In this document: one piece after another, positions 1 through 64,000 of the stretch
How the letters are laid out: each line of letters begins with the position of its first letter
Position numbering within the stretch: position 1 is the stretch's first letter
Assembly (NCBI RefSeq): GCF_010470675.1
Contig: NZ_VOIQ01000009.1
Coordinates: 124,001 to 188,000, forward strand
DNA length: 64,000 bases
Direction: 5' to 3'
Source: Desulfovibrio sp. JC010
GTDB taxonomy: Bacteria > Desulfobacterota > Desulfovibrionia > Desulfovibrionales > Desulfovibrionaceae
Position numbers and translations under genes: made by a program
Notes under the pieces: model-generated
The model's input: only the letters and a program-made list of their open reading frames with translations
What the model was told of the DNA's origin: nothing
Databases searched by the model: none

Positions 1-1
1 C

Positions 2-574
2 GGCCTCTTTACCGGACTGGCAAGGATATCCCAGAACCCGGCCCTGCGGCTCTCAGCCATAACCTATATTGAGCTTATTCGCGGCACGCCGTTACTGGTC
101 CAGATTTTCATCTGGTACTTTGTACTGGGAACCCTGATCAACAACATGCTCGCGCAATATGATATCTCACAGATTCCTCCACTCTGGTTCGGTATCGCAT
201 CCCTTGCGATTTTTGCCGGGGCCTATGTGGCTGAAATTGTCCGGGCGGGTATCCAGTCCGTACACCGAGGACAGATGGAAGCTGCCCGCTCACTGGGTAT
301 GTCTAAATACTATGCCATGAAACATATCATCCTGCCGCAGGCGTTCCGGAGAATCCTCCCCCCGCTGGCAGGACAGTTCATCAGCATGATCAAGGACTCC
401 TCCCTTCTCGGCGTAATCGCCATCAGGGAATTAACCAAAGGCACAAGAGAAGCTGTTTCCACCAGCCTGCAGCCTTTTGAGCTGTGGTTCCTCTGTGCCC
501 TGCTCTACCTGCTGCTGACTTTTGCCTTCTCCATGTTTGTGCAGTACCTTGAAAAGAGAATGGTGCAGAGATAA
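2..574 (+). CDS. Polar amino-acid ABC transporter permease (5'-truncated by window edge)
   Basis: This is the last 190 residues of an inner-membrane permease of the His/Glu/Gln/Arg/opine importer family. The reading frame is open from the window edge, so the true start lies upstream. Visible features are the permease signature [12 protein letters not shown] near the start and the cytoplasmic EAA loop [17 protein letters not shown], which docks the ATPase. Three or four hydrophobic segments follow the expected family pattern. Its stop codon overlaps the start of the ATPase gene by one base, so the two are translationally coupled. The periplasmic binding protein is not in the window and is probably further upstream. 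Substrate cannot be told from this part; the family takes up glutamine, glutamate, arginine and similar amino acids. Confidence 0.93.
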
Positions 575-1305
575 TGATTGAAGTACAGAATATATACAAA
601 ACTTTTTATGTCCCCCATGAAGTTCAAGCCCTTTCCAATGTTTCACACACAGTGGATAAAGGTCAGGTTGTCGTTGTCATCGGTCCTTCCGGTTCCGGTA
701 AATCAACCTTCCTGCGCTGCCTGAACAGGCTTGAATATGCCGATTCCGGCCACATCTTCATCGACGGGGTGGACATCCTCTCCCCCAAGACGAATATCAA
801 CAGAATCCGTGAAGAAGTGGGCATGGTGTTCCAGTCTTTCAACCTTTTCCCGCACAAGACCGTGCTGGAAAACCTTACCATCGCCCAGACCGTGGTCCGC
901 AAAAGATCAAAGAAGGAAGCCGGGGAAGTCGCCATGGAACTGCTCAAAAAAGTAGGAATCCATGACAAGGCCGGAGTCTATCCCACCCAGCTTTCCGGCG
1001 GACAGCAGCAGCGTGTGGCCATCGCCCGCTCTCTGGCCATGGAACCCAAGGTGCTGCTCTTTGACGAACCCACCTCAGCCCTTGACCCGGAAATGGTCGG
1101 CGAGGTTCTGGATGTTATGAAAACCGTTGCTAAAGAAGGCATGACCATGGTCGTGGTTACCCACGAAATGGGATTTGCCCGTGAAGTCGCTGATGAGGTA
1201 GTCTTCATGGATCAGGGCATGCTCATTGAAAAAGGCAGCCCGGAACACTTCTTCAGCAACCCCGAATCCGACCGCACCAAATCATTTTTGAGTCAGATTT
1301 TGTAA
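574..1305 (+). CDS. Polar amino-acid ABC transporter ATP-binding protein (GlnQ type)
   Basis: Cytoplasmic ATPase subunit that drives the importer encoded just upstream. It is 243 residues, the normal length. All motifs are present in order: Walker [10 protein letters not shown] (residues 37-45), Q-loop [10 protein letters not shown] (about 85), ABC signature LSGGQQQR (about 141), Walker [13 protein letters not shown] (about 161) and H-loop VVTHEMGFA (about 198). The ATG shares a base with the permease stop codon. Two hairpin repeat elements and a strong inverted repeat follow the gene and probably end the transcript. The GlnQ/HisP family assignment is secure; the amino acid carried is not known. 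Confidence 0.95.
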
Positions 1306-1310
1306 AAGAA

Positions 1311-1356
1311 TGCCTCCGGCGGCTTAAAACCTTTTGTTAAGGCTTCGCCGCTTCGC
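1311..1356 (+). repeat. Dispersed intergenic element, short copy (forward)
   Basis: Starts five bases after the ABC ATPase stop codon with TGCCTCCGGCGGC and ends in GGCTTCGCCGCTTCGC. It has the two conserved ends of the element family but lacks the central hairpin, so it looks like an internally deleted copy. Confidence 0.7.
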
Positions 1357-1377
1357 AAGAAAGCCCATACCAAAATC

Positions 1378-1413
1378 AAGCCCCGCAATATCTTAAAAGA
1401 TATTGCGGGGCTT
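1378..1413. terminator. Perfect inverted repeat between convergent genes, probable bidirectional terminator
   Basis: A 17-bp perfect stem (AAGCCCCGCAATATCTT and its complement) with a two-base loop. The tail is only moderately T-rich on either side. It lies between two oppositely oriented copies of the dispersed element and between converging genes, which suits a shared terminator. Confidence 0.6.
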
Positions 1414-1440
1414 ATTCTATGGAATAATTTTTAAATTTTT

Positions 1441-1530
1441 ATGCGAAGCTTATTAAAAAGTTTTTTGGAGAGTCCAGAGAACCTTTTTTCCCAAAAAAGG
1501 TTCTTTGGTCCCCGAAGGGCCGCCGGAGGC
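1441..1530 (-). repeat. Dispersed intergenic hairpin element (reverse copy)
   Basis: Ends in GGGCCGCCGGAGGC at 1517-1530 and begins with TGCGAAGC. The central hairpin has a 12-bp perfect stem (AGAACCTTTTTT at 1478-1489 paired with 1493-1504). The sequence of this stem differs from other copies, but the palindromic arrangement is the same. It lies just past the 3' end of the small minus-strand membrane gene. Confidence 0.75.
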
Positions 1531-1537
1531 AATAAAA

Positions 1538-1738
1538 CTACTCCGCATCCCGCTTATCTTTAACATTCTTCATAGTCAGCCCGGCAACGCAACCGACCAG
1601 CATGCCAAGCAGCAGGGCCCGCTGAATATCCATAAAAAACCATCCGGCAATTGCTCCAACGGAACCGCCCACCAGAATACCGCGCGCCATGCATTCCAGC
1701 AGCCGCTCAAAATTCTTATCTTCCTTCAACTCACCCAC
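1538..1738 (-). CDS. Small two-helix membrane protein
   Basis: A 66-residue protein of unknown function. It has a charged N-terminus (GELKEDKNFERLLE), two hydrophobic glycine-rich segments (about residues 18-36 and 40-56) with GxxxG-type spacing, and a charged tail (KNVKDKRDAE). This arrangement suggests a small inner-membrane protein that packs as a helical hairpin. The start is a GTG two bases after the stop codon of the upstream PilZ-like gene, so they are almost certainly cotranscribed and translationally coupled. I recognise no family. The tight coupling to a PilZ-like gene is the only hint of role. Confidence 0.65.
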   Translation of the reverse strand: MGELKEDKNFERLLECMARGILVGGSVGAIAGWFFMDIQRALLLGMLVGCVAGLTMKNVKDKRDAE

Positions 1739-1740
1739 AA

Positions 1741-2427
1741 TTACACCTTCTTATTCTGAATTATCGCATCAATCTGATCAGCCTGTTCTTCAGACAGGGA
1801 CAAAAAATTAACCCCTAGCCCCGGCATCTGGGATTTTATTCCCCACGGCACTACCCACTGCACTTCAGCTTTGATCGGAGCCTTGTCGTCCAGTTCCATA
1901 ATAGCGATCCAGAGCGTATCGCCCTTTTTCCACTTTGAAACCGAATATAAAAAACATCCTTCAGCGGAAAAGTTCAAAGCCACGCTCTTTTCCATATGGC
2001 TTTTCGGGATGGATATGTCCCTGTTCAACAGAACATTCAACACCTTGTTCGCCCTTTTGGTGCCACGTAAAGACCGCGCTGTAAAGTTCAGGCAGCTCTC
2101 TTTGAAAAACGCATCCAGAGTATTTCCATGTCCGGAAAATTTTCCGGTGGGGATACAGCGAATCCCTTCAACAGCCTTATAGCTCAGGCGCATGACCGGA
2201 AAATTATCACTCAAAAGATTGGCTTCCGCCTTGTCCGCAGCGGAAGACCTGAGCAGGGTCGGAATATCGATTAGAAACCCGCTATACTTAACCTTGTTGT
2301 GCTTAAGCGCGACATCATGGAGGGACTCGGCTACATCACACTGAATATCAAATTCCTGCAAAGCCCTCAGATAAACGCCCCTGTTATCTCCGGGAGCGGC
2401 AACCAGTAATATCCGTATTTTCTCCAC
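1741..2427 (-). CDS. PilZ-like domain protein with N-terminal receiver-like region
   Basis: A 228-residue cytoplasmic protein. The C-terminal half has a PilZ-type c-di-GMP site: RGTKR at 121-125 (RxxxR) and NFSAEGC at 152-158 (N/DxSxxG), followed by a beta-rich region ending with LGVNFLSLSEEQ. The N-terminal 100 residues (RILLVAAPGDNRG...) look like a response-regulator fold but have no obvious acidic pocket and no clear phosphoacceptor Asp, so they may be a degenerate receiver. The gene leads a two-gene unit with the small membrane protein and is divergent from the kinase gene at 2580. c-di-GMP binding is inferred from the motif only. Confidence 0.75.
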   Translation of the reverse strand: MEKIRILLVAAPGDNRGVYLRALQEFDIQCDVAESLHDVALKHNKVKYSGFLIDIPTLLRSSAADKAEANLLSDNFPVMRLSYKAVEGIRCIPTGKFSGHGNTLDAFFKESCLNFTARSLRGTKRANKVLNVLLNRDISIPKSHMEKSVALNFSAEGCFLYSVSKWKKGDTLWIAIMELDDKAPIKAEVQWVVPWGIKSQMPGLGVNFLSLSEEQADQIDAIIQNKKV

Positions 2428-2579
2428 CCTTAACGAACCTCCAAAAACAAAATCTCTACTTGGCTAATCACAATTATCAATATATACTCAGAAAATCAAA
2501 AATTACACAGTTATAAAGGCTTTCAAACATTAATATAACTTAAGCCGCCAATTCAAACAACTAAATCGGACACTGCCCT

Positions 2580-3698
2580 ATGGATGAGATTCCCAAGATT
2601 CTGACCATTGATGATGACGAAAGTGTCAGGCTTTCCATTGCCCACTACCTTGAAGACAGCGGCTACGAAGTTCTGCAGGCCGCCAACGGTCACGAAGGAC
2701 TGAAGATTTTCAGAGAACAGCAACCGGATGTTATCCTGCTGGACCTGAGAATGCCGGAAATGGACGGTCTTTCCGTTCTCAGGCAATTGGGACAGGAAGC
2801 TCCCCAGACCCCGGTAATCGTGGTTTCCGGGACTGGATCATTTGAAGACGTTATCGCCACTGTGCGGCTGGGTTCATGGGATTATATCCCCAAACCCATA
2901 ACCGACCTCAACGATCTGGAAAACGCCATCAACCGCACCCGCGAAAGAGCGAGGTTAATGGTTGAAAACGAACGTTATAAAGAAGAGCTGGAACAAAAAA
3001 TCCGCGAAAGGACTGAAGAACTGCAACTCATGAACAAAGTCCTTTCCGAAGAAATTTCCGCCCGCAAAAAATCCGAATCGATTGTCCGGGCCTCCCTTGC
3101 CGAAAAAGAAGTCATGCTCAAGGAAATTCACCACCGGGTTAAAAACAACCTGCAGGTAATTTCCAGCCTGCTCAGCCTGCAAAGCGGCTATACCGAAGAC
3201 GCGGAAGCCACCAACCTGCTGCGTGAATGCCAGCACAGGGTGCGCTCCATGTCCATGCTGCATGAAAAACTTTACCGCTCTGAAGATCTGTCACGCATTG
3301 ATATGAGCGAATATGCCGTAACCCTGATCAACTTCCTGCTCCGTTCCTACTCTGTGGACGGCAAAGTCAGGCCGACATATGAAATCAAGGACATCCACAT
3401 GGGCATTGATTCGGCCATTCCCTGTGGACTGATCATCAACGAACTGGTTTCAAACGCGTTGACCCATGCCTACGGACATAACGGCACCGGAGAATTAAAA
3501 GTCTCCATGCAGCGGGAAAACGACCGCATCAAGCTGGAAGTGGCTGACAACGGAAAGGGAATGCCTGATGATTTCAGTATCAGCGAATCGCGGACACTGG
3601 GCATGACTCTGGTGGAAACCCTTGCCCAGCAATTAAGCGGAGAAGTCAATTTCTTTAATGACCACGGTGCCACATTCCAGATCAGCTTTCCAGACTAA
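2580..3698 (+). CDS. Receiver-histidine kinase fusion (HisKA_2 / LuxQ-like kinase)
   Basis: A 372-residue soluble signalling protein. Residues 5-115 form a response-regulator receiver with acidic residues DDD at 11-13, phosphoacceptor Asp55 (LLDLRMPEMDG) and Lys105 (YIPKPI). A coiled coil of about 45 residues follows (ERYKEELEQKIRERTEEL). The kinase part carries KEIHHRVKNNLQ near residue 184, the HisKA_2 phosphorylation motif. It then has an ATPase domain with N-box NELVSNALTHAY and G-box VADNGKGMPDD. There are no membrane segments. An in-frame stop lies just upstream, so the ATG is forced, although no good Shine-Dalgarno sequence is visible. A STAS-domain gene follows, suggesting a regulatory pair. 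The partner is unknown. Confidence 0.9.
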   Translation: MDEIPKILTIDDDESVRLSIAHYLEDSGYEVLQAANGHEGLKIFREQQPDVILLDLRMPEMDGLSVLRQLGQEAPQTPVIVVSGTGSFEDVIATVRLGSWDYIPKPITDLNDLENAINRTRERARLMVENERYKEELEQKIRERTEELQLMNKVLSEEISARKKSESIVRASLAEKEVMLKEIHHRVKNNLQVISSLLSLQSGYTEDAEATNLLRECQHRVRSMSMLHEKLYRSEDLSRIDMSEYAVTLINFLLRSYSVDGKVRPTYEIKDIHMGIDSAIPCGLIINELVSNALTHAYGHNGTGELKVSMQRENDRIKLEVADNGKGMPDDFSISESRTLGMTLVETLAQQLSGEVNFFNDHGATFQISFPD

Positions 3699-3781
3699 AC
3701 TCAGACTTGATTGAATTTCAAAGGCGGTGTAGCCTGCATCCCGTGATCCTTGTACAGAACCACAGAATTAAGGAAAAAAGA

Positions 3782-4135
3782 ATGGAAATCAGCTTTAAAC
3801 AAATAGATGAAATTACCGTTGTTAAGATTGAATCTGCAGAACTAAACCACGTAGTCAGCCATGACTTTCAGCGCCAGATCAATCCGATATTTGATGAGAA
3901 GCAGTTCAACATCGCACTCGATATGGAAAGTGTAGATTTTATGGACAGCATGGGTATCGGCACCCTGATCACCCTGCGCAACAAGCTGATGAAGGAAAAA
4001 GGCAACATCGCCATGTTCAACATCAGTGACCGGGTCAAAAAGATTATCGATATCGCCGCACTGCATAAGGTGTTTGAACTTTACGGCACCGAAGAAGACG
4101 CTGTAAACGGCCTGAAAGAAAAAATGCTGGCCTAA
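3782..4135 (+). CDS. STAS-domain anti-sigma-factor antagonist-like protein
   Basis: A 117-residue single-domain protein of the SpoIIAA/RsbV type. The key motif is DSMGIG at residues 55-60, where the Ser is the expected phosphorylation site for an anti-sigma kinase. The rest matches a STAS alpha/beta fold (VDFMDSMGIGTLITLRNKL). I chose the ATG at 3782 because AGGAAAAAAGA lies just upstream; a 25-residue N-terminal extension is open but out of character for the family. It follows the receiver-kinase gene by about 80 bases and is closed by a strong terminator. No RsbW-like kinase is in the window, so its partner is unknown. Confidence 0.88.
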   Translation: MEISFKQIDEITVVKIESAELNHVVSHDFQRQINPIFDEKQFNIALDMESVDFMDSMGIGTLITLRNKLMKEKGNIAMFNISDRVKKIIDIAALHKVFELYGTEEDAVNGLKEKMLA

Positions 4136-4152
4136 ACGCACTCGATCTTTTC

Positions 4153-4192
4153 AGCCGGGCAGATATCAAAGTCTGCCCGGCTTTATTTTTTT
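4153..4192 (+). terminator. Intrinsic terminator after the STAS gene
   Basis: Stem AGCCGGGCAGA paired with TCTGCCCGGCT, followed by a T-rich tail (TTATTTTTTT). This is a textbook Rho-independent terminator. Confidence 0.9.
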
Positions 4193-4216
4193 CATCCCGC
4201 AACTTCCACCACCATT

Positions 4217-5200
4217 ATGAATTTCTCAAAAGATATCATCAGCCCCACCCTCACTACAATTAAAGATGCCGCCCGCATAAGCCTCGACCTGTTTAAAATT
4301 ATGATCCCGGTAGTCATTGTTGTAAAAATCCTGCAGGAATTTAATCTGGTCGGCTATCTGGCCGCGCCCCTTGCCCCGGTTATGAAGCTGGTCGGGCTGC
4401 CCGGTGAAATGGGTTTGGTCTGGGCCACTGCGCTGATCAACAACATCTACAGCGGGCTGATCGTATTCTTAAGCCTTGCACAGGACCAGCCGCTCACCGC
4501 AGCGCAGGCAACCATTCTCGGAACCATGATCCTTGTGGCCCACTCCATGCCCGTGGAACTGCGAGTGGTCCAGAGTTCCGGCCCCAAGCTCGGCTTCCAG
4601 CTCTTCATCCGCATGGCCGGGGCCTTCATTATGGGTCTGGTGCTGAACCTGATCTATCAGAATTTCGATCTGCTGCAGGGACCGGCAAACATTCTGCTCA
4701 CCCCGGATAATTCAGCCATCGACAAAACCCTGCTGCAATGGGCCATGGGTGAGATACGCAACCTGATTTCCATTTTCGGCATCATCTTCTGCCTGCTGGC
4801 GGTGATGCGTATTCTGACCAAAATACGGGTTATAGCAGCCATGGATTTCCTGCTCCGCCCTTTCCTGACCATGATGGGCATAGGCTCCAAAGCCTCGGCC
4901 CTGACCGTTGTCGGATTGACAATGGGCCTTTCCTATGGCGGCGGAATGATCATCCACGAGGCAAAATCCGGCCGCATAGACAAAAAAGACGTATTCTACT
5001 CCCTGACCTTGATGAGCCTTTGCCACAGCCTCATCGAAGACACACTGCTGCTGATGATGATCGGCGGTCACATATCAGGCCTCTTGTGGGGACATTTGAT
5101 CATGTCCTGCCTGATTGTCGCCGCTCTTGTACAGATTACTAAATTTATCCCGGAGAGCTTCTCCGACAAATATTTATGGGGACTCCCCAAACAATCTTAA
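4217..5200 (+). CDS. Nucleoside-recognition (Gate) domain membrane protein
   Basis: A 327-residue polytopic inner-membrane protein with about eight hydrophobic segments. It fits the Gate/nucleoside-recognition family (SpmA/YjiH-like): an amphipathic N-terminal region is followed by paired membrane domains containing LINNIYSGLIVFLSL and GLSYGGGMIIHEAKSG. The C-terminal half repeats the helix pattern of the N-terminal half. There is no signal peptide. The ATG at 4217 lacks a clear ribosome-binding site. RidA follows 14 bases after the stop, so the two genes are likely cotranscribed. The substrate is not known; this family is often annotated as nucleoside-related without direct proof. Confidence 0.8.
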   Translation: MNFSKDIISPTLTTIKDAARISLDLFKIMIPVVIVVKILQEFNLVGYLAAPLAPVMKLVGLPGEMGLVWATALINNIYSGLIVFLSLAQDQPLTAAQATILGTMILVAHSMPVELRVVQSSGPKLGFQLFIRMAGAFIMGLVLNLIYQNFDLLQGPANILLTPDNSAIDKTLLQWAMGEIRNLISIFGIIFCLLAVMRILTKIRVIAAMDFLLRPFLTMMGIGSKASALTVVGLTMGLSYGGGMIIHEAKSGRIDKKDVFYSLTLMSLCHSLIEDTLLLMMIGGHISGLLWGHLIMSCLIVAALVQITKFIPESFSDKYLWGLPKQS

Positions 5201-5214
5201 AAAAAGGAATGGTT

Positions 5215-5595
5215 ATGATCGTTACTACCGTCAATACCGAAAACGCGCCCGCCGCAATCGGACCGTATTCACAGGCCACCATTTACAATTCCCAGGCATT
5301 CATCAGCGGACAACTCGGCCTTGTCCCGGCAACAGGTGAATTCATTTCCGAGGATGTGGAGGAACAGGCCCGTCAGGCTCTTGAGAATCTCAAATCCATC
5401 CTCGAAGCCTGCGGAAGCGCGTTGACCAAAGTCATCAGTGTGGATGTATTCCTCACCGACATGAACGACTTTGCCAAAGTCAATGCAGTCTATTCCGAAT
5501 TCTTCTCCCAACACAAGCCCGCAAGAGCCGCAGTAGAAGTAAGCGGATTGCCCAAAGGCGGACTTGTTGAGATTAAATGCATTGCTGCGATATAA
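5215..5595 (+). CDS. ridA: RidA family reactive imine/enamine deaminase
   Basis: A 126-residue cytoplasmic enzyme expected to hydrolyse 2-aminoacrylate and related imines released by PLP enzymes. Family marks are NAPAAIGPYSQA near residues 10-21, the catalytic Arg104 in KPARAAVEVSGLP, and Glu119 in GLVEIKCIA. I chose ATG 5215 because AGGA at 5205-5208 is six bases away and the length then matches the family; the ATG at 5209 touches the AGGA directly. It sits 14 bases behind the Gate-domain membrane protein. A hairpin repeat element begins four bases after its stop codon. Confidence 0.93.
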   Translation: MIVTTVNTENAPAAIGPYSQATIYNSQAFISGQLGLVPATGEFISEDVEEQARQALENLKSILEACGSALTKVISVDVFLTDMNDFAKVNAVYSEFFSQHKPARAAVEVSGLPKGGLVEIKCIAAI

Positions 5596-5598
5596 TGA

Positions 5599-5698
5599 TG
5601 CCTCCGGCGGCTGGGGAAGGGGAAACTCTTGCAAGAGTTTCCCCTTCCCCAGACCCCATCCCCTTCAGAACCTTTTAATTTGGCTTCGCCGCTTCGCT
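5599..5698 (+). repeat. Dispersed intergenic hairpin element (forward), with 42-base perfect palindrome
   Basis: Begins with TGCCTCCGGCGGC just after ridA and ends with GGCTTCGCCGCTTCGC. Positions 5611-5652 form a perfect 21+21 palindrome centred on TTGCAA. About 80 bases are essentially identical to the inverted copy at 55923-56002. It probably acts as the ridA terminator. Confidence 0.85.
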
Positions 5699-6148
5699 TG
5701 GCAAATCCACATTTTTGTATTTCATACTTTACAAATTTCGGCAAAAACTACCGCCAAAATCCCGTCTATTTTCCGACACTCCATCCTTTCTGATTTTTGA
5801 CATCTATCCCCTCCATAAAAAACATCACATGATAAAAAGCACTTACTCACCCCCACTAAAACTTGGCACGTATACTGCTTTAAACAAATCAAGACGGACA
5901 CAAGAACAGACTAAACAAACACAAAAAAAATTTTAAAAATAAGAGTCGTTCTTCACCCATCTATAAGAAAATGTTCTGGACTGATAGGCGAGTGCAGGAA
6001 ACGGTAGAAACGAACAGCTTAGAAAAAAATTATACACAAAAGCGATTCTGCCCTCCCTCCCGCGATTGATCCGGACATTTTTTTATGCCCAAATTTCAAC
6101 CCCCTTAAAGGATTGCCCTTCCTTCATACTCCTGTTATCGATTCCGCC
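5699..6148. other. Intergenic region with no convincing gene
   Basis: An AT-rich 450-base stretch between the ridA repeat and trmL. It holds a good sigma-54 promoter (5863-5880) and a 32-codon ORF (5971-6069) without a clear ribosome-binding site. No intrinsic terminator or known structured RNA was recognised. It may be a long trmL leader or encode a small RNA. Confidence 0.5.
5863..5880 (+). promoter_or_regulatory. Sigma-54 (RpoN) promoter candidate
   Basis: TTGGCACGTATACTGCTT matches the -24/-12 consensus with exact GG to GC spacing of ten bases. An AT-rich tract follows. The next annotated gene, trmL, is about 270 bases downstream. No enhancer-binding protein gene is adjacent. Confidence 0.65.
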
Positions 6149-6634
6149 ATGACACAGGAAAAATTCACCAACCCTTTCAGCATAGTTCTCTTTGAACCGG
6201 AAATCCCACCCAATACCGGCAACATTGCCCGGCTTTGCGCCGGAACAAATACCCCGCTGCATCTCATCAAGCCGCTGGGATTTTCCATTTCCGATAAACA
6301 CCTCAAGCGGGCCGGGCTTGACTACTGGCCCAAGGTAAAACTCTCGGTCTGGGAAAACTGGCAGGATTACAAGGAAAACGCCAAGCCCCGAAGGTTGGTC
6401 ACCACCAGTGCCAAACGGGGCACCCATCTTTTTAATTTCAAATTCATGCCCGGAGACCATCTCGTGCTCGGCCCGGAAACACGGGGCTTACCGGAATGGA
6501 TGTTCGATGAGTTCGAACATGCAGTAAATATCCCCACCACGGATAATGTTCGCAGCCTGAACCTTTCCACCTCTGCGGGAATTATTCTTTATCAGGCCCT
6601 GTCATGTCTGGATGAAAACATTTCATTTAAATAA
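6149..6634 (+). CDS. trmL: tRNA (cytidine(34)-2'-O)-methyltransferase, SPOUT family
   Basis: A 161-residue SAM-dependent enzyme that methylates the ribose of the wobble nucleotide in leucine tRNAs. The family pattern is clear: FEPEIPPNTGNIARLCAGT at the N-terminus, VLGPETRGLP at about residue 110 and IPTTDNVRSLNLS at about 130. The last two form the knotted SAM site of SPOUT enzymes. I start at ATG 6149, which gives the standard length; an upstream TTG at 6113 in the same frame touches an AAAGGA and is less likely. The ATG itself has no obvious Shine-Dalgarno. It stands alone between the sigma-54 promoter region and the rhamnose genes. Confidence 0.9.
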   Translation: MTQEKFTNPFSIVLFEPEIPPNTGNIARLCAGTNTPLHLIKPLGFSISDKHLKRAGLDYWPKVKLSVWENWQDYKENAKPRRLVTTSAKRGTHLFNFKFMPGDHLVLGPETRGLPEWMFDEFEHAVNIPTTDNVRSLNLSTSAGIILYQALSCLDENISFK

Positions 6635-6745
6635 ATCAAGGCAGTACCTTTACTGCACATCATTTTGTACCTGCACTTTCTTGCATAACACTACGGCAAC
6701 AGGTATGTTCGCCATTCATAATTTTTAATTATCAGCGGAGACAAT

Positions 6746-7768
6746 ATGCGACTTCTCATTACCGGCGGATGCGGTTTTATCGGCACCAATTTCATCTACC
6801 TCATGAAAGAACGGCATCCGGGCTGGAAACTGTTCAATCTCGACAAACTGACCTATGCCGGGAACCGCAAAAACCTGCTCCAGCTGGAACAGGACGAAAA
6901 CTCCGGCTACACATTTCTGCACGGCGACATCTGCGACAAGGATTTCGTTACCTCCGTACTGCACGATTACAAAATCGATGCTGTGGTCAACTTCGCGGCG
7001 GAATCCCATGTGGACCGTTCCATCAACGACCCCGCACCTTTTTTGACCACCAACACCCTCGGCGCCCAGAATATGATGGAATGCGCACGCAGTGCCGGAA
7101 TCGAAAAATTCGTCCACGTCTCCACAGATGAAGTCTACGGCACCCTCGGTCCAGAAGATCCGGCCTTCAGCGAAGAAAACCCCCTTGAACCGAACAGTCC
7201 TTACTCCGCCTCCAAAGCCGGAGCAGACCTCATGGCACGGGCCTACTTCGAGACCTACAAATTTCCCGTATCCATAACCCGTTGCTCAAACAACTACGGT
7301 CCCTACCAGTTCCCGGAAAAGCTCATCCCGCTCATGTTCATTAAAGCTGGTGCTGGTGAGAGTCTGCCCATCTACGGTGACGGTTCCAATATCCGCGACT
7401 GGATTTACGTTGACGACCATTGCACCGGGGTGGAACTGACCCTGCTCAAAGGACAGCCCGGTAAAGCCTACAACTTCGGCGGTGCTGCGGAAAAGACCAA
7501 TCTTGAGCTGGTTAAAGAACTTCTCAATATTCTCGGAAAAGATGAGTCTCTCATTACCTATGTCAAAGACAGGCCCGGTCATGACATGCGATATGCCATG
7601 GACTACTCACTGGCAGAAAAGGAACTGGGATTCACTCCGGCAGTGACTTTTGATGAAGGGATCCGCAAAACAGTTGAATGGTACCAGAGCAACTCAGACT
7701 GGCTCGAAGAAGTTCGCAGCGGAGCCTACCGTGAATTCATGGACCAATGGTACGGAGAACGAAAGTGA
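6746..7768 (+). CDS. rfbB: dTDP-glucose 4,6-dehydratase
   Basis: A 340-residue short-chain dehydrogenase that converts dTDP-glucose to dTDP-4-dehydro-6-deoxyglucose, the second step of dTDP-L-rhamnose synthesis for surface polysaccharide. NAD-binding motif GGCGFIG lies at residues 7-13. STDEVYG follows at about 125, then the catalytic YSASKAG at about 154. The C-terminal substrate region has NNYGPYQFPEKLIPL and GDGSNIRDWIYVDDH. The length is normal. The start has GGAG upstream. Its stop overlaps the rfbD start codon. The other two pathway genes (rfbA, rfbC) are not in the window. Confidence 0.96.
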   Translation: MRLLITGGCGFIGTNFIYLMKERHPGWKLFNLDKLTYAGNRKNLLQLEQDENSGYTFLHGDICDKDFVTSVLHDYKIDAVVNFAAESHVDRSINDPAPFLTTNTLGAQNMMECARSAGIEKFVHVSTDEVYGTLGPEDPAFSEENPLEPNSPYSASKAGADLMARAYFETYKFPVSITRCSNNYGPYQFPEKLIPLMFIKAGAGESLPIYGDGSNIRDWIYVDDHCTGVELTLLKGQPGKAYNFGGAAEKTNLELVKELLNILGKDESLITYVKDRPGHDMRYAMDYSLAEKELGFTPAVTFDEGIRKTVEWYQSNSDWLEEVRSGAYREFMDQWYGERK

Positions 7769-8649
7769 TTGATTTAGCAGGTAAAAAGGCAATAATCCTC
7801 GGCGGACGCAACGGACTGCTCGGACAGGCACTAGCCCAAAAGCTTGAGCAGCAGGAGATAGTAACCATTCCCCTGTCCCGCTCCGACTTCGATCCACTGG
7901 ATGAAGACTCCCTGAGTGCATTTATGGAAAGGGAAGAGCCGGATTTCGTATTCAACACCGTGGCCTACACCATGGTCGATCAGGCCGAAGACGAGGAAAA
8001 CAAAGCCCACCTGCTGAACACCACCCTGCCCGCCACACTGGGCAGACTCTGCAAACAAAGCGGTGCCAAGCTGATTCATTACAGCACGGATTTTGTCTTT
8101 GACGGCAAAAAAGACTCTCCCTACACAGAAGAAGACCGGACCAATCCTAAATCCGTATACGGTGAAACCAAACTGGCCGGGGAAGAACGTATTATTGAAC
8201 TGAATTATGATGATTTTCTGATCATCCGCACTGCATGGCTCTTCGGCCCGCACAGAACAAATTTCGTTCATAAAATCGTGAACTTCGCCAAGGAACGTGA
8301 AAACCTGACCGTTGTCCATGACCAGAACGGCTCGCCGACCTACACCCCGGATCTAGCAGAGTACTCCATAGAACTGCTCAAACATGAAGCCAAAGGAATT
8401 TTCAATTTAGTCAACTCCGGCAAAGCAAGCTGGTGCGAACTGGCCACCGAGGCTGTGGACAGCTGCGCCATCAACTGCCGGGTCGACCCAGTCCCCACCT
8501 CCGCCTACCCCACCAAGGCCAAGAGACCGCCCTACTCTGTTCTGGACACTTCCAAGTTTACCGAGGTGACCGGGATAACCCCGCGCCCGTGGGTACAGGC
8601 TCTCAGGGACTACGTATACAACGACCAGAAAGACCATCAGGAAGATTAA
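7765..8649 (+). CDS. rfbD: dTDP-4-dehydrorhamnose reductase
   Basis: A 294-residue NAD(P)H enzyme making dTDP-L-rhamnose, the last step of the pathway begun by rfbB. It has a glycine-rich nucleotide motif GGRNGLLGQA near the N-terminus, STDFVFDGKK, and the YGETKLAGE catalytic Tyr-Lys motif at about residue 132. I chose GTG 7765, which overlaps the rfbB stop as GTGA and has GGAG seven bases upstream; an ATG 18 bases earlier lacks a good site. The neighbouring rfbB supports the assignment over other sugar reductases. Confidence 0.92.
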   Translation: MIDLAGKKAIILGGRNGLLGQALAQKLEQQEIVTIPLSRSDFDPLDEDSLSAFMEREEPDFVFNTVAYTMVDQAEDEENKAHLLNTTLPATLGRLCKQSGAKLIHYSTDFVFDGKKDSPYTEEDRTNPKSVYGETKLAGEERIIELNYDDFLIIRTAWLFGPHRTNFVHKIVNFAKERENLTVVHDQNGSPTYTPDLAEYSIELLKHEAKGIFNLVNSGKASWCELATEAVDSCAINCRVDPVPTSAYPTKAKRPPYSVLDTSKFTEVTGITPRPWVQALRDYVYNDQKDHQED

Positions 8650-8668
8650 TCTTCCCCAAAAAGGAAAA

Positions 8669-9643
8669 ATGAAAAAAATATCCCCTGAACTCGTGCGGGA
8701 TTCCATCCAGTCTGCCATGACCCTGTTCTGCATCTGGGTGGGATACCGCTTTTATCTTTTCTATGAATGGATGATCGGCAATTCTGATATTGCCGTAAGC
8801 AAACCCGGTGCGGTGGAAGGATTTCTGCCCATCAGCGCACTGCTTTCCCTGAAACAGCTTTTCGCTCAAGGTATATTTGATGAGGTACACCCGGCCGGGC
8901 TGACCATCTTCATAGCGGTTATGGTCATGAGCCTGATCGTGCGTAAAGGTTTCTGCGGCTATCTCTGCCCGGTGGGCTTTATCCACAACCTGCTGCACCG
9001 CTTGGGCCGCAAAACAGGAAAACAAATCACTATCAAAGGCAAGATAGAACTGGGGATGCTCATTCCCAAATACATACTGCTGGCCTTTTTTGCGAATATG
9101 GTTTTCTTCAAGATGAGCGCGCGCGAAGTAGACGCATTTATCCACTCGCCGTACAACTTCACCGCAGAAGCGCGGATGCTCCACTTCTTCACCGACATGA
9201 GCCTGACTGCAGCATTGGTTGTCGGGGCAATAATCGTGCTGGGCGTCTTCATCCCTTACTTCTGGTGCCGCTTCCTGTGTCCCTACGGAGCTCTGTTGGG
9301 CATCCTCTCCAAGGCTTCTCCCATTGCCATTAAACGTGATGAAGAAAAATGCATCAGTTGCGGAAAATGCAACAAAGCCTGCCCCGGCGGAATTGAAGTT
9401 GACACCAAAAAAACCATCAATTCCGCTGAATGCGTAGGCTGCACCCAGTGCATCAACGCATGCCCTGTGGACGGCTGCCTGAACGTCACTGACCGCCTTA
9501 GCCGGGTAAAACTGCCGTGGTATGTAATAGCCGCAGGTTCATTGATCATTCTGCTTGTCTATTATGCAGCAGCAAAATTCACCAACCACTGGGATTCCCC
9601 CTACCCGCTGGAAATGCTGCGCAAATATTATATGATGATGTAG
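8669..9643 (+). CDS. NapH/MauN-like membrane polyferredoxin
   Basis: A 324-residue inner-membrane iron-sulfur protein with about five hydrophobic segments. Two CxxxCP motifs at helix ends (CGYLCPVG near 97 and CRFLCPYG near 199) are typical of the NapH/NosR/RdxA group. Two [4Fe-4S] ferredoxin motifs follow, CISCGKCNKACPGG and CVGCTQCINACPVDGC. Such proteins pass electrons between quinol and periplasmic or cytoplasmic redox partners. It follows rfbD by 19 bases with its own AAGGA, and a terminator closes the transcript. No nitrate, nitrous-oxide or cytochrome oxidase genes are near, so its partner is unknown. Confidence 0.88.
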   Translation: MKKISPELVRDSIQSAMTLFCIWVGYRFYLFYEWMIGNSDIAVSKPGAVEGFLPISALLSLKQLFAQGIFDEVHPAGLTIFIAVMVMSLIVRKGFCGYLCPVGFIHNLLHRLGRKTGKQITIKGKIELGMLIPKYILLAFFANMVFFKMSAREVDAFIHSPYNFTAEARMLHFFTDMSLTAALVVGAIIVLGVFIPYFWCRFLCPYGALLGILSKASPIAIKRDEEKCISCGKCNKACPGGIEVDTKKTINSAECVGCTQCINACPVDGCLNVTDRLSRVKLPWYVIAAGSLIILLVYYAAAKFTNHWDSPYPLEMLRKYYMMM

Positions 9644-9664
9644 CAGCTAAAATTTATAGCAACT

Positions 9665-9716
9665 TAAAAAAACGGCATTTTCCCCCTTTACGGGCTGGAA
9701 GATGCCGTTTTTTGTG
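9665..9716 (+). terminator. Intrinsic terminator after the polyferredoxin gene
   Basis: AAAAACGGCATTTT pairs with AGATGCCGTTTTTT across a loop of about 16 bases. The T-tract lies on the + strand. It separates the polyferredoxin gene from the efflux pair. Confidence 0.75.
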
Positions 9717-9789
9717 TTCATGGTCATTTTTAAAAAATACGTTTATAATCAGGATCAAACCATCCCGCAGCCCTTTGAAGGAAACAACC

Positions 9790-10755
9790 ATGAACCGCAA
9801 GACTGTTTTCAAATTACTTTTCGCAGCCCTGTTTCTGCTCTTTATCTATTGGATCTCCACCTATTTCATGGCCTACACCGATGACGCCTATCTTGAAACG
9901 GATATCATCCGCACGGCCCCACGGGTACAGGGACATATTCAGGAAGTTGCCGTAAAGGACAATCAGCAGGTATTAAAAGGAAACTTACTGGCTGTCATCG
10001 ATCCTACCCCCTTCCAGATTGCCCTGAACAGCGCACAGGCAAAATTGGCCCAGACCAAAGCCAGACTTGATATGCAGCAGAAAAACCTGCTGGCCGCAGA
10101 TGCCGTTTTCAAAGAAACACAGGCTGCACTCACACTGGCTGAAAAAACGGAAAAACGGTTCCGCAAGCTGATAAAATCCAAGACCGTTTCCAGACAGGTT
10201 TACGACGAAAAGTTGGAAGAATACCGCAAAGCTATGGACAGGAACAAGGAAGCAGCATCGGAAGTTGATGAGGCAAAAGCGGCTGTACAGGCCCAGCAGC
10301 ATGAACTACGCCACGCTGAGTCCCAGTTGAATCTGGCCGAATATGAGATGGAACACACCAGACTCTATGCCCCGGTGAACGGATTCATCACCGCACTTAA
10401 AATCAAGCCCGGTGATTTCGCCAAAGTGGGCCAGCCCATCATGGCCGTGGTTTCAGATGAAGACTGGCGGGTTATCGCCAATTACCGGGAACAGCTGGTC
10501 CGCCATATTAAACCGGGCCAGCACGTAACCGTACATCTTGATAATTACCCGTGGAACCTTTTCTCAGGAAAAGTACAAGGAATTGCCCGGGGCGTTTCGC
10601 GCAATCCCATCACTGATAAACTTCTGCCCTATGTAGAACCGAAGACCAACTGGATCAGGCTTTCCCGCCGCTTTCCGGTACGCATAGAAATCGAAGTTCC
10701 GCACGGAACACGCTTACTGAGCGGTTCCGATGTCCGCACGCTGGTTATTTATTAA
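9790..10755 (+). CDS. HlyD/EmrA-type membrane fusion protein (AaeA-like)
   Basis: A 321-residue periplasmic adaptor anchored by one N-terminal helix (about residues 6-26). A biotinyl-lipoyl half motif follows (VQGHIQEVAVKDNQQVLKG). An alpha-helical coiled coil at about 75-165 is rich in Ala, Lys and Gln, and the second lipoyl half reads YAPVNGFITALKIKPGDFAK. A C-terminal beta domain completes it. ATG 9790 has AAGGA eight bases upstream. The FUSC-family gene follows almost directly, the arrangement of AaeA/AaeB efflux of aromatic acids. The substrate is inferred only from that pairing. Confidence 0.88.
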   Translation: MNRKTVFKLLFAALFLLFIYWISTYFMAYTDDAYLETDIIRTAPRVQGHIQEVAVKDNQQVLKGNLLAVIDPTPFQIALNSAQAKLAQTKARLDMQQKNLLAADAVFKETQAALTLAEKTEKRFRKLIKSKTVSRQVYDEKLEEYRKAMDRNKEAASEVDEAKAAVQAQQHELRHAESQLNLAEYEMEHTRLYAPVNGFITALKIKPGDFAKVGQPIMAVVSDEDWRVIANYREQLVRHIKPGQHVTVHLDNYPWNLFSGKVQGIARGVSRNPITDKLLPYVEPKTNWIRLSRRFPVRIEIEVPHGTRLLSGSDVRTLVIY

Positions 10756-10762
10756 GGATGAC

Positions 10763-11818
10763 ATGATGTACGCAGCCAGTGCCTTCGAAGAATTCAAACA
10801 GGGCCTTGCCCATGAATTGAGTCATTTCAGCAGGACTCAGGCCCGCTGTGCTCTGGGGGCAGCCACGGCCGCACTCTGCGCCGTACTCATCGCCAACTGG
10901 CTTAATCTGGAAAAGCCCTACTGGGCCGGAATTTCCGCGCTGGTAGTTTCCCGCTCAAGCTATGATGCCTCCCTCGTCAAAGGCATTCTGCGCATTATCG
11001 GGACAATCTGCGGCTGTGTGCTGGCCCTGATCCTGCTGGGAGCATTCATTGGTAATGTTTTTGCCATTCTGTGCATTATCTTTTTTACTTCCGTTGCAAC
11101 TGTTGTGGTCACGGAAATTCGGGGCAAGGACAGTTATGCATGGTCCATGTCCGGATTCATGATTGTGCTGCTCTCCATTGCCGGACTGGTAGTGCCGCAG
11201 AATATTTTCGATTTCGCATTCTTCCGCACTTTTGAAATCAGTCTCGGAACACTCATGGCTATTGTCATGAGTGCGGTCTTCGTTGGTTCGGAGCCGGATG
11301 AAAATATACCCGTGACGTCTCCATCCGCTAACAGTAAAATTTCCCCTGCACAGGAATCTGAACTGATCAAACAGGCTATCAGTCTGGCCTTGGCCATGGT
11401 TTCAGTGCCGCTGATCTGGAGATGGCTGGACCTGCCGGGAATCCTTCAAATCGGGGTAACTTCCCTGATTCTGCTCCAACCCTCCCCGGAGCTGACATGG
11501 CGCAAAGGTATTTTACGCATCAGCGGATGTGTAATCGGCGGGAGCATCGGCCTGCTCCTGCTGGGAACCACACCGGGCCACTACCTGATCACATGGGCGG
11601 CGTCATACTGGGTTTTGCTGTTAATTTTTTCCTATATCGACCACGGAGACCCTCGCTGCTCATATATGGGACTTCAAGGCGGCATAGCCCTCACTTTAAC
11701 CCTTGTGCAGGGACTGGGCCCCGGAACCGAACTTCAGCCGCCCATAACCCGGCTGTGCGGCATTCTTGCTGCACTAGTGCTCTGGAATATCATCCATGCC
11801 CTTTTAGAAAAAAATTAA
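10763..11818 (+). CDS. FUSC-family inner-membrane transporter (AaeB-like)
   Basis: A 351-residue membrane protein, shorter than E. coli AaeB (about 650). It has two sets of hydrophobic segments separated by a hydrophilic stretch (about 180-200). The N-terminal part has ANWLNLEKPYWAGISALVV, a typical FUSC start in which transmembrane helices follow a Trp-Ala-x-Ile pattern, and this is echoed in the second half (GVTSLILLQPSPELTWRKG). The start is one of two adjacent ATGs; 10763 follows AAGGAT. It is coupled to the adaptor gene and probably forms an efflux pair with it. Confidence 0.82.
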   Translation: MMYAASAFEEFKQGLAHELSHFSRTQARCALGAATAALCAVLIANWLNLEKPYWAGISALVVSRSSYDASLVKGILRIIGTICGCVLALILLGAFIGNVFAILCIIFFTSVATVVVTEIRGKDSYAWSMSGFMIVLLSIAGLVVPQNIFDFAFFRTFEISLGTLMAIVMSAVFVGSEPDENIPVTSPSANSKISPAQESELIKQAISLALAMVSVPLIWRWLDLPGILQIGVTSLILLQPSPELTWRKGILRISGCVIGGSIGLLLLGTTPGHYLITWAASYWVLLLIFSYIDHGDPRCSYMGLQGGIALTLTLVQGLGPGTELQPPITRLCGILAALVLWNIIHALLEKN

Positions 11819-11868
11819 GACGTAAAAACAACAACCTTGTGTCTACTGAAAAACAGCCCTTCATATTA

Positions 11869-12804
11869 TCAGTACCAGATCTGCTGAATTTCCTGCTTAA
11901 AATGGGTAAGAAAAATCTGTTCTGTCAGGCTGGGAACTTTAGTTTTAAACTGCACTAAAGAAATACGATTTATAGTAGATTTTTTCGGTGCAGGAATAGA
12001 AATGATCCTGCCCTCTTTAAGTTGTCCTCGAACAAGATGGGATGCGGTGATGCTGAGTCCCAAATGGCTCTCAATGCCCTCCATCACTGTTTGAAAACTA
12101 TCAGTTTCCAGCACAACATTAAGCTTGGAAACAGCCTTGCCGAAATGGTAACTGAACCAATTTGTAACTGCCAGAGCGTCAAGATGGCAGGAGATAAAAT
12201 CCTGTCTGACAAGATTTTCCAACGAATAGTCACCACACAATCTTTCTTCACAATACTCTTTAGATCCGGCCAGAATAAGCTCTTCGTCAATCACCTTTTC
12301 GAATCTGTATTGCTTCAAATTATCCAACGGCATGCGCTGAACCAGATATTCATCAATGATTGCGATATCAAGTTGGCCTTTATCAAGCATGGAAAAAATT
12401 CGATTTGCATCACCAAGCCATAACTTAAAGCTCACTTTTGGATATATGCGACGAAATGCCGCAAAGTTTTTTGGCAGATAAGCTTTACCGAATCCATGAG
12501 GAGAACCAACTCTGAGTTCACCTGAAGGAATTTCTTTGGACTGCGCTATAGTCCGCAAACCAAGTTCCAACTCATGAAAAAAAGGCTTTAAAATTGATAA
12601 TAATCTCTGCGCGTCAGAGGTCGGAATCAACCGTTTGTGCAGACGGGTAAAAAGAAGAGTTTCAAGCTCCGTTTCAAGCTTCTTTAACTGCTGGCTTACC
12701 GCAGACTGGGTTATATTCAATTCCTCTGCAGCCTTGGCTACACTCTGTTTGGTAAAAACATAATAGAAAACCTTAAGTCGATTTAAATCGGGATGACTTA
12801 GCAA
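11869..12804 (-). CDS. LysR-family transcriptional regulator
   Basis: A 311-residue DNA-binding regulator. The N-terminal winged helix-turn-helix is clear (residues 6-62: LNRLKVFYYVFTKQSVAKAA, ITQSAVSQQLKKLE), followed by a linker helix and a periplasmic-binding-protein-like effector domain. It is divergent from the LysE-type exporter gene at 12903 with a 98-base gap, the usual ArgP/LysG-LysE arrangement, so it probably controls that exporter in response to an amino acid. Its base composition looks more AT-rich than its neighbours. Confidence 0.9.
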   Translation of the reverse strand: MLSHPDLNRLKVFYYVFTKQSVAKAAEELNITQSAVSQQLKKLETELETLLFTRLHKRLIPTSDAQRLLSILKPFFHELELGLRTIAQSKEIPSGELRVGSPHGFGKAYLPKNFAAFRRIYPKVSFKLWLGDANRIFSMLDKGQLDIAIIDEYLVQRMPLDNLKQYRFEKVIDEELILAGSKEYCEERLCGDYSLENLVRQDFISCHLDALAVTNWFSYHFGKAVSKLNVVLETDSFQTVMEGIESHLGLSITASHLVRGQLKEGRIISIPAPKKSTINRISLVQFKTKVPSLTEQIFLTHFKQEIQQIWY

Positions 12805-12902
12805 AACTAATCCTATAGCTTAAATGTTTTAATTTTACTAAAGCAATGCCGCACGATATTGTCAACACCTACATCAAATATTAAACCCACCCGGAGCAAT
12901 CA

Positions 12903-13493
12903 GTGCCAGCTTTAGAAATCACTATATTTGCTTTTGCAACATGCGCCACACCCGGCCCTGTAAATATCGTTGCAAGTTTACTAGGATCTCAAAACGGGAT
13001 AAAAGTTAGTATCCCCTTTGTGTTAGGAGCAACTCTAGGATTGTCATTTGTCATACTTGTAGCAAGTTTCGGTGTAAGCCAAATCTTAAAAACCAACGAA
13101 ACTCTGGCAAATGGTCTTACATTAATCGGTTCCATCTATCTCCTGTATCTTGCTTTTTTGATGTCCCAAAAAAACTCAACAATAGAAATAGATTCAGAAA
13201 CAAATCAAACAGCAGGATTCTATCAAGGTGCAATCCTGCAACTCCTCAATCCCAAAGCATGGCTGGTTTCCATGTCCGGCTTGGCGATGTATCTAAACGC
13301 ATCTGAAAACTCAATGCTAACATTTTATATCCTGATGTTTTTCATCGCCTGCTTTTTCTCCGTATTTATTTGGGTCTGCCTTGGCAGTCTTATCGCGACA
13401 AAACTCAAAAGCACCCATCTGACAATCTTTAACCGATCCATGGCAGCATTATTGATAATTTTGGTCTTCTGCAATCTTAGCAATATGCTTTAA
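12903..13493 (+). CDS. LysE/RhtB-family amino-acid exporter
   Basis: A 196-residue inner-membrane protein with about six helices. The family mark TPGPVNI is at residues 16-22, and an NPKAWLVSM motif lies near 118. It exports amino acids or related metabolites. The start is a GTG with GGAG upstream. It is divergent from a LysR regulator, and a symmetrical hairpin behind it also serves the converging aldehyde oxidoreductase gene. Composition is clearly more AT-rich than the flanking genes, suggesting that the pair arrived by transfer. The exact substrate cannot be read from the sequence. Confidence 0.88.
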   Translation: MPALEITIFAFATCATPGPVNIVASLLGSQNGIKVSIPFVLGATLGLSFVILVASFGVSQILKTNETLANGLTLIGSIYLLYLAFLMSQKNSTIEIDSETNQTAGFYQGAILQLLNPKAWLVSMSGLAMYLNASENSMLTFYILMFFIACFFSVFIWVCLGSLIATKLKSTHLTIFNRSMAALLIILVFCNLSNML

Positions 13494-13500
13494 AAAAATT

Positions 13501-13530
13501 AAGCCCGGCTGAGAAATCTCAACCGGGCTT
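13501..13530. terminator. Bidirectional terminator
   Basis: AAGCCCGG pairs with CCGGGCTT around an inner TGAGA/TCTCA stem. T-rich and A-rich flanks on either side let it end both the LysE gene and the converging aldehyde oxidoreductase gene. Confidence 0.8.
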
Positions 13531-13553
13531 AACTCATTTTATTTTAAGCGACT

Positions 13554-15281
13554 TTAGACTTTAGCAGCCTGAAGTTCTTCGACAGTGTATTCCCATACGG
13601 TGTCGTGAGGCTCAAGTTTTTCTTCAGCGAAGAAACGGGGCAGCTGGTCGTCAGCTTTGGTGAAACCTGCTTTACGGTTGAACTCAAGCTCATCCTTAAG
13701 GGTGTTCACGCCAAGTGCGATGAAGTCATCAGCGGTGAATTCGATACCGTGTGTTGCGGCAACGAGGTCACACATGCACTGTACTGCATCTTCAGTATCC
13801 AGAACCGCGAAAGCTACGAACAGGCAGAGGCCGAGACCATCGATGGTTGCGGTAGCAATCTGGAGGTTCTTGGAAAGTTCGATCTGACCTTCCTTGGAAA
13901 GAGGATCAACATCACCACCAACCTTGAGGATGTTGGTAGCTACTGCGTAACCGGCAGTGTGGTCACCGCCCATGGGGGTGGTTGCGTAGGTAACGCCGAC
14001 ACCCTTAACGGAACGGGGATCGTATGCGGGCAGCCCCTGCCCCTTAACGGTGGGAATGCGGTCTACGCCGAAAGCCTGACCTGCGAAGTCTGCACCGTTA
14101 CCGATGATGCGGCCCATGGCATCGGAAGAACCGATTTTCTTGAGCAGCTCGATACCTGCTTTACCGTCGCCCCAGTTGAGGACGCCGCCGTCCATTGCAA
14201 CAGCCATAGTACAACCCATTTCAATGGTGTCGATACCTTTTTCGTCGCAGATACGGTCCATGGTTGCGATATCGTCGATGTCTTTGATCAGGCAGTTTGC
14301 GCCGAAGCCCCAAACAGTTTCGTACTCAAAACCGGAGGTCAGGTAGTTGCCGTCTTTATCGTTGTAACGCTGGGAGCATTGGATAACGCAACCGGTGTGG
14401 CAACCTTCTTTGGTCTTACCACCGCGTGATTCAATAACTTCAGCAATCTTTTCACCGGAGATTTCTGCTGCATCGTCGAAACGACCGTAGCGGAAGTTTT
14501 TGGTGGGCAGCGCGCCTGCTTCGTTAATGATGTTAACGAGAATGGCGGTACCGAATGCGGGCAGACCTTCGCTGGTTACGGGGTGCCCCATGAGGATTTC
14601 GAGCCAACGCTTACGGGCAACCTTAAACGCTTCTTCATTAACAGGCTTAATGCGGCCCTTTGCATCAGGATCAAGAACAACAGCCTTGACCTTTTTGGAG
14701 CCCATAACCGCACCCATGCCGCCACGACCGGCGGAACGTGCGGGATTCAGATGCGGATCGGAAAACTGGATGGTGGATGCTGCGAGACACTGTTCGCCGG
14801 CAGGGCCTGCCAGAGCGGTAACAGCTTTGTCGCCGTACATTTTTTTAAGCTCTTCGTGTGCGGGATAGTTATCCATGCCCACGATAGGAGTAGCGTCTTT
14901 GAATTCTACACGGTCGGCATAAATTTCAACGATGGAGAAAGGTGCGTCCATTTCAGGTTTGTCTTCAAAGACAACAGCCAGAATGTCCATGCGGGGCAGT
15001 GCCTGTGCGAACTGTCCGCCGGAGTTACTTTCTTTGATACCGCCGGTCAGGGGAGACTTGGCACCGCAGGAGAGTCTGCCGGAGTTTGCAGCACCGGAAC
15101 CTGCGAGGATACCTGCAGCCCAAACGAGCTTGTTCTCTGCGGAAAGAGGATGACAATCACCGGGAACTTCGTTGTTTACGACTTTGGAAGTCAGGGCGCG
15201 TCCACCGAGACCAGCGTAATCACCGAGTTCTTCAAACTTGAACTCTTTGGTACGGGTATTAATTCTAAGAATTCTGGGCAT
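13554..15281 (-). CDS. aor: Tungsten-type aldehyde:ferredoxin oxidoreductase
   Basis: A 575-residue cytoplasmic enzyme that oxidises aldehydes to acids with ferredoxin, using a tungsto-bispterin cofactor and one [4Fe-4S] cluster. The N-terminal pterin-binding domain has LGGRALTSKVV and SGRLSCGAKSPLTGGIKESN. Cluster cysteines are CHTGCVIQC at about 290 and the later Cys in GLGLCLF at about 500. Length fits the family (about 600). I chose the ATG at 15281, which has AGGTGG five bases upstream; a GTG nine bases earlier overlaps that site. The gene stands alone, and a MoaD-like partner, sometimes adjacent, is absent here. Confidence 0.94.
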   Translation of the reverse strand: MPRILRINTRTKEFKFEELGDYAGLGGRALTSKVVNNEVPGDCHPLSAENKLVWAAGILAGSGAANSGRLSCGAKSPLTGGIKESNSGGQFAQALPRMDILAVVFEDKPEMDAPFSIVEIYADRVEFKDATPIVGMDNYPAHEELKKMYGDKAVTALAGPAGEQCLAASTIQFSDPHLNPARSAGRGGMGAVMGSKKVKAVVLDPDAKGRIKPVNEEAFKVARKRWLEILMGHPVTSEGLPAFGTAILVNIINEAGALPTKNFRYGRFDDAAEISGEKIAEVIESRGGKTKEGCHTGCVIQCSQRYNDKDGNYLTSGFEYETVWGFGANCLIKDIDDIATMDRICDEKGIDTIEMGCTMAVAMDGGVLNWGDGKAGIELLKKIGSSDAMGRIIGNGADFAGQAFGVDRIPTVKGQGLPAYDPRSVKGVGVTYATTPMGGDHTAGYAVATNILKVGGDVDPLSKEGQIELSKNLQIATATIDGLGLCLFVAFAVLDTEDAVQCMCDLVAATHGIEFTADDFIALGVNTLKDELEFNRKAGFTKADDQLPRFFAEEKLEPHDTVWEYTVEELQAAKV

Positions 15282-15634
15282 AATAACCACCTATAAATTT
15301 TGAAAAATTAGTAAAACCAACCTTCGTTCTTAAATAAAGCATTTCCGTTAATAAGTGGGTCAATTATATACCTGCAGTCATTATTGTCAAAGATTTTAAA
15401 TTATATCCCCCTAAGCACATAATTTTTAATTATATCTTTTTTGGCATATTTAGTTTTTTTGTTGCAAAACAGCACCACCAACTACGAATACTACATAAGA
15501 CACTAAACACAACACCCCTAACACTGCATTCAAAAATCATCATATAACAAAAAATACATAGCAACATATCACTCAAAATAAAAAATACATTTTTCAGGAA
15601 CAATTGACGAAAAGTCCTTCTTAGGAATATTTTT
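15282..15634. other. AT-rich divergent intergenic region
   Basis: A 353-base, very AT-rich gap between the divergent aldehyde oxidoreductase gene and the membrane protein gene. It must hold both promoters. I see no gene, no known riboswitch and no clean sigma-70 or sigma-54 box, only long runs of A and T. Confidence 0.5.
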
Positions 15635-16894
15635 GTGAGTATGAAAGAAACAAAACCAAGCATGGAAACCAGAATTCGTGAAGCGACGGGGCAACCGGAA
15701 AAACTCGAAGAAATATACCGCGATGACCCCGGTAAATTTCAAAGTCTTTACTGCGAGGCGTTCTCTGACAATAAAGATTCTGTTTTATTTCGGGCATGGC
15801 AGGCAAGGCTGGATTATTCCACAGTAAAAACCAGGACTCTTTCCAATTCGGACCTGCTGATAATGCTCGTGATCTGCCTTTGCGCCGGAAGCATACTCAA
15901 AATCCCCGACCATACAGCTATTAATTATGATGATTATTTAGGCTGGATGATCTCGCTTGTCCCGCTCTCGGCAATGTTCATGTTCACTATGCATATGCGC
16001 GGCTGGCCCCGGATGCGAACCTTGATCGGTGCGGCAATCAGCACTTTCATGGCCGTGGCCATTCTGCTGCTGCCCAAAGAATGGCCTGATGTTTACACAC
16101 TTACCTGCCTTAACCTGCCGTTTCTGCTCTGGTCTTTATACGGACTGAGCCGCCTTGGAGATGATTGGCGATCAAGTAAAGGGCGTATCGAATTTCTACG
16201 TTTCAGCGGTGAATTTATCATCCATTCCGGGCTGTTCTTTCTCGGCGGGGGAATTCTGTTGCTGCTGACGTTCGGTCTATTTGATCTCCTGAATGTTCCC
16301 ACCAGCTGGATACTTGAATATCCGGGAGTGTACGGACTGGCTTCAATTCCTCTTGTTGCTGCATGGGCAACCGACACCTACTCTGCAGCCCGCAAACTGG
16401 TCCCCCTGCTGGCCCGAATATTCTCACCGCTGCTGCTGGTGCTTATTTTCAGCTACATGGGTGCCATGGCTTTGAATGCTAATGAACTTTTTCAAGACCG
16501 ATCCACCCTGCTCACCTACAATATCCTGCTGCTGACAGTTCTTGCCACCGCAATTTTCACCCTCACCGGACGGGGTGAAAAGGAATCCGGAAAGCTCGCT
16601 ACCGCCGTAATCAGCCTCATGGTTGCCGGAACTATTTTTCTTGATCTGGTAGGAATCAGTGCCATCGGCTGGCGGATCTTTGAATACGGTATCACCGCAA
16701 ACCGGTTGACCGTGCTCGGTTCCAATCTGGTGGTCTTCGGCAATTTGACCGTTATGGGCATCGGCTACCTGAATTATCACAAGGGCAGCGGAACACTGGG
16801 TGATATAGAAAGCGCGCTTGGAAAATACCTTCCTGCCTATCTGATCTGGACCGGATTTTCTGTCTTAATTCTACCATGGATGTTCAGATACTAA
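15635..16894 (+). CDS. Polytopic membrane protein, DUF4153-like
   Basis: A 419-residue integral membrane protein with a soluble N-terminal 60 residues (acidic, with ETRIREATGQPEKLEE) and about ten hydrophobic segments. The pattern, including GLARLGDDW-like LSRLGDDWR and the late LTGRGEKESGKLAT loop, resembles the DUF4153 family, but I hold that only loosely. The start is GTG 15635, eight bases behind AGGA; an ATG two codons later is too far from it. It is alone in its transcript, followed by a hairpin element. The function is unknown. Confidence 0.7.
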   Translation: MSMKETKPSMETRIREATGQPEKLEEIYRDDPGKFQSLYCEAFSDNKDSVLFRAWQARLDYSTVKTRTLSNSDLLIMLVICLCAGSILKIPDHTAINYDDYLGWMISLVPLSAMFMFTMHMRGWPRMRTLIGAAISTFMAVAILLLPKEWPDVYTLTCLNLPFLLWSLYGLSRLGDDWRSSKGRIEFLRFSGEFIIHSGLFFLGGGILLLLTFGLFDLLNVPTSWILEYPGVYGLASIPLVAAWATDTYSAARKLVPLLARIFSPLLLVLIFSYMGAMALNANELFQDRSTLLTYNILLLTVLATAIFTLTGRGEKESGKLATAVISLMVAGTIFLDLVGISAIGWRIFEYGITANRLTVLGSNLVVFGNLTVMGIGYLNYHKGSGTLGDIESALGKYLPAYLIWTGFSVLILPWMFRY

Positions 16895-16900
16895 CTCATC

Positions 16901-17040
16901 GGCGAAGCCGTAATAAAAGGTTTTGGGATTCTTGCTTTAGCTCTTAGGCGAGCGGTCTTTCCGCGAGTCTTAGAGATAAAGACAGTGGAACAAACCCTTT
17001 TGCAAAAGGGTTTAAGGCCCCCGGCAGGGCCCCCGGAGGC
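16901..17040 (-). repeat. Dispersed intergenic hairpin element (reverse) with an inserted second hairpin
   Basis: Starts with GGCGAAGCCG and ends with GGGCCCCCGGAGGC. It contains the AAACCCTTTTGCAAAAGGGT hairpin at about 16992-17014. About 60 extra bases (near 16932-16985) between TTTTGGGATTC and this hairpin can fold into a long imperfect stem of their own. It lies between the ends of two converging genes. Confidence 0.75.
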
Positions 17041-17114
17041 ATCTTTAAAACAAAAAAAAGCGGGAACGACCTGAGCCGTTCCCGCTTTGAATAAGCCTTG
17101 GAAGAAAACCGAAG

Positions 17115-18188
17115 CTATGCTGCTTCAGCTTCCTCTCTGTCATCTCCGATTGCGCTGGGGCCGAATCCGAGCAGGATGGGGCTGGCAACAAAGATGGAGG
17201 AGTAGGTACCGACACCTACACCGATGAGCAGTGCGAGAGCGAAATCGTGGATTACGCCGCCGCCCAGTGCGAACAGGGCCGCAACAACCAGCAGGGTGGT
17301 GCCGGAAGTGAGGATGGTTCTGCTCAGGGTCTGGTTGATACTGATATTGATGGTCTCTGCAAGAGAATCACTGATCTTGCCGAGCAGGTTCTCACGGATA
17401 CGGTCGAAAACGATGATGGTATCGTTCAGAGAGTAACCGATGATGGTCAGCAGGGCCGCGATGATGGTCAGGTCGAACTCCTTGCCGAGCAGGGAGAAGA
17501 TACCGACTGTGATCAGAATATCATGGATGAGTGCCACAATGGCCCCCAACGCGTAATTCAATTTCAGATACCAGCACAAACCGACAGTGATGAACAGGGC
17601 ACCGAAAATAAGCACGGTGGTGGACATACCCAGCAGCTGCAGGGCACTGATTCCGGCAAAAAGGCCACCGGCCATAATTGCCGCTGCGAACCAACGTTGC
17701 TCAAAACGGCCGGAGATGTAGATAGCGATCAGGAGCACTGCGAAGTACAGGGCCTCAATGGCCTTGGTCCGCAGGTCGGCACCGACTTTGGGACCAACCA
17801 TTTCCAGACGCTGGATTTCAAATCCGGTTCCTTTCAGACCGGACTCAAGTCCGGCAGAGATGTTATCCCGCACTTCAGAAGAACTGATCTCGGAAGAAGA
17901 AGTTCTGAGCAGGATTTCATTATCGTCGTCATGACCGAAGCTCTGGACAACCAGTCCGGGGAGCTTAGCGTCCTCAAGGGCACCTTTTACAGCCTTTACA
18001 TCTACTTTCTTATCAAACTTAACCTGAACCACGATACCGCCGGCAAAGTCGATGCCGTACTTGGGGCCGCCGTTCATGATCAGCGAACCGAGCCCGAGCA
18101 GGATCAGCACAGCGGAAACGATGAACGCTTTGCCCTTTGCTCCGATAAAATCGATCTTGGTATCGGGTTTAATTATCTGCAATCCCAT
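17115..18188 (-). CDS. secF: Protein translocase subunit SecF
   Basis: A 357-residue inner-membrane protein that, with SecD, uses proton flow to help pull proteins across SecYEG. It has one N-terminal helix, a periplasmic P1 domain introduced by GIDFAGGIVVQ (about residue 47), and five C-terminal helices with GYSLNDTIIVFDRIRENL, the classic SecF motif. A strong AAGGAG precedes the ATG. It lies 13 bases after secD, so the genes are cotranscribed in the usual yajC-secD-secF order. Confidence 0.97.
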   Translation of the reverse strand: MGLQIIKPDTKIDFIGAKGKAFIVSAVLILLGLGSLIMNGGPKYGIDFAGGIVVQVKFDKKVDVKAVKGALEDAKLPGLVVQSFGHDDDNEILLRTSSSEISSSEVRDNISAGLESGLKGTGFEIQRLEMVGPKVGADLRTKAIEALYFAVLLIAIYISGRFEQRWFAAAIMAGGLFAGISALQLLGMSTTVLIFGALFITVGLCWYLKLNYALGAIVALIHDILITVGIFSLLGKEFDLTIIAALLTIIGYSLNDTIIVFDRIRENLLGKISDSLAETINISINQTLSRTILTSGTTLLVVAALFALGGGVIHDFALALLIGVGVGTYSSIFVASPILLGFGPSAIGDDREEAEAA

Positions 18189-18201
18189 TTATTCACTCTC
18201 C

Positions 18202-19803
18202 TTAAATGTTCAGCGGTGCATCGGCGGCACGCTTGGAGGTGTAAAGCTCAAACAAGATGCGGGTCACGAAAATAGCGGTGAACATGGAGGTAAGAATACC
18301 CAGAGTAAGTGTTACCGCAAAACCGCGCACCGGCCCGGTACCGAACTGGTAAAGAATAACCGCAGCGATCACAGTGGTGATGTTTGCGTCCAGAATGGTC
18401 AGGGTTGCCCTGCTGTAGCCTTCTACGATAGCGGCTTTAGCGGTCAGTCCCCGTCTTAATTCTTCACGTATGCGTTCGAAGATGATGACGTTAGCATCAA
18501 CAGCCATACCGATGGTCAGGATGATACCCGCGATACCGGGCAGAGTCAGGGTTGCGCCGAAAGCCGCCAGACCTGCGAGAATCAGCACCACGTTGAGCAC
18601 CAGCACAACGTCGGCAACGAAACCTGCAAAGCCGTAGTAGGCGAGCATGAAGATCAGCACCAGCACACTACCTGCGATAGCGGCGGAGATACCCTTATCA
18701 ATGGATTCCTGTCCCAAGGAAGGACCGACTGTTCTCTGCTCAAGGATTTTAACCGGAGCAGGAAGAGAACCGGCACGCAGAACAATGGCGAGGTCATGGG
18801 CCTCATCAGTGGTGTAGCTTCCGGTGATGGAAGCGCGGCCGCCTGCGATCTTATCCTGAATGGTCGGTGCGGAATATACTTTACCGTCCAGAACGATTGC
18901 CATCTGTCTCTTGATGTTCTCACCGGTAACCCGTTCAAAAATTCTTGCGCCCCTGCTGTTGAAGTTCAGGGTTACGTAAGGCTGGTTGAACTGGTCAAAA
19001 CGAGTCTGCGCATCAGTGATGTATTCACCGGTCAGCATGGCGTCTTTCTTGAGGACAATGGGTTTTTCGACATAGGAACCGTCGGGAAGTCTGTGTCTGA
19101 TGACAGTAACTTCACGTCCGGGTGCAACGATGCCCTTCTGTGCTTTTTCAAGATCAGCACCCTCATCCACCAGTTTGAATTCAAGGTGGGCGGTTTTACC
19201 GATGATCTTGATCGCTCTTTCGGGATCCTGCATACCGGGCAGCTGCACCTGAATGCGGTTGCCCTGCTGCTTGCGGATATCCGGCTCAGCAACACCGAAC
19301 TGGTCAATACGGTTGCGGATGGTTTTGATTGCCTGATCCATGGTCAGCTTGGTCAGGTACTTTTTGTATTCCGGAGTGGGAGCAAAAACGTAAGTGACTT
19401 TGCCGTCAGGCTTCACTGCGGTGCTGAGGATGGTCAGGTTGCCGAAGGAATCTTTAACAAGCTTTTCCAGCTTTTCCTTCTGGGCTTCCTTGAGGAGAAC
19501 CGCTTCGATTCTCTCACCCTTGAGCACTTTAGGCTTCAATACAATTACGCCTTCCTCGCGGGCTACGGCCTTGAGGTCGTCTCCCATGCGGGCAAGGTTG
19601 TTATCCATGGCTTTATCCATATCAACACCGAGTGTGAGGTGGATTCCGCCCTTAAGGTCAAGTCCCAAACTGATTTTGTCATCAGGCAGGATGCTTGCCA
19701 TTCCCGAATTCTGAACCGCAGGCAGTGAAGGAAGGAGGTAAGCAACTCCAAACACGACAACAAGCAGGGTCAGGATAATTTTCCAACGAAGACTCCCGTT
19801 CAT
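18202..19803 (-). CDS. secD: Protein translocase subunit SecD
   Basis: A 533-residue RND-type inner-membrane protein, partner of SecF. It shows an N-terminal helix, the GLDLKGGIHLTLGV motif (about 46), the P1 periplasmic domain, and six C-terminal-region helices with GMAVDANVIIFERIREEL, where the Asp and Arg belong to the proton path. The ATG at 19803 has a strong GGAGAGGAG. A possible terminator lies between yajC and secD, so part of the transcription may stop there. Confidence 0.97.
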   Translation of the reverse strand: MNGSLRWKIILTLLVVVFGVAYLLPSLPAVQNSGMASILPDDKISLGLDLKGGIHLTLGVDMDKAMDNNLARMGDDLKAVAREEGVIVLKPKVLKGERIEAVLLKEAQKEKLEKLVKDSFGNLTILSTAVKPDGKVTYVFAPTPEYKKYLTKLTMDQAIKTIRNRIDQFGVAEPDIRKQQGNRIQVQLPGMQDPERAIKIIGKTAHLEFKLVDEGADLEKAQKGIVAPGREVTVIRHRLPDGSYVEKPIVLKKDAMLTGEYITDAQTRFDQFNQPYVTLNFNSRGARIFERVTGENIKRQMAIVLDGKVYSAPTIQDKIAGGRASITGSYTTDEAHDLAIVLRAGSLPAPVKILEQRTVGPSLGQESIDKGISAAIAGSVLVLIFMLAYYGFAGFVADVVLVLNVVLILAGLAAFGATLTLPGIAGIILTIGMAVDANVIIFERIREELRRGLTAKAAIVEGYSRATLTILDANITTVIAAVILYQFGTGPVRGFAVTLTLGILTSMFTAIFVTRILFELYTSKRAADAPLNI

Positions 19804-19848
19804 CTCCTCTCCCTTTATAAATTCAACTAGGATAGGTTACAAAAACAC

Positions 19849-19893
19849 TAAAAAGGCAAGCACTTCCGGCTTAACCGAAAAGCGACTTGCCTT
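19849..19893 (-). terminator. Possible terminator between yajC and secD
   Basis: On the minus strand AAGGCAAG pairs with CTTGCCTT over a partly paired inner region. A short T-run (CTTTTTAG) follows. This may attenuate secDF relative to yajC. Confidence 0.5.
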
Positions 19894-19917
19894 GATAGGC
19901 TTCACTACACAAAAAGA

Positions 19918-20268
19918 TTATTTATCTTTCTTTTCTTCTTTCTTCGCAGCATTTGCGAGATTGGAAACAAAAGATCTTTCTACTTTGACCTGAAGGCCTT
20001 CAGCAAGTTCCACGGTCAGCTCATCGCCATCAACGGCGGTTACGCGGCCGTAGATACCGCCTGCGGTAAGAACACGGTCACCCCTCTGGATTGCATCCAG
20101 CATTGCTTTGTGCTCTTTGGCTTTTTTCTGCTGCGGTCTGATGAGCAGAAAATAGAAAATTGCAAACATGAGGATGAGAGGGAGAAAAGAACCGAGTGCG
20201 CCCATAGGCCCGCCCTGGGCCTGCTGTCCGGCTGCACCCATCGCATGAGCGATATCTGCAAAAAACAT
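19918..20268 (-). CDS. yajC: Preprotein translocase subunit YajC
   Basis: A 116-residue single-span membrane protein of the Sec accessory complex. One hydrophobic helix (about residues 27-46, GSFLPLILMFAIFYFLLIRP) is followed by the family motif RPQQKKAKEHKAML. A small beta domain comes next (GDRVLTAGGIYGRVTAVDGD) and a lysine-rich tail ends it. I start at ATG 20268, which has a perfect AGGAGG; the frame is open a further 19 codons upstream without support. It heads the yajC-secD-secF set. Confidence 0.95.
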   Translation of the reverse strand: MFFADIAHAMGAAGQQAQGGPMGALGSFLPLILMFAIFYFLLIRPQQKKAKEHKAMLDAIQRGDRVLTAGGIYGRVTAVDGDELTVELAEGLQVKVERSFVSNLANAAKKEEKKDK

Positions 20269-20453
20269 TACGTCCTCCTGAAAAGACTGTGTATAAATAA
20301 AACAATCCCCCCGCTGCCTGAACATCTGCGTCCGGGCACGGGAGCCCTTAATGACAATTACAACTGATGATCAATAAAAGAATTAATATAAATATGCAAC
20401 AATTTCCGCACCCCAACCGCCAATAAAGCCTTAAAAAGAACTACCCGGGATAA

Positions 20454-21161
20454 TTAACCATTTTTCGGATTCCAAACTTTTTCAAAAAAATCATCCGGCC
20501 AGAGAAGCACGTCCGGTTTTCCAGCGCATAATTTTTCCTTTATCCGCCCGTCAATTTCAATTTTGAATTTGATAAATGATGTGTACACCCCGGCGCAATC
20601 AATATCGCCCGCCAGAACATACCCCGCAAGCCGCTGATCCTTAAAAACCAGCTTGCGGTAAATCTGTTTTTCTTCATCAAAAAAGACGCAAGCCTCATAA
20701 CCGGGAGCACCATCCTCCGGATCGACCTCCCCCATACACATGAGCGGCAGGCCGAATAAAGTACTGGAAACCATGGACAGTGCCGGATTATCTTCACTGC
20801 CGGAAACCGCAACGGCTCCGGCCTCCAAAAAACTCTTATCCTTCAGCAGTACTCCGCGCAAGCCCCCTTCTTTATCACGGATAATATCCTTAACTTCTGC
20901 ACCGCAACGGATGATCACCCCGGCTTCTCGCATACGTCTTGCGGCAAGCTCCGCCCCTTGCGCATCGCAAACACCACGAAGCACACGCTGCCCGCTTTCA
21001 ATTACAGCAACTTCAACACCGCGATTATGAAACATTTGGGCCGCCTGCAATCCTATAACACCGCCACCAAGCACAACCGCCCTTTTGATCTTTGCTGCAA
21101 CTTCCTCAAGCCGGACAACATCCTCAACGCCGTCCAAATTGTAGATATCAGCACCCTTCAT
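20454..21161 (-). CDS. NAD(P)/FAD oxidoreductase-like protein, N-terminally reduced
   Basis: A 235-residue protein matching only the second half of NirB/NADH-oxidase-type flavoproteins. It opens (GADIYNLDGVEDVVRLEEVA) where family members continue from their first FAD domain. It then has a nucleotide motif AVVLGGGVIGLQAAQMF (about 28-44) and an IESGQRVLRG acidic strand end. The N-terminal FAD-binding half and its GxGxxG are missing. ATG 21161 has GAGGAG ten bases upstream and lies inside the end of the ferredoxin gene. It is the last of three overlapping genes. It may be a working subunit that relies on a partner, or a reduced gene; the intact reading frame favours the former. Confidence 0.7.
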   Translation of the reverse strand: MKGADIYNLDGVEDVVRLEEVAAKIKRAVVLGGGVIGLQAAQMFHNRGVEVAVIESGQRVLRGVCDAQGAELAARRMREAGVIIRCGAEVKDIIRDKEGGLRGVLLKDKSFLEAGAVAVSGSEDNPALSMVSSTLFGLPLMCMGEVDPEDGAPGYEACVFFDEEKQIYRKLVFKDQRLAGYVLAGDIDCAGVYTSFIKFKIEIDGRIKEKLCAGKPDVLLWPDDFFEKVWNPKNG

Positions 21162-21609
21162 GGATCTGTCTCTCCTCAAATTTCAAGGCACGGTTGGGAC
21201 AGGCTTCCACGCAGGCCGGGCCGTTTTCCCTGCCGGAACAGAGGTCGCATTTGATAATCTTATCATTATATTTATCGCGCCGGATTACTCCATAAGGACA
21301 AGCCATGAGGCAGGACCAGCAGCCCGTACATTTCTCAACATCGTAAGCCGTGATTCCGGTAACCTCATCTTTATAAAGCGCACCGGAACTGCAAACCGGA
21401 ACACACTCCGGTTCCGCACAATGTCTACAACTGAGCGCAACACTGCACTCTTCATTTTCCAATAAAATTTTGCGTGACTGCAAACCGTCAGCCCGCTCGC
21501 GGGTATATGCCTGAATCAAATCCCCGGATTCGCTATGAGCGGTCAGGCAGGCCAGCTCACACAGGCCGCAGCCCATGCAATACTCTTTATCTGGATAAAT
21601 TCGTTTCAT
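21148..21609 (-). CDS. 4Fe-4S ferredoxin-type electron-transfer subunit (HycB/DmsB-like)
   Basis: A 153-residue iron-sulfur protein with four cysteine clusters: CMGCGLCELAC (about 12-22), CRHCAEPECVPVC (about 61-73), CTGCWSCLMACPYG (about 94-107) and CDLCSG...CVEACP (about 121-139). Each can bind a [4Fe-4S] centre in the DmsB/HycB manner. It lies three bases behind the gltB-like gene and overlaps the flavoprotein gene, so the three likely form an electron chain. The same trio is known from archaeal-type glutamate synthases in Desulfovibrio and methanogens. Confidence 0.88.
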   Translation of the reverse strand: MKRIYPDKEYCMGCGLCELACLTAHSESGDLIQAYTRERADGLQSRKILLENEECSVALSCRHCAEPECVPVCSSGALYKDEVTGITAYDVEKCTGCWSCLMACPYGVIRRDKYNDKIIKCDLCSGRENGPACVEACPNRALKFEERQIHEGC

Positions 21610-21612
21610 TAT

Positions 21613-22620
21613 TTATTGACCCGCGTGCTTTACTTCTAAAATTTCCATTGCATTTTCAGACAGCCCCACGGCCCGCAGCTTGCTTCTGTCGCCACACAAT
21701 TTTTTATGTGAATCCACCCCCATTTCAACGAGCATTTCTCCAATTTCCCGCGACCAGCGGTAAACTAAATCTGTAATCTGCTCCGCTCCAACTTCCGGGT
21801 TCTGACGCTTGCGCAATTTAGGATCGTTGGTCGCAATCCCCCACGGGCATTTTCCTGTATGGCAATGCCCGCAAAGGGTGCAACCGACAGCAGCTAAGGC
21901 GGCTTCTCCGATATTTACTGCATCTGCTCCAAGGGCGATGATCTTAAGCACATCCGTACTGCACCGAAGATATCCTCCGGCAATCAACGAAACATTTGAG
22001 CGCAGCCCTTCCTGACGCAGCCTTTTATCCACACAGGCTAAAGCAAGCTCCATGGGCATACCGGGAATTCTAGCGTCCGAGTATTCAAGACTCAATTGCT
22101 TCGCCCCGTTACAGACCTCAGCAACTGCGACTTCGGCAACATTGTGTGACGGGAATAACTTTACAGCCTGCGCAGGATTACAGACAACACCGAGCTTTTC
22201 AGCTGCCATTTCCATTGCTTTTTGCAGGTTGGGATTAAATATTTTCCGGGAGGTCTCGCCCAAAACAAAGAATCCGGAAGGACCTGTCGGAGTGCCCGGA
22301 CCGCCATGAGCAGAGCCGGGTTGCCCGCAATCAAGCAGCAGACGCTCCCGGTGAAATGAAAACTCCGGCTTAAATATAGACGGATTTCCAGACATCCCGC
22401 TTTCGGCCTGAATGGACAAAGCCCCGGTTGGACACATTGCCGCACAACGCAGACAGCCGATACATTTGCTGTTGTCATGAGCGAGTCTTCCCCGTGCGTT
22501 ATTCCAGAAGTGCGCTTCGTAAGAGCACTGGTTGATGCAGCCCCTGCAATTAATGCACAACTCCGGGTCACGCTTTATGCGGAATTGCGGGAAAGAATTT
22601 GTTATTTTTCTGAAAAGCAA
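21613..22620 (-). CDS. Archaeal-type glutamate synthase (GltB2)-like protein, shortened
   Basis: A 335-residue protein with two N-terminal ferredoxin motifs (CINCRGCINQC at 22-32 and CIGCLRCAAMCP at 53-64). The C-terminal part resembles the end of the FMN/glutamate synthase barrel: SLIAGGYLRCSTDVLKIIAL, ALGADAVNIGEAAL and the cluster-binding CTLCGHCHTGKCPWGIATND. Archaeal-type GltB is about 500 residues, so much of the first half of the barrel appears missing or replaced. The start is TTG 22620, with GGAGG five bases upstream contributed by the adjoining hairpin repeat. No in-frame ATG lies upstream before a stop. Whether it still makes glutamate is doubtful. Confidence 0.72.
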   Translation of the reverse strand: MLFRKITNSFPQFRIKRDPELCINCRGCINQCSYEAHFWNNARGRLAHDNSKCIGCLRCAAMCPTGALSIQAESGMSGNPSIFKPEFSFHRERLLLDCGQPGSAHGGPGTPTGPSGFFVLGETSRKIFNPNLQKAMEMAAEKLGVVCNPAQAVKLFPSHNVAEVAVAEVCNGAKQLSLEYSDARIPGMPMELALACVDKRLRQEGLRSNVSLIAGGYLRCSTDVLKIIALGADAVNIGEAALAAVGCTLCGHCHTGKCPWGIATNDPKLRKRQNPEVGAEQITDLVYRWSREIGEMLVEMGVDSHKKLCGDRSKLRAVGLSENAMEILEVKHAGQ

Positions 22621-22623
22621 GAA

Positions 22624-22727
22624 TGCCTCCGGCGGCTCTCCGAGGGGCCTATCGGCGATCCCTCCGGGGGCTTAAACCCTTTTGCAAAAGGGTTTAAGAA
22701 TCCCAAAACCTTTTATTTAGCTTCGCT
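22624..22727 (+). repeat. Dispersed intergenic hairpin element (forward)
   Basis: TGCCTCCGGCGGC start, GGGGGCTTAAACCC, central hairpin AAACCCTTTTGCAAAAGGGT, AAGAATCCCAAAACC and AGCTTCGCT end. It abuts the start codon of the minus-strand gltB-like gene and provides its GGAGG on that strand. Confidence 0.85.
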
Positions 22728-22759
22728 ATTAAGTTTGTTCAATATTTAGTTAACTGAAA

Positions 22760-23446
22760 TCACTTTACAATAGGCCAAAAATTTAGATGTCTTGCGGGTG
22801 AGTAGCCTTCATAAAAAGCTTCGCCCAGACTGGAAAATTTTACCCTGTTCAGTCTGCCGATCTTTTCGGCATATCTGTCTCCGGTCAAAAAACAGCGGCG
22901 GCTTTTTTTATTGCCTACCCACGGTTTGTTGAATTTCTTCAATTTGCTGACAACCGGCCAGAACCCCTTCTTTTCTTTATAGGCGTTTCGCTGCGCTTGG
23001 AGAAGCAATTTCTGTTTGCCGCGGTCATTGCCTTTGTGGAAATAGTAAAAAGCCGCACCCTTGCGGATCATACGCTTGTTCACAAAGAGATTATCCACGT
23101 ATACCCAGCCGATTATACGTTTGTAGCGGTCTTTGCCTTTTCCGGCAGGTTCAATGCGCACCCGTTTGCCGAGGATCAGCTTGTTGAGCATGGCCTTGGC
23201 CTGCCGGGCATAATACTGGTCCGGTTTGCCGTCCCGCCCGATTTCCGGGGTATCGATCCCGGCAATTCGTACATGTCTGTTGTCAGCAAGAACAAATGTA
23301 TCGCCGTCAATCACGTAACGAACCCTGGCCTCAAAAGCTGAAGCTGTTGCCGCATTGAAAAACAGGCAGCACAGTACAAAAAAGAAAACGGGGCCCTTAA
23401 GGACCCCGCTTCGTGAATTGCTATTTTTAATTCTGACTTTCGGCAT
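22760..23446 (-). CDS. Secreted thermonuclease (staphylococcal nuclease homologue)
   Basis: A 228-residue nuclease with a basic N-terminus and a signal peptide (hydrophobic residues 20-31, cleavage near ATASA/FEA). The SNase domain follows with all catalytic residues: Arg60, Asp65, Thr66 and Glu68 in VRIAGIDTPE, and Arg110 in DRYKRIIGWVYV. It degrades DNA and RNA outside the cytoplasm with calcium. A basic C-terminal extension of about 70 residues follows the domain. ATG 23446 has AAGGA six bases upstream. The terminator-like hairpin for the upstream glgP gene overlaps codons 13-20 of this gene. Confidence 0.92.
   Translation of the reverse strand: MPKVRIKNSNSRSGVLKGPVFFFVLCCLFFNAATASAFEARVRYVIDGDTFVLADNRHVRIAGIDTPEIGRDGKPDQYYARQAKAMLNKLILGKRVRIEPAGKGKDRYKRIIGWVYVDNLFVNKRMIRKGAAFYYFHKGNDRGKQKLLLQAQRNAYKEKKGFWPVVSKLKKFNKPWVGNKKSRRCFLTGDRYAEKIGRLNRVKFSSLGEAFYEGYSPARHLNFWPIVK
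23378..23409 (-). terminator. Terminator-like hairpin inside the nuclease coding start
   Basis: On the minus strand GCGGGGTCCTTAAGGGCCCC is followed by GTTTTCTTTTTT. This is a good intrinsic terminator for glgP, but it falls within the signal-peptide codons of the nuclease gene, whose FFF codons make the T-run. Confidence 0.65.
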
Positions 23447-23456
23447 TCAAATCCTT

Positions 23457-26024
23457 TTACTGTGCCCAGTGGATGAGTCCGAGAGAATGAGGATCAAGCA
23501 GCAGCTCATGCTTGGGCAGGATACGTACGGTATAACCGAACCTTCCGGCCTCATTGGGCAGAACTTCGCCCTGATAAACATGCCAGCCGCCGCCCATATC
23601 TTCTTCAGGAGTCATGATCACGGTATTTCGGCGGGCAAATTTACCATCCTGCCCTACCGGTCCGGCATAGATTTCCACCTGCACATTATCCGGGGTCAAA
23701 CCGTTAAGAAAAACCTCAGCTGAAATGATGATCGGCTCTTCCACATATATATCGGTATGAACTTCCGAAGTAATGTTGCGGACCTTCAGGCTGGACCACT
23801 TGGTCATTACTTCCATTCTCCATGCAGCCAGATCCTTGGCTCCCTGGAAGTTGTCCTTATGCATGGTGTTGTAATTGCTGAATGCGGGCTGGTAAGCCTT
23901 TTCAGTATAATCTTCCACCATGCGGTTGGCGTTGAATTCCGGTCCCAGAATCCTTAACGCCTTCTTAACCTTGGCAATCCAGCTGCGGGGAAGGCTGCCG
24001 TGGCCGCGGTCATAGAACTCAGGGATTATGTCATTTTCCAGTACTCTGTAAAGGGTCTGGCTCTCCACAAAATCCTGATATTCATGATCGTTGTAATCTT
24101 CACCGCGCCCAACGGCCCAGCCGAGGCTATTATCAGGCAGGTAGGCTTCATCCCACCAGCCGTCCGGGGTGCTGAACTGAAGAACACCGTTAGCCATGGC
24201 CTTCATGCCGCTGGTTCCGCAGGCTTCCAAGGGACGACGCGGAGTATTCAGCCAGATATCGCAGCCCTGAACCATGTAATTGGCGATCTTCATGTCATAG
24301 TCTTCAAGAAAGACAAGACTCATGCGGCATTCTTCACGGCGGCAGAACTGGATCAGATCCTGAATGAGCTTTTTACCGCCGTTATCCTGCGGATGGGCTT
24401 TACCTGCAAAAATAAACTGCACCGGCTGCTTGGAGTCTGAAATTATCTTAATCAGACGTTCCTTATCTTTAAACAGAAGCCCCGCACGCTTGTAGGTAGC
24501 AAACCTGCGCGCAAAACCGATGGTCAATGCACGGGGATCGAGCACTTCATCCGCAAGCTCGATTTCCTTGCGCCGCGCCCCGATATTCATCAGCTGACGA
24601 CGCAGACGCTTACGCACGAAATCCACCAGACGCTCTCTGAGCCTTTCGTGGGTGCGCCAGAGTTCGGCATCGGGAATATTATCGGTCTGTCTCCATACTC
24701 TTGCGCAATCCGGGTCCTCACGCCAGTTCGGACCGAGGTAGCGGTCAAAAAGCAGAGAGAAATCAGTAGCCACCCATGTGGGCATATGCACGCCGTTGGT
24801 AATAGCCCCGATGGGTACATCTTCCACCGGATACTGCGGCCATACCTTCTGCCACATATTCCGGGAAACATGACCATGTAATTTGGATACACCGTTATTA
24901 AAACGGGAAAGTTTCAGGGCCAGCACGGTCATGCAGAACTGCTCCGCATCATCACGCGGGTCTTCACGTCCAAGAGACAGAAAAACCTTGTAAGCAAGCC
25001 CCATGGTCTGGGCATAAGGTTCAAAATACGGCCGCATCAAATCTGCGGGAAAACGGTCGTTACCCGCAGGAACCGGGGTGTGGGTGGTAAAGATGCTTGA
25101 GGAAGCAACCATTTCCATGGCCGCTTCAAAAGATAAACCGTGTTCGGTCATAAAAATGCGGATACGCTCAAGACCTGCAAAAGCGGAATGTCCTTCATTC
25201 ATATGAATAACGCTCGGCTCAAGCCCGAGAGCGGCAAGGGCCTTGACCCCGCCGATGCCGAGCAGGATCTCCTGCCAGAGACGCATTTCAAGATCACCGC
25301 CGTACAGTCGCGCGGTAATGTTGCGGAAATAAGTCGGGTTTTCGGGAATATTGGTATCAAGCAGATAAAGGGTCACCCGCCCGACTTCCACATACCAGAC
25401 TTTGACATGCAGAGGCTCACCTTTCATATCCAAGGTAAATTTGACCTCATTGTCGTCTTTATCTTTGGCGGCTTTGATAGACATTTCCTCAAAATCATGG
25501 CTGGGATAACGCTCCTGCTGCCAGCCGTCCTGAGTCATGTACTGCCGGAAATAACCGTGCTGATAGCACAGGCCGATCCCGATCAGCGGAATGTTCAGGT
25601 CGCTTGCTGATTTCAGGTGGTCCCCGGCAAGAATCCCCAATCCTCCGGAATAAATGGGCAGACTGAGGCCGATGCCGTATTCAAAACTGAAATAAGCCAC
25701 AACAGGATCACCTTTCCGGGCACCGTCAAATTTGTAGGAACAACCTTCACGTGCAAGGTAACTTCTCTGAACTTTGGCGGCTTCCTTGAGACGCTGCACA
25801 AAAAAATCATCATTAGCGAGTTCCTCAAGCTGCTGCTGGGGCAGGCTGTTCAGGAACTTTACCGGATTCTGCTGGCAATCACGCCAGAGAACCTGATCAA
25901 TAGAGGAAAAGATACTGGCAATGTCGCTGTTCCAGACAAAAAGAAAGTTATATGCCAAGTCCCAAAGCTCTTTGAGCTGACTGGGCAGACGTGGAACGAC
26001 GCTGTAAACGCGAAGCGGCTGCAT
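23457..26024 (-). CDS. glgP: Alpha-glucan (glycogen/maltodextrin) phosphorylase
   Basis: An 855-residue PLP enzyme of glycosyltransferase family 35 that releases glucose-1-phosphate from storage glucan. It belongs to the shorter archaeal/bacterial subgroup with an N-terminal DUF3417 region (PRLPSQLKELWDLAYNFLFVW). Substrate and PLP motifs include YFSFEYGIGLSLPIYSGGLG (about 112), HMNEGHSAF, FTTHTPVPAGND, and the PLP region EACGSGMK-type ACGTSGMKAMANG at about 610. The ATG has AAGGAG. It is divergent from dut. The nuclease gene lies ten bases behind it, with the likely glgP terminator inside that gene. Confidence 0.95.
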   Translation of the reverse strand: MQPLRVYSVVPRLPSQLKELWDLAYNFLFVWNSDIASIFSSIDQVLWRDCQQNPVKFLNSLPQQQLEELANDDFFVQRLKEAAKVQRSYLAREGCSYKFDGARKGDPVVAYFSFEYGIGLSLPIYSGGLGILAGDHLKSASDLNIPLIGIGLCYQHGYFRQYMTQDGWQQERYPSHDFEEMSIKAAKDKDDNEVKFTLDMKGEPLHVKVWYVEVGRVTLYLLDTNIPENPTYFRNITARLYGGDLEMRLWQEILLGIGGVKALAALGLEPSVIHMNEGHSAFAGLERIRIFMTEHGLSFEAAMEMVASSSIFTTHTPVPAGNDRFPADLMRPYFEPYAQTMGLAYKVFLSLGREDPRDDAEQFCMTVLALKLSRFNNGVSKLHGHVSRNMWQKVWPQYPVEDVPIGAITNGVHMPTWVATDFSLLFDRYLGPNWREDPDCARVWRQTDNIPDAELWRTHERLRERLVDFVRKRLRRQLMNIGARRKEIELADEVLDPRALTIGFARRFATYKRAGLLFKDKERLIKIISDSKQPVQFIFAGKAHPQDNGGKKLIQDLIQFCRREECRMSLVFLEDYDMKIANYMVQGCDIWLNTPRRPLEACGTSGMKAMANGVLQFSTPDGWWDEAYLPDNSLGWAVGRGEDYNDHEYQDFVESQTLYRVLENDIIPEFYDRGHGSLPRSWIAKVKKALRILGPEFNANRMVEDYTEKAYQPAFSNYNTMHKDNFQGAKDLAAWRMEVMTKWSSLKVRNITSEVHTDIYVEEPIIISAEVFLNGLTPDNVQVEIYAGPVGQDGKFARRNTVIMTPEEDMGGGWHVYQGEVLPNEAGRFGYTVRILPKHELLLDPHSLGLIHWAQ

Positions 26025-26231
26025 ACTTATCTCCTTAAAATATTAATTAGATACGGGATGATTAACCGAATATATCAGAAAGCCCGAACCTTTTACACTT
26101 CTTTTTATTATTTGCCTTATTCAGGTTAACATTTCAAGACAGTTTGGCAATTATCCGGATAGAAAGTTGACACATTTGACTTACAAGAGCATTCTGCCTC
26201 TTCAAAATATCACTTGTTCAAGGATAAGAAA

Positions 26232-26705
26232 ATGAATCCCACCCAATCCAATCCAGTTGAAGTAAAAGTAAAATTCCTCAGTGAGACCGCCCGTGAAGGA
26301 GGGCTGGACTACGCTACCCCCAATTCCGCAGGGGTGGACCTGCGTGCCTGCATTGAAGAAGATTTCGTGGAGATCGAAGCGGGCGGAAGATATGCCTTCC
26401 CCGCCGGAATAGCCATTGAGATCACCGCACCGGGCATTGCCGGATTTATCTATTCCCGCAGCGGACTGGGCACCAAGGACGGACTTACCGTCAGTCAGGG
26501 AGTCGGCGTAATCGACCCTGACTACCGTGGAGAGATCAAAGTTTCCCTGCTCAACACATCAGGCGAGAAACGACGAATTGAGCGTGGACAACGCATTGCA
26601 CAGCTCGTTTTCATGCCCTACTGCCATGCCCTGCTGACTCCCAGCGAAGAACTTTCCGACACAACCAGAGGTGCCGGGGGATTCGGGCATACAGGCAAAA
26701 ACTAA
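26232..26705 (+). CDS. dut: dUTP diphosphatase
   Basis: A 157-residue trimeric enzyme that splits dUTP to dUMP, keeping uracil out of DNA and feeding dTMP synthesis. All five family motifs are visible: NSAGVDLRA (about 28), YSRSGLGTKDGL (about 76), GVGVIDPDYRGEIKV (about 91), RGQRIAQLVF (about 120) and the C-terminal RGAGGFGHTG. I chose ATG 26232 with AAGGAT upstream; a TTG six codons earlier is weak. A possible TTGACA promoter box lies at 26167. argD follows 26 bases later. Confidence 0.96.
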   Translation: MNPTQSNPVEVKVKFLSETAREGGLDYATPNSAGVDLRACIEEDFVEIEAGGRYAFPAGIAIEITAPGIAGFIYSRSGLGTKDGLTVSQGVGVIDPDYRGEIKVSLLNTSGEKRRIERGQRIAQLVFMPYCHALLTPSEELSDTTRGAGGFGHTGKN

Positions 26706-26731
26706 ATCATCCACTGAAATAAAATAATATC

Positions 26732-27934
26732 ATGAGTAAACACGATACACTTGTAGCTGCCGAACAGAAATCCATCTGCAACACTTACGGAAGGTATCCC
26801 GTAAACGTATGCAAAGCCAAAGGTTCCAGACTCTGGGATATTGACGGCAAAGAATACATCGACCTGCTTTCCGGAATTTCCGTGGTCAATATCGGCCACT
26901 GCCGGGACGACCTCGCCGACGTAATGGCAGAGCAGGCCCGTAAACTGGTGCAGGTCAGCAACCTTTTTTATCAGGAAGAACAGGTGGAACTGGCAGAAAA
27001 ACTGCTCGCCACCTGCGATGCGGATAAAGTTTTCTTTTCCAACTCAGGTGCGGAAGCCAACGAAGCGGCCATCAAGCTGGCCAGACGGTACATGCGCACC
27101 GTTAAGGAAAGGGACGCTTTTGAAATCATCACCCTTGACGGCTCCTTCCACGGTCGGACCCTTGCCACCCTGACCGCCACCGGACAGACCGGCCCCATCA
27201 AGGACGGCTTCGCTCCCCTGCCGGAAGGATTCAAATATGTCCCCGCAGGCGATGTTGACACCCTCAAATCCGCCATCAGCAAAAAAACCGCTGCGGTCAT
27301 GATCGAGATGGTACAGGGTGAAGGCGGCATCAAACCCCTGCCCGAGGATTACGTAAAAGCCGTTACCGAACTGGTGACAGAGAACGACATACTGCTTATT
27401 GTGGATGAAGTGCAGTCCGGCCTGTGCAGAACCGGAAAATGGTGGGCGCACCAGCATTACGGAGTGACCCCGCATATTTTCACCTCCGCCAAGGCCCTTG
27501 CCAACGGCCTGCCCATGGGCGCCATGCTGGCAACCGAGGAAGTTGCCAAAGGATTCACCCCCGGCAGCCACGCCACCACCTTCGGCGGCGGTGCACTGGT
27601 CTCCAAGGTCGCATCAAAGGTCATCGACATCATGACCGAAGACAAGCTGGCTCAGCGCGCAGCAGATCTGGGCGATTTCTTCAAGTCCGAAGCAGGCAAG
27701 CTTCAGGACAAATATCCCGGCAAGATCAAATCCGTGCGTGGCCTCGGCCTCATGCTCGGAGTGGAACTGAGCTTTGACGGCAGTGAAATATTCAACGAAC
27801 TGCGTGAACAGGGCTTCATCCTCAACCTGACCAAGGGCACAATCCTGAGGCTGCTTCCAGCTCTGACCATTGACCGGGAAGACCTTGTCGCCTTTCTCGA
27901 AGCTCTGGAAGGATTGCTGGCAAAGCAGGCTTAG
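26732..27934 (+). CDS. argD: Acetylornithine/succinyldiaminopimelate-type aminotransferase
   Basis: A 400-residue class-III PLP aminotransferase, probably N-acetylornithine aminotransferase of arginine synthesis. It shows FSNSGAEANEAAIKLARRY (about 103-121), the DGSFHGRTLATLTATGQ loop, DEVQSGLCRTGKWWA and the PLP lysine in TSAKALANGLPMGAML (about 250). The lengths and motifs fit ArgD best; other ornithine or GABA aminotransferases are possible. It follows dut closely. A hairpin repeat lies about 75 bases behind it and may end the transcript. Confidence 0.9.
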   Translation: MSKHDTLVAAEQKSICNTYGRYPVNVCKAKGSRLWDIDGKEYIDLLSGISVVNIGHCRDDLADVMAEQARKLVQVSNLFYQEEQVELAEKLLATCDADKVFFSNSGAEANEAAIKLARRYMRTVKERDAFEIITLDGSFHGRTLATLTATGQTGPIKDGFAPLPEGFKYVPAGDVDTLKSAISKKTAAVMIEMVQGEGGIKPLPEDYVKAVTELVTENDILLIVDEVQSGLCRTGKWWAHQHYGVTPHIFTSAKALANGLPMGAMLATEEVAKGFTPGSHATTFGGGALVSKVASKVIDIMTEDKLAQRAADLGDFFKSEAGKLQDKYPGKIKSVRGLGLMLGVELSFDGSEIFNELREQGFILNLTKGTILRLLPALTIDREDLVAFLEALEGLLAKQA

Positions 27935-28007
27935 CTTGACCAAATCAAGTTTGATGCCTAATTTAAACTTAGGTAAAAACTTACAGCAATGGGCGGAACC
28001 CAACTAT

Positions 28008-28074
28008 TAAAACGTTTTGGGATTCTTAAACCCTTTTGGAAAAGGGTTTAAGCCCTCGGAGAGCCGCCGGAGGC
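28008..28074 (-). repeat. Dispersed intergenic hairpin element (reverse)
   Basis: AAACGTTTTGGGATTC, then a TTAAACCCTTTT/AAAAGGGTTTAA stem (GG loop), then GAGCCGCCGGAGGC. The GGAGG at 28069-28073 lies ten bases before the ATG of the small ORF at 28084. Confidence 0.85.
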
Positions 28075-28083
28075 TTCTTTATA

Positions 28084-28293
28084 ATGAATGATGTTGCACT
28101 TGCTACCCCTGTAGAGGGCGGTGTTCGAGACACCAGCATAGAACCGTGGCTGCCGACGGAAAGACCGGACGCGCTCCCGGATTCTATTGATGCGCCCACC
28201 ATGCACCTGCATGAAACAGAGCAGCAGCAGATTGTAGATAAGGCCATCCACAGCCTGACAGGCAAAGGCAATCTCATTGACCGTATTGTTTAG
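28084..28293 (+). CDS. Small hypothetical protein (69 residues)
   Basis: A 69-residue soluble, acidic protein of unknown function (starts MNDVALATPVEGGVRDTSIE, ends GKGNLIDRIV). It has no membrane segment and no cysteine. The ATG is spaced ten bases from a GGAGG supplied by the preceding hairpin element, and a strong terminator follows the stop codon, so it forms a complete transcription unit. Coding quality looks acceptable but the gene is short. An alternative is that the region is only a leader. Confidence 0.6.
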   Translation: MNDVALATPVEGGVRDTSIEPWLPTERPDALPDSIDAPTMHLHETEQQQIVDKAIHSLTGKGNLIDRIV

Positions 28294-28315
28294 CGGACAT
28301 TAAATATAAACTTTA

Positions 28316-28352
28316 AAAGCCCAAATACTAGCTTTAGTACTTGGGCTTTTTC
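28316..28352 (+). terminator. Intrinsic terminator
   Basis: AGCCCAAATACTA pairs with TTAGTACTTGGGCT over a three-base loop, followed by TTTTTC. Confidence 0.88.
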
Positions 28353-28419
28353 ATGTACTGCTATTTCGAAAACGATAAACATTAATCAAACAAACTTGAT
28401 CCCGATATAAGGAACTTCA

Positions 28420-29286
28420 ATGCCTAAACTGCTCAGAATCCAGTTCACCCTTACCGAGCTTGAAAGCGATGAATGTCAGGTTTACCTCGGCGCACGCGTG
28501 GCCCACGGCTGGGAAGAAAAGCCGCTTGATGACGATTCCATTTTTTACACCATCCATCTGGAAGACCATCCCCTTGGCGTGGAGATCGTGGAAGAGATCA
28601 AATCCCGCTGGCCCCATGCCGGATGTGTGGGCGAAGAAATCGAAGACGAAAACTGGGGTCTTGCATGGAAGGATTATTTCGAACCCGTCACCTGCGGGCA
28701 GTTCGAAATCCTGCCCCCGTGGCTGCTGGAAAAAAAGACCGCAGGCAAAGATCACATCATCATCGAACCGAAAATGGCTTTCGGCACAGGCGGCCACCCC
28801 ACTACCGCCCTCTGTCTTGAGCTGATCAGCAAGCTGGCCGAAGAAGGCAAGCTCAACTCAGACATGGAATTTTTCGATCTCGGTACCGGGTCCGCCATCC
28901 TCGCCATCGCACTTGCCAAACTGGGCCTGAAAGGTGTCGGTGTGGATATCGATCCGCAGTCCATTGTCTGCGCACAGGAAAATATCGACAACAACGCTGT
29001 TGACGGCATCATCCTTTCCGTAGGCTCTGCCGACTCCATCGATCCCAAGCTCAAATACGAACTGGTGGTTGCCAACATCCTTTCCGGTCCGCTCATCGAG
29101 CTTTGCCCGGACGTGACCGCGCGCCTCAAGGAAAACTCCATCCTGATCCTTTCCGGTATTTTAGTAGAACAGGCCGAAAAAGTAGCTGCAGAGTACATCA
29201 AGGCAGGACTGCCCGCTCCAGAAATCTTCACCATGGGTGAATGGGCAGGCTTATTGTGGAGAAATGTAAGTTCTACAGATGAATAG
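28420..29286 (+). CDS. prmA: Ribosomal protein L11 methyltransferase
   Basis: A 288-residue SAM-dependent enzyme that methylates ribosomal protein L11. It has an N-terminal substrate-recognition region, a linker, and a Rossmann domain with FGTGGHPTTALCLELI, DLGTGSAILAIALAKLG (motif I) and VANILSGPL (motif IV, NPPY-like). These are diagnostic of PrmA. The length is close to the usual 290. AAGGA precedes the ATG. It overlaps the following endonuclease-like gene by eight bases, so the two are translationally coupled. Confidence 0.95.
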   Translation: MPKLLRIQFTLTELESDECQVYLGARVAHGWEEKPLDDDSIFYTIHLEDHPLGVEIVEEIKSRWPHAGCVGEEIEDENWGLAWKDYFEPVTCGQFEILPPWLLEKKTAGKDHIIIEPKMAFGTGGHPTTALCLELISKLAEEGKLNSDMEFFDLGTGSAILAIALAKLGLKGVGVDIDPQSIVCAQENIDNNAVDGIILSVGSADSIDPKLKYELVVANILSGPLIELCPDVTARLKENSILILSGILVEQAEKVAAEYIKAGLPAPEIFTMGEWAGLLWRNVSSTDE

Positions 29287-29932
29287 AGAACAAACATTAA
29301 TAGAATACTATAAGGCCCTATCCGAGAGATTAGGTCCTTCGCACTGGTGGCCGGGTGAAAGCCCGTTCGAAATCGCCGTGGGTGCTATTCTGGTCCAGAA
29401 TACCAACTGGGTTAACGTGGAAAAGGCCATTGACAATCTCAGGGCTAATGATGGACTGCACCCGCAGGGCTTGCGTAAATTTTCCATGGAGGAATTGCAG
29501 GAACTGATCCGGCCTTCAGGATTCTTCCGTATGAAAGCGGTAAGATTAAATAATTTCCTTGATTTCCTTGACGATAATTCTGCAAGGTGTATCACAGACT
29601 TGGAAGATGCGGAGACCTTTGAACTTCGCGAAAAACTGTTGGCTGTCAACGGGATCGGTCCGGAAACAGCAGATTCCATACTGCTTTACGCGCTGAATAA
29701 ACCTGTATTTGTGGTTGACGGATACACGCGCAGGATTTTCAACCGCCATATGCTGGTTCATGAAGATATCGACTACCATGAATTGCAGGAATATTTCATG
29801 GATGTGCTTGATCCCGACGTTAAAATGTACAATGAATATCATGCCTTGATTGTACGCACAGCCAAAGAATGGTGTAAAAAATCAAACCCTGACTGTGAAA
29901 ACTGCCCGCTGGGCAAATTTCTGGAAAACTGA
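29279..29932 (+). CDS. Endonuclease III-family (HhH-GPD) DNA glycosylase, variant active site
   Basis: A 217-residue base-excision-repair protein. The helix-hairpin-helix is LLAVNGIGPETADSILLYA (120-138) and the catalytic Asp147 is in VVDGYTRR. The lysine that makes Nth a lyase (normally GRKT) is replaced by Glu (GPET, residue 129), so it is probably a monofunctional glycosylase. The iron-sulfur motif has only three cysteines (199, 206, 209); the fourth is absent because the protein ends in PLGKFLEN. Such short forms are known in the endonuclease III domain group. It is coupled to prmA. Confidence 0.85.
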   Translation: MNREQTLIEYYKALSERLGPSHWWPGESPFEIAVGAILVQNTNWVNVEKAIDNLRANDGLHPQGLRKFSMEELQELIRPSGFFRMKAVRLNNFLDFLDDNSARCITDLEDAETFELREKLLAVNGIGPETADSILLYALNKPVFVVDGYTRRIFNRHMLVHEDIDYHELQEYFMDVLDPDVKMYNEYHALIVRTAKEWCKKSNPDCENCPLGKFLEN

Positions 29933-29941
29933 TTTCAGCTT

Positions 29942-31066
29942 ATGTCCCGAATGGTTGCCAAAACACACCTGATCATCTTTGCCTGCGCATTGCTCATGCT
30001 TTGCGGGGCTGTGTGTGTTTCTGCGGATTCCACTGTGGACAGGTTGAAGGGCGAGATTCAGGACACCAAACAGACCGTCAAGCAGCAAAAACAGGAACTG
30101 CTTAAGCTGACCCGCGAAGAACGTTCCATGTTCGGCGAGCTTGCGGCCATTGAGGACCGTATCACAGATGTGGAACGGGAACTTTTCCGGCAGGAAGACG
30201 ATCTTGCAGGCATCATGGAAGATGAACAGGCAGCCAAAGCGGACCAACGGGTTCTTGAAGGCGAACTTGATGAAATTGTCGATAAACTGAAATCCATGCT
30301 GACCAGACTCTGGCCGGTTCACTCCCGCAAACTTGAAAACAAATTCGGATCACTGGACGACTGGGAACAGGCGGACCGCAATTTCGTCTGGCTGGCCTCG
30401 TTGTACAAGGAGACTAAGGTCGAACTGGATAAAGCTCAGCAAAAGGCTGACGAAATCTCCGACAACCTTGAAGTCCAGCGGGACCTGCGTGTAAAGGCAG
30501 AAGCCAAACTGGCCGAAATCAATGGTACTAAAGACTCTCTGCTTAAAGACAAACTGAGCCTGCTGGCCGGAATAAAATCCATCCGCGCGCTTAAAATCAG
30601 CCATGAACAGGAACTCAAAGGGCTTCTTGATACAATCAACAAACTGAATTACAGACTCAAGAGCCTGACCAGCAAAAAAATTGCTAATTTTAAAGGGTCC
30701 TTACCCCGCCCATGCGAGGGGGATACCAGAGTCCGGTTCAAACCTTCCGCCAAACCGCCTGTGCGGGGCATCGGAATCCAGACCGCCGGAAATGTTGATG
30801 TAAAATCAATCTTCTGGGGCAAGGTCGTGCATAACGATACGCTCCGGGGCTTCGGGCGGGTTGTGATTATTTATCACGGCTACAACTACTACTCTCTTTA
30901 CGCCTATCTGGCCGAAAGTTTCGTAAAAACGGGTCAGGAGGTCGAAAAGGATGAAATTATCGGTAAAACAGGGTATTACCCTAACTTGAAAGAAACGGGC
31001 CTCTATTTTGAATTGCGTTTTCATCAGAAACCCGTTAACCCGCAAAAATGGCTTGCCCGCTATTAA
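29942..31066 (+). CDS. EnvC-like murein hydrolase activator (coiled coil plus LytM)
   Basis: A 374-residue periplasmic protein. It has a signal peptide (about 1-28), a long coiled coil (about 30-235, many Glu, Lys, Gln heptads), a linker, and a C-terminal LytM domain (about 265-374). The LytM zinc motif is degenerate: the usual HxH reads GLYFELRF, as in EnvC, which activates amidases rather than cutting peptidoglycan itself. It starts nine bases behind the endonuclease gene and leads the envC-ctpA-yibQ set for cell-wall remodelling. Confidence 0.88.
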   Translation: MSRMVAKTHLIIFACALLMLCGAVCVSADSTVDRLKGEIQDTKQTVKQQKQELLKLTREERSMFGELAAIEDRITDVERELFRQEDDLAGIMEDEQAAKADQRVLEGELDEIVDKLKSMLTRLWPVHSRKLENKFGSLDDWEQADRNFVWLASLYKETKVELDKAQQKADEISDNLEVQRDLRVKAEAKLAEINGTKDSLLKDKLSLLAGIKSIRALKISHEQELKGLLDTINKLNYRLKSLTSKKIANFKGSLPRPCEGDTRVRFKPSAKPPVRGIGIQTAGNVDVKSIFWGKVVHNDTLRGFGRVVIIYHGYNYYSLYAYLAESFVKTGQEVEKDEIIGKTGYYPNLKETGLYFELRFHQKPVNPQKWLARY

Positions 31067-31115
31067 TGTATAATAACTTGAGCAAGATACAGCACCCACC
31101 ACGCTGGAGGAACAA

Positions 31116-32393
31116 ATGAGAAAAACTTTGTGGTTGATTGCGATAGTCTCACTTTTCGTAATCTCCGTTGCACCGGAACCGACACAAGCTGTTGATGAAA
31201 ACCGTTTTGAACCCCTGCGCAGATTTTCGCAGGTGCTTGATCTGGTGGAACATAATTACGTTAACGACATCTCCCGCAAAGAACTTGTAGATGATGCTGT
31301 AAAGGGCATGCTCGAACAGCTCGACCCGCACTCCACTTTTCTTTCCACTGATGATTTCAAAGAAATGCAGGAATCCACCAGCGGTGAATTCAGCGGCATC
31401 GGCATTGAAATCAGCATGGAGAAAGGACGCTTGACCGTTATTTCCCCCATTGAGGACACCCCGGCTTACAAGGCGGGCCTCAAAGCAGGAGACCTCATTC
31501 TTGAAATCAACGGTGAATCCACCCAGTCTATTTCGCTCATGGAAGCTGTAGGGAAAATCAGAGGCAAGCGCGGTACTGACGTTATCCTGACCATCCTGCA
31601 CAAGGATGCCAACAAGCCTGAAAAGATAACCATCACCCGCGACACCATCCCCATCATCAGTGCCAAAAGTCAGGCTCTGGGTGACGGTATTCTCTACCTG
31701 CGACTGACCAGATTCAACGAAAACACCACCCGCGAAATGCATAAAGCCCTGCGCGCGTACAAGAAAAAACACACCCTCAAAGGTGTTGTTCTCGACCTGC
31801 GTAATAACCCCGGCGGACTGCTCACTCAGGCGGTATCCGTTGCTGATACTTTCATCAATGACGGACTGCTCGTTTACATTGAAGGCCGAAACAAAGCCAG
31901 CCGCAAGGATTTCATGGCAGATGAACAGGCCACTGACGTTCACGTACCCATCGTGACCCTGATCAACGCCGGTTCCGCATCCGCTTCCGAGATTGTAGCC
32001 GGTGCGCTCAAGGATCATGACCGCGCCCTGCTGATCGGCGAACGGACCTTCGGTAAAGGTTCGGTACAGACCATCATCCCTATGGCTGACGGGTCCGGCA
32101 TCAAGCTGACCACCGCTCTTTACTACACCCCCAGCGGCCGCTCCATTCAGGCCGAGGGTATTAATCCTGACATCGTCTACCCCTTTGTTGCCCCGGCGGC
32201 AGAAAAAGACAAAGACGACCGCTTCATCTTGCGCGAAAAAGACCTCAGCCGTCATCTTGAAAACAACGGCAAGGACAAAAAAGAAGATAAAGCACAGGAT
32301 GATAAAGCCAAGAAAATGCTTGAAAGAGATAACCAGCTCCGACTGGCACTGCAGATGGTGAAGCAGCTTCCCCGCCTGAAAGAAATCAAGTAA
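31116..32393 (+). CDS. ctpA: S41 C-terminal processing peptidase
   Basis: A 425-residue exported serine protease. After a signal peptide (about 1-25) comes a PDZ domain (about 95-165, FSGIGIEISMEKGRLTVI). The S41 catalytic domain follows, with Ser287 in NAGSASASEI and Lys314 in TFGKGSVQT. The tail of about 40 residues is highly charged and lysine-rich. GGAGG precedes the ATG. It lies between envC and yibQ, a common cell-envelope arrangement in which the protease controls murein hydrolases. Confidence 0.94.
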   Translation: MRKTLWLIAIVSLFVISVAPEPTQAVDENRFEPLRRFSQVLDLVEHNYVNDISRKELVDDAVKGMLEQLDPHSTFLSTDDFKEMQESTSGEFSGIGIEISMEKGRLTVISPIEDTPAYKAGLKAGDLILEINGESTQSISLMEAVGKIRGKRGTDVILTILHKDANKPEKITITRDTIPIISAKSQALGDGILYLRLTRFNENTTREMHKALRAYKKKHTLKGVVLDLRNNPGGLLTQAVSVADTFINDGLLVYIEGRNKASRKDFMADEQATDVHVPIVTLINAGSASASEIVAGALKDHDRALLIGERTFGKGSVQTIIPMADGSGIKLTTALYYTPSGRSIQAEGINPDIVYPFVAPAAEKDKDDRFILREKDLSRHLENNGKDKKEDKAQDDKAKKMLERDNQLRLALQMVKQLPRLKEIK

Positions 32394-32410
32394 AATTAAG
32401 GTTTAGCAAA

Positions 32411-33664
32411 GTGGATCAGAACAATCCCGAACAAAACGAACAGCCCGAAATCCCGGAAACCCAACCGGGATTTCGGGCTCGTCTTTCCAAGCCTGTCACC
32501 ATTGCTGCCCTGACCGTTGTCTTTGCGGCAGCTCTATGCCTGATAATTGCTTTGGCTGTTGCTCCTTCACCGGACAGCAATGCTTCCAGCGATGTTTCCG
32601 GCGAAAAGACTGCTGCCGCTCCTGTACAGCTCTACGAAGAACCTATGGAAGACGACCTTGATGATCTGGTTAAGCAGATTGACCTAAGCCTGATCAACAC
32701 CCTTAAGGCCGCAAATATTTCCATGAGCGACCTGCGGCTGGAAGATGTATCCCTGAAAAAGCATCAGGGACGGGATTACCACTTCCAGCAACTCAGCTTC
32801 CCTGTATCCGGCGACAAGAAGATATTTCTTGCCGATGTACAGAAAGGGCTGGAATCCACTGCACTTAACGCCAGCCTGCATGAAGTGGCGGATAACAGCT
32901 GGATGATCAGTATCAACGGTGTGCCCACCCACAGGTTTTCCATCTTCACCCCCAAGATAAAGAAGCAAAAAACCGCCCCGGTCAAACTTGACCCCAATGC
33001 TCCCAAAATGGCCATCGTCATTGATGACATGGGCGAAGATCTGGGGCTTGCCCGAGGACTGGCCGCACTGGATGCAAAAATCACCTTTTCCATCTGGCCC
33101 AACAGTTCCCATGTAAAGAAAACCATCGCCATCGCCAAAAAAAGCGGCAATGAAATCATGGTCCACCTGCCCATGGAACCCAAGGGCTATCCCAAGGTAA
33201 ACCCCGGTAAAGATGCCCTGCTGATGAAAATGGACGCTGATTCAATCAGCAGAATCACCCTTGCGGCAATCGCAAAAGTGCCCGGAGCCACAGGTCTGAA
33301 CAACCACATGGGTTCCCGCTTTACCGAGTTCTACACCGGAATGGGCGTGGTTATGACCCAGTTGCATAAGAAGCACCTCTTCTTCCTCGACAGCCGGACC
33401 ACTCCCAAAAGCGCAGGGCGCAAGGCCGCCTCCAAAGCAGGAGTAACCTTCTACGAACGCAACATTTTCCTCGATAACGTCAAGGATGTGAGGGCCATCA
33501 AATACCAGCTTTCCAAGACCGCCAAAATCGCCCGTAAAAGGGGGCAGGCCATTGCTATCGGACATCCGAACCACGAAACCCTTAAGGCCATCCGCCAATG
33601 GGTTGCCGAGAACAGAGGCAAGATCAGGATTGTTCCGGTAAGTTCATTGCGTCCCAACAGCTAG
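32411..33664 (+). CDS. Divergent polysaccharide deacetylase (YibQ/DUF610)
   Basis: A 417-residue envelope protein with one N-terminal helix (about 32-53), an acidic linker with a coiled-coil-like stretch, and a C-terminal NodB-like domain. The domain has MAIVIDDMGEDLG (about 197), NSSHVKKTIAIAKKSG, EIMVHLPMEPKGYP and NNHMGSRFTE. Family members are predicted hydrolases of carbohydrate and often follow EnvC and CtpA, as here. The start is a GTG with AAGG about ten bases upstream. A perfect inverted repeat lies within codons 11-23. Confidence 0.88.
   Translation: MDQNNPEQNEQPEIPETQPGFRARLSKPVTIAALTVVFAAALCLIIALAVAPSPDSNASSDVSGEKTAAAPVQLYEEPMEDDLDDLVKQIDLSLINTLKAANISMSDLRLEDVSLKKHQGRDYHFQQLSFPVSGDKKIFLADVQKGLESTALNASLHEVADNSWMISINGVPTHRFSIFTPKIKKQKTAPVKLDPNAPKMAIVIDDMGEDLGLARGLAALDAKITFSIWPNSSHVKKTIAIAKKSGNEIMVHLPMEPKGYPKVNPGKDALLMKMDADSISRITLAAIAKVPGATGLNNHMGSRFTEFYTGMGVVMTQLHKKHLFFLDSRTTPKSAGRKAASKAGVTFYERNIFLDNVKDVRAIKYQLSKTAKIARKRGQAIAIGHPNHETLKAIRQWVAENRGKIRIVPVSSLRPNS
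32442..32479. repeat. Perfect 15-bp inverted repeat inside the yibQ coding start
   Basis: AGCCCGAAATCCCGG and its exact complement flank the eight-base loop AAACCCAA. It codes for part of EQPEIPETQPGFRA. A strong RNA hairpin here could slow translation or end part of the ctpA transcript, although no T-run follows. Confidence 0.75.
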
Positions 33665-33828
33665 TCGGCTGCCACAAGTTCGTCCCGGAAATGAAATGAT
33701 GCTGCGATTCAAATCTGCGGCTAAATCTATAATTGTAAAAAATATTTTTGTTCCTGTCTTGACTTAAGTGTCATTTTAAGGGCAGATTCGATTTAATAAA
33801 TAATTATTTAATAAAGGGTTGTATCAGG

Positions 33829-34779
33829 ATGAAAAAAATCCTCCTATTTCTCGTACTGCTGTTCATGGTTACGGTTCCCGTAATCCACTCCGCCCAGACT
33901 TACACTGTTTCTATTTCCCAGATTGTAGAGCACCCCTCTCTCGACGCCATGAGGGACGGTTTTAAAGACCGCCTTAAAGAGGCCGGATATGATGTAATTT
34001 ACAATGAGCATATAGCTCAGGGCAATCAGGCCACCAACATCCAGATTGCCAACCAGATCAAAGGCGAAAGCCCCGATCTGGTTCTGACCATCACCACCCC
34101 TTCTTCACAGGCGGTTGCCCAGAAGATCAAAGACATTCCCGTACTTTTCACCGGTGTGACCGATCCCGTTGCCGCAGGGCTGGTAAAAAGCCTCATGCAG
34201 CCCGGTAAAAACATCTCCGGTATGACCGATATGAGCCCGGTTCTGCGTCAGGTGGAGCTGATCAAGGAATTCATGCCTGAGGTCAAAACCATCGGTACCA
34301 TCTACAATGCAGGTGAAGCCAACTCCATCGTACTGACCAATATGCTCAAGGAAATCTGCAAGGATTTCGACATCAAGGTAGAGGAAGCTTCCATTGCCAA
34401 CTCCAGCGGAGTTTATCAGGCTGCCAAAAGCCTTGTGGGCAAATGTGACGCTGTCTACATCCCGCTGGACAACACTGTAGTTTCCGGTCTTGAAGCAGCC
34501 ATCAAGGTCTGTCGCCAGAACAAACTGCCCATCTTCTCTGCCGATACAGATTCAGTAGAACGCGGAACCGTGGCCGCACTGGCTGTGGATTACTACCGTA
34601 TGGGACTGCAGACCGCTGACATGGCCGCCCGTCTGCTCGGCGGCAAAGCCAAACCTGCGGATATGCCGGTTGAAACCCTCCAGAACCTGCGCCTCTTCGT
34701 AAATGAAAAAGCAGCCGCTAAAATGGGAGTAAAGATTCCCAAGCAGGTCATGGAACGGGCTGACAAAATCATCAAATAA
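33829..34779 (+). CDS. TrpX-like ABC transporter substrate-binding protein
   Basis: A 316-residue periplasmic binding protein (ABC_sub_bind, PF04392 type) with a signal peptide (about 1-22, cleavage near IHSA). Family marks are IQIANQIKGESPDLVLTI, PVLFTGVTDPVAAGLV and VYIPLDNTVVSG. It would deliver an amino acid or related small ligand to the permease and ATPase genes at 36235-37931. Those two are separated from it by the asparaginase gene on the other strand, which is unusual. A terminator follows directly. The ligand is not known. Confidence 0.9.
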   Translation: MKKILLFLVLLFMVTVPVIHSAQTYTVSISQIVEHPSLDAMRDGFKDRLKEAGYDVIYNEHIAQGNQATNIQIANQIKGESPDLVLTITTPSSQAVAQKIKDIPVLFTGVTDPVAAGLVKSLMQPGKNISGMTDMSPVLRQVELIKEFMPEVKTIGTIYNAGEANSIVLTNMLKEICKDFDIKVEEASIANSSGVYQAAKSLVGKCDAVYIPLDNTVVSGLEAAIKVCRQNKLPIFSADTDSVERGTVAALAVDYYRMGLQTADMAARLLGGKAKPADMPVETLQNLRLFVNEKAAAKMGVKIPKQVMERADKIIK

Positions 34780-34801
34780 ATATTTACAACATGACACCAA
34801 T

Positions 34802-34832
34802 AAAAAGGCGTGGAATTTTCCACGCCTTTTTT
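34802..34832. terminator. Bidirectional intrinsic terminator
   Basis: AAAAAGGCGTGG pairs with CCACGCCTTTTTT over the AATTTT loop. It serves the binding-protein gene and the converging asparaginase gene. Confidence 0.9.
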
Positions 34833-34848
34833 GTTTTGCGGAGGCAGG

Positions 34849-35955
34849 TTAATTATCGAACAGCTCTTTCAACTTTTCAGAATCATTTCCATAATTCGCC
34901 AATCCGAGCATGAGCAGCAATCTGGCCTTGTGGCCCTTAAGATTTCCCGCCAGAATACAGCCATCATCCGACAAAGTCTTTCCCCCTCCCGGCCCGCCGT
35001 AAACAGGCTCAACAGCACCATAGTATACGGAAGAAGAAATTATGACCGCAACCTTGCGGGACAATGCATACTTGATAGCTTCATAAACCGCCTTATTAAC
35101 ATTTCCGGCTCCAACCCCGTCAACAACCAGCCCCTTTGCACCGGAATCAACCGCATGCAGCACAAGAGAACCGTCCGCACCTGCATAGGTTGCAATGTAG
35201 ACCACCTTCGGCAGCTTTTTAGGCAACGGCAGATACTGACGATGGACCCGCTCATTAATGCGGTATATCTTCTTTCCGGAAATGTATCCCAGATATCCTT
35301 TTTCGCCGGACATGAAAGTCTGCATATTTATGGTCTGGGTCTTGCGCACCGCCCGTGCGGAATTGATGTATCTGTTCAGGGTGACAGTCACCCCCCAGTT
35401 CCGGGCTTCAACGGACGCAGCCTGAATTACGGCATTCATGATATTTCCGGGGCCATCGGGATTTGCGCTGGATGCATCGTTCATGGCCCCGGTAAAAACC
35501 ACCGGTTTATCGCTTCTCGTTGTCAAATCCAGAAAATACGCCCCTTCGGCCATGGTGTCGGTCCCATGGGTGACAACAACGCCATCAACTTTATCATCTG
35601 CCAGCAACTCATTAACTTTACGACTCAGCCTGCCCCAGATTTCCGGAGTCATCTGAGAACTGTCAATATTGCACAGCTGCTGAACACTGACATTGGCAAT
35701 CTCAGCCAGCCCCGGCACGGCGGCAATAAGTTCTTTACCCGAAAGAGCGGGAACAGCCCCCCCGGTTTTCGGATCTGTCTTTTCGGCAATGGTTCCCCCG
35801 GTAGAGACAATAACAATATTGGGCAGCTCTGCATTCCACTTATCCCCGGCCAATACAGGAGACAGGAACAATAAAGTCCCCAAAAAGCAGACAGCAAACC
35901 CAATACGAATACGCAAAAAAAATCTCCCGTTCATATGTGCAGCAATAGAATCCAT
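34849..35955 (-). CDS. ansB: Type II (periplasmic) L-asparaginase
   Basis: A 368-residue exported enzyme that hydrolyses asparagine to aspartate and ammonia. A signal peptide runs through about residue 36 (GFAVCFLGTLLFLSPVLAG). The first catalytic threonine is in VSTGGTIAEKT, and the second Thr-Asp-Lys set is in VVTHGTDTMAEGAYFL and later FTGAM. The ATG at 35955 has GGAGG nine bases away; a TTG three codons earlier overlaps it. The gene sits opposite to and between the binding-protein and permease genes of an ABC importer, which raises the idea of linked amino-acid use, but strand and terminators argue for independent control. Confidence 0.95.
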   Translation of the reverse strand: MDSIAAHMNGRFFLRIRIGFAVCFLGTLLFLSPVLAGDKWNAELPNIVIVSTGGTIAEKTDPKTGGAVPALSGKELIAAVPGLAEIANVSVQQLCNIDSSQMTPEIWGRLSRKVNELLADDKVDGVVVTHGTDTMAEGAYFLDLTTRSDKPVVFTGAMNDASSANPDGPGNIMNAVIQAASVEARNWGVTVTLNRYINSARAVRKTQTINMQTFMSGEKGYLGYISGKKIYRINERVHRQYLPLPKKLPKVVYIATYAGADGSLVLHAVDSGAKGLVVDGVGAGNVNKAVYEAIKYALSRKVAVIISSSVYYGAVEPVYGGPGGGKTLSDDGCILAGNLKGHKARLLLMLGLANYGNDSEKLKELFDN

Positions 35956-36121
35956 GCCTTCCAACCTCCATGCGGATAATTAAATATGCTCAAGACTTAT
36001 TTGAACATAATCCAATTAAAAAATCTTTGCATCTGCACTGTGTATAAATCAAAATTATCAATAAAATTTAAAGCCTGTTTACCCTTGTAAAACCACTCTG
36101 TTTTGATTTACATAATGCCCC

Positions 36122-36191
36122 GACGGATTGCTGCGGACTGATCTCCGCAACCTCTTAAAATATCAAACATTGACATTAGTCCGTCTTTTTT
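36122..36191 (+). promoter_or_regulatory. Candidate attenuator upstream of the ABC permease
   Basis: A TGCGGA/TCCGCA hairpin (36132-36149) is followed by GTCCGTC and TTTTTT. GACGGATT (36122-36129) or CGGACT (36134-36139) can each pair with AGTCCGTC, so the inner hairpin and the T-tailed terminator stem are mutually exclusive. This is the design of an attenuator or riboswitch, but no known class fits. Confidence 0.35.
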
Positions 36192-36210
36192 AAGTAACTT
36201 TTTCATTTCC

Positions 36211-36223
36211 GGCCGCCGGAGGC
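36211..36223 (-). repeat. Fragment of the dispersed element
   Basis: GGCCGCCGGAGGC is the gene-proximal end of the repeat family, with no hairpin beside it. Its GGAGG is 12 bases ahead of the permease ATG. Confidence 0.6.
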
Positions 36224-36234
36224 GGCATAGACTC

Positions 36235-37137
36235 ATGATCAGCTTATATGCATTTATGGGGGCCATTGAGCAGGGGACTGCTTTCGGGCTCATGGTTTTA
36301 GGTGTGTACCTCACATTCAGGGTACTTGATTTCCCAGACCTTACTGTGGACGGCAGTCTGCCGCTGGGAGCTGCGGTTTCTGCTGTGGCCATCAGCAACG
36401 GCTACCATCCCCTTGTAGGCATGAGTATGGCTGTGGGAGCCGGGTTCATTGCCGGGGCGGTAACCGGAATCCTGAATACCAAATTCAAAATCCTGCACCT
36501 GCTGGCATCCATCCTGACCATGATCTCCCTCTACTCCATAAATATCCGCATCATGGGCAGGCCAAACATGACCCTGCTCGGCGAGGACACCCTCATCGAC
36601 CAGTTCATTGAGCTGAGTGGACTCCCGCCCCACTTTTCCACCCCCATACTTTTCGCGATTATTTCCGGCGGTGCTCTACTGGCACTGATCTGGTTTCTGA
36701 AGACATCTTTCGGACTGGCAATGCTAGCCACCGGGGACAACCCCAAAATGATCACCAGTCTCGGCGTAAACCGCGATATGATGATCATCTTCGGAGTCGG
36801 TCTTTCAAACGGCATGGTTGCCCTTTCCGGCGCACTGGTGGCCCAGAATCAGGGTGCTGCGGACGTGAACATGGGCATCGGGACCATCATTGCCGGGCTG
36901 GCCTCGGTCATCATCGGGGAAACCCTTTTCGGCAAGCCCAACGTAACCCGAGCCATGCTGGCCGCCCTGCTCGGCTCCATTGTCTACCGCATTGCCATCG
37001 CGCTGGCCCTTGGTGTACGTTTGGGCGATTTTGCATTCACTCCCAGCGACCTTAACCTTGTTACCGCCGCACTGGTCGTGGTGGCGTTAGTTTCTCCGCA
37101 GATTAAATCCGGTTTACTCAAAAGGAGGGCTGCCTAA
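36235..37137 (+). CDS. ABC transporter permease (COG4120/TrpY-like)
   Basis: A 300-residue inner-membrane permease with about eight hydrophobic segments. The pattern FGLMVLGVYLTFRVLDFPDL TV near the N-terminus and GAIVGGI-type helices (GAVTGILNTKFK) match the branched-chain/TrpY permease group that pairs with PF04392 binding proteins. ATG 36235 uses a GGAGG from a repeat fragment. The stop overlaps the ATPase start by one base. The importer's probable binding protein is at 33829. A possible attenuator lies in the 280-base leader. Confidence 0.9.
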   Translation: MISLYAFMGAIEQGTAFGLMVLGVYLTFRVLDFPDLTVDGSLPLGAAVSAVAISNGYHPLVGMSMAVGAGFIAGAVTGILNTKFKILHLLASILTMISLYSINIRIMGRPNMTLLGEDTLIDQFIELSGLPPHFSTPILFAIISGGALLALIWFLKTSFGLAMLATGDNPKMITSLGVNRDMMIIFGVGLSNGMVALSGALVAQNQGAADVNMGIGTIIAGLASVIIGETLFGKPNVTRAMLAALLGSIVYRIAIALALGVRLGDFAFTPSDLNLVTAALVVVALVSPQIKSGLLKRRAA

Positions 37138-37931
37138 TGTTACGAGTCGATAAAGCAGCCAAGACCTTCAACCCGGACAGCGTCAACGAAGTGCAGGCCC
37201 TGCGCGGCGTGGACCTCAAGGTTGATGCCGGAGAATTCATTACCGTCATCGGTTCCAACGGAGCCGGAAAATCAACTTTTCTTAACTCAATCGCCGGGAC
37301 TTTCATGCTCAGCAGCGGAACCATTTCCATTGCAGGCAAGAACGTGACCCGCTGGCCTGAACACAAACGGGCTGCCAATCTGGGCCGGGTATTTCAGGAC
37401 CCGCTGCTCGGTACCTGCGGCTCCCTTTCCATTGAACAGAACATGGCCCTAGCCCTCAAACGAGGCAAACGAAGGGGGCTGGGGCTGGGCGTAAAAGCAC
37501 GTGACCGGGACTTGTTCCGGGAGCAGCTTTCGACCCTCGGTCTGGGACTGGAAGAGAGGCTTGCAGATCAGGTTGGATTACTGTCCGGTGGTCAGAGACA
37601 GGCTTTAACCATGCTCATGGCTACAATGACGCGCCCGGACATTTTATTACTGGACGAGCATACAGCGGCACTTGACCCCAAGACAGGACGCAAAATTCTT
37701 GATATAACCGACGCCGTTGTACGCCGTGACAACCTGACCACGCTTATGGTTACCCATAACATGAATCAGGCCATCAACATGGGCGACAGATTGATCATGT
37801 TCCATCAGGGCATGATAATTTTGGATATTTCCGGGAAGGAGAAGAAGGGGCTGAAAGTGGAAGATCTTCTGGATCGGTTCTACTCCCTTCGCGGCGAGGA
37901 TGTAGCCACGGACAGGATGCTTTTTTCCTGA
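37137..37931 (+). CDS. ABC transporter ATP-binding protein (COG1101/TrpZ-like)
   Basis: A 264-residue ATPase. It has Walker A GSNGAGKST (about 40), Q-loop VFQDPLLGTCGSL, signature LSGGQRQALTMLM (about 150) and Walker B ILLLDEHTAALDP (about 170), with His in VTHNMNQA. The Glu-His-Thr (DEHTAALDP) version of Walker B is typical of this subfamily. It is translationally coupled to the permease. ndk begins 85 bases later with its own ribosome-binding site. Confidence 0.93.
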   Translation: MLRVDKAAKTFNPDSVNEVQALRGVDLKVDAGEFITVIGSNGAGKSTFLNSIAGTFMLSSGTISIAGKNVTRWPEHKRAANLGRVFQDPLLGTCGSLSIEQNMALALKRGKRRGLGLGVKARDRDLFREQLSTLGLGLEERLADQVGLLSGGQRQALTMLMATMTRPDILLLDEHTAALDPKTGRKILDITDAVVRRDNLTTLMVTHNMNQAINMGDRLIMFHQGMIILDISGKEKKGLKVEDLLDRFYSLRGEDVATDRMLFS

Positions 37932-38016
37932 CCGCTGCAGCATGAACTTCCCGATTCAGGGCAACCTGAGAAATGCGAAAATCCGCAAAAAAGAATACAC
38001 TTGGAGGACTTAAACA

Positions 38017-38436
38017 ATGAGCGAACTTACTTTTTCCATCATCAAGCCTGACGCAGTTAAAGACGGTAAAATCGGTGACATCCTTAAAATGATCACCGAC
38101 GCAGGCCTGAAGATCAAAGCAACCAAGATGATCCACATGACTCAAGTACAGGCTGAAGGTTTCTACGCTGTTCACAAAGAGCGTCCTTTCTTCGGCGAAC
38201 TGGTTGAGTTCATGGTTTCCGGCCCCTGCGTGGTTTCCGTTCTTGAAGGCGAAGACGCCATCAAGCGTTACCGCGACCTCATGGGTGCCACCAACCCCAA
38301 TGAAGCAGCAGAAGGTACCATCCGCAAGGCTTTCGGCGCAGGAATCGAAGCAAACGCATGCCACGGCTCTGATGCACCCGAAACCGCAGCTATCGAAGTA
38401 CCCTACTTCTTCAGCAGCCTCGAAATGGTAAACTAA
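38017..38436 (+). CDS. ndk: Nucleoside diphosphate kinase
   Basis: A 139-residue enzyme that balances nucleoside triphosphates by moving phosphate through a catalytic histidine. Family motifs are [12 protein letters not shown] at 7-18 and the active-site His116 in [11 protein letters not shown]. The length is standard. GGAGGA lies eight bases before the ATG. proC starts one base after the stop, so the two are cotranscribed. Confidence 0.97.
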
Positions 38437-38437
38437 T

Positions 38438-39241
38438 ATGACTAAAAAAGTTGGATTTATCGGCACAGGCAACATGGGCGCCGCCATAATCAGAGGAATG
38501 GCCGGCGATGACAGCATCAACCTGCTTGGTTCCGACCTGAACAAAACGGCACTGAACGCCCTTGCCGAAGAGACCGGGCTCATTCAATGTGAGACTCCCC
38601 GCGATCTTGCCAAGGAATCCGACTTCATCGTGCTGGCGGTCAAACCACAGCACGCTCCCGCAGTTCTGGAAGAAATCGCACCTGAGCTTAATGAGTCCAA
38701 ATGCGTTATCTCCATTGCCGCCGGCCTGACCGTGCACAAGCTCAAGGATTGCTGCGAAAACCGCTGCCCTGTTGTCCGGGTTATGCCCAACACCCCCGCG
38801 CTGGTTAATGCGGGCGTGTTCGCAGTATGTCTTGATGACAACCACCTGAGCGATGAACAGGCTAACTTCACCCGCGACATGTTCACCCCCCTCGGAGATG
38901 TATACGCGCTGGCAGAAAGCCAGTTCGATGCTTTCACCGGGGTTATCGGGTCCGGTCCCGCTTATGTCTTCTATTTCATTGAAGCCATGATCGAGTCCGC
39001 GGTTGAGCTGGGCATCCCCCGCGATCAGGCCACAGCCATGGTCAACAAGCTGTTTGAAGGCTCCACCAAGCTGGCACAGGAAAGCAAATTCCACGTCAGC
39101 CAACTGCGTGAAATGGTAACCTCCCCCGGAGGAACAACCGTTAAAGCCCTCGTACATCTGGACCGTACTGCCACCCGCGCCAATATCATTGATGCGGTTC
39201 GCAAAAGCTATGAGCGCAGTGTGGAACTCGGGAAAAAGTAG
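38438..39241 (+). CDS. proC: Pyrroline-5-carboxylate reductase
   Basis: A 267-residue NAD(P)H enzyme for the last step of proline synthesis. It has the nucleotide motif FIGTGNMGAAI (5-15), VLAVKPQHAP (about 70), VVRVMPNTPALVNAGV (about 112) and the C-terminal GSGPAYVFYFIEAM and TSPGGTTVKAL dimer-site motifs. It follows ndk by one base. A hairpin element begins at its last stop-codon base and probably terminates the transcript. Confidence 0.97.
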   Translation: MTKKVGFIGTGNMGAAIIRGMAGDDSINLLGSDLNKTALNALAEETGLIQCETPRDLAKESDFIVLAVKPQHAPAVLEEIAPELNESKCVISIAAGLTVHKLKDCCENRCPVVRVMPNTPALVNAGVFAVCLDDNHLSDEQANFTRDMFTPLGDVYALAESQFDAFTGVIGSGPAYVFYFIEAMIESAVELGIPRDQATAMVNKLFEGSTKLAQESKFHVSQLREMVTSPGGTTVKALVHLDRTATRANIIDAVRKSYERSVELGKK

Positions 39242-39312
39242 CCTCCGGCGGCCCTCCGGGGGCCAGAAAAACTTTTGCAAAAGTTTCTCTGGACTCTTCA
39301 AAACCTTTTAGT
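39241..39312 (+). repeat. Dispersed intergenic hairpin element (forward)
   Basis: GCCTCCGGCGGCCCTCCGGG, a short AACTTTTGCAAAAGTTT hairpin, then CTCTTCAAAACCTTTTAG. Its first base is the last base of the proC stop codon. Confidence 0.8.
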
Positions 39313-39356
39313 AGTTTTGATATGGGCTAGCTTGGTAAGGCATACATATTAAAATA

Positions 39357-39392
39357 GAAAAGGAGACTTGATTTGATCAAGTCTCCTTTTTT
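39357..39392 (+). terminator. Intrinsic terminator
   Basis: AAAAGGAGACTTGA pairs with TCAAGTCTCCTTTTTT. It closes the ndk-proC transcript past the repeat element. Confidence 0.85.
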
Positions 39393-39400
39393 ATTGGCAC

Positions 39401-39434
39401 GAAAAACCGGAATCCCGCTCTGCGGAATTCCGGC
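39401..39434 (-). terminator. Intrinsic terminator of cbiB
   Basis: On the minus strand CCGGAATTCCGC pairs with GCGGGATTCCGG over an AGA loop and is followed by TTTTTC. Confidence 0.82.
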
Positions 39435-39464
39435 TTGCTGTCAGCTTTATGGGCTGATTAATTT

Positions 39465-40424
39465 CTAGTGTACTACCTGAGAAGCCCAGACCATTACAAA
39501 GTAGATGTCGAGCAGTACGGCAGTGAAGATTGCGGTGGTGAAAACAAGGGAACCGAGTCTCTTCAGCTTCAGGGAAGTCCATTCGCCGGACTCGGGTCCG
39601 ATGACGGGCTTTTCCTTTTCTTCACCGAAGTAGGTAGCCTTGCCGCCCATGGGAGCACCGAGCAGCCATGCTGCGGGAGCCATGGACCAGCCGGCGTTGG
39701 GGCTTTCGGTCTTGTTGGCATCGGTGATCAGGTTATCGTAGGTGGATTGCCAATCGAGCTTCATGATACGGCCTGCTGCCAGCATCATAAAACCGGTAAT
39801 GCGCGCGGGAATGAAAGCGAGGATATCGTCAGCCTTTGCTGCGTAGTAACCGAAATCCTTGTATTCTTCATTCTTGTAGCCCCACATGGAATCCATAGTG
39901 GAGATAGTCTTGTAAACCCACATACCTGCAGGTCCGGTGACCACGAGGTAGAAGAAAGGTGCAACAAAACCGTCATTCAGGTTTTCACTGGTGGATTCAG
40001 CCAGAGCCTTGCGCAGACCGTTTTCGTCCAGCTCGGATACATCACGGCTGACCAGTTCGGCAATTGCTTTACGTGCATCTTCGGTGCGGCCACTGTCCAG
40101 CAGGGAAGCAGCATTCTTGAGCTCGCTGAGCAGGGAACCGAGCGCCAGACCCGCATAAGCAAGGTAAATGGCAACCAGCACGCCGATAAAGGGAATTGCC
40201 AGAAAAATCTTCAGCACGCTCCAGACGACTATTGCGAAAACCAATACACCTACACCGCCCATAATTTTACGGGACATGCCGGTGGAGTAAACCCAGTTTT
40301 TGTACTTGTCGAGAGCCATGCCGATATAACGGACCGGATGGGGAAACCACTTAGGATCTCCTACAAAGATATCCAGAACAAGTGCAATGATAGGTACAAG
40401 AAACAAAACAGTAGAATTGTCCAT
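39465..40424 (-). CDS. cbiB: Adenosylcobinamide-phosphate synthase
   Basis: A 319-residue inner-membrane enzyme (CobD/CbiB) that attaches aminopropanol phosphate to adenosylcobyric acid in cobalamin synthesis. It has four to five hydrophobic segments and the family motifs VGDPKWFPHPVRYIG (about 21), SRDVSELDENGLRKA (about 127), ESTSENLNDGFVAPFFY (about 143) and AKADDILAFIPARIT (about 196). GAGGA precedes the ATG. No other cobalamin gene is in the window, so it is unlinked. A strong terminator follows. Confidence 0.93.
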   Translation of the reverse strand: MDNSTVLFLVPIIALVLDIFVGDPKWFPHPVRYIGMALDKYKNWVYSTGMSRKIMGGVGVLVFAIVVWSVLKIFLAIPFIGVLVAIYLAYAGLALGSLLSELKNAASLLDSGRTEDARKAIAELVSRDVSELDENGLRKALAESTSENLNDGFVAPFFYLVVTGPAGMWVYKTISTMDSMWGYKNEEYKDFGYYAAKADDILAFIPARITGFMMLAAGRIMKLDWQSTYDNLITDANKTESPNAGWSMAPAAWLLGAPMGGKATYFGEEKEKPVIGPESGEWTSLKLKRLGSLVFTTAIFTAVLLDIYFVMVWASQVVH

Positions 40425-40593
40425 CAGATATTTATCCTCAAATCTTAAAGCGTTTCGGCCTGAAATTATATTTCAGGCACACAGGGACAGCCGGGGGCCG
40501 GAACCTCACTATTCCATCCTTTGACAAGGACAATAAATGCCCCGCCTCCGGTTCTTCCCACAGGACCGGAAGCTTGCTGGCTTTCCAGTATAT

Positions 40594-40626
40594 AAAAAAG
40601 CGGCACGGACAACAATCCGTACCGCT
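40594..40626 (-). terminator. Intrinsic terminator of rpoD
   Basis: On the minus strand AGCGGTACGGA pairs with TCCGTGCCGCT, followed by TTTTTTA. Confidence 0.85.
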
Positions 40627-40634
40627 CTTTTATT

Positions 40635-42378
<1,744 letters not shown>

Positions 42379-42392
<14 letters not shown>

Positions 42393-44118
42393 CATCCCTC
42401 CATACAGAGTCGTTCAGGACTTTGAGGTACGCGCTGACGCGTTCGGTATCGCCTTGAGCCTGAGCACGGCGCAAGGCATCGGTGAGCTTTTTTCGGCCCA
42501 TATCGTACCGCCGCCGGGCAATTACCTTACAGACATGTCGCCATTCATCTTCCAGTTCCTCTCCGGACAGAGCCTCCTCCATCCTACAACCGGCATAGAA
42601 TCTTTTTTCAGAATCATCGAGCATGGGGATAATGTCCTGCCCGCTGTGAGCCGCAATTTTAGACCACAGTGTTTTGCCCCAGTGCGAGGTCAGGACCTGA
42701 GCTACTCCCCTTTCCGATAATTCGACAACATACTCCGGATGCTTTACCGCATACCTCAAGAAATATTTATCATCTTTAACCTGTGCCCCAACCGGAGCCG
42801 CAGCGCGGGGTTGTTCCTGCTGGACAGGATTCTGCTGCTGCGGAACCGGGGCGTTGAGCGCACCGGAAAAAACCGACCTTAATTCAGCTTCAGCCACACC
42901 GAGGCCGCTGGCGACCTTGGGCAGATAAAACGCACGTAAAGACGCACTGGTCATCCTCTTCAGGAACCCCTGCGCCCAATCCATAACTTCACGGGGCGAA
43001 GCCCCCGCCTGCAGTGTTTCCAGACTGAATTCCAGGCCGTCGCGGGCCTGATCCAAAAACACCTGAAATCCTTCAGCACCTTGGGCCTGAAGGATACTAT
43101 CCACGTCCTCGCCGTCCGGCAGGACAACTACACCGCAGGACACGCCCTGCGTAAGAATCATTTCCGTGCTGCGCAGGGCCGCTTTGACCCCGGCGGCATC
43201 CCCGTCAAAAACGAGGCTTATTTTCGAACAGAACCCGGAAAGCCGCTTGACCTGATCCGGGGTAAGTGCCGTTCCCAGCACCCCGCATGAATTTGTATAA
43301 CCGAACTGGTGCAGGGATATGACATCCATGTACCCCTCGGTGAGCAATCCATGCTTGGTCTTGGCCATAGAGTTCCGGGCCGTGGAGAGACCGTACAGAT
43401 GTTCTCCCTTCTTGTAGATGGGAGTGTCACTGCTGTTTAAATACTTCGGTTCTCCTTCTGTAATTATTCTTCCGCCAAAAGCAATAACCCTGCCCGATAA
43501 ATTTGTTATGGGAAAGATCAGTCTTGCGCGGAAACGGTCATAAGTGCGTCCCTTGGCATTCTGGGAAAGAAGTCCGGATTTGACACCCTGTTCGGTTGTG
43601 TAACCTTTGGAAACCAAATGCTTTTCCAATCCCTGCCAGTCATCGGTGCTGCACCCCAGACCGAAGCTCTCTATCACCGAGGAATCCATTCCCCTGCGTT
43701 CGAGATATTTCCGGGCTTCACGCCCTTCAGGAAGCTTGAGCATACGGCTGAAATACTTTGCCGCCAGCTCATGCATATCCATGAAAATTTTACGTTCAGA
43801 GCTTCTTTTGGCCGCCTGCGGATCAACTTTGCCCGGGGTAAGCTCCACCCCGGCTTCTGCTGCCAGCTGCTCCAGTGCCTCCTTGAATTCCACCCCGTTG
43901 ATATGGGAGTAGAAATCAAAAATATCCCCGGAAGCCTGACACCCGAAGCAGTAAAAAAAACCTTCATCCCCATTCACACTGAATGAGGGTGTCTTTTCAT
44001 TATGAAAAGGGCAAAGCCCCATCCAGCGTCCGGACACAGGTTTCAGTTCCACATACCTGCGCACGATATCGACTATGTCAAGACGGTCTTTGATGGCTTC
44101 AATGGCAGCTCTATCCAA
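42379..44118 (-). CDS. dnaG: DNA primase
   Basis: A 579-residue primase. The CHC2 zinc finger has Cys36, His39, Cys57 and Cys60 ([24 protein letters not shown]). A Toprim core follows ([41 protein letters not shown]), with a C-terminal helicase-binding region. I propose TTG 44118 as the start, since GGAGGG lies four bases upstream and the next residues match family starts; an alternative TTG 18 codons upstream lacks such a site. It is the central gene of the rpsU-yqeY-mutS2-dnaG-rpoD set and overlaps rpoD. Confidence 0.95.
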
Positions 44119-44217
44119 AAGTCCCTCCGTAACACCGTCGAAACAATTCGAAGCAGTTGAAATAATGCACAATCATGACAGCCTGCAAATCCATAGCACG
44201 GCCTGCAATAATTTGCA

Positions 44218-46539
44218 CTATACTAATTCAACCTCAGTCATGCCGTCACCGCCCCGGTCTTCCGGAGCAAGGCTGTACCCGGCAACCGCAGGATTGCCAT
44301 CCAGAAAAATATGTACTTCACGACGCAAAGCCCCGGTACCGCGACCATGGACAATTTCAAGCTCGGTAGCCCCGCGCAGCAGTGCCTGATCAAAAAAACG
44401 ATCCAGTTCGCTGATAGCCATATCGGCCCGCTTACCGCGCAGGTCAATCTTAAGGGTCATTTCGCCCTTGGCGGCTTTTTTGTCAGCCTTCCCGGTTGTC
44501 TTTTCAACAGACTGGCGCACTTTTTCCTGCACGGCTTTCTTGCCCACAGGACCAAGCTGATCAGCTGGAATCCACATGGCAACGCCGTCCATATCAACCT
44601 TGACCCGCTTCTTGCGCTCATCTTTTTCAATGACCACACCCTTGCGGTTCCAGCTGATATTCAGAATCGGTTTGCCGACCTTGATATCATCAAAGGAGAA
44701 CGGCTTCACATCGGCTTTAGGCTTATCATCGCCACCGATGGTTCCACGGGCTTCGGAAAGTTTTTTAAGTGCCTGTTTGCGGCCTATTTTGCCGTCCTGC
44801 CATTCCTTGAGCACATTCTGGGCCTGCTTTTTCACATCGGCAAGCACAGTGAGACGTTCTTTCTCGAACTTCTCTTCCAGCTTGGCGCGCTTTGCTTCCA
44901 GCTTGGCCTTGATACGGTCCATCTCCTCAAGCTCTTTCTCACGGCTAACCGCAAGCTCATTGAGCCTGTTCATGACCGAACCGGAATCAGAACCTTCCAT
45001 GAGCAGATATTGCTCGGCCTTGGACAGCAACGATTCGGGAAAACCGTGTTCGCGGGCAACATCCAGCGCAATGGAAGCTCCGACCTGATCGTAGGCAATG
45101 GAGAAAAGAGGCTTCTTGGTAGAAGGATCAAAAAGCACGCTTGCTGCGCGCACGCCTTCGGTCACCAGAGCATAAGTTTTAAGTGCCGGAAAGTGAGTGG
45201 CAGCAAAACAGGTCACCCCGTTTTCCAGCAGTCCGTCCACAACAGCCTGCGCAAGGGCCGCACCCTGAGCCGGATCAGTACCGGAACCGAATTCATCAAG
45301 AATGAACAGGGTCGAGGAATCCATGGCTTCCCAGATACGACTGATAGACTGAATCTGAGCCGAAAAGGTACTAACGTTATCTTCAAGAGATTGCTCATCA
45401 CCCATGATGACGAAAATTTCCTTGAAAAGCGGCAGTACAGAACCTTTTTCCACCGGAACCGGAATTCCGCTGAAAGCCATGGCCGCAAGCAAGCCCACAG
45501 TCTTCAGGCAGACAGTCTTACCGCCCGCGTTACCGCCGGAGATGATCAGAACCTTCTGCTCCGTGGGCAGTTCGATATTGAGCGGGTTAACTCCGCCCTC
45601 GGCCGCTGCCAGCAACGGATGGCGAGCACCGCGCAAATCAAAACCGGCACCGGACTGAACATCCACAGCCACGCCATTCATGGACTCAGCAAAATTTATC
45701 TTGGCCTGCAGCACGTCATATTCAACCAGAAAACCGTAAGCAGCCTCGCACTGGTCGTATTCGGAACGCACCAGCCCGGTCAGGTAGGTCAGAATTTTAA
45801 GCTCTTCAGCCCTTTCCTGCTGCTTAAGCTCCTGCATGGTGTTGTTCAGTTCCACGAGGAACATGGGCTCAAAATAGCAGGTCTCACCGGTGTTGGAATA
45901 ATCGTGGACGATCCCCTGCAGCCGGCCTTTGAAATTTGTCTTCAGCGGCAGCACGTAGCGGTCATTTGTGATGGTCATGAAATCATCCTGCAGAAAACGG
46001 GAAATATCTTCACCGTGGATGAAATCACGCACTTTCTTTGAGCAACGCTGGTGCAGCGAACGGATGGACTGGCGAATATCATAAAGTTCCGGGGAACTCT
46101 CATCCTTGATATTCCCGTCCTGATCGAGACAGCGTTTTAAACCGGAGAAAGTTTTTTCAGGCCAGCTTACGGATTCGAGAAATGCAAGGATGGTATCCCA
46201 TTCGCGCTTCTCCGCAATGCCGAGTGCCTCTTTGAGAGTACGGGCCTGCCCGAGAGTCTGGACCAGAGCGTAAAGGGCATCGGCATCAAGCACATTGTTC
46301 GGCTTGACCAGATACTGGAAAAGACCTTCCAGCGGAGGAAAGGTGCCCAGCCTGAATCCTGTTTCTTTGACAAAATTCCGGCCCTGTCTGAAAAACCTTG
46401 CTGTGGAATTAATGGAATCGGCATCATCCATGGGAGACAGGGCAAGACATGCCTCTGCACCGGATGTGGAAACCGAGTGGCCGGAAAGCACATTCAGTAC
46501 TTTCGGAAATTCAAGTAGCTGGAGAGATCTTGGCTCCAT
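44218..46539 (-). CDS. mutS2: Endonuclease MutS2 (MutS-like ATPase with Smr domain)
   Basis: A 773-residue homologue of MutS lacking the mismatch-recognition domain. It has the MutS core and clamp, Walker A ISGGNAGGKTVCLKT (about 333-347), and DEFGSGTDPAQGAALA (Walker B region). A charged coiled coil of about 100 residues follows (VSREKELEEMDRIKAKLEAK). The C-terminal Smr nuclease domain has LRGKRADMAISELDRF and IVHGRGTGALRREV. It has been linked to ribosome rescue and suppression of recombination. Here it lies between yqeY and dnaG, an unusual insertion in the macromolecular synthesis operon; a terminator sits upstream of it. Confidence 0.94.
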   Translation of the reverse strand: MEPRSLQLLEFPKVLNVLSGHSVSTSGAEACLALSPMDDADSINSTARFFRQGRNFVKETGFRLGTFPPLEGLFQYLVKPNNVLDADALYALVQTLGQARTLKEALGIAEKREWDTILAFLESVSWPEKTFSGLKRCLDQDGNIKDESSPELYDIRQSIRSLHQRCSKKVRDFIHGEDISRFLQDDFMTITNDRYVLPLKTNFKGRLQGIVHDYSNTGETCYFEPMFLVELNNTMQELKQQERAEELKILTYLTGLVRSEYDQCEAAYGFLVEYDVLQAKINFAESMNGVAVDVQSGAGFDLRGARHPLLAAAEGGVNPLNIELPTEQKVLIISGGNAGGKTVCLKTVGLLAAMAFSGIPVPVEKGSVLPLFKEIFVIMGDEQSLEDNVSTFSAQIQSISRIWEAMDSSTLFILDEFGSGTDPAQGAALAQAVVDGLLENGVTCFAATHFPALKTYALVTEGVRAASVLFDPSTKKPLFSIAYDQVGASIALDVAREHGFPESLLSKAEQYLLMEGSDSGSVMNRLNELAVSREKELEEMDRIKAKLEAKRAKLEEKFEKERLTVLADVKKQAQNVLKEWQDGKIGRKQALKKLSEARGTIGGDDKPKADVKPFSFDDIKVGKPILNISWNRKGVVIEKDERKKRVKVDMDGVAMWIPADQLGPVGKKAVQEKVRQSVEKTTGKADKKAAKGEMTLKIDLRGKRADMAISELDRFFDQALLRGATELEIVHGRGTGALRREVHIFLDGNPAVAGYSLAPEDRGGDGMTEVELV

Positions 46540-46601
46540 GGGATTCCAATATAGAAAAGTGTTAGGTCACGCACCCCGTCGGGACCGGGGCACCAATACA
46601 G

Positions 46602-46645
46602 AAAAAACGGCAAACAGCCCCGGAGAAACTCCGGGGCCTGCCGTT
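46602..46645 (-). terminator. Terminator between yqeY and mutS2
   Basis: On the minus strand AACGGCAGG and CCCCGGAG stems fold back on CTCCGGGG and CTGTTTGCCGTT, followed by TTTTTTC. It would separate rpsU-yqeY output from mutS2-dnaG-rpoD. Confidence 0.82.
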
Positions 46646-46666
46646 AAAATTCAGCTTAAGCTGATG

Positions 46667-47113
46667 TCAGGAGAGACGGGCACGAACAAGACCGCTAGCG
46701 ACCTTTCCGTCAACCTGTCCTTTATAGGTTTCAGTGATGATTTTCATCACCTTACCCATATCCTGCATGGATGATGCGCCTGTATCGGCGATCGCCTTAT
46801 CAATAGCAGCCGCAACTTCCTCTTCGGAAAGCTGCTCCGGCATGTAGCCGGAAAGGGCTTCGATTTCGACGGCTTCAATTTCAGCCAGCTCGGGACGTCC
46901 GGCAGAGTTATACTGCTCAATGGAATCCTTGCGCTGCTTGATCTGCTTTGCAACAAGATCAAGTACGTCGTCATCGGAAAGAGTATCCCCTTTCACTTCA
47001 ACAATGCGATTCTTGATGGCAGTTTTGAGGTGTCTCAAAACTGTCTTCTTGACATCGTCCTTGGCCTTGTAGGCCGCAATGTAGTCTTTATCAATCTGCT
47101 CAATGAGACTCAT
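46667..47113 (-). CDS. yqeY: GatB/YqeY domain protein
   Basis: A 148-residue protein matching the tail domain of the GatB amidotransferase subunit (KTAIKNRIVEVKGDTLSDDD, IKQRKDSIEQYNSAGRPELA, LSEEEVAAAIDKAI). In bacteria it often lies next to rpsU, as here, and is thought to assist tRNA- or translation-related steps. No catalytic motif is present. It starts three bases after rpsU. Confidence 0.95.
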   Translation of the reverse strand: MSLIEQIDKDYIAAYKAKDDVKKTVLRHLKTAIKNRIVEVKGDTLSDDDVLDLVAKQIKQRKDSIEQYNSAGRPELAEIEAVEIEALSGYMPEQLSEEEVAAAIDKAIADTGASSMQDMGKVMKIITETYKGQVDGKVASGLVRARLS

Positions 47114-47116
47114 ATA

Positions 47117-47317
47117 CTAACCCATTGACATTTTGCGCATTTTTTTGATGAGCCTTTTGCGGGCAGCAGCTTTTTTCTTCTTGCGCTGTACGCTGGGCTT
47201 TTCATAGTGCTGACGCTTCTTGAGTTCGGAAAGAACTCCAGCCTTTTCAACCTGCTTCTTAAAGCGGCGAAGAGCTATTTCAAAGTTGTCAGAATCTTCG
47301 AGGTAAACACCGGGCAA
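47117..47317 (-). CDS. rpsU: Ribosomal protein S21
   Basis: A 66-residue basic ribosomal protein (starts [20 protein letters not shown], rich in [10 protein letters not shown] at the C-terminus). The start codon is TTG, with GGGGGGTGA four bases upstream, close to the anti-Shine-Dalgarno complement. A TTG start on a ribosomal protein suggests lower or feedback-controlled initiation. It leads the macromolecular synthesis operon with yqeY. Confidence 0.96.
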
Positions 47318-47412
47318 TCAAATCACCCCCCCTGAGTTAATCTCGCACGTAAGAAATGTGCGGAAGAGATATTAAATAACCTCAAATATTGCATGGAGTC
47401 AAGAACAATCCC

Positions 47413-47450
47413 AAAAAAAAGTTCAGCATCCGCAGCAGCGGATGCTGAAC
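47413..47450 (-). terminator. Intrinsic terminator of the hup/small-protein unit
   Basis: On the minus strand GTTCAGCATCCGC pairs perfectly with GCGGATGCTGAAC over a four-base loop. A run of nine T follows. Confidence 0.95.
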
Positions 47451-47473
47451 AAAATATCACCTGAGAAGTGATC

Positions 47474-47650
47474 CTAGTGAGCGGCAGTATCGTTTTTGGA
47501 ATCCATCCATGCTTTTACAGCACAGTAGGCCATTCCGGCTCCGAGAAGGCCGAGCACAATATAGAGGACGCCGAAGAAGATAAAGTGATCAGGCATCCAC
47601 CAGGGAAGATCCATAGGAAGAGGACTCTGAACAGTTTCACCATGCAACAT
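47474..47650 (-). CDS. Small single-span membrane protein cotranscribed with hup
   Basis: A 58-residue protein (begins MLHGETVQSPLPMDLPWWMP, ends KAWMDSKNDTAAH). It has one hydrophobic helix at about residues 23-46 (HFIFFGVLYIVLGLLGAG, then MAYCAVKAW), with a proline- and tryptophan-rich N-terminus. AAGGAG lies eight bases before the ATG. It begins 16 bases behind hup and is closed by a perfect terminator, so it is a genuine gene on the hup transcript. I do not recognise a family; its neighbour, a DNA-binding protein, gives no obvious functional link. Confidence 0.8.
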   Translation of the reverse strand: MLHGETVQSPLPMDLPWWMPDHFIFFGVLYIVLGLLGAGMAYCAVKAWMDSKNDTAAH

Positions 47651-47666
47651 AATTAAATCTCCTTGA

Positions 47667-47939
47667 CTACTTTACAGCGTCTTTCAGAAGCTTACCGGGG
47701 CGGAACTTCACAACCTTGCAAGCGGGAATCTTGATTTCTTCACCGGTGCGGGGGTTACGACCTACGCGCTCTTTTCTTTCGTCTACCTGGAAAGTACCGA
47801 AACCTGTAAGGGTCAGTTTTCCTTCGTTAACGAGGGTTTCTTCTACTGTATCCAGAAAGTAGTTCAGGCAACGTTCTGCATCAGCTTTGGTCATTCCTGC
47901 TTTTTCAGCAATCTTTACAACGAGTTCAGCCTTAGTCAT
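47667..47939 (-). CDS. hup: HU-family DNA-binding protein
   Basis: A 90-residue nucleoid protein that bends and compacts DNA as a dimer. It matches the family throughout: [20 protein letters not shown] at the start, [20 protein letters not shown] (the DNA-binding arm with the intercalating proline in RNP) and [11 protein letters not shown] at the end. AAGGAGGAAGG precedes the ATG. An unusually long leader (about 200 bases) lies upstream, and a small membrane-protein gene follows in the same transcript. Confidence 0.97.
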
Positions 47940-48160
47940 CAGTCCTTCCTCCTTGAAACGGGAAAATGATTATTGCGGCACGTTATCGCGCCTGCCATTA
48001 ACCTCACCCTGCGGCGAGAGTTGGGTTCATAGAGTTCTGCAGGTCACTCCTGACCAGCAGATTGTCTTGCTACCATCCCGGACGGTTTAAAACAAGCCCC
48101 CTGTACCGCTTTTTCATAAGAAAATCAGTGGAACCGCCTGTTCAAACGACCTTGATGAAA

Positions 48161-48191
48161 ATCTAAAACAAAATTTTCGCCAACAAGTCAA
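48161..48191 (-). promoter_or_regulatory. Possible hup promoter
   Basis: On the minus strand TTGACT is followed after 18-19 bases by TTTAGAT. It overlaps the last codons of rsmA and would give a hup leader of roughly 210 bases with a GGTCA/TGACC hairpin. Confidence 0.35.
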
Positions 48192-48976
48192 GAGGGAAAA
48201 TCGTTTTTCACGCATTTATACAGGCTTTGAAATTGCAGTGGTGACAAGGCTTCCGGGCGATCTTTGAGCGAAACCCCCTCTTCTTCAGCCCATTGCAGCA
48301 CAGCATCAGAAATGAATGATTTCAAGATCTTACCAAGCTGCTTGCGCCTGAACTGAAAACAGTATTTGACCAGCTTTGCAAGCCCTTCAATATCACTGGG
48401 TTTTTCTTCTTCAGGCAAAGGAAAAAATTTTATCACTGCGGAGTCAACTTTGGGTTTCGGCTTAAAAACTGTCGGCGGAACCTTGAAAAGATAGTCCGTT
48501 TTGCAGAAACTCTGCACCCAGACACTGATCGCTCCGTATTTTTTAGAACCCGGTCCGGCAGTAATCCGCTGGGCAACCTCATGCTGAACCATAAAAACGC
48601 AGGTCGCACTGCTCTGGGCCGCAATATCCCACATTATTTTCGAGGCCACATTGTAAGGCAGGTTACCCACAATTTTCCAGTTTTTATCAGCATCAAGCCC
48701 GGCCCAGTCGAACTTCAGGGCATCCTCAAGCTCCACCTTGGCTTCCGGATATTCCGCTTCCAGTGCCGGGGCGAGATCGCGATCCTTTTCCACCAGAGTC
48801 AGATTTTCCGGCCCGGCTTCAAGGATAAATTTAGTCAAAGCACCCTGACCGGGACCGATTTCAATAATTGAATCGGCCTCAGTGATCTTGAGGCTGTCCA
48901 CTATTTTACGAGCGATATTAGCATCCTGCAGAAAATTCTGTCCGAGGCTTTTTTTGGCTCTGTGTTTTATCTGCAC
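48188..48976 (-). CDS. rsmA: 16S rRNA dimethyladenosine transferase
   Basis: A 262-residue SAM-dependent enzyme (KsgA) that dimethylates two adjacent adenines near the 3' end of 16S rRNA. It has KKSLGQNFLQDANIARKIV at the N-terminus, motif I EIGPGQGALTKFIL (about 40), the EKDRDLAPAL acidic site, and the substrate motif VGNLPYNVASKIMW (about 107). The start is GTG 48976 with CGGAG upstream. It lies upstream of hup on the same strand. Confidence 0.96.
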   Translation of the reverse strand: MQIKHRAKKSLGQNFLQDANIARKIVDSLKITEADSIIEIGPGQGALTKFILEAGPENLTLVEKDRDLAPALEAEYPEAKVELEDALKFDWAGLDADKNWKIVGNLPYNVASKIMWDIAAQSSATCVFMVQHEVAQRITAGPGSKKYGAISVWVQSFCKTDYLFKVPPTVFKPKPKVDSAVIKFFPLPEEEKPSDIEGLAKLVKYCFQFRRKQLGKILKSFISDAVLQWAEEEGVSLKDRPEALSPLQFQSLYKCVKNDFPS

Positions 48977-49127
48977 AAATACTCCGTTTCGAAATATATT
49001 TACTTAAAATTAACCCTTATCTTCAGCAACCCATGTTATGCAAGTTCAAGGTTGCCCACCTAATTTATATATGTAAACCTAATGCCGCATATTTTCGCGT
49101 ATGCTAAATTTTCCTCAGGAGAGACAC

Positions 49128-50435
49128 ATGAGTTTTCTGGACAACTATTTTGAAATAAGCAAAAACGGCTCCACTATAAGCCGGGAAATCATGGCCGGGA
49201 TGACCACGTTCGCCACCATGGCATACATCATCATCGTCAACCCAAAGATTCTTGAAGCTGCAGGCATTCCCTTCGGCCCCAGCATGGTCGCAACCATCAT
49301 CAGTGCCGTATTCGGAACCATGGCCATGGGGATTTACGCCAAACGCCCCTTTGCTGTCGCTCCGTACATGGGCGAGAACGCATTCATCGCCTTTACCGTG
49401 GTCAAGGTCATGGGACATACATGGCAGACCGCACTGGGCGCAATCTTTTTCGGCGGGGTACTTTTTATTATTTTCACAGTTACCGGAATCAGGTCATGGC
49501 TGATCAAGGCCATTCCCAAAAGCCTCAAAAATGCTTTCGTAGTCGGTATCGGACTCTTTCTGGCCTTCATCGGACTGAACACCACCGGAATCGTCAGCAT
49601 CGGCGTACCGGGAGCCCCTGTCCACATCGGCGATCTGACCAGTGCTCCGGTGCTGCTGGCCATCGGCTGCTTTTTCCTTACCGCCATACTCATGGCCCGC
49701 AAAGTCAACGGCGCATTAATCATCGGCATTCTCATCACCAGCTGCCTCGCCATCGGAATCGGCGTTGCCGACCTGCCTCAGGCTTTCTTCAGCGCACCGC
49801 CATCCCTTGAACCGATCATGTTCCAGCTTGATATCATGGGCGCGCTGAACTGGGGTTTCATTTCCGTAATCCTGACCGTTTTTGTGCTCGATTTTCTCGA
49901 TACCATGGGCACCCTCTACGCTGTATCCCACCGGGCCGGACTGCTGGACGAAAACGGAGATCTGCCCCACATCGAACGTCCGCTTCTGGTCGATGCTGTA
50001 ACCACAGTACTCGCATCCCTGCTGGGAACTACAACCACCGGGGTCTTCGTTGAATCAGCCACCGGAATTGAGGCCGGAGGCCGCACCGGGCTGACCGCAG
50101 TCACTACAGCCCTGCTCTTCCTCGCCGCCCTGTTCCTCGCGCCCATACTGACCATGATCCCGGCCTGCGCCTACGGTCCCAGCCTGATTGTGGTAGGCAT
50201 GCTCATGCTCGCCCCCTGCAAGGAACTTGAGCTTGATGACATCAGTGAACTGGTCCCCGCTTTTCTAGTCATCACCCTCATGAGCTTCACCTACAATCTG
50301 GGTATCGGCATGACCGCCGGATTCATCGCCTACCCGTTGATGAAGGCCGTAACCGGTAAGCTTGATCAGGTATCACCGGGTCTGTGGATTCTGTGCGTGC
50401 TTTCCATCACCTTCTTCATCACCTGTCCGCATTAA
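49128..50435 (+). CDS. AzgA/GhxP-type purine (adenine/guanine/hypoxanthine) permease
   Basis: A 435-residue inner-membrane NCS2-fold transporter with about 12-14 hydrophobic segments. The family start is clear: REIMAGMTTFATMAYIIIVN. VAPYMGENAFIAFTVV near residue 88 is a substrate-site motif of the AzgA group, as are VFVESATGIEAGGRTGLTAV and the repeated NxGxG elements. ATG 49128 has AGGAGA upstream. The nearby apt, mtnP and mtaD genes fit purine and methylthioadenosine salvage, supporting a purine substrate. Confidence 0.92.
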   Translation: MSFLDNYFEISKNGSTISREIMAGMTTFATMAYIIIVNPKILEAAGIPFGPSMVATIISAVFGTMAMGIYAKRPFAVAPYMGENAFIAFTVVKVMGHTWQTALGAIFFGGVLFIIFTVTGIRSWLIKAIPKSLKNAFVVGIGLFLAFIGLNTTGIVSIGVPGAPVHIGDLTSAPVLLAIGCFFLTAILMARKVNGALIIGILITSCLAIGIGVADLPQAFFSAPPSLEPIMFQLDIMGALNWGFISVILTVFVLDFLDTMGTLYAVSHRAGLLDENGDLPHIERPLLVDAVTTVLASLLGTTTTGVFVESATGIEAGGRTGLTAVTTALLFLAALFLAPILTMIPACAYGPSLIVVGMLMLAPCKELELDDISELVPAFLVITLMSFTYNLGIGMTAGFIAYPLMKAVTGKLDQVSPGLWILCVLSITFFITCPH

Positions 50436-50527
50436 AATAAAAATAAATAAACAACCCTAAAGTAATCTTAAACCCCGCCGATACGGAATTTGTAAACCGC
50501 TTATAACTCTAAAAAGAGGATAGCCAT

Positions 50528-50995
50528 ATGAGTTTCGACTTTCGTATCGGCGCAGATGCGCAGCAATCATACGCAACATCCACCGCCCAGACTGCTGCGG
50601 CTGAAAAAACCGAAATAACTTCCACCCGATTGACCATGGGAAACAAAGATGACGGCGACACCGTTACCATTTCCCAGCAGGGCAAAGAGCTGGCCACTTC
50701 CTTGAAATCCGGAACCGGCGCAACTGACAAAAGCTCAGAAACCGATTCCGAATCCAGTTCAAGCATCGAGCAGCAGATTGAAAAGGTAAAAGAGCAGATA
50801 GAAAAGATTAAGGAAGAAATCGAAAAGCTGCAAAAGGATCCTGAGAAGAACAAGGACCAGATTGCAGCAAAACAGAACGAACTGCTGCAGTATCAGGGAC
50901 AGCTGACAGAACTGCAAAGCCAGCTGAACAAAGCCAACGGCACCAGCGGCAGCGGCGGCACCCGTGCCGAGGGCATGAAGAATTCCCTGACTTAA
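50528..50995 (+). CDS. FlxA-like coiled-coil protein
   Basis: A 155-residue soluble protein resembling the FlxA family (PF14282). The N-terminal 60 residues are polar (Thr- and Ser-rich with VTISQQGKELA, a flagellar-associated-type motif). Residues 80-135 form a coiled coil of repeating Glu, Lys, Ile and Gln heptads, and the end is a Gly/Ser-rich tail. AGAGGA precedes the ATG, and a terminator closes it. The sequence resembles flagellar/motility-associated proteins, but it sits inside a purine salvage cluster and its role is unknown. Confidence 0.75.
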   Translation: MSFDFRIGADAQQSYATSTAQTAAAEKTEITSTRLTMGNKDDGDTVTISQQGKELATSLKSGTGATDKSSETDSESSSSIEQQIEKVKEQIEKIKEEIEKLQKDPEKNKDQIAAKQNELLQYQGQLTELQSQLNKANGTSGSGGTRAEGMKNSLT

Positions 50996-51022
50996 GCAAA
51001 TTAAGCCATAATACAGCGCAAA

Positions 51023-51062
51023 AAGCGGAGTCGGTACCATTAACACCGGCTCCGCCTTTTTT
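51023..51062 (+). terminator. Intrinsic terminator after the FlxA-like gene
   Basis: GCGGAGTCGGT pairs with ACCGGCTCCGC, one mismatch, followed by a T-run (CTTTTTTA). Confidence 0.85.
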
Positions 51063-51146
51063 ATTCAAACTATTGCTCTTAACTTTGACAACAGCACGGA
51101 AAGCATTTACCCCAGAGACATTAAATAAATCCGATGGAGGAACTTC

Positions 51147-51659
51147 ATGAATTTGAGGGATTATATCCGCGACATTCCCGACTTTCCCAAAGAAGGAATC
51201 GTATACTTTGACATCACCCCGCTTCTGGCCGAGCCCAAAGCATTCCAATATACTATCGACCAGCTGGCAGAACGCTTTGCCGACTACAAGATAGACAAGA
51301 TCGCTGCTGCAGAAGCCCGTGGCTTCATCTTCGGCGCACCGCTGGCCAGCAAGCTGAACATAGGCTTCGTACCCATCCGCAAGCCCGGCAAGCTGCCTTA
51401 CGAGACCATCTCCGTAAGCTACGACCTTGAATACGGCACCGACAACCTGAGCATGCACATTGATGCAGTCTCCAAAGATGAAAACGTGCTGCTCATCGAT
51501 GATGTTCTTGCCACCGGCGGAACAGCAGAAGGAATGGTCAAACTGGTTGAAAAAGCAGGCGGCAACGTATCCGCCATGGGCTTCATCGCCGAACTCAGCT
51601 TCCTTGACGGAAAGAGCAAGCTGGGCGGAATTGAAACCACAAGCCTCATCCAGCTTTAA
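51147..51659 (+). CDS. apt: Adenine phosphoribosyltransferase
   Basis: A 170-residue salvage enzyme joining adenine and PRPP to make AMP. It has the N-terminal IPDFPKEGIVYFDITPLL, AAEARGFIFGAPLA, and the PRPP loop VLLIDDVLATGGTAEGMV (about 114-131). All are diagnostic. GGAGG lies eight bases before the ATG. A terminator follows, then mtnP, which releases adenine for this enzyme. Confidence 0.97.
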   Translation: MNLRDYIRDIPDFPKEGIVYFDITPLLAEPKAFQYTIDQLAERFADYKIDKIAAAEARGFIFGAPLASKLNIGFVPIRKPGKLPYETISVSYDLEYGTDNLSMHIDAVSKDENVLLIDDVLATGGTAEGMVKLVEKAGGNVSAMGFIAELSFLDGKSKLGGIETTSLIQL

Positions 51660-51672
51660 TCAGGACATTTCA

Positions 51673-51705
51673 AAACTCCTGCCGTGATCATAAAGATTGC
51701 AGCAG
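51673..51705 (+). terminator. Intrinsic terminator after apt
   Basis: AACTCCTGC pairs with GCAGGAGTT across a loop of about 19 bases, with a TTTTTTC tail. Confidence 0.78.
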
Positions 51706-51750
51706 GAGTTTTTTCTTTTATTTCACCTTTGCAGACAAGGAAAAACTACC

Positions 51751-52497
51751 ATGGCAGTTATCGGCATCATCGGCGGCAGCGGACTGGACAATCCGGACAT
51801 CCTCAAAGACGCAAAAGATTCTGAAGTTTCAAATAAATGGGGCGAACCCAGCTCCCCCATCAGGTCGGGCAAAATCGCAGGCAAAGAAGTCCACATCATC
51901 GGCCGCCACGGGCGCGAACACACCATCCCCCCGACCTACGTCAACAACCGCGCCAACATTCAGGCTCTCAAGGACCTCGGTTGCGATTACATTCTCGCCA
52001 CCACTGCCGTAGGCTCTCTGCGTGAGGAGATCGACCGCGGACATCTGGTCATAATCGACCAGTTCATCGATTTCACCCGCAAGCGTGAACTCACATTTTT
52101 CGAAAGCTTTGAGCCACACGCCCCTGCCCACACTCCCATGGCCGAACCTTTTGATGCCGACATGCGCGCCAAGATGACCGCAGCCTGCAATGAACTAGGT
52201 GTTACCGTGCATGACAAAGGCACCGTGGTAACCATCGAAGGCCCGCGTTTCTCCACCCGCGCAGAATCACACATGTTCCGCGCATGGGGTGCAGACATCA
52301 TCAACATGTCCACCGCCCCCGAAGCCATCCTCGCCAATGAAGCGGGAATCCCCTACGCCGCAGTAGCCATGTCTACCGACTACGATTGCTGGAAGACTGA
52401 TGAAGCACCTGTCACATGGGATGATATTCTTGCTATTTTTAAGGCTAATGCGGAAAACGTTACCTCAATGCTGATCAAGACTATTGAGAATATTTAA
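51751..52497 (+). CDS. mtnP: S-methyl-5'-thioadenosine phosphorylase
   Basis: A 248-residue PNP-family enzyme that splits methylthioadenosine into adenine and methylthioribose-1-phosphate. It has IIGGSGLDNPD (5-15), the phosphate-site RHGREHTIPP (about 50), YVNNRANIQALKDLG, and TIEGPRFSTRAESHMFRAW with NMSTAPEAILA (about 155-195). I chose ATG 51751, which has AAGGA upstream; the frame stays open further back. Its stop overlaps the mtaD start by one base. Adenine from it would feed apt. Confidence 0.94.
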   Translation: MAVIGIIGGSGLDNPDILKDAKDSEVSNKWGEPSSPIRSGKIAGKEVHIIGRHGREHTIPPTYVNNRANIQALKDLGCDYILATTAVGSLREEIDRGHLVIIDQFIDFTRKRELTFFESFEPHAPAHTPMAEPFDADMRAKMTAACNELGVTVHDKGTVVTIEGPRFSTRAESHMFRAWGADIINMSTAPEAILANEAGIPYAAVAMSTDYDCWKTDEAPVTWDDILAIFKANAENVTSMLIKTIENI

Positions 52498-53825
52498 TGC
52501 AACCCAATAAATGTGATTTAATCATCAAGAGTTCATACATTCTCACCCAAAATGATGAACGCGAACTTATAGAAAACGGAGCCATTGCTGTCAGTGGCTC
52601 CGTCATTTCCTCTGTAGGCACGCAGACTGATATTGAATCAGCATGGATTGCGGATGAAACAATTGACTGCGGCAAATCCGTTATCCTGCCCGGTTTGATT
52701 AACGCCCATACCCACGTGCCTATGACTCTCATGCGCGGGGTGGCCGACGACCTGCCGCTGCTGGAATGGTTGCATAATTACATGTTTCCCATTGAATCGG
52801 GCTTAACCAAAGACCTGGTTGAATTGGGTGCCCGGCTGGGTTGTGCAGAAATGGTTGCCAGCGGCACCACTGCTATTTTTGATGGCTACATGTATGAAGA
52901 TGCAGTTGGCAAGGCAGTTGATGAAACCGGGATGAAAGCGGTTTTGGGTGAGGGTTTCTTCAAATTTCCTTCGCCGTTCTTCAAAACAGCGCAGGATGCA
53001 TGGGATGTTATTGAAGCGTTGCATGATCAGTTTGCCGACCATGAACGGATCAGGACTGCTGTCACGCCCCACGCGGTATTCACCACCGATCCCGACCAGC
53101 TTGCCGAGAGCATGGAACTTGCCGAACGGCTGGACCTGCTCTGGCAGATTCATGCTGCGGAATCCGTGCCGGAAACCAAGCTTACGCTGGAAACTTTCGG
53201 AAAAAGGCCCATTCAGATATTAAAAGAATACGAATTACTCCGCGAACGCACCCGGTTGCATCACTGTGTGGATGTAACTGATGAAGAAATCGGCTGGATT
53301 AAGGATGCAGGGGCCATGATCGCCCATAATCCGCAGTCCAATCTCAAACTTGGTTCGGGCATCTGTCCGCTGACCAAATTCCTTGAAGCCGGGGTAACTG
53401 CCGGGCTGGGAACTGACGGTGCTGCCAGCAACAACAATCTGGACATGTTTGATGAAATGCGCACCGCTGCCTTGCTCCAAAAAGGTTTCCTGCAGGACCC
53501 GGAAGCCATGCCCGCCCAGACAGTTCTTGACATGGCAACTGTTTCAGGTGCTGATTTTCTGGGATTTCATGATACCGGAAAACTTGAGACAGGAATGAAA
53601 GCGGACATCATCGCTATAAATATGGACAAGATGCACCTTAAACCTGTATACAACCCCCTCTCGCACGTTATTTACTCCGCCGGGGGACAGGATGTCCGCT
53701 TGACAGTCTGTGACGGTAAGGTTCTTTACCGGGATGGAAAATTTCTGACCGTGGACGTGGAAACTATTTCACGAGAAGCGGAAAAGGCCGTCGAATGGGC
53801 TTTACAGCGGCTTGAGAACCGCTGA
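52497..53825 (+). CDS. mtaD: 5-methylthioadenosine/S-adenosylhomocysteine deaminase
   Basis: A 442-residue metal-dependent amidohydrolase. The metal-binding sites are NAHTHVPMTLMRG (first His pair), HAAESVPE, HHCVDVTDE and GTDGAASNNNLDMFDEM, the MtaD/TrzA signature. It deaminates methylthioadenosine or S-adenosylhomocysteine to the inosine forms. It is translationally coupled to mtnP. Both enzymes act on methylthioadenosine, so the pair either competes for it or covers different nucleosides. Confidence 0.9.
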   Translation: MQPNKCDLIIKSSYILTQNDERELIENGAIAVSGSVISSVGTQTDIESAWIADETIDCGKSVILPGLINAHTHVPMTLMRGVADDLPLLEWLHNYMFPIESGLTKDLVELGARLGCAEMVASGTTAIFDGYMYEDAVGKAVDETGMKAVLGEGFFKFPSPFFKTAQDAWDVIEALHDQFADHERIRTAVTPHAVFTTDPDQLAESMELAERLDLLWQIHAAESVPETKLTLETFGKRPIQILKEYELLRERTRLHHCVDVTDEEIGWIKDAGAMIAHNPQSNLKLGSGICPLTKFLEAGVTAGLGTDGAASNNNLDMFDEMRTAALLQKGFLQDPEAMPAQTVLDMATVSGADFLGFHDTGKLETGMKADIIAINMDKMHLKPVYNPLSHVIYSAGGQDVRLTVCDGKVLYRDGKFLTVDVETISREAEKAVEWALQRLENR

Positions 53826-53861
53826 GTGGATATTTTTTGAAATCTGCAATGCGTTTTTTCC

Positions 53862-53891
53862 TTGACAACATAGGGGAAGACTGCATATGCA
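53862..53891 (+). promoter_or_regulatory. Possible sigma-70 promoter for the PxxKW gene
   Basis: TTGACA at 53862 is followed after 18 bases by TATGCA. It is well placed, about 80 bases before the ATG at 53971. Confidence 0.4.
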
Positions 53892-53970
53892 TTTGTGCTT
53901 TTCCAAGCAAAGATATTTAAAGATAAAACAACGCTTGTTCGCAAGCGACTTGCCAAACAGGAGGCGCTAC

Positions 53971-54261
53971 ATGGCTAAAAAGAATGCAAGAGTACACGCA
54001 CTCGAAGGTGCAGCAATGACTGCTGAAGGTCTTTCCTACAAAGGCGTAATTCTCGAAACCGTTGTTGAAAAATGTGACGGTTGTGAACGCGCAGTTGAGT
54101 TCGAAGGTTCCAAATACTGTCCCAGCTACGCTCAGCCCGCTAAAAAGTGGTCCCACAGCGTATGCAACTTCGCCACCCACGTGCGTGCCGGTGTTGACAA
54201 AGAAGGTAAAGTTAAAGTTAACCCGCTTAAAGCATCCAAGCGTGCTGCACGCGGTCGCTAG
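53971..54261 (+). CDS. PxxKW-family cysteine-rich protein
   Basis: A 96-residue soluble protein with four cysteines (35, 38, 50 and 65) in an arrangement KCDGC...KYC...VC that suggests a bound metal ion or iron-sulfur centre. The motif QPAKKW at 55-60 identifies the PxxKW family, known mainly from Desulfovibrio-like bacteria. Both ends are basic (AKKNARVHA and KASKRAARGR), which hints at nucleic-acid or ribosome contact. A perfect AGGAGG precedes the ATG, and two hairpin terminators follow. Its function is not established. Confidence 0.88.
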   Translation: MAKKNARVHALEGAAMTAEGLSYKGVILETVVEKCDGCERAVEFEGSKYCPSYAQPAKKWSHSVCNFATHVRAGVDKEGKVKVNPLKASKRAARGR

Positions 54262-54375
54262 TAACTCAGCATCTGAATTAATAAATTCTATCCGCAAAAT
54301 TATATTTTGTGGAAATGATGCAAGTTACACGCGAACACTGTCTTTTCAGGCAAGTCGTTAACTGCATATTACCGG

Positions 54376-54400
54376 AAAAACATTCTTAACGAGTGTTTTT
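54376..54400 (+). terminator. Intrinsic terminator after the PxxKW gene
   Basis: AAAAACATTC pairs with GAGTGTTTTT over the TTAAC loop, ending in a T-run. Confidence 0.75.
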
Positions 54401-54426
54401 CAACCGATTCATTTCGTGTATCATGG

Positions 54427-54455
54427 GAGCCGGACTTGTTCCGGCTCTTCTCTTT
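54427..54455 (+). terminator. Second terminator-like hairpin
   Basis: GAGCCGGA pairs perfectly with TCCGGCTC over CTTGT, followed by TTCTCTTT. Confidence 0.6.
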
Positions 54456-54519
54456 GGTACGCTGAAACATAAACTGATTTCCACAACCCTGTATCTGACG
54501 CATATCCGGAGAAACACCA

Positions 54520-55740
54520 ATGCCCACTCAGCTTCTTTCAAAAATCGACGACATGAAAGACGCAGCTCTCGACCTCCACGCCAAGCTGGTTGCCATTCCC
54601 GCCATCGGTCCCACCAACAATGGAACCGGGGAAAAAGCAAAAGCGGATTTCCTCACCGAATATCTCAAGGAGAACGGATTCGGGGAAGTGAAATCATACA
54701 ACGCCCCGGATAATCGGGTGGAGTGCGGATATAGACCCAATCTGGTCACCGTTATTCCCGGACAGGACAGCTCCAGAACCCTGTGGATCATATCCCACAT
54801 GGACGTAGTTCCCGTAGGCGACCTGAGCCTCTGGGATACCGATCCTTTCAAGATGGTGCAGGACGGAGATGCCCTCTACGGACGCGGCGTGGAAGACAAT
54901 CATCAGGGACTGGTCAGTTCCGTTCTCGCTGCCAAGGCACTCATGGATTCCGGCATGACTCCGGGCATCAACGTCGGCCTCATCTTTGTCTCCGACGAAG
55001 AAACAGGCTCCCACTACGGTCTTGAATACATGGTCAAAGAACACGGCGACCTGTTCAAAAAGAACGACCTTTTCCTCGTACCCGATTCCGGCGAACCCGA
55101 TTCCGCACTGGTGGAAATCGCGGAAAAATCCTCCATCTGGTTCAAGGTCACAGTGGAAGGCAAGCAGTGCCACGCATCCACACCGGAGCAGGGCGTCAAC
55201 TCCCTTGTCGCGGCTGCAGCCATGATCATGGAGGTTCCGGAACTAAAATACCATTTTGATGAGGAAGACGAACTTTTCTCTCCGCCCTACTCCACTTTCG
55301 AGCCGACTAAAAAAGAAGCCAACGTGGAAAACATCAATACCATTCCCGGCAAAGATGTTTTCTACATCGACTGCCGCATCCTGCCCAGCTACGACCTGCA
55401 GGAAGTAATTGATCAGGTCAAAGGCATGGCTCTCTACGTAGCCGAGGAATACGGCGTAAAAATTTCCGTAGATATTGAAAGCAAAAGTCAGGCAGCACCG
55501 CCTACCCCGGCTGATGCCGAAATCGTTGAAAAAGTATGTTTCGCGGTCAAGGAAGTCTACGGTGTGGACGCAAAACCGGGCGGAATCGGCGGCGGAACCG
55601 TTGCCGCACATCTGCGCGAGCTGGGCTACCAGACCGTTGTCTGGTCCACCCTGCTGCATCAGGCCCACCAGCCCAACGAAAAAGGGTCCATCAGCAATAC
55701 CCTCAATGACGCAAAAGTAATGGCACTTCTGCCATTCTAA
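54520..55740 (+). CDS. M20-family metallohydrolase (DapE/ArgE-like)
   Basis: A 406-residue zinc peptidase/deacylase. Metal and catalytic residues appear in ISHMDVVPVGDL (first His and Asp), YGRGVEDNHQGLVSS, VSDEETGSHYG (catalytic Glu) and VPDSGEPDS. The C-terminal part has the dimerisation domain and the last His in LLHQAHQPNEKGS. The family includes succinyl-diaminopimelate desuccinylase and acetylornithine deacetylase; argD in this window gives weak support for ArgE-like use, but the substrate is unknown. GGAG lies upstream. A hairpin element follows the stop. Confidence 0.88.
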   Translation: MPTQLLSKIDDMKDAALDLHAKLVAIPAIGPTNNGTGEKAKADFLTEYLKENGFGEVKSYNAPDNRVECGYRPNLVTVIPGQDSSRTLWIISHMDVVPVGDLSLWDTDPFKMVQDGDALYGRGVEDNHQGLVSSVLAAKALMDSGMTPGINVGLIFVSDEETGSHYGLEYMVKEHGDLFKKNDLFLVPDSGEPDSALVEIAEKSSIWFKVTVEGKQCHASTPEQGVNSLVAAAAMIMEVPELKYHFDEEDELFSPPYSTFEPTKKEANVENINTIPGKDVFYIDCRILPSYDLQEVIDQVKGMALYVAEEYGVKISVDIESKSQAAPPTPADAEIVEKVCFAVKEVYGVDAKPGGIGGGTVAAHLRELGYQTVVWSTLLHQAHQPNEKGSISNTLNDAKVMALLPF

Positions 55741-55743
55741 GAA

Positions 55744-55816
55744 TGCCTTCGGCGACCCTGCCGGGGGCCTTAAACCCTTTTTGTAAAAAGGGTTTAAGAA
55801 TCCCAAAAACTTTTAG
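55744..55816 (+). repeat. Dispersed intergenic hairpin element (forward)
   Basis: TGCCTTCGGCGACCCTGCCG start (more diverged than other copies), TTAAACCCTTTTTGTAAAAA hairpin with its complement, then AAGAATCCCAAAAACTTTTA. It lies directly after the M20 gene. Confidence 0.8.
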
Positions 55817-55910
55817 TTGTTTATATTAATTACTATATTTCTAAATTGTGCCATAAGCACTGAACAGAAAAGTAGAAATTAACTTCACAACAAATTTAAT
55901 AAGACCTCCC

Positions 55911-56000
55911 GGCGAAGCCCGATAAAAGGTTCTGAAGGGGATGGGGTCTGGGGAAGGGGAAACTCTTGCAAGAGTTTCCCCTTCCCCAGCCGCCGGAGGC
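55911..56000 (-). repeat. Dispersed intergenic hairpin element (reverse), 42-base perfect palindrome
   Basis: GGCGAAGCCC start and GCCGCCGGAGGC end. Positions 55948-55989 repeat the same perfect 42-base palindrome as 5611-5652. GGAGG at 55995-55999 is ten bases before the mnmG ATG. Confidence 0.88.
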
Positions 56001-56009
56001 ATCAAAATC

Positions 56010-57893
56010 ATGATCAAAAAATCTCCTCCGCCAGAAAAATTTGACCTCATAGTATGCGGCGCAGGCCATGCGGGTTGCGAAGCTGCAATGGCTGCTGCCA
56101 ATTTGGGCCTGAAGACCCTGCTTTTGACCATCAATGTGGACCGCATCGGGCATTTGTCCTGCAACCCGGCCATCGGCGGTCTTGCCAAAGGTCATATGGT
56201 TAAGGAAATTGACGCGCTGGGCGGCTACATGGGCATCTGGTCTGATAAAGCCGGAATCCAGTTCCGCATTTTGAATACCCGCAAAGGCCCGGCAGTACGC
56301 GCCAGCCGCGCCCAGATGGACCGCAATGAGTATATGCGCGTGGTCCAGAAAGATATTTTTGCGCAGGACAATCTCTGGGTCCGGCAGGCTATGGCTGAAA
56401 CCCTGATCGTTGAGGATGGTAAAGCTGCCGGGGTTGTGACTCAGATCGGTGAAAAATTTCATTCCCGTTCCGTGATGCTGACCACGGGAACTTTCTTGCA
56501 GGGATTGATGCATATCGGGCTGGAGAATTTCAGCGGCGGACGCATGGGAGACCCTGCTTCTGTGGGCATGTCCAAAAGCCTTGAAGAGGCCGGACTGACT
56601 TTGGGACGCCTCAAGACCGGCACCACTCCCCGATTGCTCAAGGATTCCATTGATTATGATAAACTGGAAGAACAGCGCGGTGATGATCCACCGCAGCCGT
56701 TCAGCTTCCGCACTACCGAAATCAAACTGCCGCAGGTAAGCTGCCACATCACTTACACTAATGAACAGGCCCACGAGGCCATCCGCAGCGGCTTTGAACG
56801 CTCGCCCATGTTCACCGGGGTGATCAAAGGCACCGGAGCGCGCTACTGCCCGTCCATTGAAGACAAGGTTGCCAGATTTCCTGAAAAGGAACGCCACCAG
56901 ATTTTTCTTGAACCTGAAGGGTACGAAAGCCCTGAGGTCTATCCCAGCGGTATCCCCACCAGCCTTCCTTTGGACGTACAGAAGCGCATGATCCATTCCA
57001 TCGAAGGGCTGGAACAGGCCCAAATCGTGCGTCCGGGTTACGCCATTGAGTATGATTTCGTACCGCCCACCCAACTGCTGCCGACCCTTGAAACCAAGAC
57101 ACTTCCCGGCCTTTATCTGGCCGGGCAGATCAACGGCACCTCCGGCTACGAAGAAGCTGCGGCACAGGGGCTCTGGGCCGCCTGCAACGCTTTCTGCAAA
57201 CTGACCGGACGCGACCCCTTCCTGCTTTCCCGCGATCAGGCCTACATTGCCGTGCTGGTTGATGATCTTGTCACCAAAGGAACTCAGGAACCATACCGCA
57301 TGTTCACTTCCCGCGCGGAATACAGACTGCTGCTTCGTGAAGGCAATGCCGACCTGCGCCTCACTGAAATAGGCCGCGAACTGGGTCTGGTTAAAGATGA
57401 GCACTGGGTGCTTTATTCTGCCAAAAAGAAAGGTCTGGATGAAGCTCTGGCACTGCTGAACAACACCCAGATCAGACCGGACAAACCCACCCGCGAAATC
57501 ATGGAAAAAATCGGCGGAACCGTACCCAACAAAGCTGTCCCCCTTGCGGCCCTGCTGCGCCAGCCGGAACTTTCCATTGCGGATATGGCCCACTTCAAGC
57601 CTCAGATTACGGACTACGCTGAAGACATTCTTGCTGAAACAGAAACCCAAATTAAATATGAAGGTTATCTTGTGCGCCAGCAGGAACTGGTGGATAAATT
57701 CCGCAAGATGGAATCGGTCAGCATCCCGGACAACATTGAGTATGCTAAAGTTGCAGGACTTACACGTGAAGCTGTTGAAAAACTTACAGAAGTACGCCCG
57801 CTGACACTGGGACAGGCCAGCCGTATTTCCGGAATTACCCCGGCAGCAGTTTCATCAATTGAGATTCATTTGAAAAAAATCGGTGCCATTTAA
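56010..57893 (+). CDS. mnmG: tRNA uridine-5-carboxymethylaminomethyl modification enzyme
   Basis: A 627-residue FAD enzyme (GidA) that, with MnmE, makes the cmnm5U34 modification of wobble uridines. FAD motif VCGAGHAGCEAAMAAANLG lies at 13-31. Further motifs are CNPAIGGLAKGHMVKEIDALG (about 48), NTRKGPAVRASRAQMDR and, at about 370, GLYLAGQINGTSGYEEAAAQ. The C-terminal helical domain ends with the RVPGITPAAVSSIEIHLKK-like tail ISGITPAAVSSIEIHLKK. ATG 56010 gives the normal length and uses a GGAGG from the flanking hairpin element. Confidence 0.96.
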   Translation: MIKKSPPPEKFDLIVCGAGHAGCEAAMAAANLGLKTLLLTINVDRIGHLSCNPAIGGLAKGHMVKEIDALGGYMGIWSDKAGIQFRILNTRKGPAVRASRAQMDRNEYMRVVQKDIFAQDNLWVRQAMAETLIVEDGKAAGVVTQIGEKFHSRSVMLTTGTFLQGLMHIGLENFSGGRMGDPASVGMSKSLEEAGLTLGRLKTGTTPRLLKDSIDYDKLEEQRGDDPPQPFSFRTTEIKLPQVSCHITYTNEQAHEAIRSGFERSPMFTGVIKGTGARYCPSIEDKVARFPEKERHQIFLEPEGYESPEVYPSGIPTSLPLDVQKRMIHSIEGLEQAQIVRPGYAIEYDFVPPTQLLPTLETKTLPGLYLAGQINGTSGYEEAAAQGLWAACNAFCKLTGRDPFLLSRDQAYIAVLVDDLVTKGTQEPYRMFTSRAEYRLLLREGNADLRLTEIGRELGLVKDEHWVLYSAKKKGLDEALALLNNTQIRPDKPTREIMEKIGGTVPNKAVPLAALLRQPELSIADMAHFKPQITDYAEDILAETETQIKYEGYLVRQQELVDKFRKMESVSIPDNIEYAKVAGLTREAVEKLTEVRPLTLGQASRISGITPAAVSSIEIHLKKIGAI

Positions 57894-57991
57894 TATATTT
57901 TGTCTGCTTGTTAAAGCATTTACTTTTCAAAATAATAAAAAATAAGTATAAGTAAAAAAAGAGCTTTAACACTCAAGCAAGGCTGTAGCAG

Positions 57992-59026
57992 ATGGCAGTA
58001 GATCAGGAATTTTTATACAAAACCCTGCGCGGGTTCGGAGATACGGGTCTCCCTCAGCAGACAGTCAACATGCTTATCGTTGTAGGCTTTTGTATCGTCG
58101 CCATAGTTGCAGCTGTTCTCTGGTACAACAACAGGGAGCTGAAAAAAAAGCTGAACGCTGTTCCCATGAGCTGGATAACAGACAAAGACCAGCTTGAAAA
58201 AATATTTGAAACGGCTCTTGTATACCGATCCAAAATTGATCTCAGCTTCCATGCAAAATCTGAAAAGAGACGCACAATAGCCTGCGCCATTGATGATATA
58301 ACTGACCGCATCACCCTTGAAATCCCGGCTAACGGAAAAATCGGGCAGTCATGGCTCGGACGTGAGGTAACCGGATTTTTCCATGTCCCGGCCAAACAGG
58401 CGGGCATGGTCATCTTTTACAACTTCAGCTCAGTCATAACCGAAGTTAAAACCAAGGGCTCGCAATATTACAACCTGACCATTGATTTCCCGGAATACAT
58501 AGAGCAGACCCAGAAACGTGAATTCCTGCGCGTGTCTCCTCCTTCACGTCATTACGACTATGTAAACATCATCCCGGACACCAAACAGGGGGTGGCCGCA
58601 GGACTGAAATTCATTGCAACCAACGGCGAATATGCTCCCGGATTCATGGGCGGCAAAGATGCCGGCATTTTTCTTTCCGATATTTCAGGGGGCGGTCTAT
58701 CCCTTGAACTGACCCATATGACCTCAAAACGGGCTGCCCAGTTCAAACTGAACAAGGGGCAGAACTTTTTAGTCCTGATGAGTCTCGTTGATTTCGGAGA
58801 CCGGGGTATTGTGCGTCATCTTTTTGTGACCAAGATCAGGCGGATATTCATTGACCCCACACAGGGCCGCGCCCAGCTCGGCCTTTCCTTCGAATCCCAG
58901 TTCATGGGCTTTGATGAGGACAGCAAAAAACCCAAATGGGAACGGGTAACCCAGAACGGCTGCCCGGAAATGGATGACTGGACCTACAACCTCTATCTGG
59001 AACTTTACCGTGAAGGTAACGAGTAA
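57992..59026 (+). CDS. Membrane-anchored YcgR-like PilZ-domain protein
   Basis: A 344-residue c-di-GMP receptor candidate. One N-terminal helix (about 26-44, NMLIVVGFCIVAIVAAVLW) anchors it. A YcgR-N-like beta domain follows (about 75-165), then a PilZ domain with REFLR (RxxxR, about 178) and DISGGGLSLEL (D/NxSxxG, about 228). An insert of about 45 residues between these two motifs is longer than in most family members. It probably tunes flagellar or surface activity. A 125-bp palindromic element lies between it and corC. Confidence 0.85.
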   Translation: MAVDQEFLYKTLRGFGDTGLPQQTVNMLIVVGFCIVAIVAAVLWYNNRELKKKLNAVPMSWITDKDQLEKIFETALVYRSKIDLSFHAKSEKRRTIACAIDDITDRITLEIPANGKIGQSWLGREVTGFFHVPAKQAGMVIFYNFSSVITEVKTKGSQYYNLTIDFPEYIEQTQKREFLRVSPPSRHYDYVNIIPDTKQGVAAGLKFIATNGEYAPGFMGGKDAGIFLSDISGGGLSLELTHMTSKRAAQFKLNKGQNFLVLMSLVDFGDRGIVRHLFVTKIRRIFIDPTQGRAQLGLSFESQFMGFDEDSKKPKWERVTQNGCPEMDDWTYNLYLELYREGNE

Positions 59027-59036
59027 AAAAATCTAA

Positions 59037-59161
59037 CCGACTGTTTAGAAAGTGCCAGATGCAAGGCGCAAGAAAAACACTGGAACGATGCGTATACAGA
59101 CATACGTGAGTTTCAGGGTTATTCGCAGCAACGAAGCAGATGGTACTTTATAAGCAGTCGG
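59037..59161. repeat. 125-bp imperfect palindromic element
   Basis: Ends are inverted: CCGACTGTTTAGAAAGTGCC at the left and GGTACTTTATAAGCAGTCGG at the right. The centre is a GCGTAT/ATACG hairpin, with GCAAGGCGCAAG and CGCAGCAACGAAGC in between. No open reading frame runs across it. It looks like a structured MITE- or REP-type repeat of the kind I recall from many proteobacteria. Only one copy is in this window. Confidence 0.65.
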
Positions 59162-59257
59162 ATGTTGACACCGATGGCACATAATAAGTAGATATAAGCA
59201 TAAATCTGATTTTCATTATTCAAAATACATGGATTAACCGCAAAAAGGAGAATTGAA

Positions 59258-60076
59258 TTGGACGACGGTTCTGAAGGCCGATTGTGGGCCAAAATGGTCA
59301 ATATCTTTAAAAAATCAGACGCCCCCCTTGAAGAACACATCCTCGAAGCAAGTGAAGACGGTGAAATCAAGGACGAAGTCGTTTCCATGCTGCTCAATGT
59401 CCTTGAATTAAAGGACACCGAAGCCAGTGAAATCATGATTCCCCGTACGGATATGGTCGGAGTCGAGCTTAACAGCACCCTTGCTGAAGTAGCCGAAGAG
59501 ATCATTGAGCACGGACATTCCCGCATTCCTGTTTTTCAGGAAACCAAAGACAAAATAGTCGGCATAATCCACGCCAAAGATATCATTGCCCCTCTACTTA
59601 GAGGCAAGACCGATACGCCGCTTGATGAAATCATGCGCAAGCCTTATTTTGTTTCCGAACACATCAAAATCAAAGCCCTGCTCAAGGAATTTCAGGCCGG
59701 ACGCGTTCATCTGGCAATCCTGCAGGATGAATACGGCGGAACATCCGGCCTGCTGACCATGGAAGACGTGCTTGAAGAAATCGTCGGCGATATTTCCGAT
59801 GAACACGACGCGGACCGCCCTTCGGATTTCGAAGAACTGGAAAGTGGAAAATTCCTGATCTCCGGCAGGGTTCCCCTTACCGAGGTATCTGAGAAGCTGG
59901 ACTTGACCCTCGATTCAGAGCATGTGGAATCCATTGGCGGATACATATCTGAACTGACCGGACGCATTCCCCATGTAGGTGAATTTATTAATATCTCAGG
60001 TTATAAGTTCACTGTTCATGAAGGGGATGCCAAACAGATCATCTCCATCCTCATTGACCCGCCCACCGGAAATTAG
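59258..60076 (+). CDS. corC: CorC/HlyC-family CBS-domain protein
   Basis: A 272-residue cytoplasmic protein of the CorC/HlyC group. A pair of CBS domains spans about 70-190 (IMIPRTDMVGVELNSTLAEV, HSRIPVFQETKDKIVGIIHA, LLKEFQAGRVHLAILQDEYGG). The C-terminal CorC_HlyC domain follows (FLISGRVPLTEVSEKL, ESIGGYISELTGRIPHVGE). No membrane helix is present. The family has been linked to magnesium efflux and membrane integrity. The start is a TTG with AAGGAG seven bases upstream. It lies one base from lnt, a pairing seen in many bacteria. Confidence 0.92.
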   Translation: MDDGSEGRLWAKMVNIFKKSDAPLEEHILEASEDGEIKDEVVSMLLNVLELKDTEASEIMIPRTDMVGVELNSTLAEVAEEIIEHGHSRIPVFQETKDKIVGIIHAKDIIAPLLRGKTDTPLDEIMRKPYFVSEHIKIKALLKEFQAGRVHLAILQDEYGGTSGLLTMEDVLEEIVGDISDEHDADRPSDFEELESGKFLISGRVPLTEVSEKLDLTLDSEHVESIGGYISELTGRIPHVGEFINISGYKFTVHEGDAKQIISILIDPPTGN

Positions 60077-60077
60077 A

Positions 60078-61604
60078 ATGCATCCAGCTGTTCCGATTAT
60101 TATTGCAATGTTTTCAGCGGGGATTGGTTATGCCAATCCCCTGCTTCATTTACCCGCTGCCATTCTAGGCTTTCCGCTGGCACTGGGCTTTATCGCTTTT
60201 TCTGCCGCATCACCGCGCAAGGCCCTGAAACGGGGCTGGATTGCGGGTTCACTGGCGGGCATAGCCTGCATGTACTGGATAGCATATCCGGTGGGAGTCT
60301 ACGGCGGCCTGTCATGGGCACTGGCCATACCATGCCCCATACTTGTGGGCATGATTGTCGGTACTTACTACGGTATCTATACCTATATTCTCAACCACGC
60401 TGCGCGGGCACTTCCGCCCTTTGCGCTCTGTATCTTCAGCGGTCTGCTCTGGACTAGCATGGAGACGGCGCAGGGAGTGCTGTTGACCGGCTATCCGTGG
60501 ATGACCCTATCCTCTGCCATGGCTTTCAGGCCGGAATGGATCCAAAGCGCGGCCTTTATCGGAGCCTACGGACTTTCGGGGCTGCTGGTTTCAGTGGCTA
60601 CGGCCATTCTGGTCTGGAAAATATCCAATCCCGCCAAAATCTGGACCATATCTGTCGTAGCCCTGATCATCATTCTCGGCGGAGTACGCACCAGTCCGCA
60701 ACAATTTACTGATCTTGAGAAGACCGGAAACACCTCCATCGGCATCATTCAGGGCAATATTGATCAGGCCAGAAAATGGGACGCCAAATACAAAAAAACA
60801 ACTTTCGAAAAATACCTGAACCTGAGCAGGCAGGTTACGCATAAGACCGATCTTGTAGTCTGGCCGGAAACAGCCATGCCCTTTTACCTGCAGGATGGCG
60901 GAATCATGCGTGCGGAACTCGTCAACTTTGCTTCCGAAACCAATACCCCGGTCCTGACCGGGGCTCCGGGCTACGTACTGCACAGCAAGGGTAATTTCTC
61001 CCTCTACAACCGGGCCTATCTCATCTCGCCGGATAAGAAGTACATGGACTGGTATGACAAATCCCATCTGGTTCCTTTCGGCGAATATATCCCGCTTAAA
61101 GATATTCTCCCGCTCGGCAAACTGGTGCAGGGTGCCGGAGACTTTTTACCCGGCTCGGATGCCAGTCCGCTGCGCACCGGCGACCTTGCTATGGGTATGC
61201 TCATTTGCTATGAAGGTATCTTCCCTGAACTGGCACAGGAACGGGTGGAAAAAGGTGCCAACATACTGATAAACATCAGCAATGACGCATGGTACGGAAA
61301 CACCTCCGCTCCCCGCCAGCACCTGAACCTCGTAACCATGAGAACAGTTGAGCAGGGAAGGTACATGATCCGGGGCACCAATACCGGAATTTCCGCCTGC
61401 ATCGACCCGCTGGGCCGGGTCAGCCATGCTACCGGGCTGTTTGTTGATGCCGCAGTAGCCGCCAAGGCGGAACTCCTGAGCGGCGAGACTTTCTACCATG
61501 CAAACTATAAAGCAGTTACCCGTACCCCGCTGGTACTGACTCTGCTTTTCGCCATATGGATAATCATAAGCCGCCGCAAAAATCCGGCGGGAATTAAAAT
61601 ATAA
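60078..61604 (+). CDS. lnt: Apolipoprotein N-acyltransferase
   Basis: A 508-residue inner-membrane enzyme that adds the third acyl chain to lipoproteins. About eight N-terminal helices are followed by a periplasmic nitrilase domain. The catalytic triad is visible: Glu in VVWPETAMPFY (about 267), Lys near DWYDKSHLVPFGEY, and Cys in GMLICYEGIFPEL (about 377). ATG 60078 is one base behind corC; upstream in-frame starts lie inside corC and are unlikely. prfB follows 16 bases after it. Confidence 0.95.
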   Translation: MHPAVPIIIAMFSAGIGYANPLLHLPAAILGFPLALGFIAFSAASPRKALKRGWIAGSLAGIACMYWIAYPVGVYGGLSWALAIPCPILVGMIVGTYYGIYTYILNHAARALPPFALCIFSGLLWTSMETAQGVLLTGYPWMTLSSAMAFRPEWIQSAAFIGAYGLSGLLVSVATAILVWKISNPAKIWTISVVALIIILGGVRTSPQQFTDLEKTGNTSIGIIQGNIDQARKWDAKYKKTTFEKYLNLSRQVTHKTDLVVWPETAMPFYLQDGGIMRAELVNFASETNTPVLTGAPGYVLHSKGNFSLYNRAYLISPDKKYMDWYDKSHLVPFGEYIPLKDILPLGKLVQGAGDFLPGSDASPLRTGDLAMGMLICYEGIFPELAQERVEKGANILINISNDAWYGNTSAPRQHLNLVTMRTVEQGRYMIRGTNTGISACIDPLGRVSHATGLFVDAAVAAKAELLSGETFYHANYKAVTRTPLVLTLLFAIWIIISRRKNPAGIKI

Positions 61605-61620
61605 AGGAATAACACCGGAA

Positions 61621-62740
61621 ATGCTTCAATTTTCAGACCTTAGATCCAAGGCACTGGACAGTATAGAAAAATACGAATCCCTCTGGGGGCGTCTTTGACC
61701 ACGCACAGAGCAAAGAAAGACTTGAAGAAATAGAACACGATTTGAGCAAACCCGGCGCATGGGACAAACCGGATGCCCTGACCCCGGTACTGCGTGAAAA
61801 ATCCATGCTTGAAGAAAAGATTGCCTCATACGAAGCTCTTTCCTCCAGCAAGGATGATGTGGAAGAATGGCTGATGATGGCTTCGGAAGAGCAGGAGCAG
61901 GAAATCCTTGAAGCCCTTGCCGAAAACGTTGATAAACTTGCCAAGCTTGTGGAACAGACCGAACTGGCAGCCCTGCTTTCCGGTCCTGAGGACAAAAGCA
62001 CGGCCATTCTGGAAATCCACCCCGGAGCAGGCGGAATAGAATCACAGGACTGGGCGGAAATGCTGCTGCGCATGTACCTGCGCTGGGCGGACAAACGGAA
62101 CTGGAAAACCAGCTATCTCGATTACCAGCCGGACGACGAAGCAGGCATTAAAAGCGTAACCCTGCGCATTGAGGGACTTTACGCCTACGGTTTTCTTAAA
62201 GGCGAGGCAGGCATCCACCGTCTGATCCGCATCTCCCCTTTTGATGCTTCCGGCAGGCGGCACACGTCCTTTGCTTCGGTGGATGTTTATCCCGAAATTT
62301 CGCAGGATATTGAAATTGAAGTAAAAGACGAAGACATCCGGCTGGATGTTTTCCGGGCCAGCGGTCCCGGCGGACAGCATGTCAACAAGACAAACTCGGC
62401 TGTGCGCATCACCCACCTGCCCACAAATATTGTTGTTCAGTGCCAGAATGAAAAGTCGCAGCTGAAAAACAAAGAAACCGCTATGAAAGTCCTCAAGTCC
62501 CGGCTTTACGAGCAGGAACTTAAACGGCAGGAAGAAAGCAAGAGAGCTGACTACGCCACCAAAGATTCCATCGGATTCGGCAGTCAGATCAGGACATATA
62601 CTCTGCAACCTTACCGACTGGTCAAGGACCATCGCTGCGGAGCCGAAGACGGAAACGTTGAAGCGGTTCTGGACGGCGAGCTGGACGGCCTGATCAGAAA
62701 ATACATGCTTGACGCATACGGCGGAGACAATGAGCGCTGA
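61621..62740 (+). CDS. prfB: Peptide chain release factor 2, with programmed +1 frameshift
   Basis: A 372-residue class-I release factor for UGA and UAA stops. The reading frame from ATG 61621 meets TGA as codon 26 (61696-61698) and continues by a +1 shift, as in E. coli. The product has the SPF tripeptide region RISPFDASGRRHTS and the catalytic GGQ in RASGPGGQHVNKTNSAVR. Length is normal when the shift is included. CGGAA lies ahead of the ATG. It is downstream of lnt and overlaps the diguanylate cyclase gene by 11 bases. Confidence 0.96.
61684..61699 (+). promoter_or_regulatory. prfB autoregulatory frameshift site
   Basis: TGGGGGCGTCTTTGAC: a GGGGG Shine-Dalgarno-like run followed by slippery CTT and TGA C. 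Low RF2 favours the shift, so RF2 controls its own synthesis. Its position, codons 25 and 26, equals that in E. coli. Confidence 0.95.
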
Positions 62741-63581
62741 GTACATCGCTGAAAATGAAGCCAGCCTTATGGAAGAACTTCTTTCTGTGCGGGACAGGTT
62801 CTGCACAAAAAATGAAGTATGCACCTCCCATGAGTGCCCGGAAGGACTGGCCGTATTGCGGGTCTGCCCGGGCATGACACTTGAAGCGTGGGAAATCCTC
62901 GCGGAACGGCACGGCCTGAACGACTGGCTGACCATGCCCCTCGACCGGAACATGACCCCGCATTTGAACCATGTCCAATCCGTGCTGCAGGAACTTTCCT
63001 ACAAAACAGAGCACGACCCCCTGACCGGGCTTTCCAACCGCAGGGTCTTTGAACGGACCCTTGATCAGGAAATTGAACGGTCCCGCAGGAACAAGACCCC
63101 GGTCAGCCTTGCCATACTTGATCTGGATGATTTCAAACAGATCAACGACAACTGGGGACACCTCAAAGGCGATGAAGTGCTGATCGATTTCGCGGAGCTG
63201 CTGGCCCGCAATTCAAGGCGCTACGACCTTGTGGCCCGCATCGGCGGAGAGGAGTTTGCTATCATTTTTTCCGGTGTGGGGTTAATCAAATCCCAACAAC
63301 TGCTGGAACGGCTGCTGGAAAAAGTGCGGGAACTGAAATTCTCCATACCGGGCAGTACTGACTATTTTTCAATGACCTCTTCTGCGGGAATTTCCTGCTA
63401 CAAAGGTATGGTGGACATTGAAATGCATGAACTGATCGACAAAGCTGACAAGGCCCTTTACGAGGCCAAAAAGTCCGGCAAAGATCAGGTCCAGACAGCA
63501 GATATCCTTGATTTCGAATCCGTGACCAAGGAAAGCCTTGTTCATGCGGATGAAAAGAAATTTTTATTCACGGGCAACTAA
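62730..63581 (+). CDS. Diguanylate cyclase (GGDEF domain)
   Basis: A 283-residue enzyme making c-di-GMP from two GTP. The N-terminal 100 residues contain several cysteines (FCTKNEVCTSHECPEG, VCPGM) and a helical linker. The GGDEF domain starts at DPLTGLSNRRVFER (about 100). The active site is GGEEF (RIGGEEFAIIFSG) and the inhibitory I-site RRYD lies five residues before it, so product feedback is likely. ATG 62730 overlaps the end of prfB and has GGAG close upstream. flhG follows 14 bases later. The cysteine cluster may bind a metal or sense redox state. Confidence 0.9.
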   Translation: MSAEYIAENEASLMEELLSVRDRFCTKNEVCTSHECPEGLAVLRVCPGMTLEAWEILAERHGLNDWLTMPLDRNMTPHLNHVQSVLQELSYKTEHDPLTGLSNRRVFERTLDQEIERSRRNKTPVSLAILDLDDFKQINDNWGHLKGDEVLIDFAELLARNSRRYDLVARIGGEEFAIIFSGVGLIKSQQLLERLLEKVRELKFSIPGSTDYFSMTSSAGISCYKGMVDIEMHELIDKADKALYEAKKSGKDQVQTADILDFESVTKESLVHADEKKFLFTGN

Positions 63582-63595
63582 AGGAATATATAGAC

Positions 63596-64000
63596 ATGAT
63601 CAACGCCAATAAAACATTAAGTATTGCTGTCATGAGCGGTAAGGGCGGAGTCGGAAAAACCAACCTTTCCTTAAATCTTTCCTACGCCCTGAATACCGGG
63701 GGCAACAGCCTGCTGCTCATGGACTGCGACCTCGGACTGGCCAACCTCGACGTACTGCTGGGAATTTCCCCGGAATCCAACATGCAAGACCTGCTCACCA
63801 GCGGAGCCAAGCCTTCGGACATTGTCGTCCCCATTGAGGAAGGCAAAAAATTCGATATCCTGCCCGCAGCTTCCGGTGTTCCGGAACTGGTGGAAATGGA
63901 TGAAGACATGCAGGAACTGCTCTTCAGCAAAATCACCAAACTGGTGGGCGGCTACCAGTATCTGGTGCTTGATCTCGGTGCCGGGATTAACGGAACAGTA
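63596..64000 (+). CDS. flhG: MinD/ParA-family ATPase FlhG (3'-truncated by window edge)
   Basis: The first 135 residues of a cytoplasmic P-loop ATPase. It has the deviant Walker A VMSGKGGVGKTN (13-24), a switch-I region with MDCDLGLANLDVLLG, and switch II LVLDLGAG (about 120-127). The MDCDLGLANLD motif is typical of FlhG/YlxH, the regulator of flagellar number and placement, more than of MinD. AAGGA lies ten bases before the ATG. It follows a diguanylate cyclase gene, consistent with motility control. Confidence 0.88.
   Translation, partial: MINANKTLSIAVMSGKGGVGKTNLSLNLSYALNTGGNSLLLMDCDLGLANLDVLLGISPESNMQDLLTSGAKPSDIVVPIEEGKKFDILPAASGVPELVEMDEDMQELLFSKITKLVGGYQYLVLDLGAGINGTV

What the first reader, a model, noticed from the sequence alone, without database searches (positions are those of the whole stretch)
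1311..56000. Family of about ten dispersed intergenic hairpin elements with compensatory variation
Copies at 1311, 1441, 5599, 16901, 22624, 28008, 36211 (fragment), 39241, 55744 and 55911 share one end rich in CCTCCGGCGG and, in complete copies, another with GGATTC-like CAAAACCTTTTA and GCTTCGCC. Central hairpins differ (AAACCCTTTT.., GGGGAAACTCTT.., AGAACCTTTTTT.., AACTTTT..) yet each stays self-complementary. That pattern points to selection on structure in RNA or DNA rather than shared sequence alone. The number of copies in 64 kb is high, and all are intergenic.
Basis: seen in the sequence. Interest (0 to 1): 0.7.

Follow-up and report, generated by a model that had tools for sequence, protein, structure and literature searches.

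The report
Triplex-patterned hairpin repeats at gene ends
Short DNA hairpins scattered between the genes of this bacterium carry a neighbouring stretch of sequence that matches the hairpin by the pairing rules of a three-stranded DNA helix, and where the hairpin differs between copies that stretch tends to differ with it, which suggests that a triple helix is what evolution preserves.

Summary
In detail: ten intergenic copies in the window, and the conserved end TGCCTCCGGCGGC 206 times in the 4.39 Mb genome against 0 for the reversed control.

The hairpin does not vary alone. The stretch after it follows the 5' arm in PARALLEL orientation (A→T, G→C, T→A, C→C). Own tails beat permuted tails for 65 distinct hairpins of this genome (z 12.2) and 47 from other genera, 7 of them Clostridia (z 14.6). 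Direct-repeat and Watson-Crick controls lie between -3.4 and 6.0. Read on the other strand, this is the code of an intrastrand DNA triple helix whose third strand switches between purine strands. Run lengths agree.

Of 59 copies facing a stop codon, 39 start -2 to 7 nt from it. Copy number is 0-206 among 17 congeners. Orthologous sites gain, lose or swap hairpin class. The genome has no Y1 transposase.

Closest known: BoxC/PIT/TM_ECO intrastrand triplex repeats (PMC4666352). A finder modelled on the published one misses these elements. I rate this a new variant of a known kind; triplex formation is untested.

The parts
1311..1349 (+). Copy 1, truncated: R-end 1311-1323, tail AAAACCTTTTG, L-end GGCTTCGCC 1341-1349; central hairpin missing; R-end 5 nt after the stop of the gene ending 1305
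1377..1414 (.). 17-pair hairpin, terminator-like (GCCCCGCAATATCTT..AAGATATTGCGGGGC), between the two facing copies; seven relatives have a different hairpin sequence here
1441..1531 (-). Copy 2: R-end 1519-1531, GC module, hairpin AAAGAACCTTTTTT/AAAAAAGGTTCT, tail CCAAAAAACTTTTTA (6 T:A pairs, 6 A in tail), L-end GCGAAGC 1443-1449
5599..5690 (+). Copy 3: R-end 5599-5611, 5' arm CTGGGGAAGGGGAAACTCTT, tail ACCCCATCCCCTTCAGAACC (TCTT in apex answered by AGAA in tail), L-end 5682-5690; 3 nt after the stop at 5595
16900..17041 (-). Copy 4: R-end variant 17029-17041, hairpin TAAACCCTTTT/AAAAGGGTTTG, tail separated from the hairpin by roughly 60 nt of other sequence, L-end 16900-16909; a terminator-like hairpin lies between its R-end and the next gene
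22624..22726 (+). Copy 5: R-end, two GC modules, hairpin CTTAAACCCTTTT/AAAAGGGTTTAAG, tail AATCCCAAAACCTTTTA, L-end 22720-22726; orthologous copies in relatives
28008..28075 (-). Copy 6: R-end 28063-28075, whose reverse complement (with GGAGG) ends 8 nt before the ATG of a small called ORF (start 28084); loop CC and tail AAAACG
36212..36224 (-). Copy 7: lone R-end, 10 nt before the ATG at 36235
39240..39312 (+). Copy 8: R-end overlaps the stop codon at 39239-39241 (proC-like gene); hairpin AGAAAAACTTTT/AAAAGTTTCTCT, tail CTTCAAAACCTTTTA; separate terminator-like hairpin 39358-39390
55744..55816 (+). Copy 9: R-end variant TGCCTTCGGCGA, hairpin CTTAAACCCTTTTT/AAAAAGGGTTTAAG, tail AATCCCAAAAACTTTTA (5 T:A pairs, 5 A); 3 nt after the stop at 55740
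55910..56001 (-). Copy 10: identical over 82 nt to copy 3 in inverted orientation; R-end 55989-56001, whose reverse complement places GGAGG before the ATG at 56010 (protein read as MnmG-like from its sequence, recalled)

Best explanation
These are copies of a non-coding DNA repeat, apparently non-autonomous. Its conserved property is an intrastrand triple helix on the strand that ends GCCGCCGGAGGCA-3'. SHOWN (sequence statistics): a hairpin plus an adjoining tail, where the tail obeys the triplex code against the hairpin. On that strand the third strand carries A (sometimes T) or G over 5'-arm purines, antiparallel. It then carries T or G over 3'-arm purines, parallel, with one triplet usually left out where it changes purine strand. 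SHOWN: genome-wide spread, tight position next to stop codons and some start codons, large copy-number differences between congeners, presence/absence and hairpin-class differences at orthologous sites, no target-site duplication in 8 facing pairs, no Y1 transposase. INFERRED: the fold forms transiently when the duplex opens (behind RNA polymerase, at the fork, in repair). The folded strand stalls or recruits DNA enzymes, so copies spread and overwrite each other by recombination or template switching, or by an unidentified enzyme that reads the folded strand. The edges of transcription units are where such copies are tolerated.
For: Permutation test, own genome: 138 R-ends in 1.22 Mb, 100 with a hairpin, 65 distinct. 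z 12.2 for the triplex code, 10.0 for strict parallel complement, and -3.4, 2.4, 4.1, -2.8 for direct repeat of the 5' and 3' arm and antiparallel pairing with the 5' and 3' arm. Fetched loci elsewhere: 88 hairpins, 52 distinct, z 15.0. After dropping own-genus loci and one chance hit, 47 distinct: 14.6, parallel complement 14.2, controls -0.7, 5.1, 6.0, -0.1. Leave-one-letter-out, 115 distinct: A→T 0.68 (permuted 0.51), A→A 0.21 (0.14), A→C 0.105 (0.33), G→C 0.82 (0.46), T→A 0.87 (0.56), C→C 0.76 (0.49), C→G 0.046 (0.04). Tail A-run equals the number of T:A pairs in 73 of 90 and 56 of 68 parsed (permuted means 0.40, 0.44; maxima 0.53, 0.60), and arm and tail C-runs correlate 0.80 and 0.73. 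One A dropped at the switch in 26 of 38 and 47 of 62 parsed. Other phylum. Position. Turnover. No TSD in 8 pairs.
Against: No structure was measured. For the known E. coli motif, in vivo DMS footprinting did not show a stable triplex and earlier work found no promoter or terminator activity (PMC4666352, sections 3 and 20). Many copies in this genome have short purine tracts (class a has AAA only), so their triplex would be weak. A finder that I wrote after the published one (homopurine stem >=8, loops 1-6) scores 1 hit in 464 kb against 4 in one random sequence; with loop 2 up to 24, 9 against 4. Exceptions: Halodesulfovibrio TTGTT against AAAAA, the CC-loop subfamily with tail CG, 17 of 90 and 12 of 68 off the A-run rule, 15 of 62 outside off the skip rule. 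Two controls are above zero (direct repeat of the 3' arm up to 5.8, antiparallel with the 5' arm 4.1-6.0), and strict parallel complement is nearly as good outside. The permutation does not model relatedness of copies, and the outside set was found through its tail. No mobilising enzyme was found. No replication-strand bias in G003 (44 against 47, origin assumed at dnaA).
Confidence: 0.62

Rival explanations
1. Ordinary palindromic mobile repeats (REP/REPIN or MITE): the hairpin is the transposase substrate and the tail pattern is inherited by descent within subfamilies.
For: High, uneven copy number among congeners; a pair found in own only among eight comparable genomes; facing pairs with inverted ends; intergenic placement.
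Against: No PF01797 match in this genome; 14 of 17 genus genomes, own included, have none. No target-site duplication beyond 2 nt in 8 facing pairs. The arm-tail code holds across hairpin classes and in a second phylum with different sequences, which descent alone does not easily explain.
Confidence: 0.18
2. RNA element of 3' UTRs: the hairpin and tail act in the mRNA (stabiliser, attenuator with tail competing for the 3' arm, or a U-A-U RNA triplex).
For: R-end starts -2 to 7 nt from the stop codon in 39 of 59 stop-facing copies, and in 17 of 25 stop-facing copies among 40 R-ends of new sequence. At 1311 and 39240 the copy lies between stop and terminator-like hairpin. The class a tail resembles the 5' arm.
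Against: 29 of 88 intergenic copies face a start codon of the nearest called gene, so their sense RNA is the other strand. Copy 4 lies beyond a terminator-like hairpin. Antiparallel pairing of the tail with the 3' arm scores -2.8, 0.4 and -0.1. C→C has no counterpart that I know of in an RNA pyrimidine triplex.
Confidence: 0.13
3. The G-rich strand folds as a G-quadruplex.
For: Class d copies carry four GGGG runs on the strand ending GCCGCCGGAGGCA (visible).
Against: The class a, b and c copies that I read lack four G-runs in hairpin and tail yet follow the arm-tail rule; a quadruplex does not predict T:A counts equal to tail A-runs.
Confidence: 0.03
4. Intrinsic transcription terminators dispersed with gene ends.
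For: Hairpins just after stop codons; one 10-pair, 3-GC scan hit lies inside copy 2.
Against: In the copies read, no T-run directly follows the big hairpin on either strand. The 17-pair and 15-pair terminator-like hairpins at the two scanned sites lie beside the elements. Not all copies were scanned.
Confidence: 0.04

Closest known systems
Intrastrand triplex motifs TM_ECO = BoxC = PIT elements (Holder et al. 2015, PMC4666352; I read the abstract, sections 10, 15, 16, 18, the first part of sections 3 and 20, and search passages; the Hoyne/Maher papers only as it describes them)
   Same: Repeated, intergenic, both orientations, copy number very uneven among close relatives, facing pairs, purine-motif third strand tethered to a hairpin, sites that are deleted or changed between strains, no transposase found nearby.
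   Different: Their third strand reads one homopurine stem, order Y-R-R (class II). Here the order is third strand first (class I), the apex continues with purines on the other arm so the third strand changes strand, stems and loops fall outside their search rules, and the sequence is unrelated (their consensus: 0 of 319 loci). They report no trend in distance to genes; here copies abut stop and some start codons.
REP / REPIN / RAYT systems (features recalled)
   Same: Small palindromes, extragenic, often facing pairs, near 3' ends of genes.
   Different: No Y1_Tnp gene in this genome; an arm-tail triplex rule is not part of REPs as I know them.
MITEs (features recalled)
   Same: Non-coding, high copy, inverted ends in composites.
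   Different: No target-site duplication seen in 8 facing pairs, no parent transposase identified.

Membership tests
Intrastrand triplex motif (ITxF definition) | Third strand, purine stem and pyrimidine stem consecutive on one strand with code A/T.A-T and G.G-C | tested here: met
   Arm-tail code; met with a strand switch and usually one skipped triplet
Intrastrand triplex motif (ITxF definition) | Homopurine stem (here >=8) with loops of 1-6 nt and at most one mismatch | tested here: not met
   My own class I finder: 1 hit in 464 kb, one Markov-1 random sequence 4; loop 2 up to 24: 9 against 4
TM_ECO / BoxC | Consensus CCCTCNCCCN3-6GGGNGAGGGN3GGGNGAGGG | tested here: not met
   0 of 319 loci
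Intrastrand triplex motif | Triplex formation in vitro (CD, NMR) or in vivo | not testable with these tools
   no bench data
REP/REPIN with RAYT | Cognate Y1-type transposase in the genome | tested here: not met
   0 matches in own genome; 3 of 17 genus genomes have any
MITE | Target-site duplication around inverted ends | tested here: inconclusive
   8 facing exact pairs in 1.22 Mb, longest match 2 nt; single copies not tested
Intrinsic terminator | T-run directly after the stem | tested here: not met
   read by eye in the 69 elements listed and the 7 folded; scan at two sites only
Rfam families | Match over gathering score | tested here: not met
   0 in the window; 15 matches below gathering score at 1300-1540

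The most novel reading that the evidence does not exclude
A natural alternate-strand DNA triple helix is under selection in bacteria of two phyla. The third strand has co-evolved base by base with a hairpin that switches purine strand, and the folded single strand is the unit by which the repeat copies or replaces itself at the edges of genes.
Probability: 0.45. Interest if true: 0.9.

Novelty: new variant of a known kind. Interest (0 to 1): 0.72.

Why it matters
Whether intrastrand DNA triplexes matter in living cells is an open question: the E. coli motif folds in vitro but was not seen folded in vivo (PMC4666352). A family in which many distinct hairpins carry a matching third strand gives an evolutionary test of that question and a ready set of natural compensatory variants. 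If the fold is selected, triplexes join hairpins as structures that shape bacterial genomes, and the stop-codon niche gives a place to look for an effect.

Tried and rejected
REP/RAYT: rejected as a present-day system in this genome, no Y1_Tnp. Rfam: no family. Terminator: at two scanned sites separate hairpins look like the terminators. Translated mini-ORF from the ATG often formed with the preceding A: the frame differs between classes, rejected by reading. H-type RNA pseudoknot from the T-run/A-run match (my first idea): dropped because it does not explain the lower-stem match and the connecting loops look too short. Alternative pairing of the tail with the 3' arm: dropped by the controls. 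Phages and plasmids as carriers: no match for one 75-nt query at E 1e-5; 19 viral stretches hold the tail pattern, not examined. Replication-strand bias: none seen in G003 (44 against 47), a weak test. RNAalifold on one alignment of 96 distinct elements gave no structure and the script stopped with an error. Literature: 3 papers; 1; 0; 324 papers for two of three terms, 20 listed; element strings; 181 papers, 30 listed, none on this subject; 19; 4; 0; 0. Only open-licence PubMed Central text is held, so subscription papers were not searched. Except PMC4666352, I saw only listings. Not done: a tree-aware covariation test, a covariance model, a genome-wide scan of all classes.
Full report
WHAT IS THERE. 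Read from the R-end, a full copy is: TGCCTCCGGCGGC, optional small GC hairpins (CCCTTCGGGGACC, CCCTGCCGGGGGCC, TCTCCGAGGGCC), a central hairpin, a tail of about 15-30 nt with an A-run and CTTTTA, and often an L-end GGCTTCGCC. Central hairpins fall into classes (my labels): (a) CTTAAACCCTTTT..AAAAGGGTTTAAG, (b) CCAAAGAACCC.., (c) CCAAAGAAAC.., (d) CTGGGGAAGGGGAAC.., and a short class. The exact R-end occurs 206 times in the 4,393,525-bp genome and the reversed string 0 times. In 824 kb that I gene-called, 93 R-ends with at most one mismatch were found, 88 outside called genes. Of 138 R-ends in 1.22 Mb, 100 have a stem of at least 8 in the next 125 nt, against 8, 5 and 11 in shuffles.

WHERE IT SITS. 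By the nearest called gene, 59 of the 88 intergenic R-ends face a stop codon and 29 a start codon. Of the 59, 39 begin -2 to 7 nt from the stop, with further groups near 32-42 and 68-79 nt, where an extra module GCGC..GCGCTTTTTGAT often precedes the R-end. In sequence not used before (C3, C4; 40 R-ends), 25 follow a stop of a long frame, 17 of them at -1 to 6 nt; 4 precede a start and 11 do neither within my limits. Random positions anywhere fall within 7 nt after such a stop in 47 of 4000 draws. In the family loci (26 R-ends) the distances are looser: 8 of 12 after-stop copies lie at 4-15 nt. Of 29 start-facing copies, 10 lie 1-10 nt from the start; in three of the window's copies the reverse complement then supplies GGAGG. 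Gaps holding a copy: 29 of 98 convergent, 40 of 449 tandem, 6 of 98 divergent.

THE TAIL FOLLOWS THE HAIRPIN. In 78 of 85 own elements selected for a tail, the tail A-run equals the T-run of the hairpin apex. Reading further down, the whole tail matches the 5' arm in parallel. Examples: GGGGAAGGGGAGAGAAAACTTTG with CCCCATCCCCTCTCTTTCAAAG (C1:67974), GAGAGGGAAAACTTTT with CTCTCCCTTTCAAAA (C2:126180), GGGGGAGAGGGAACCCCTTTTTG with CCCCCTCTCCCTCCCCAAAAAC (L295). The two copies at 5599 and 55910, identical over 82 nt, carry TCTT in the apex and AGAA in the tail.

TEST. I took hairpins anchored on the R-end only (own genome; 65 distinct) and hairpins anchored on a tail pattern in fetched loci (52 distinct), and scored each 5' arm against its own tail and against permuted tails. 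Triplex code (A→T, G→C, T→A, C→C): z 12.2 and 15.0. Strict parallel complement: 10.0 and 14.7. Direct repeat of the 5' arm: -3.4 and -0.8; of the 3' arm: 2.4 and 5.8. Antiparallel Watson-Crick with the 5' arm: 4.1 and 6.0; with the 3' arm: -2.8 and 0.4. The 52 still held loci of the own genus (L266, L267, L292, L293; L267 is from the own genome) and one evident chance hit (L219). Without these and L268, 47 distinct remain, 7 of them from Clostridia, one with a hairpin also seen in the own set: 14.6, 14.2, -0.7, 5.1, 6.0 and -0.1 in the same order. Leaving each letter out of the score in turn recovers the code (115 distinct, before that cleaning): A meets T 0.68 or A 0.21, G meets C 0.82, T meets A 0.87, C meets C 0.76 and G only 0.046. 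Counting runs, the tail A-run equals the number of T:A pairs in 73 of 90 (own) and 56 of 68 (outside) parsed elements, permuted means 0.40 and 0.44, and arm and tail C-runs correlate 0.80 and 0.73. At the purine-to-pyrimidine step of the 5' arm the tail is one T short of the A-run in 26 of 38 and 47 of 62 parsed elements. Of the 12 own elements with a difference of two, the examples printed are ones where my hairpin finder ran into the spacer. Outside, 13 show no loss and 2 a gain. Limits: permutation ignores descent, the outside set was found through a pyrimidine-rich tail pattern, and elements that did not parse are not counted.

READING IT. On the strand that ends GCCGCCGGAGGCA-3' the tail precedes the hairpin. 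Its letters there are A (or T) and G over 5'-arm purines in antiparallel orientation, the purine motif, and T and G over 3'-arm purines in parallel orientation. The purine-motif triads are as given in PMC4666352; the parallel G.G-C and T.A-T set and alternate-strand switching are from my own knowledge, and one search found no open paper with my three terms. On the R-first strand, C over a C-G pair has no standard triad that I know of. The C→C rule therefore points to the former strand and to DNA, since the purine motif is reported not to form in RNA (PMC4666352, section 3).

RELATIVES AND TURNOVER. Exact R-end counts in 17 genus genomes run from 0 to 206. Seven of the 17 other family genomes searched have 10-46, and those of other families 0-2. 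A tail pattern hit 118 stretches of named genomes. I printed hits from 53 of these loci, and several (L118, L125, L129, L145, L159, L170) show no hairpin and are chance. Hairpin and tail together occur in Desulfovibrionaceae WSYE01, Desulfovibrio sp. UBA2564, Halodesulfovibrio spirochaetisodalis, Solidesulfovibrio aerotolerans, Clostridia bacterium RGIG6183 and RGIG5253, an uncultured Ruminococcus and Clostridiaceae S33_Bin4. Window sites compared with nine relatives (presence judged by eye, part of the output was cut): the pair at 1311-1531 is absent in all seven comparable relatives, which have 76-100 bp with a different hairpin. The pair at 55744-56001 is present in own, diverged in G003, apparently decayed in G001 and G013, not seen in G011 (97 bp) and absent (17-25 bp) in G007, G016, G010, G008 and G004. 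The copy at 22624 is shared with G007, G016, G010 and, changed, G011 and G003; it is not seen in G001, and three relatives were not comparable. The copy after the proC-like gene (39240) is answered by a different hairpin class in G003, G007, G016 and G004, and by shortened or diverged forms in G010, G011 and G013. The copy at 36212 could not be compared, and at 16901 only G010 could (no element). Two further sites, empty in own where the genes overlap, carry elements of different classes in relatives; at one of them G003 has a lone R-end, G001 a decayed copy, and G016 is empty too. Eight facing exact pairs show no target-site duplication beyond 2 nt.

COMPARISON. The closest described kind is the intrastrand triplex repeat of E. 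coli (BoxC/PIT/TM_ECO; PMC4666352, parts read as listed above). It works like ours would, but ours fails that work's search rules as I re-coded them and its consensus, has the third strand at the 5' side and changes purine strand. That paper's main text has no mention of Desulfovibrio, Ruminococcus or stop codon. Searches for a description of this family found none, within an open-access library and, a capped list. REP/RAYT fails on the transposase.

VERDICT. The repeat family and the arm-tail code are solid. That the code reflects a DNA triple helix is the best reading. That the triple helix forms in cells, and how copies spread, are inferred. 

Noticed in passing
window 1377-1414; also near C1:29090, C2:28310, C2:218730: The terminator-like hairpin between facing copies has a recurring core AATATCTT..AAGATATT (GCCCCGCAATATC, GACCGTAATATC), as if a terminator travels with the facing pair.
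   Followed up: no
C1:167252, C2:166405, C1:83815 and similar: A subclass has a 5' extension GCGCTACCGCGCTTTTTGATgaactGATTT before the R-end, and its own start is again close to the stop codon.
   Followed up: no
Clostridia RGIG6183 loci L166, L173, L191: Some copies carry the hairpin apex flipped (T6 C A5 instead of T5 G A6) while the tail stays A5, consistent with counting T:A pairs rather than T's.
   Followed up: partly
window 28084-28293: Small ORF after copy 6 whose sequence recurs in relatives with different upstream DNA (by eye); G011 also has an R-end where its ribosome-binding site would be.
   Followed up: no
window 5599-5690 and 55910-56001: Class d copies carry four GGGG runs on one strand and could also form a G-quadruplex.
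   Followed up: no
G002 (7 matches), G007 (3), G003 (1): Y1_Tnp matches occur in only 3 of 17 congeners, partly at contig ends, with no clear relation to R-end copy number (1, 145 and 91).
   Followed up: partly
viral loci L301-L319: The tail pattern occurs in 19 viral stretches, three of them from two records of one source (IMGVR_UViG_2890915291).
   Followed up: no
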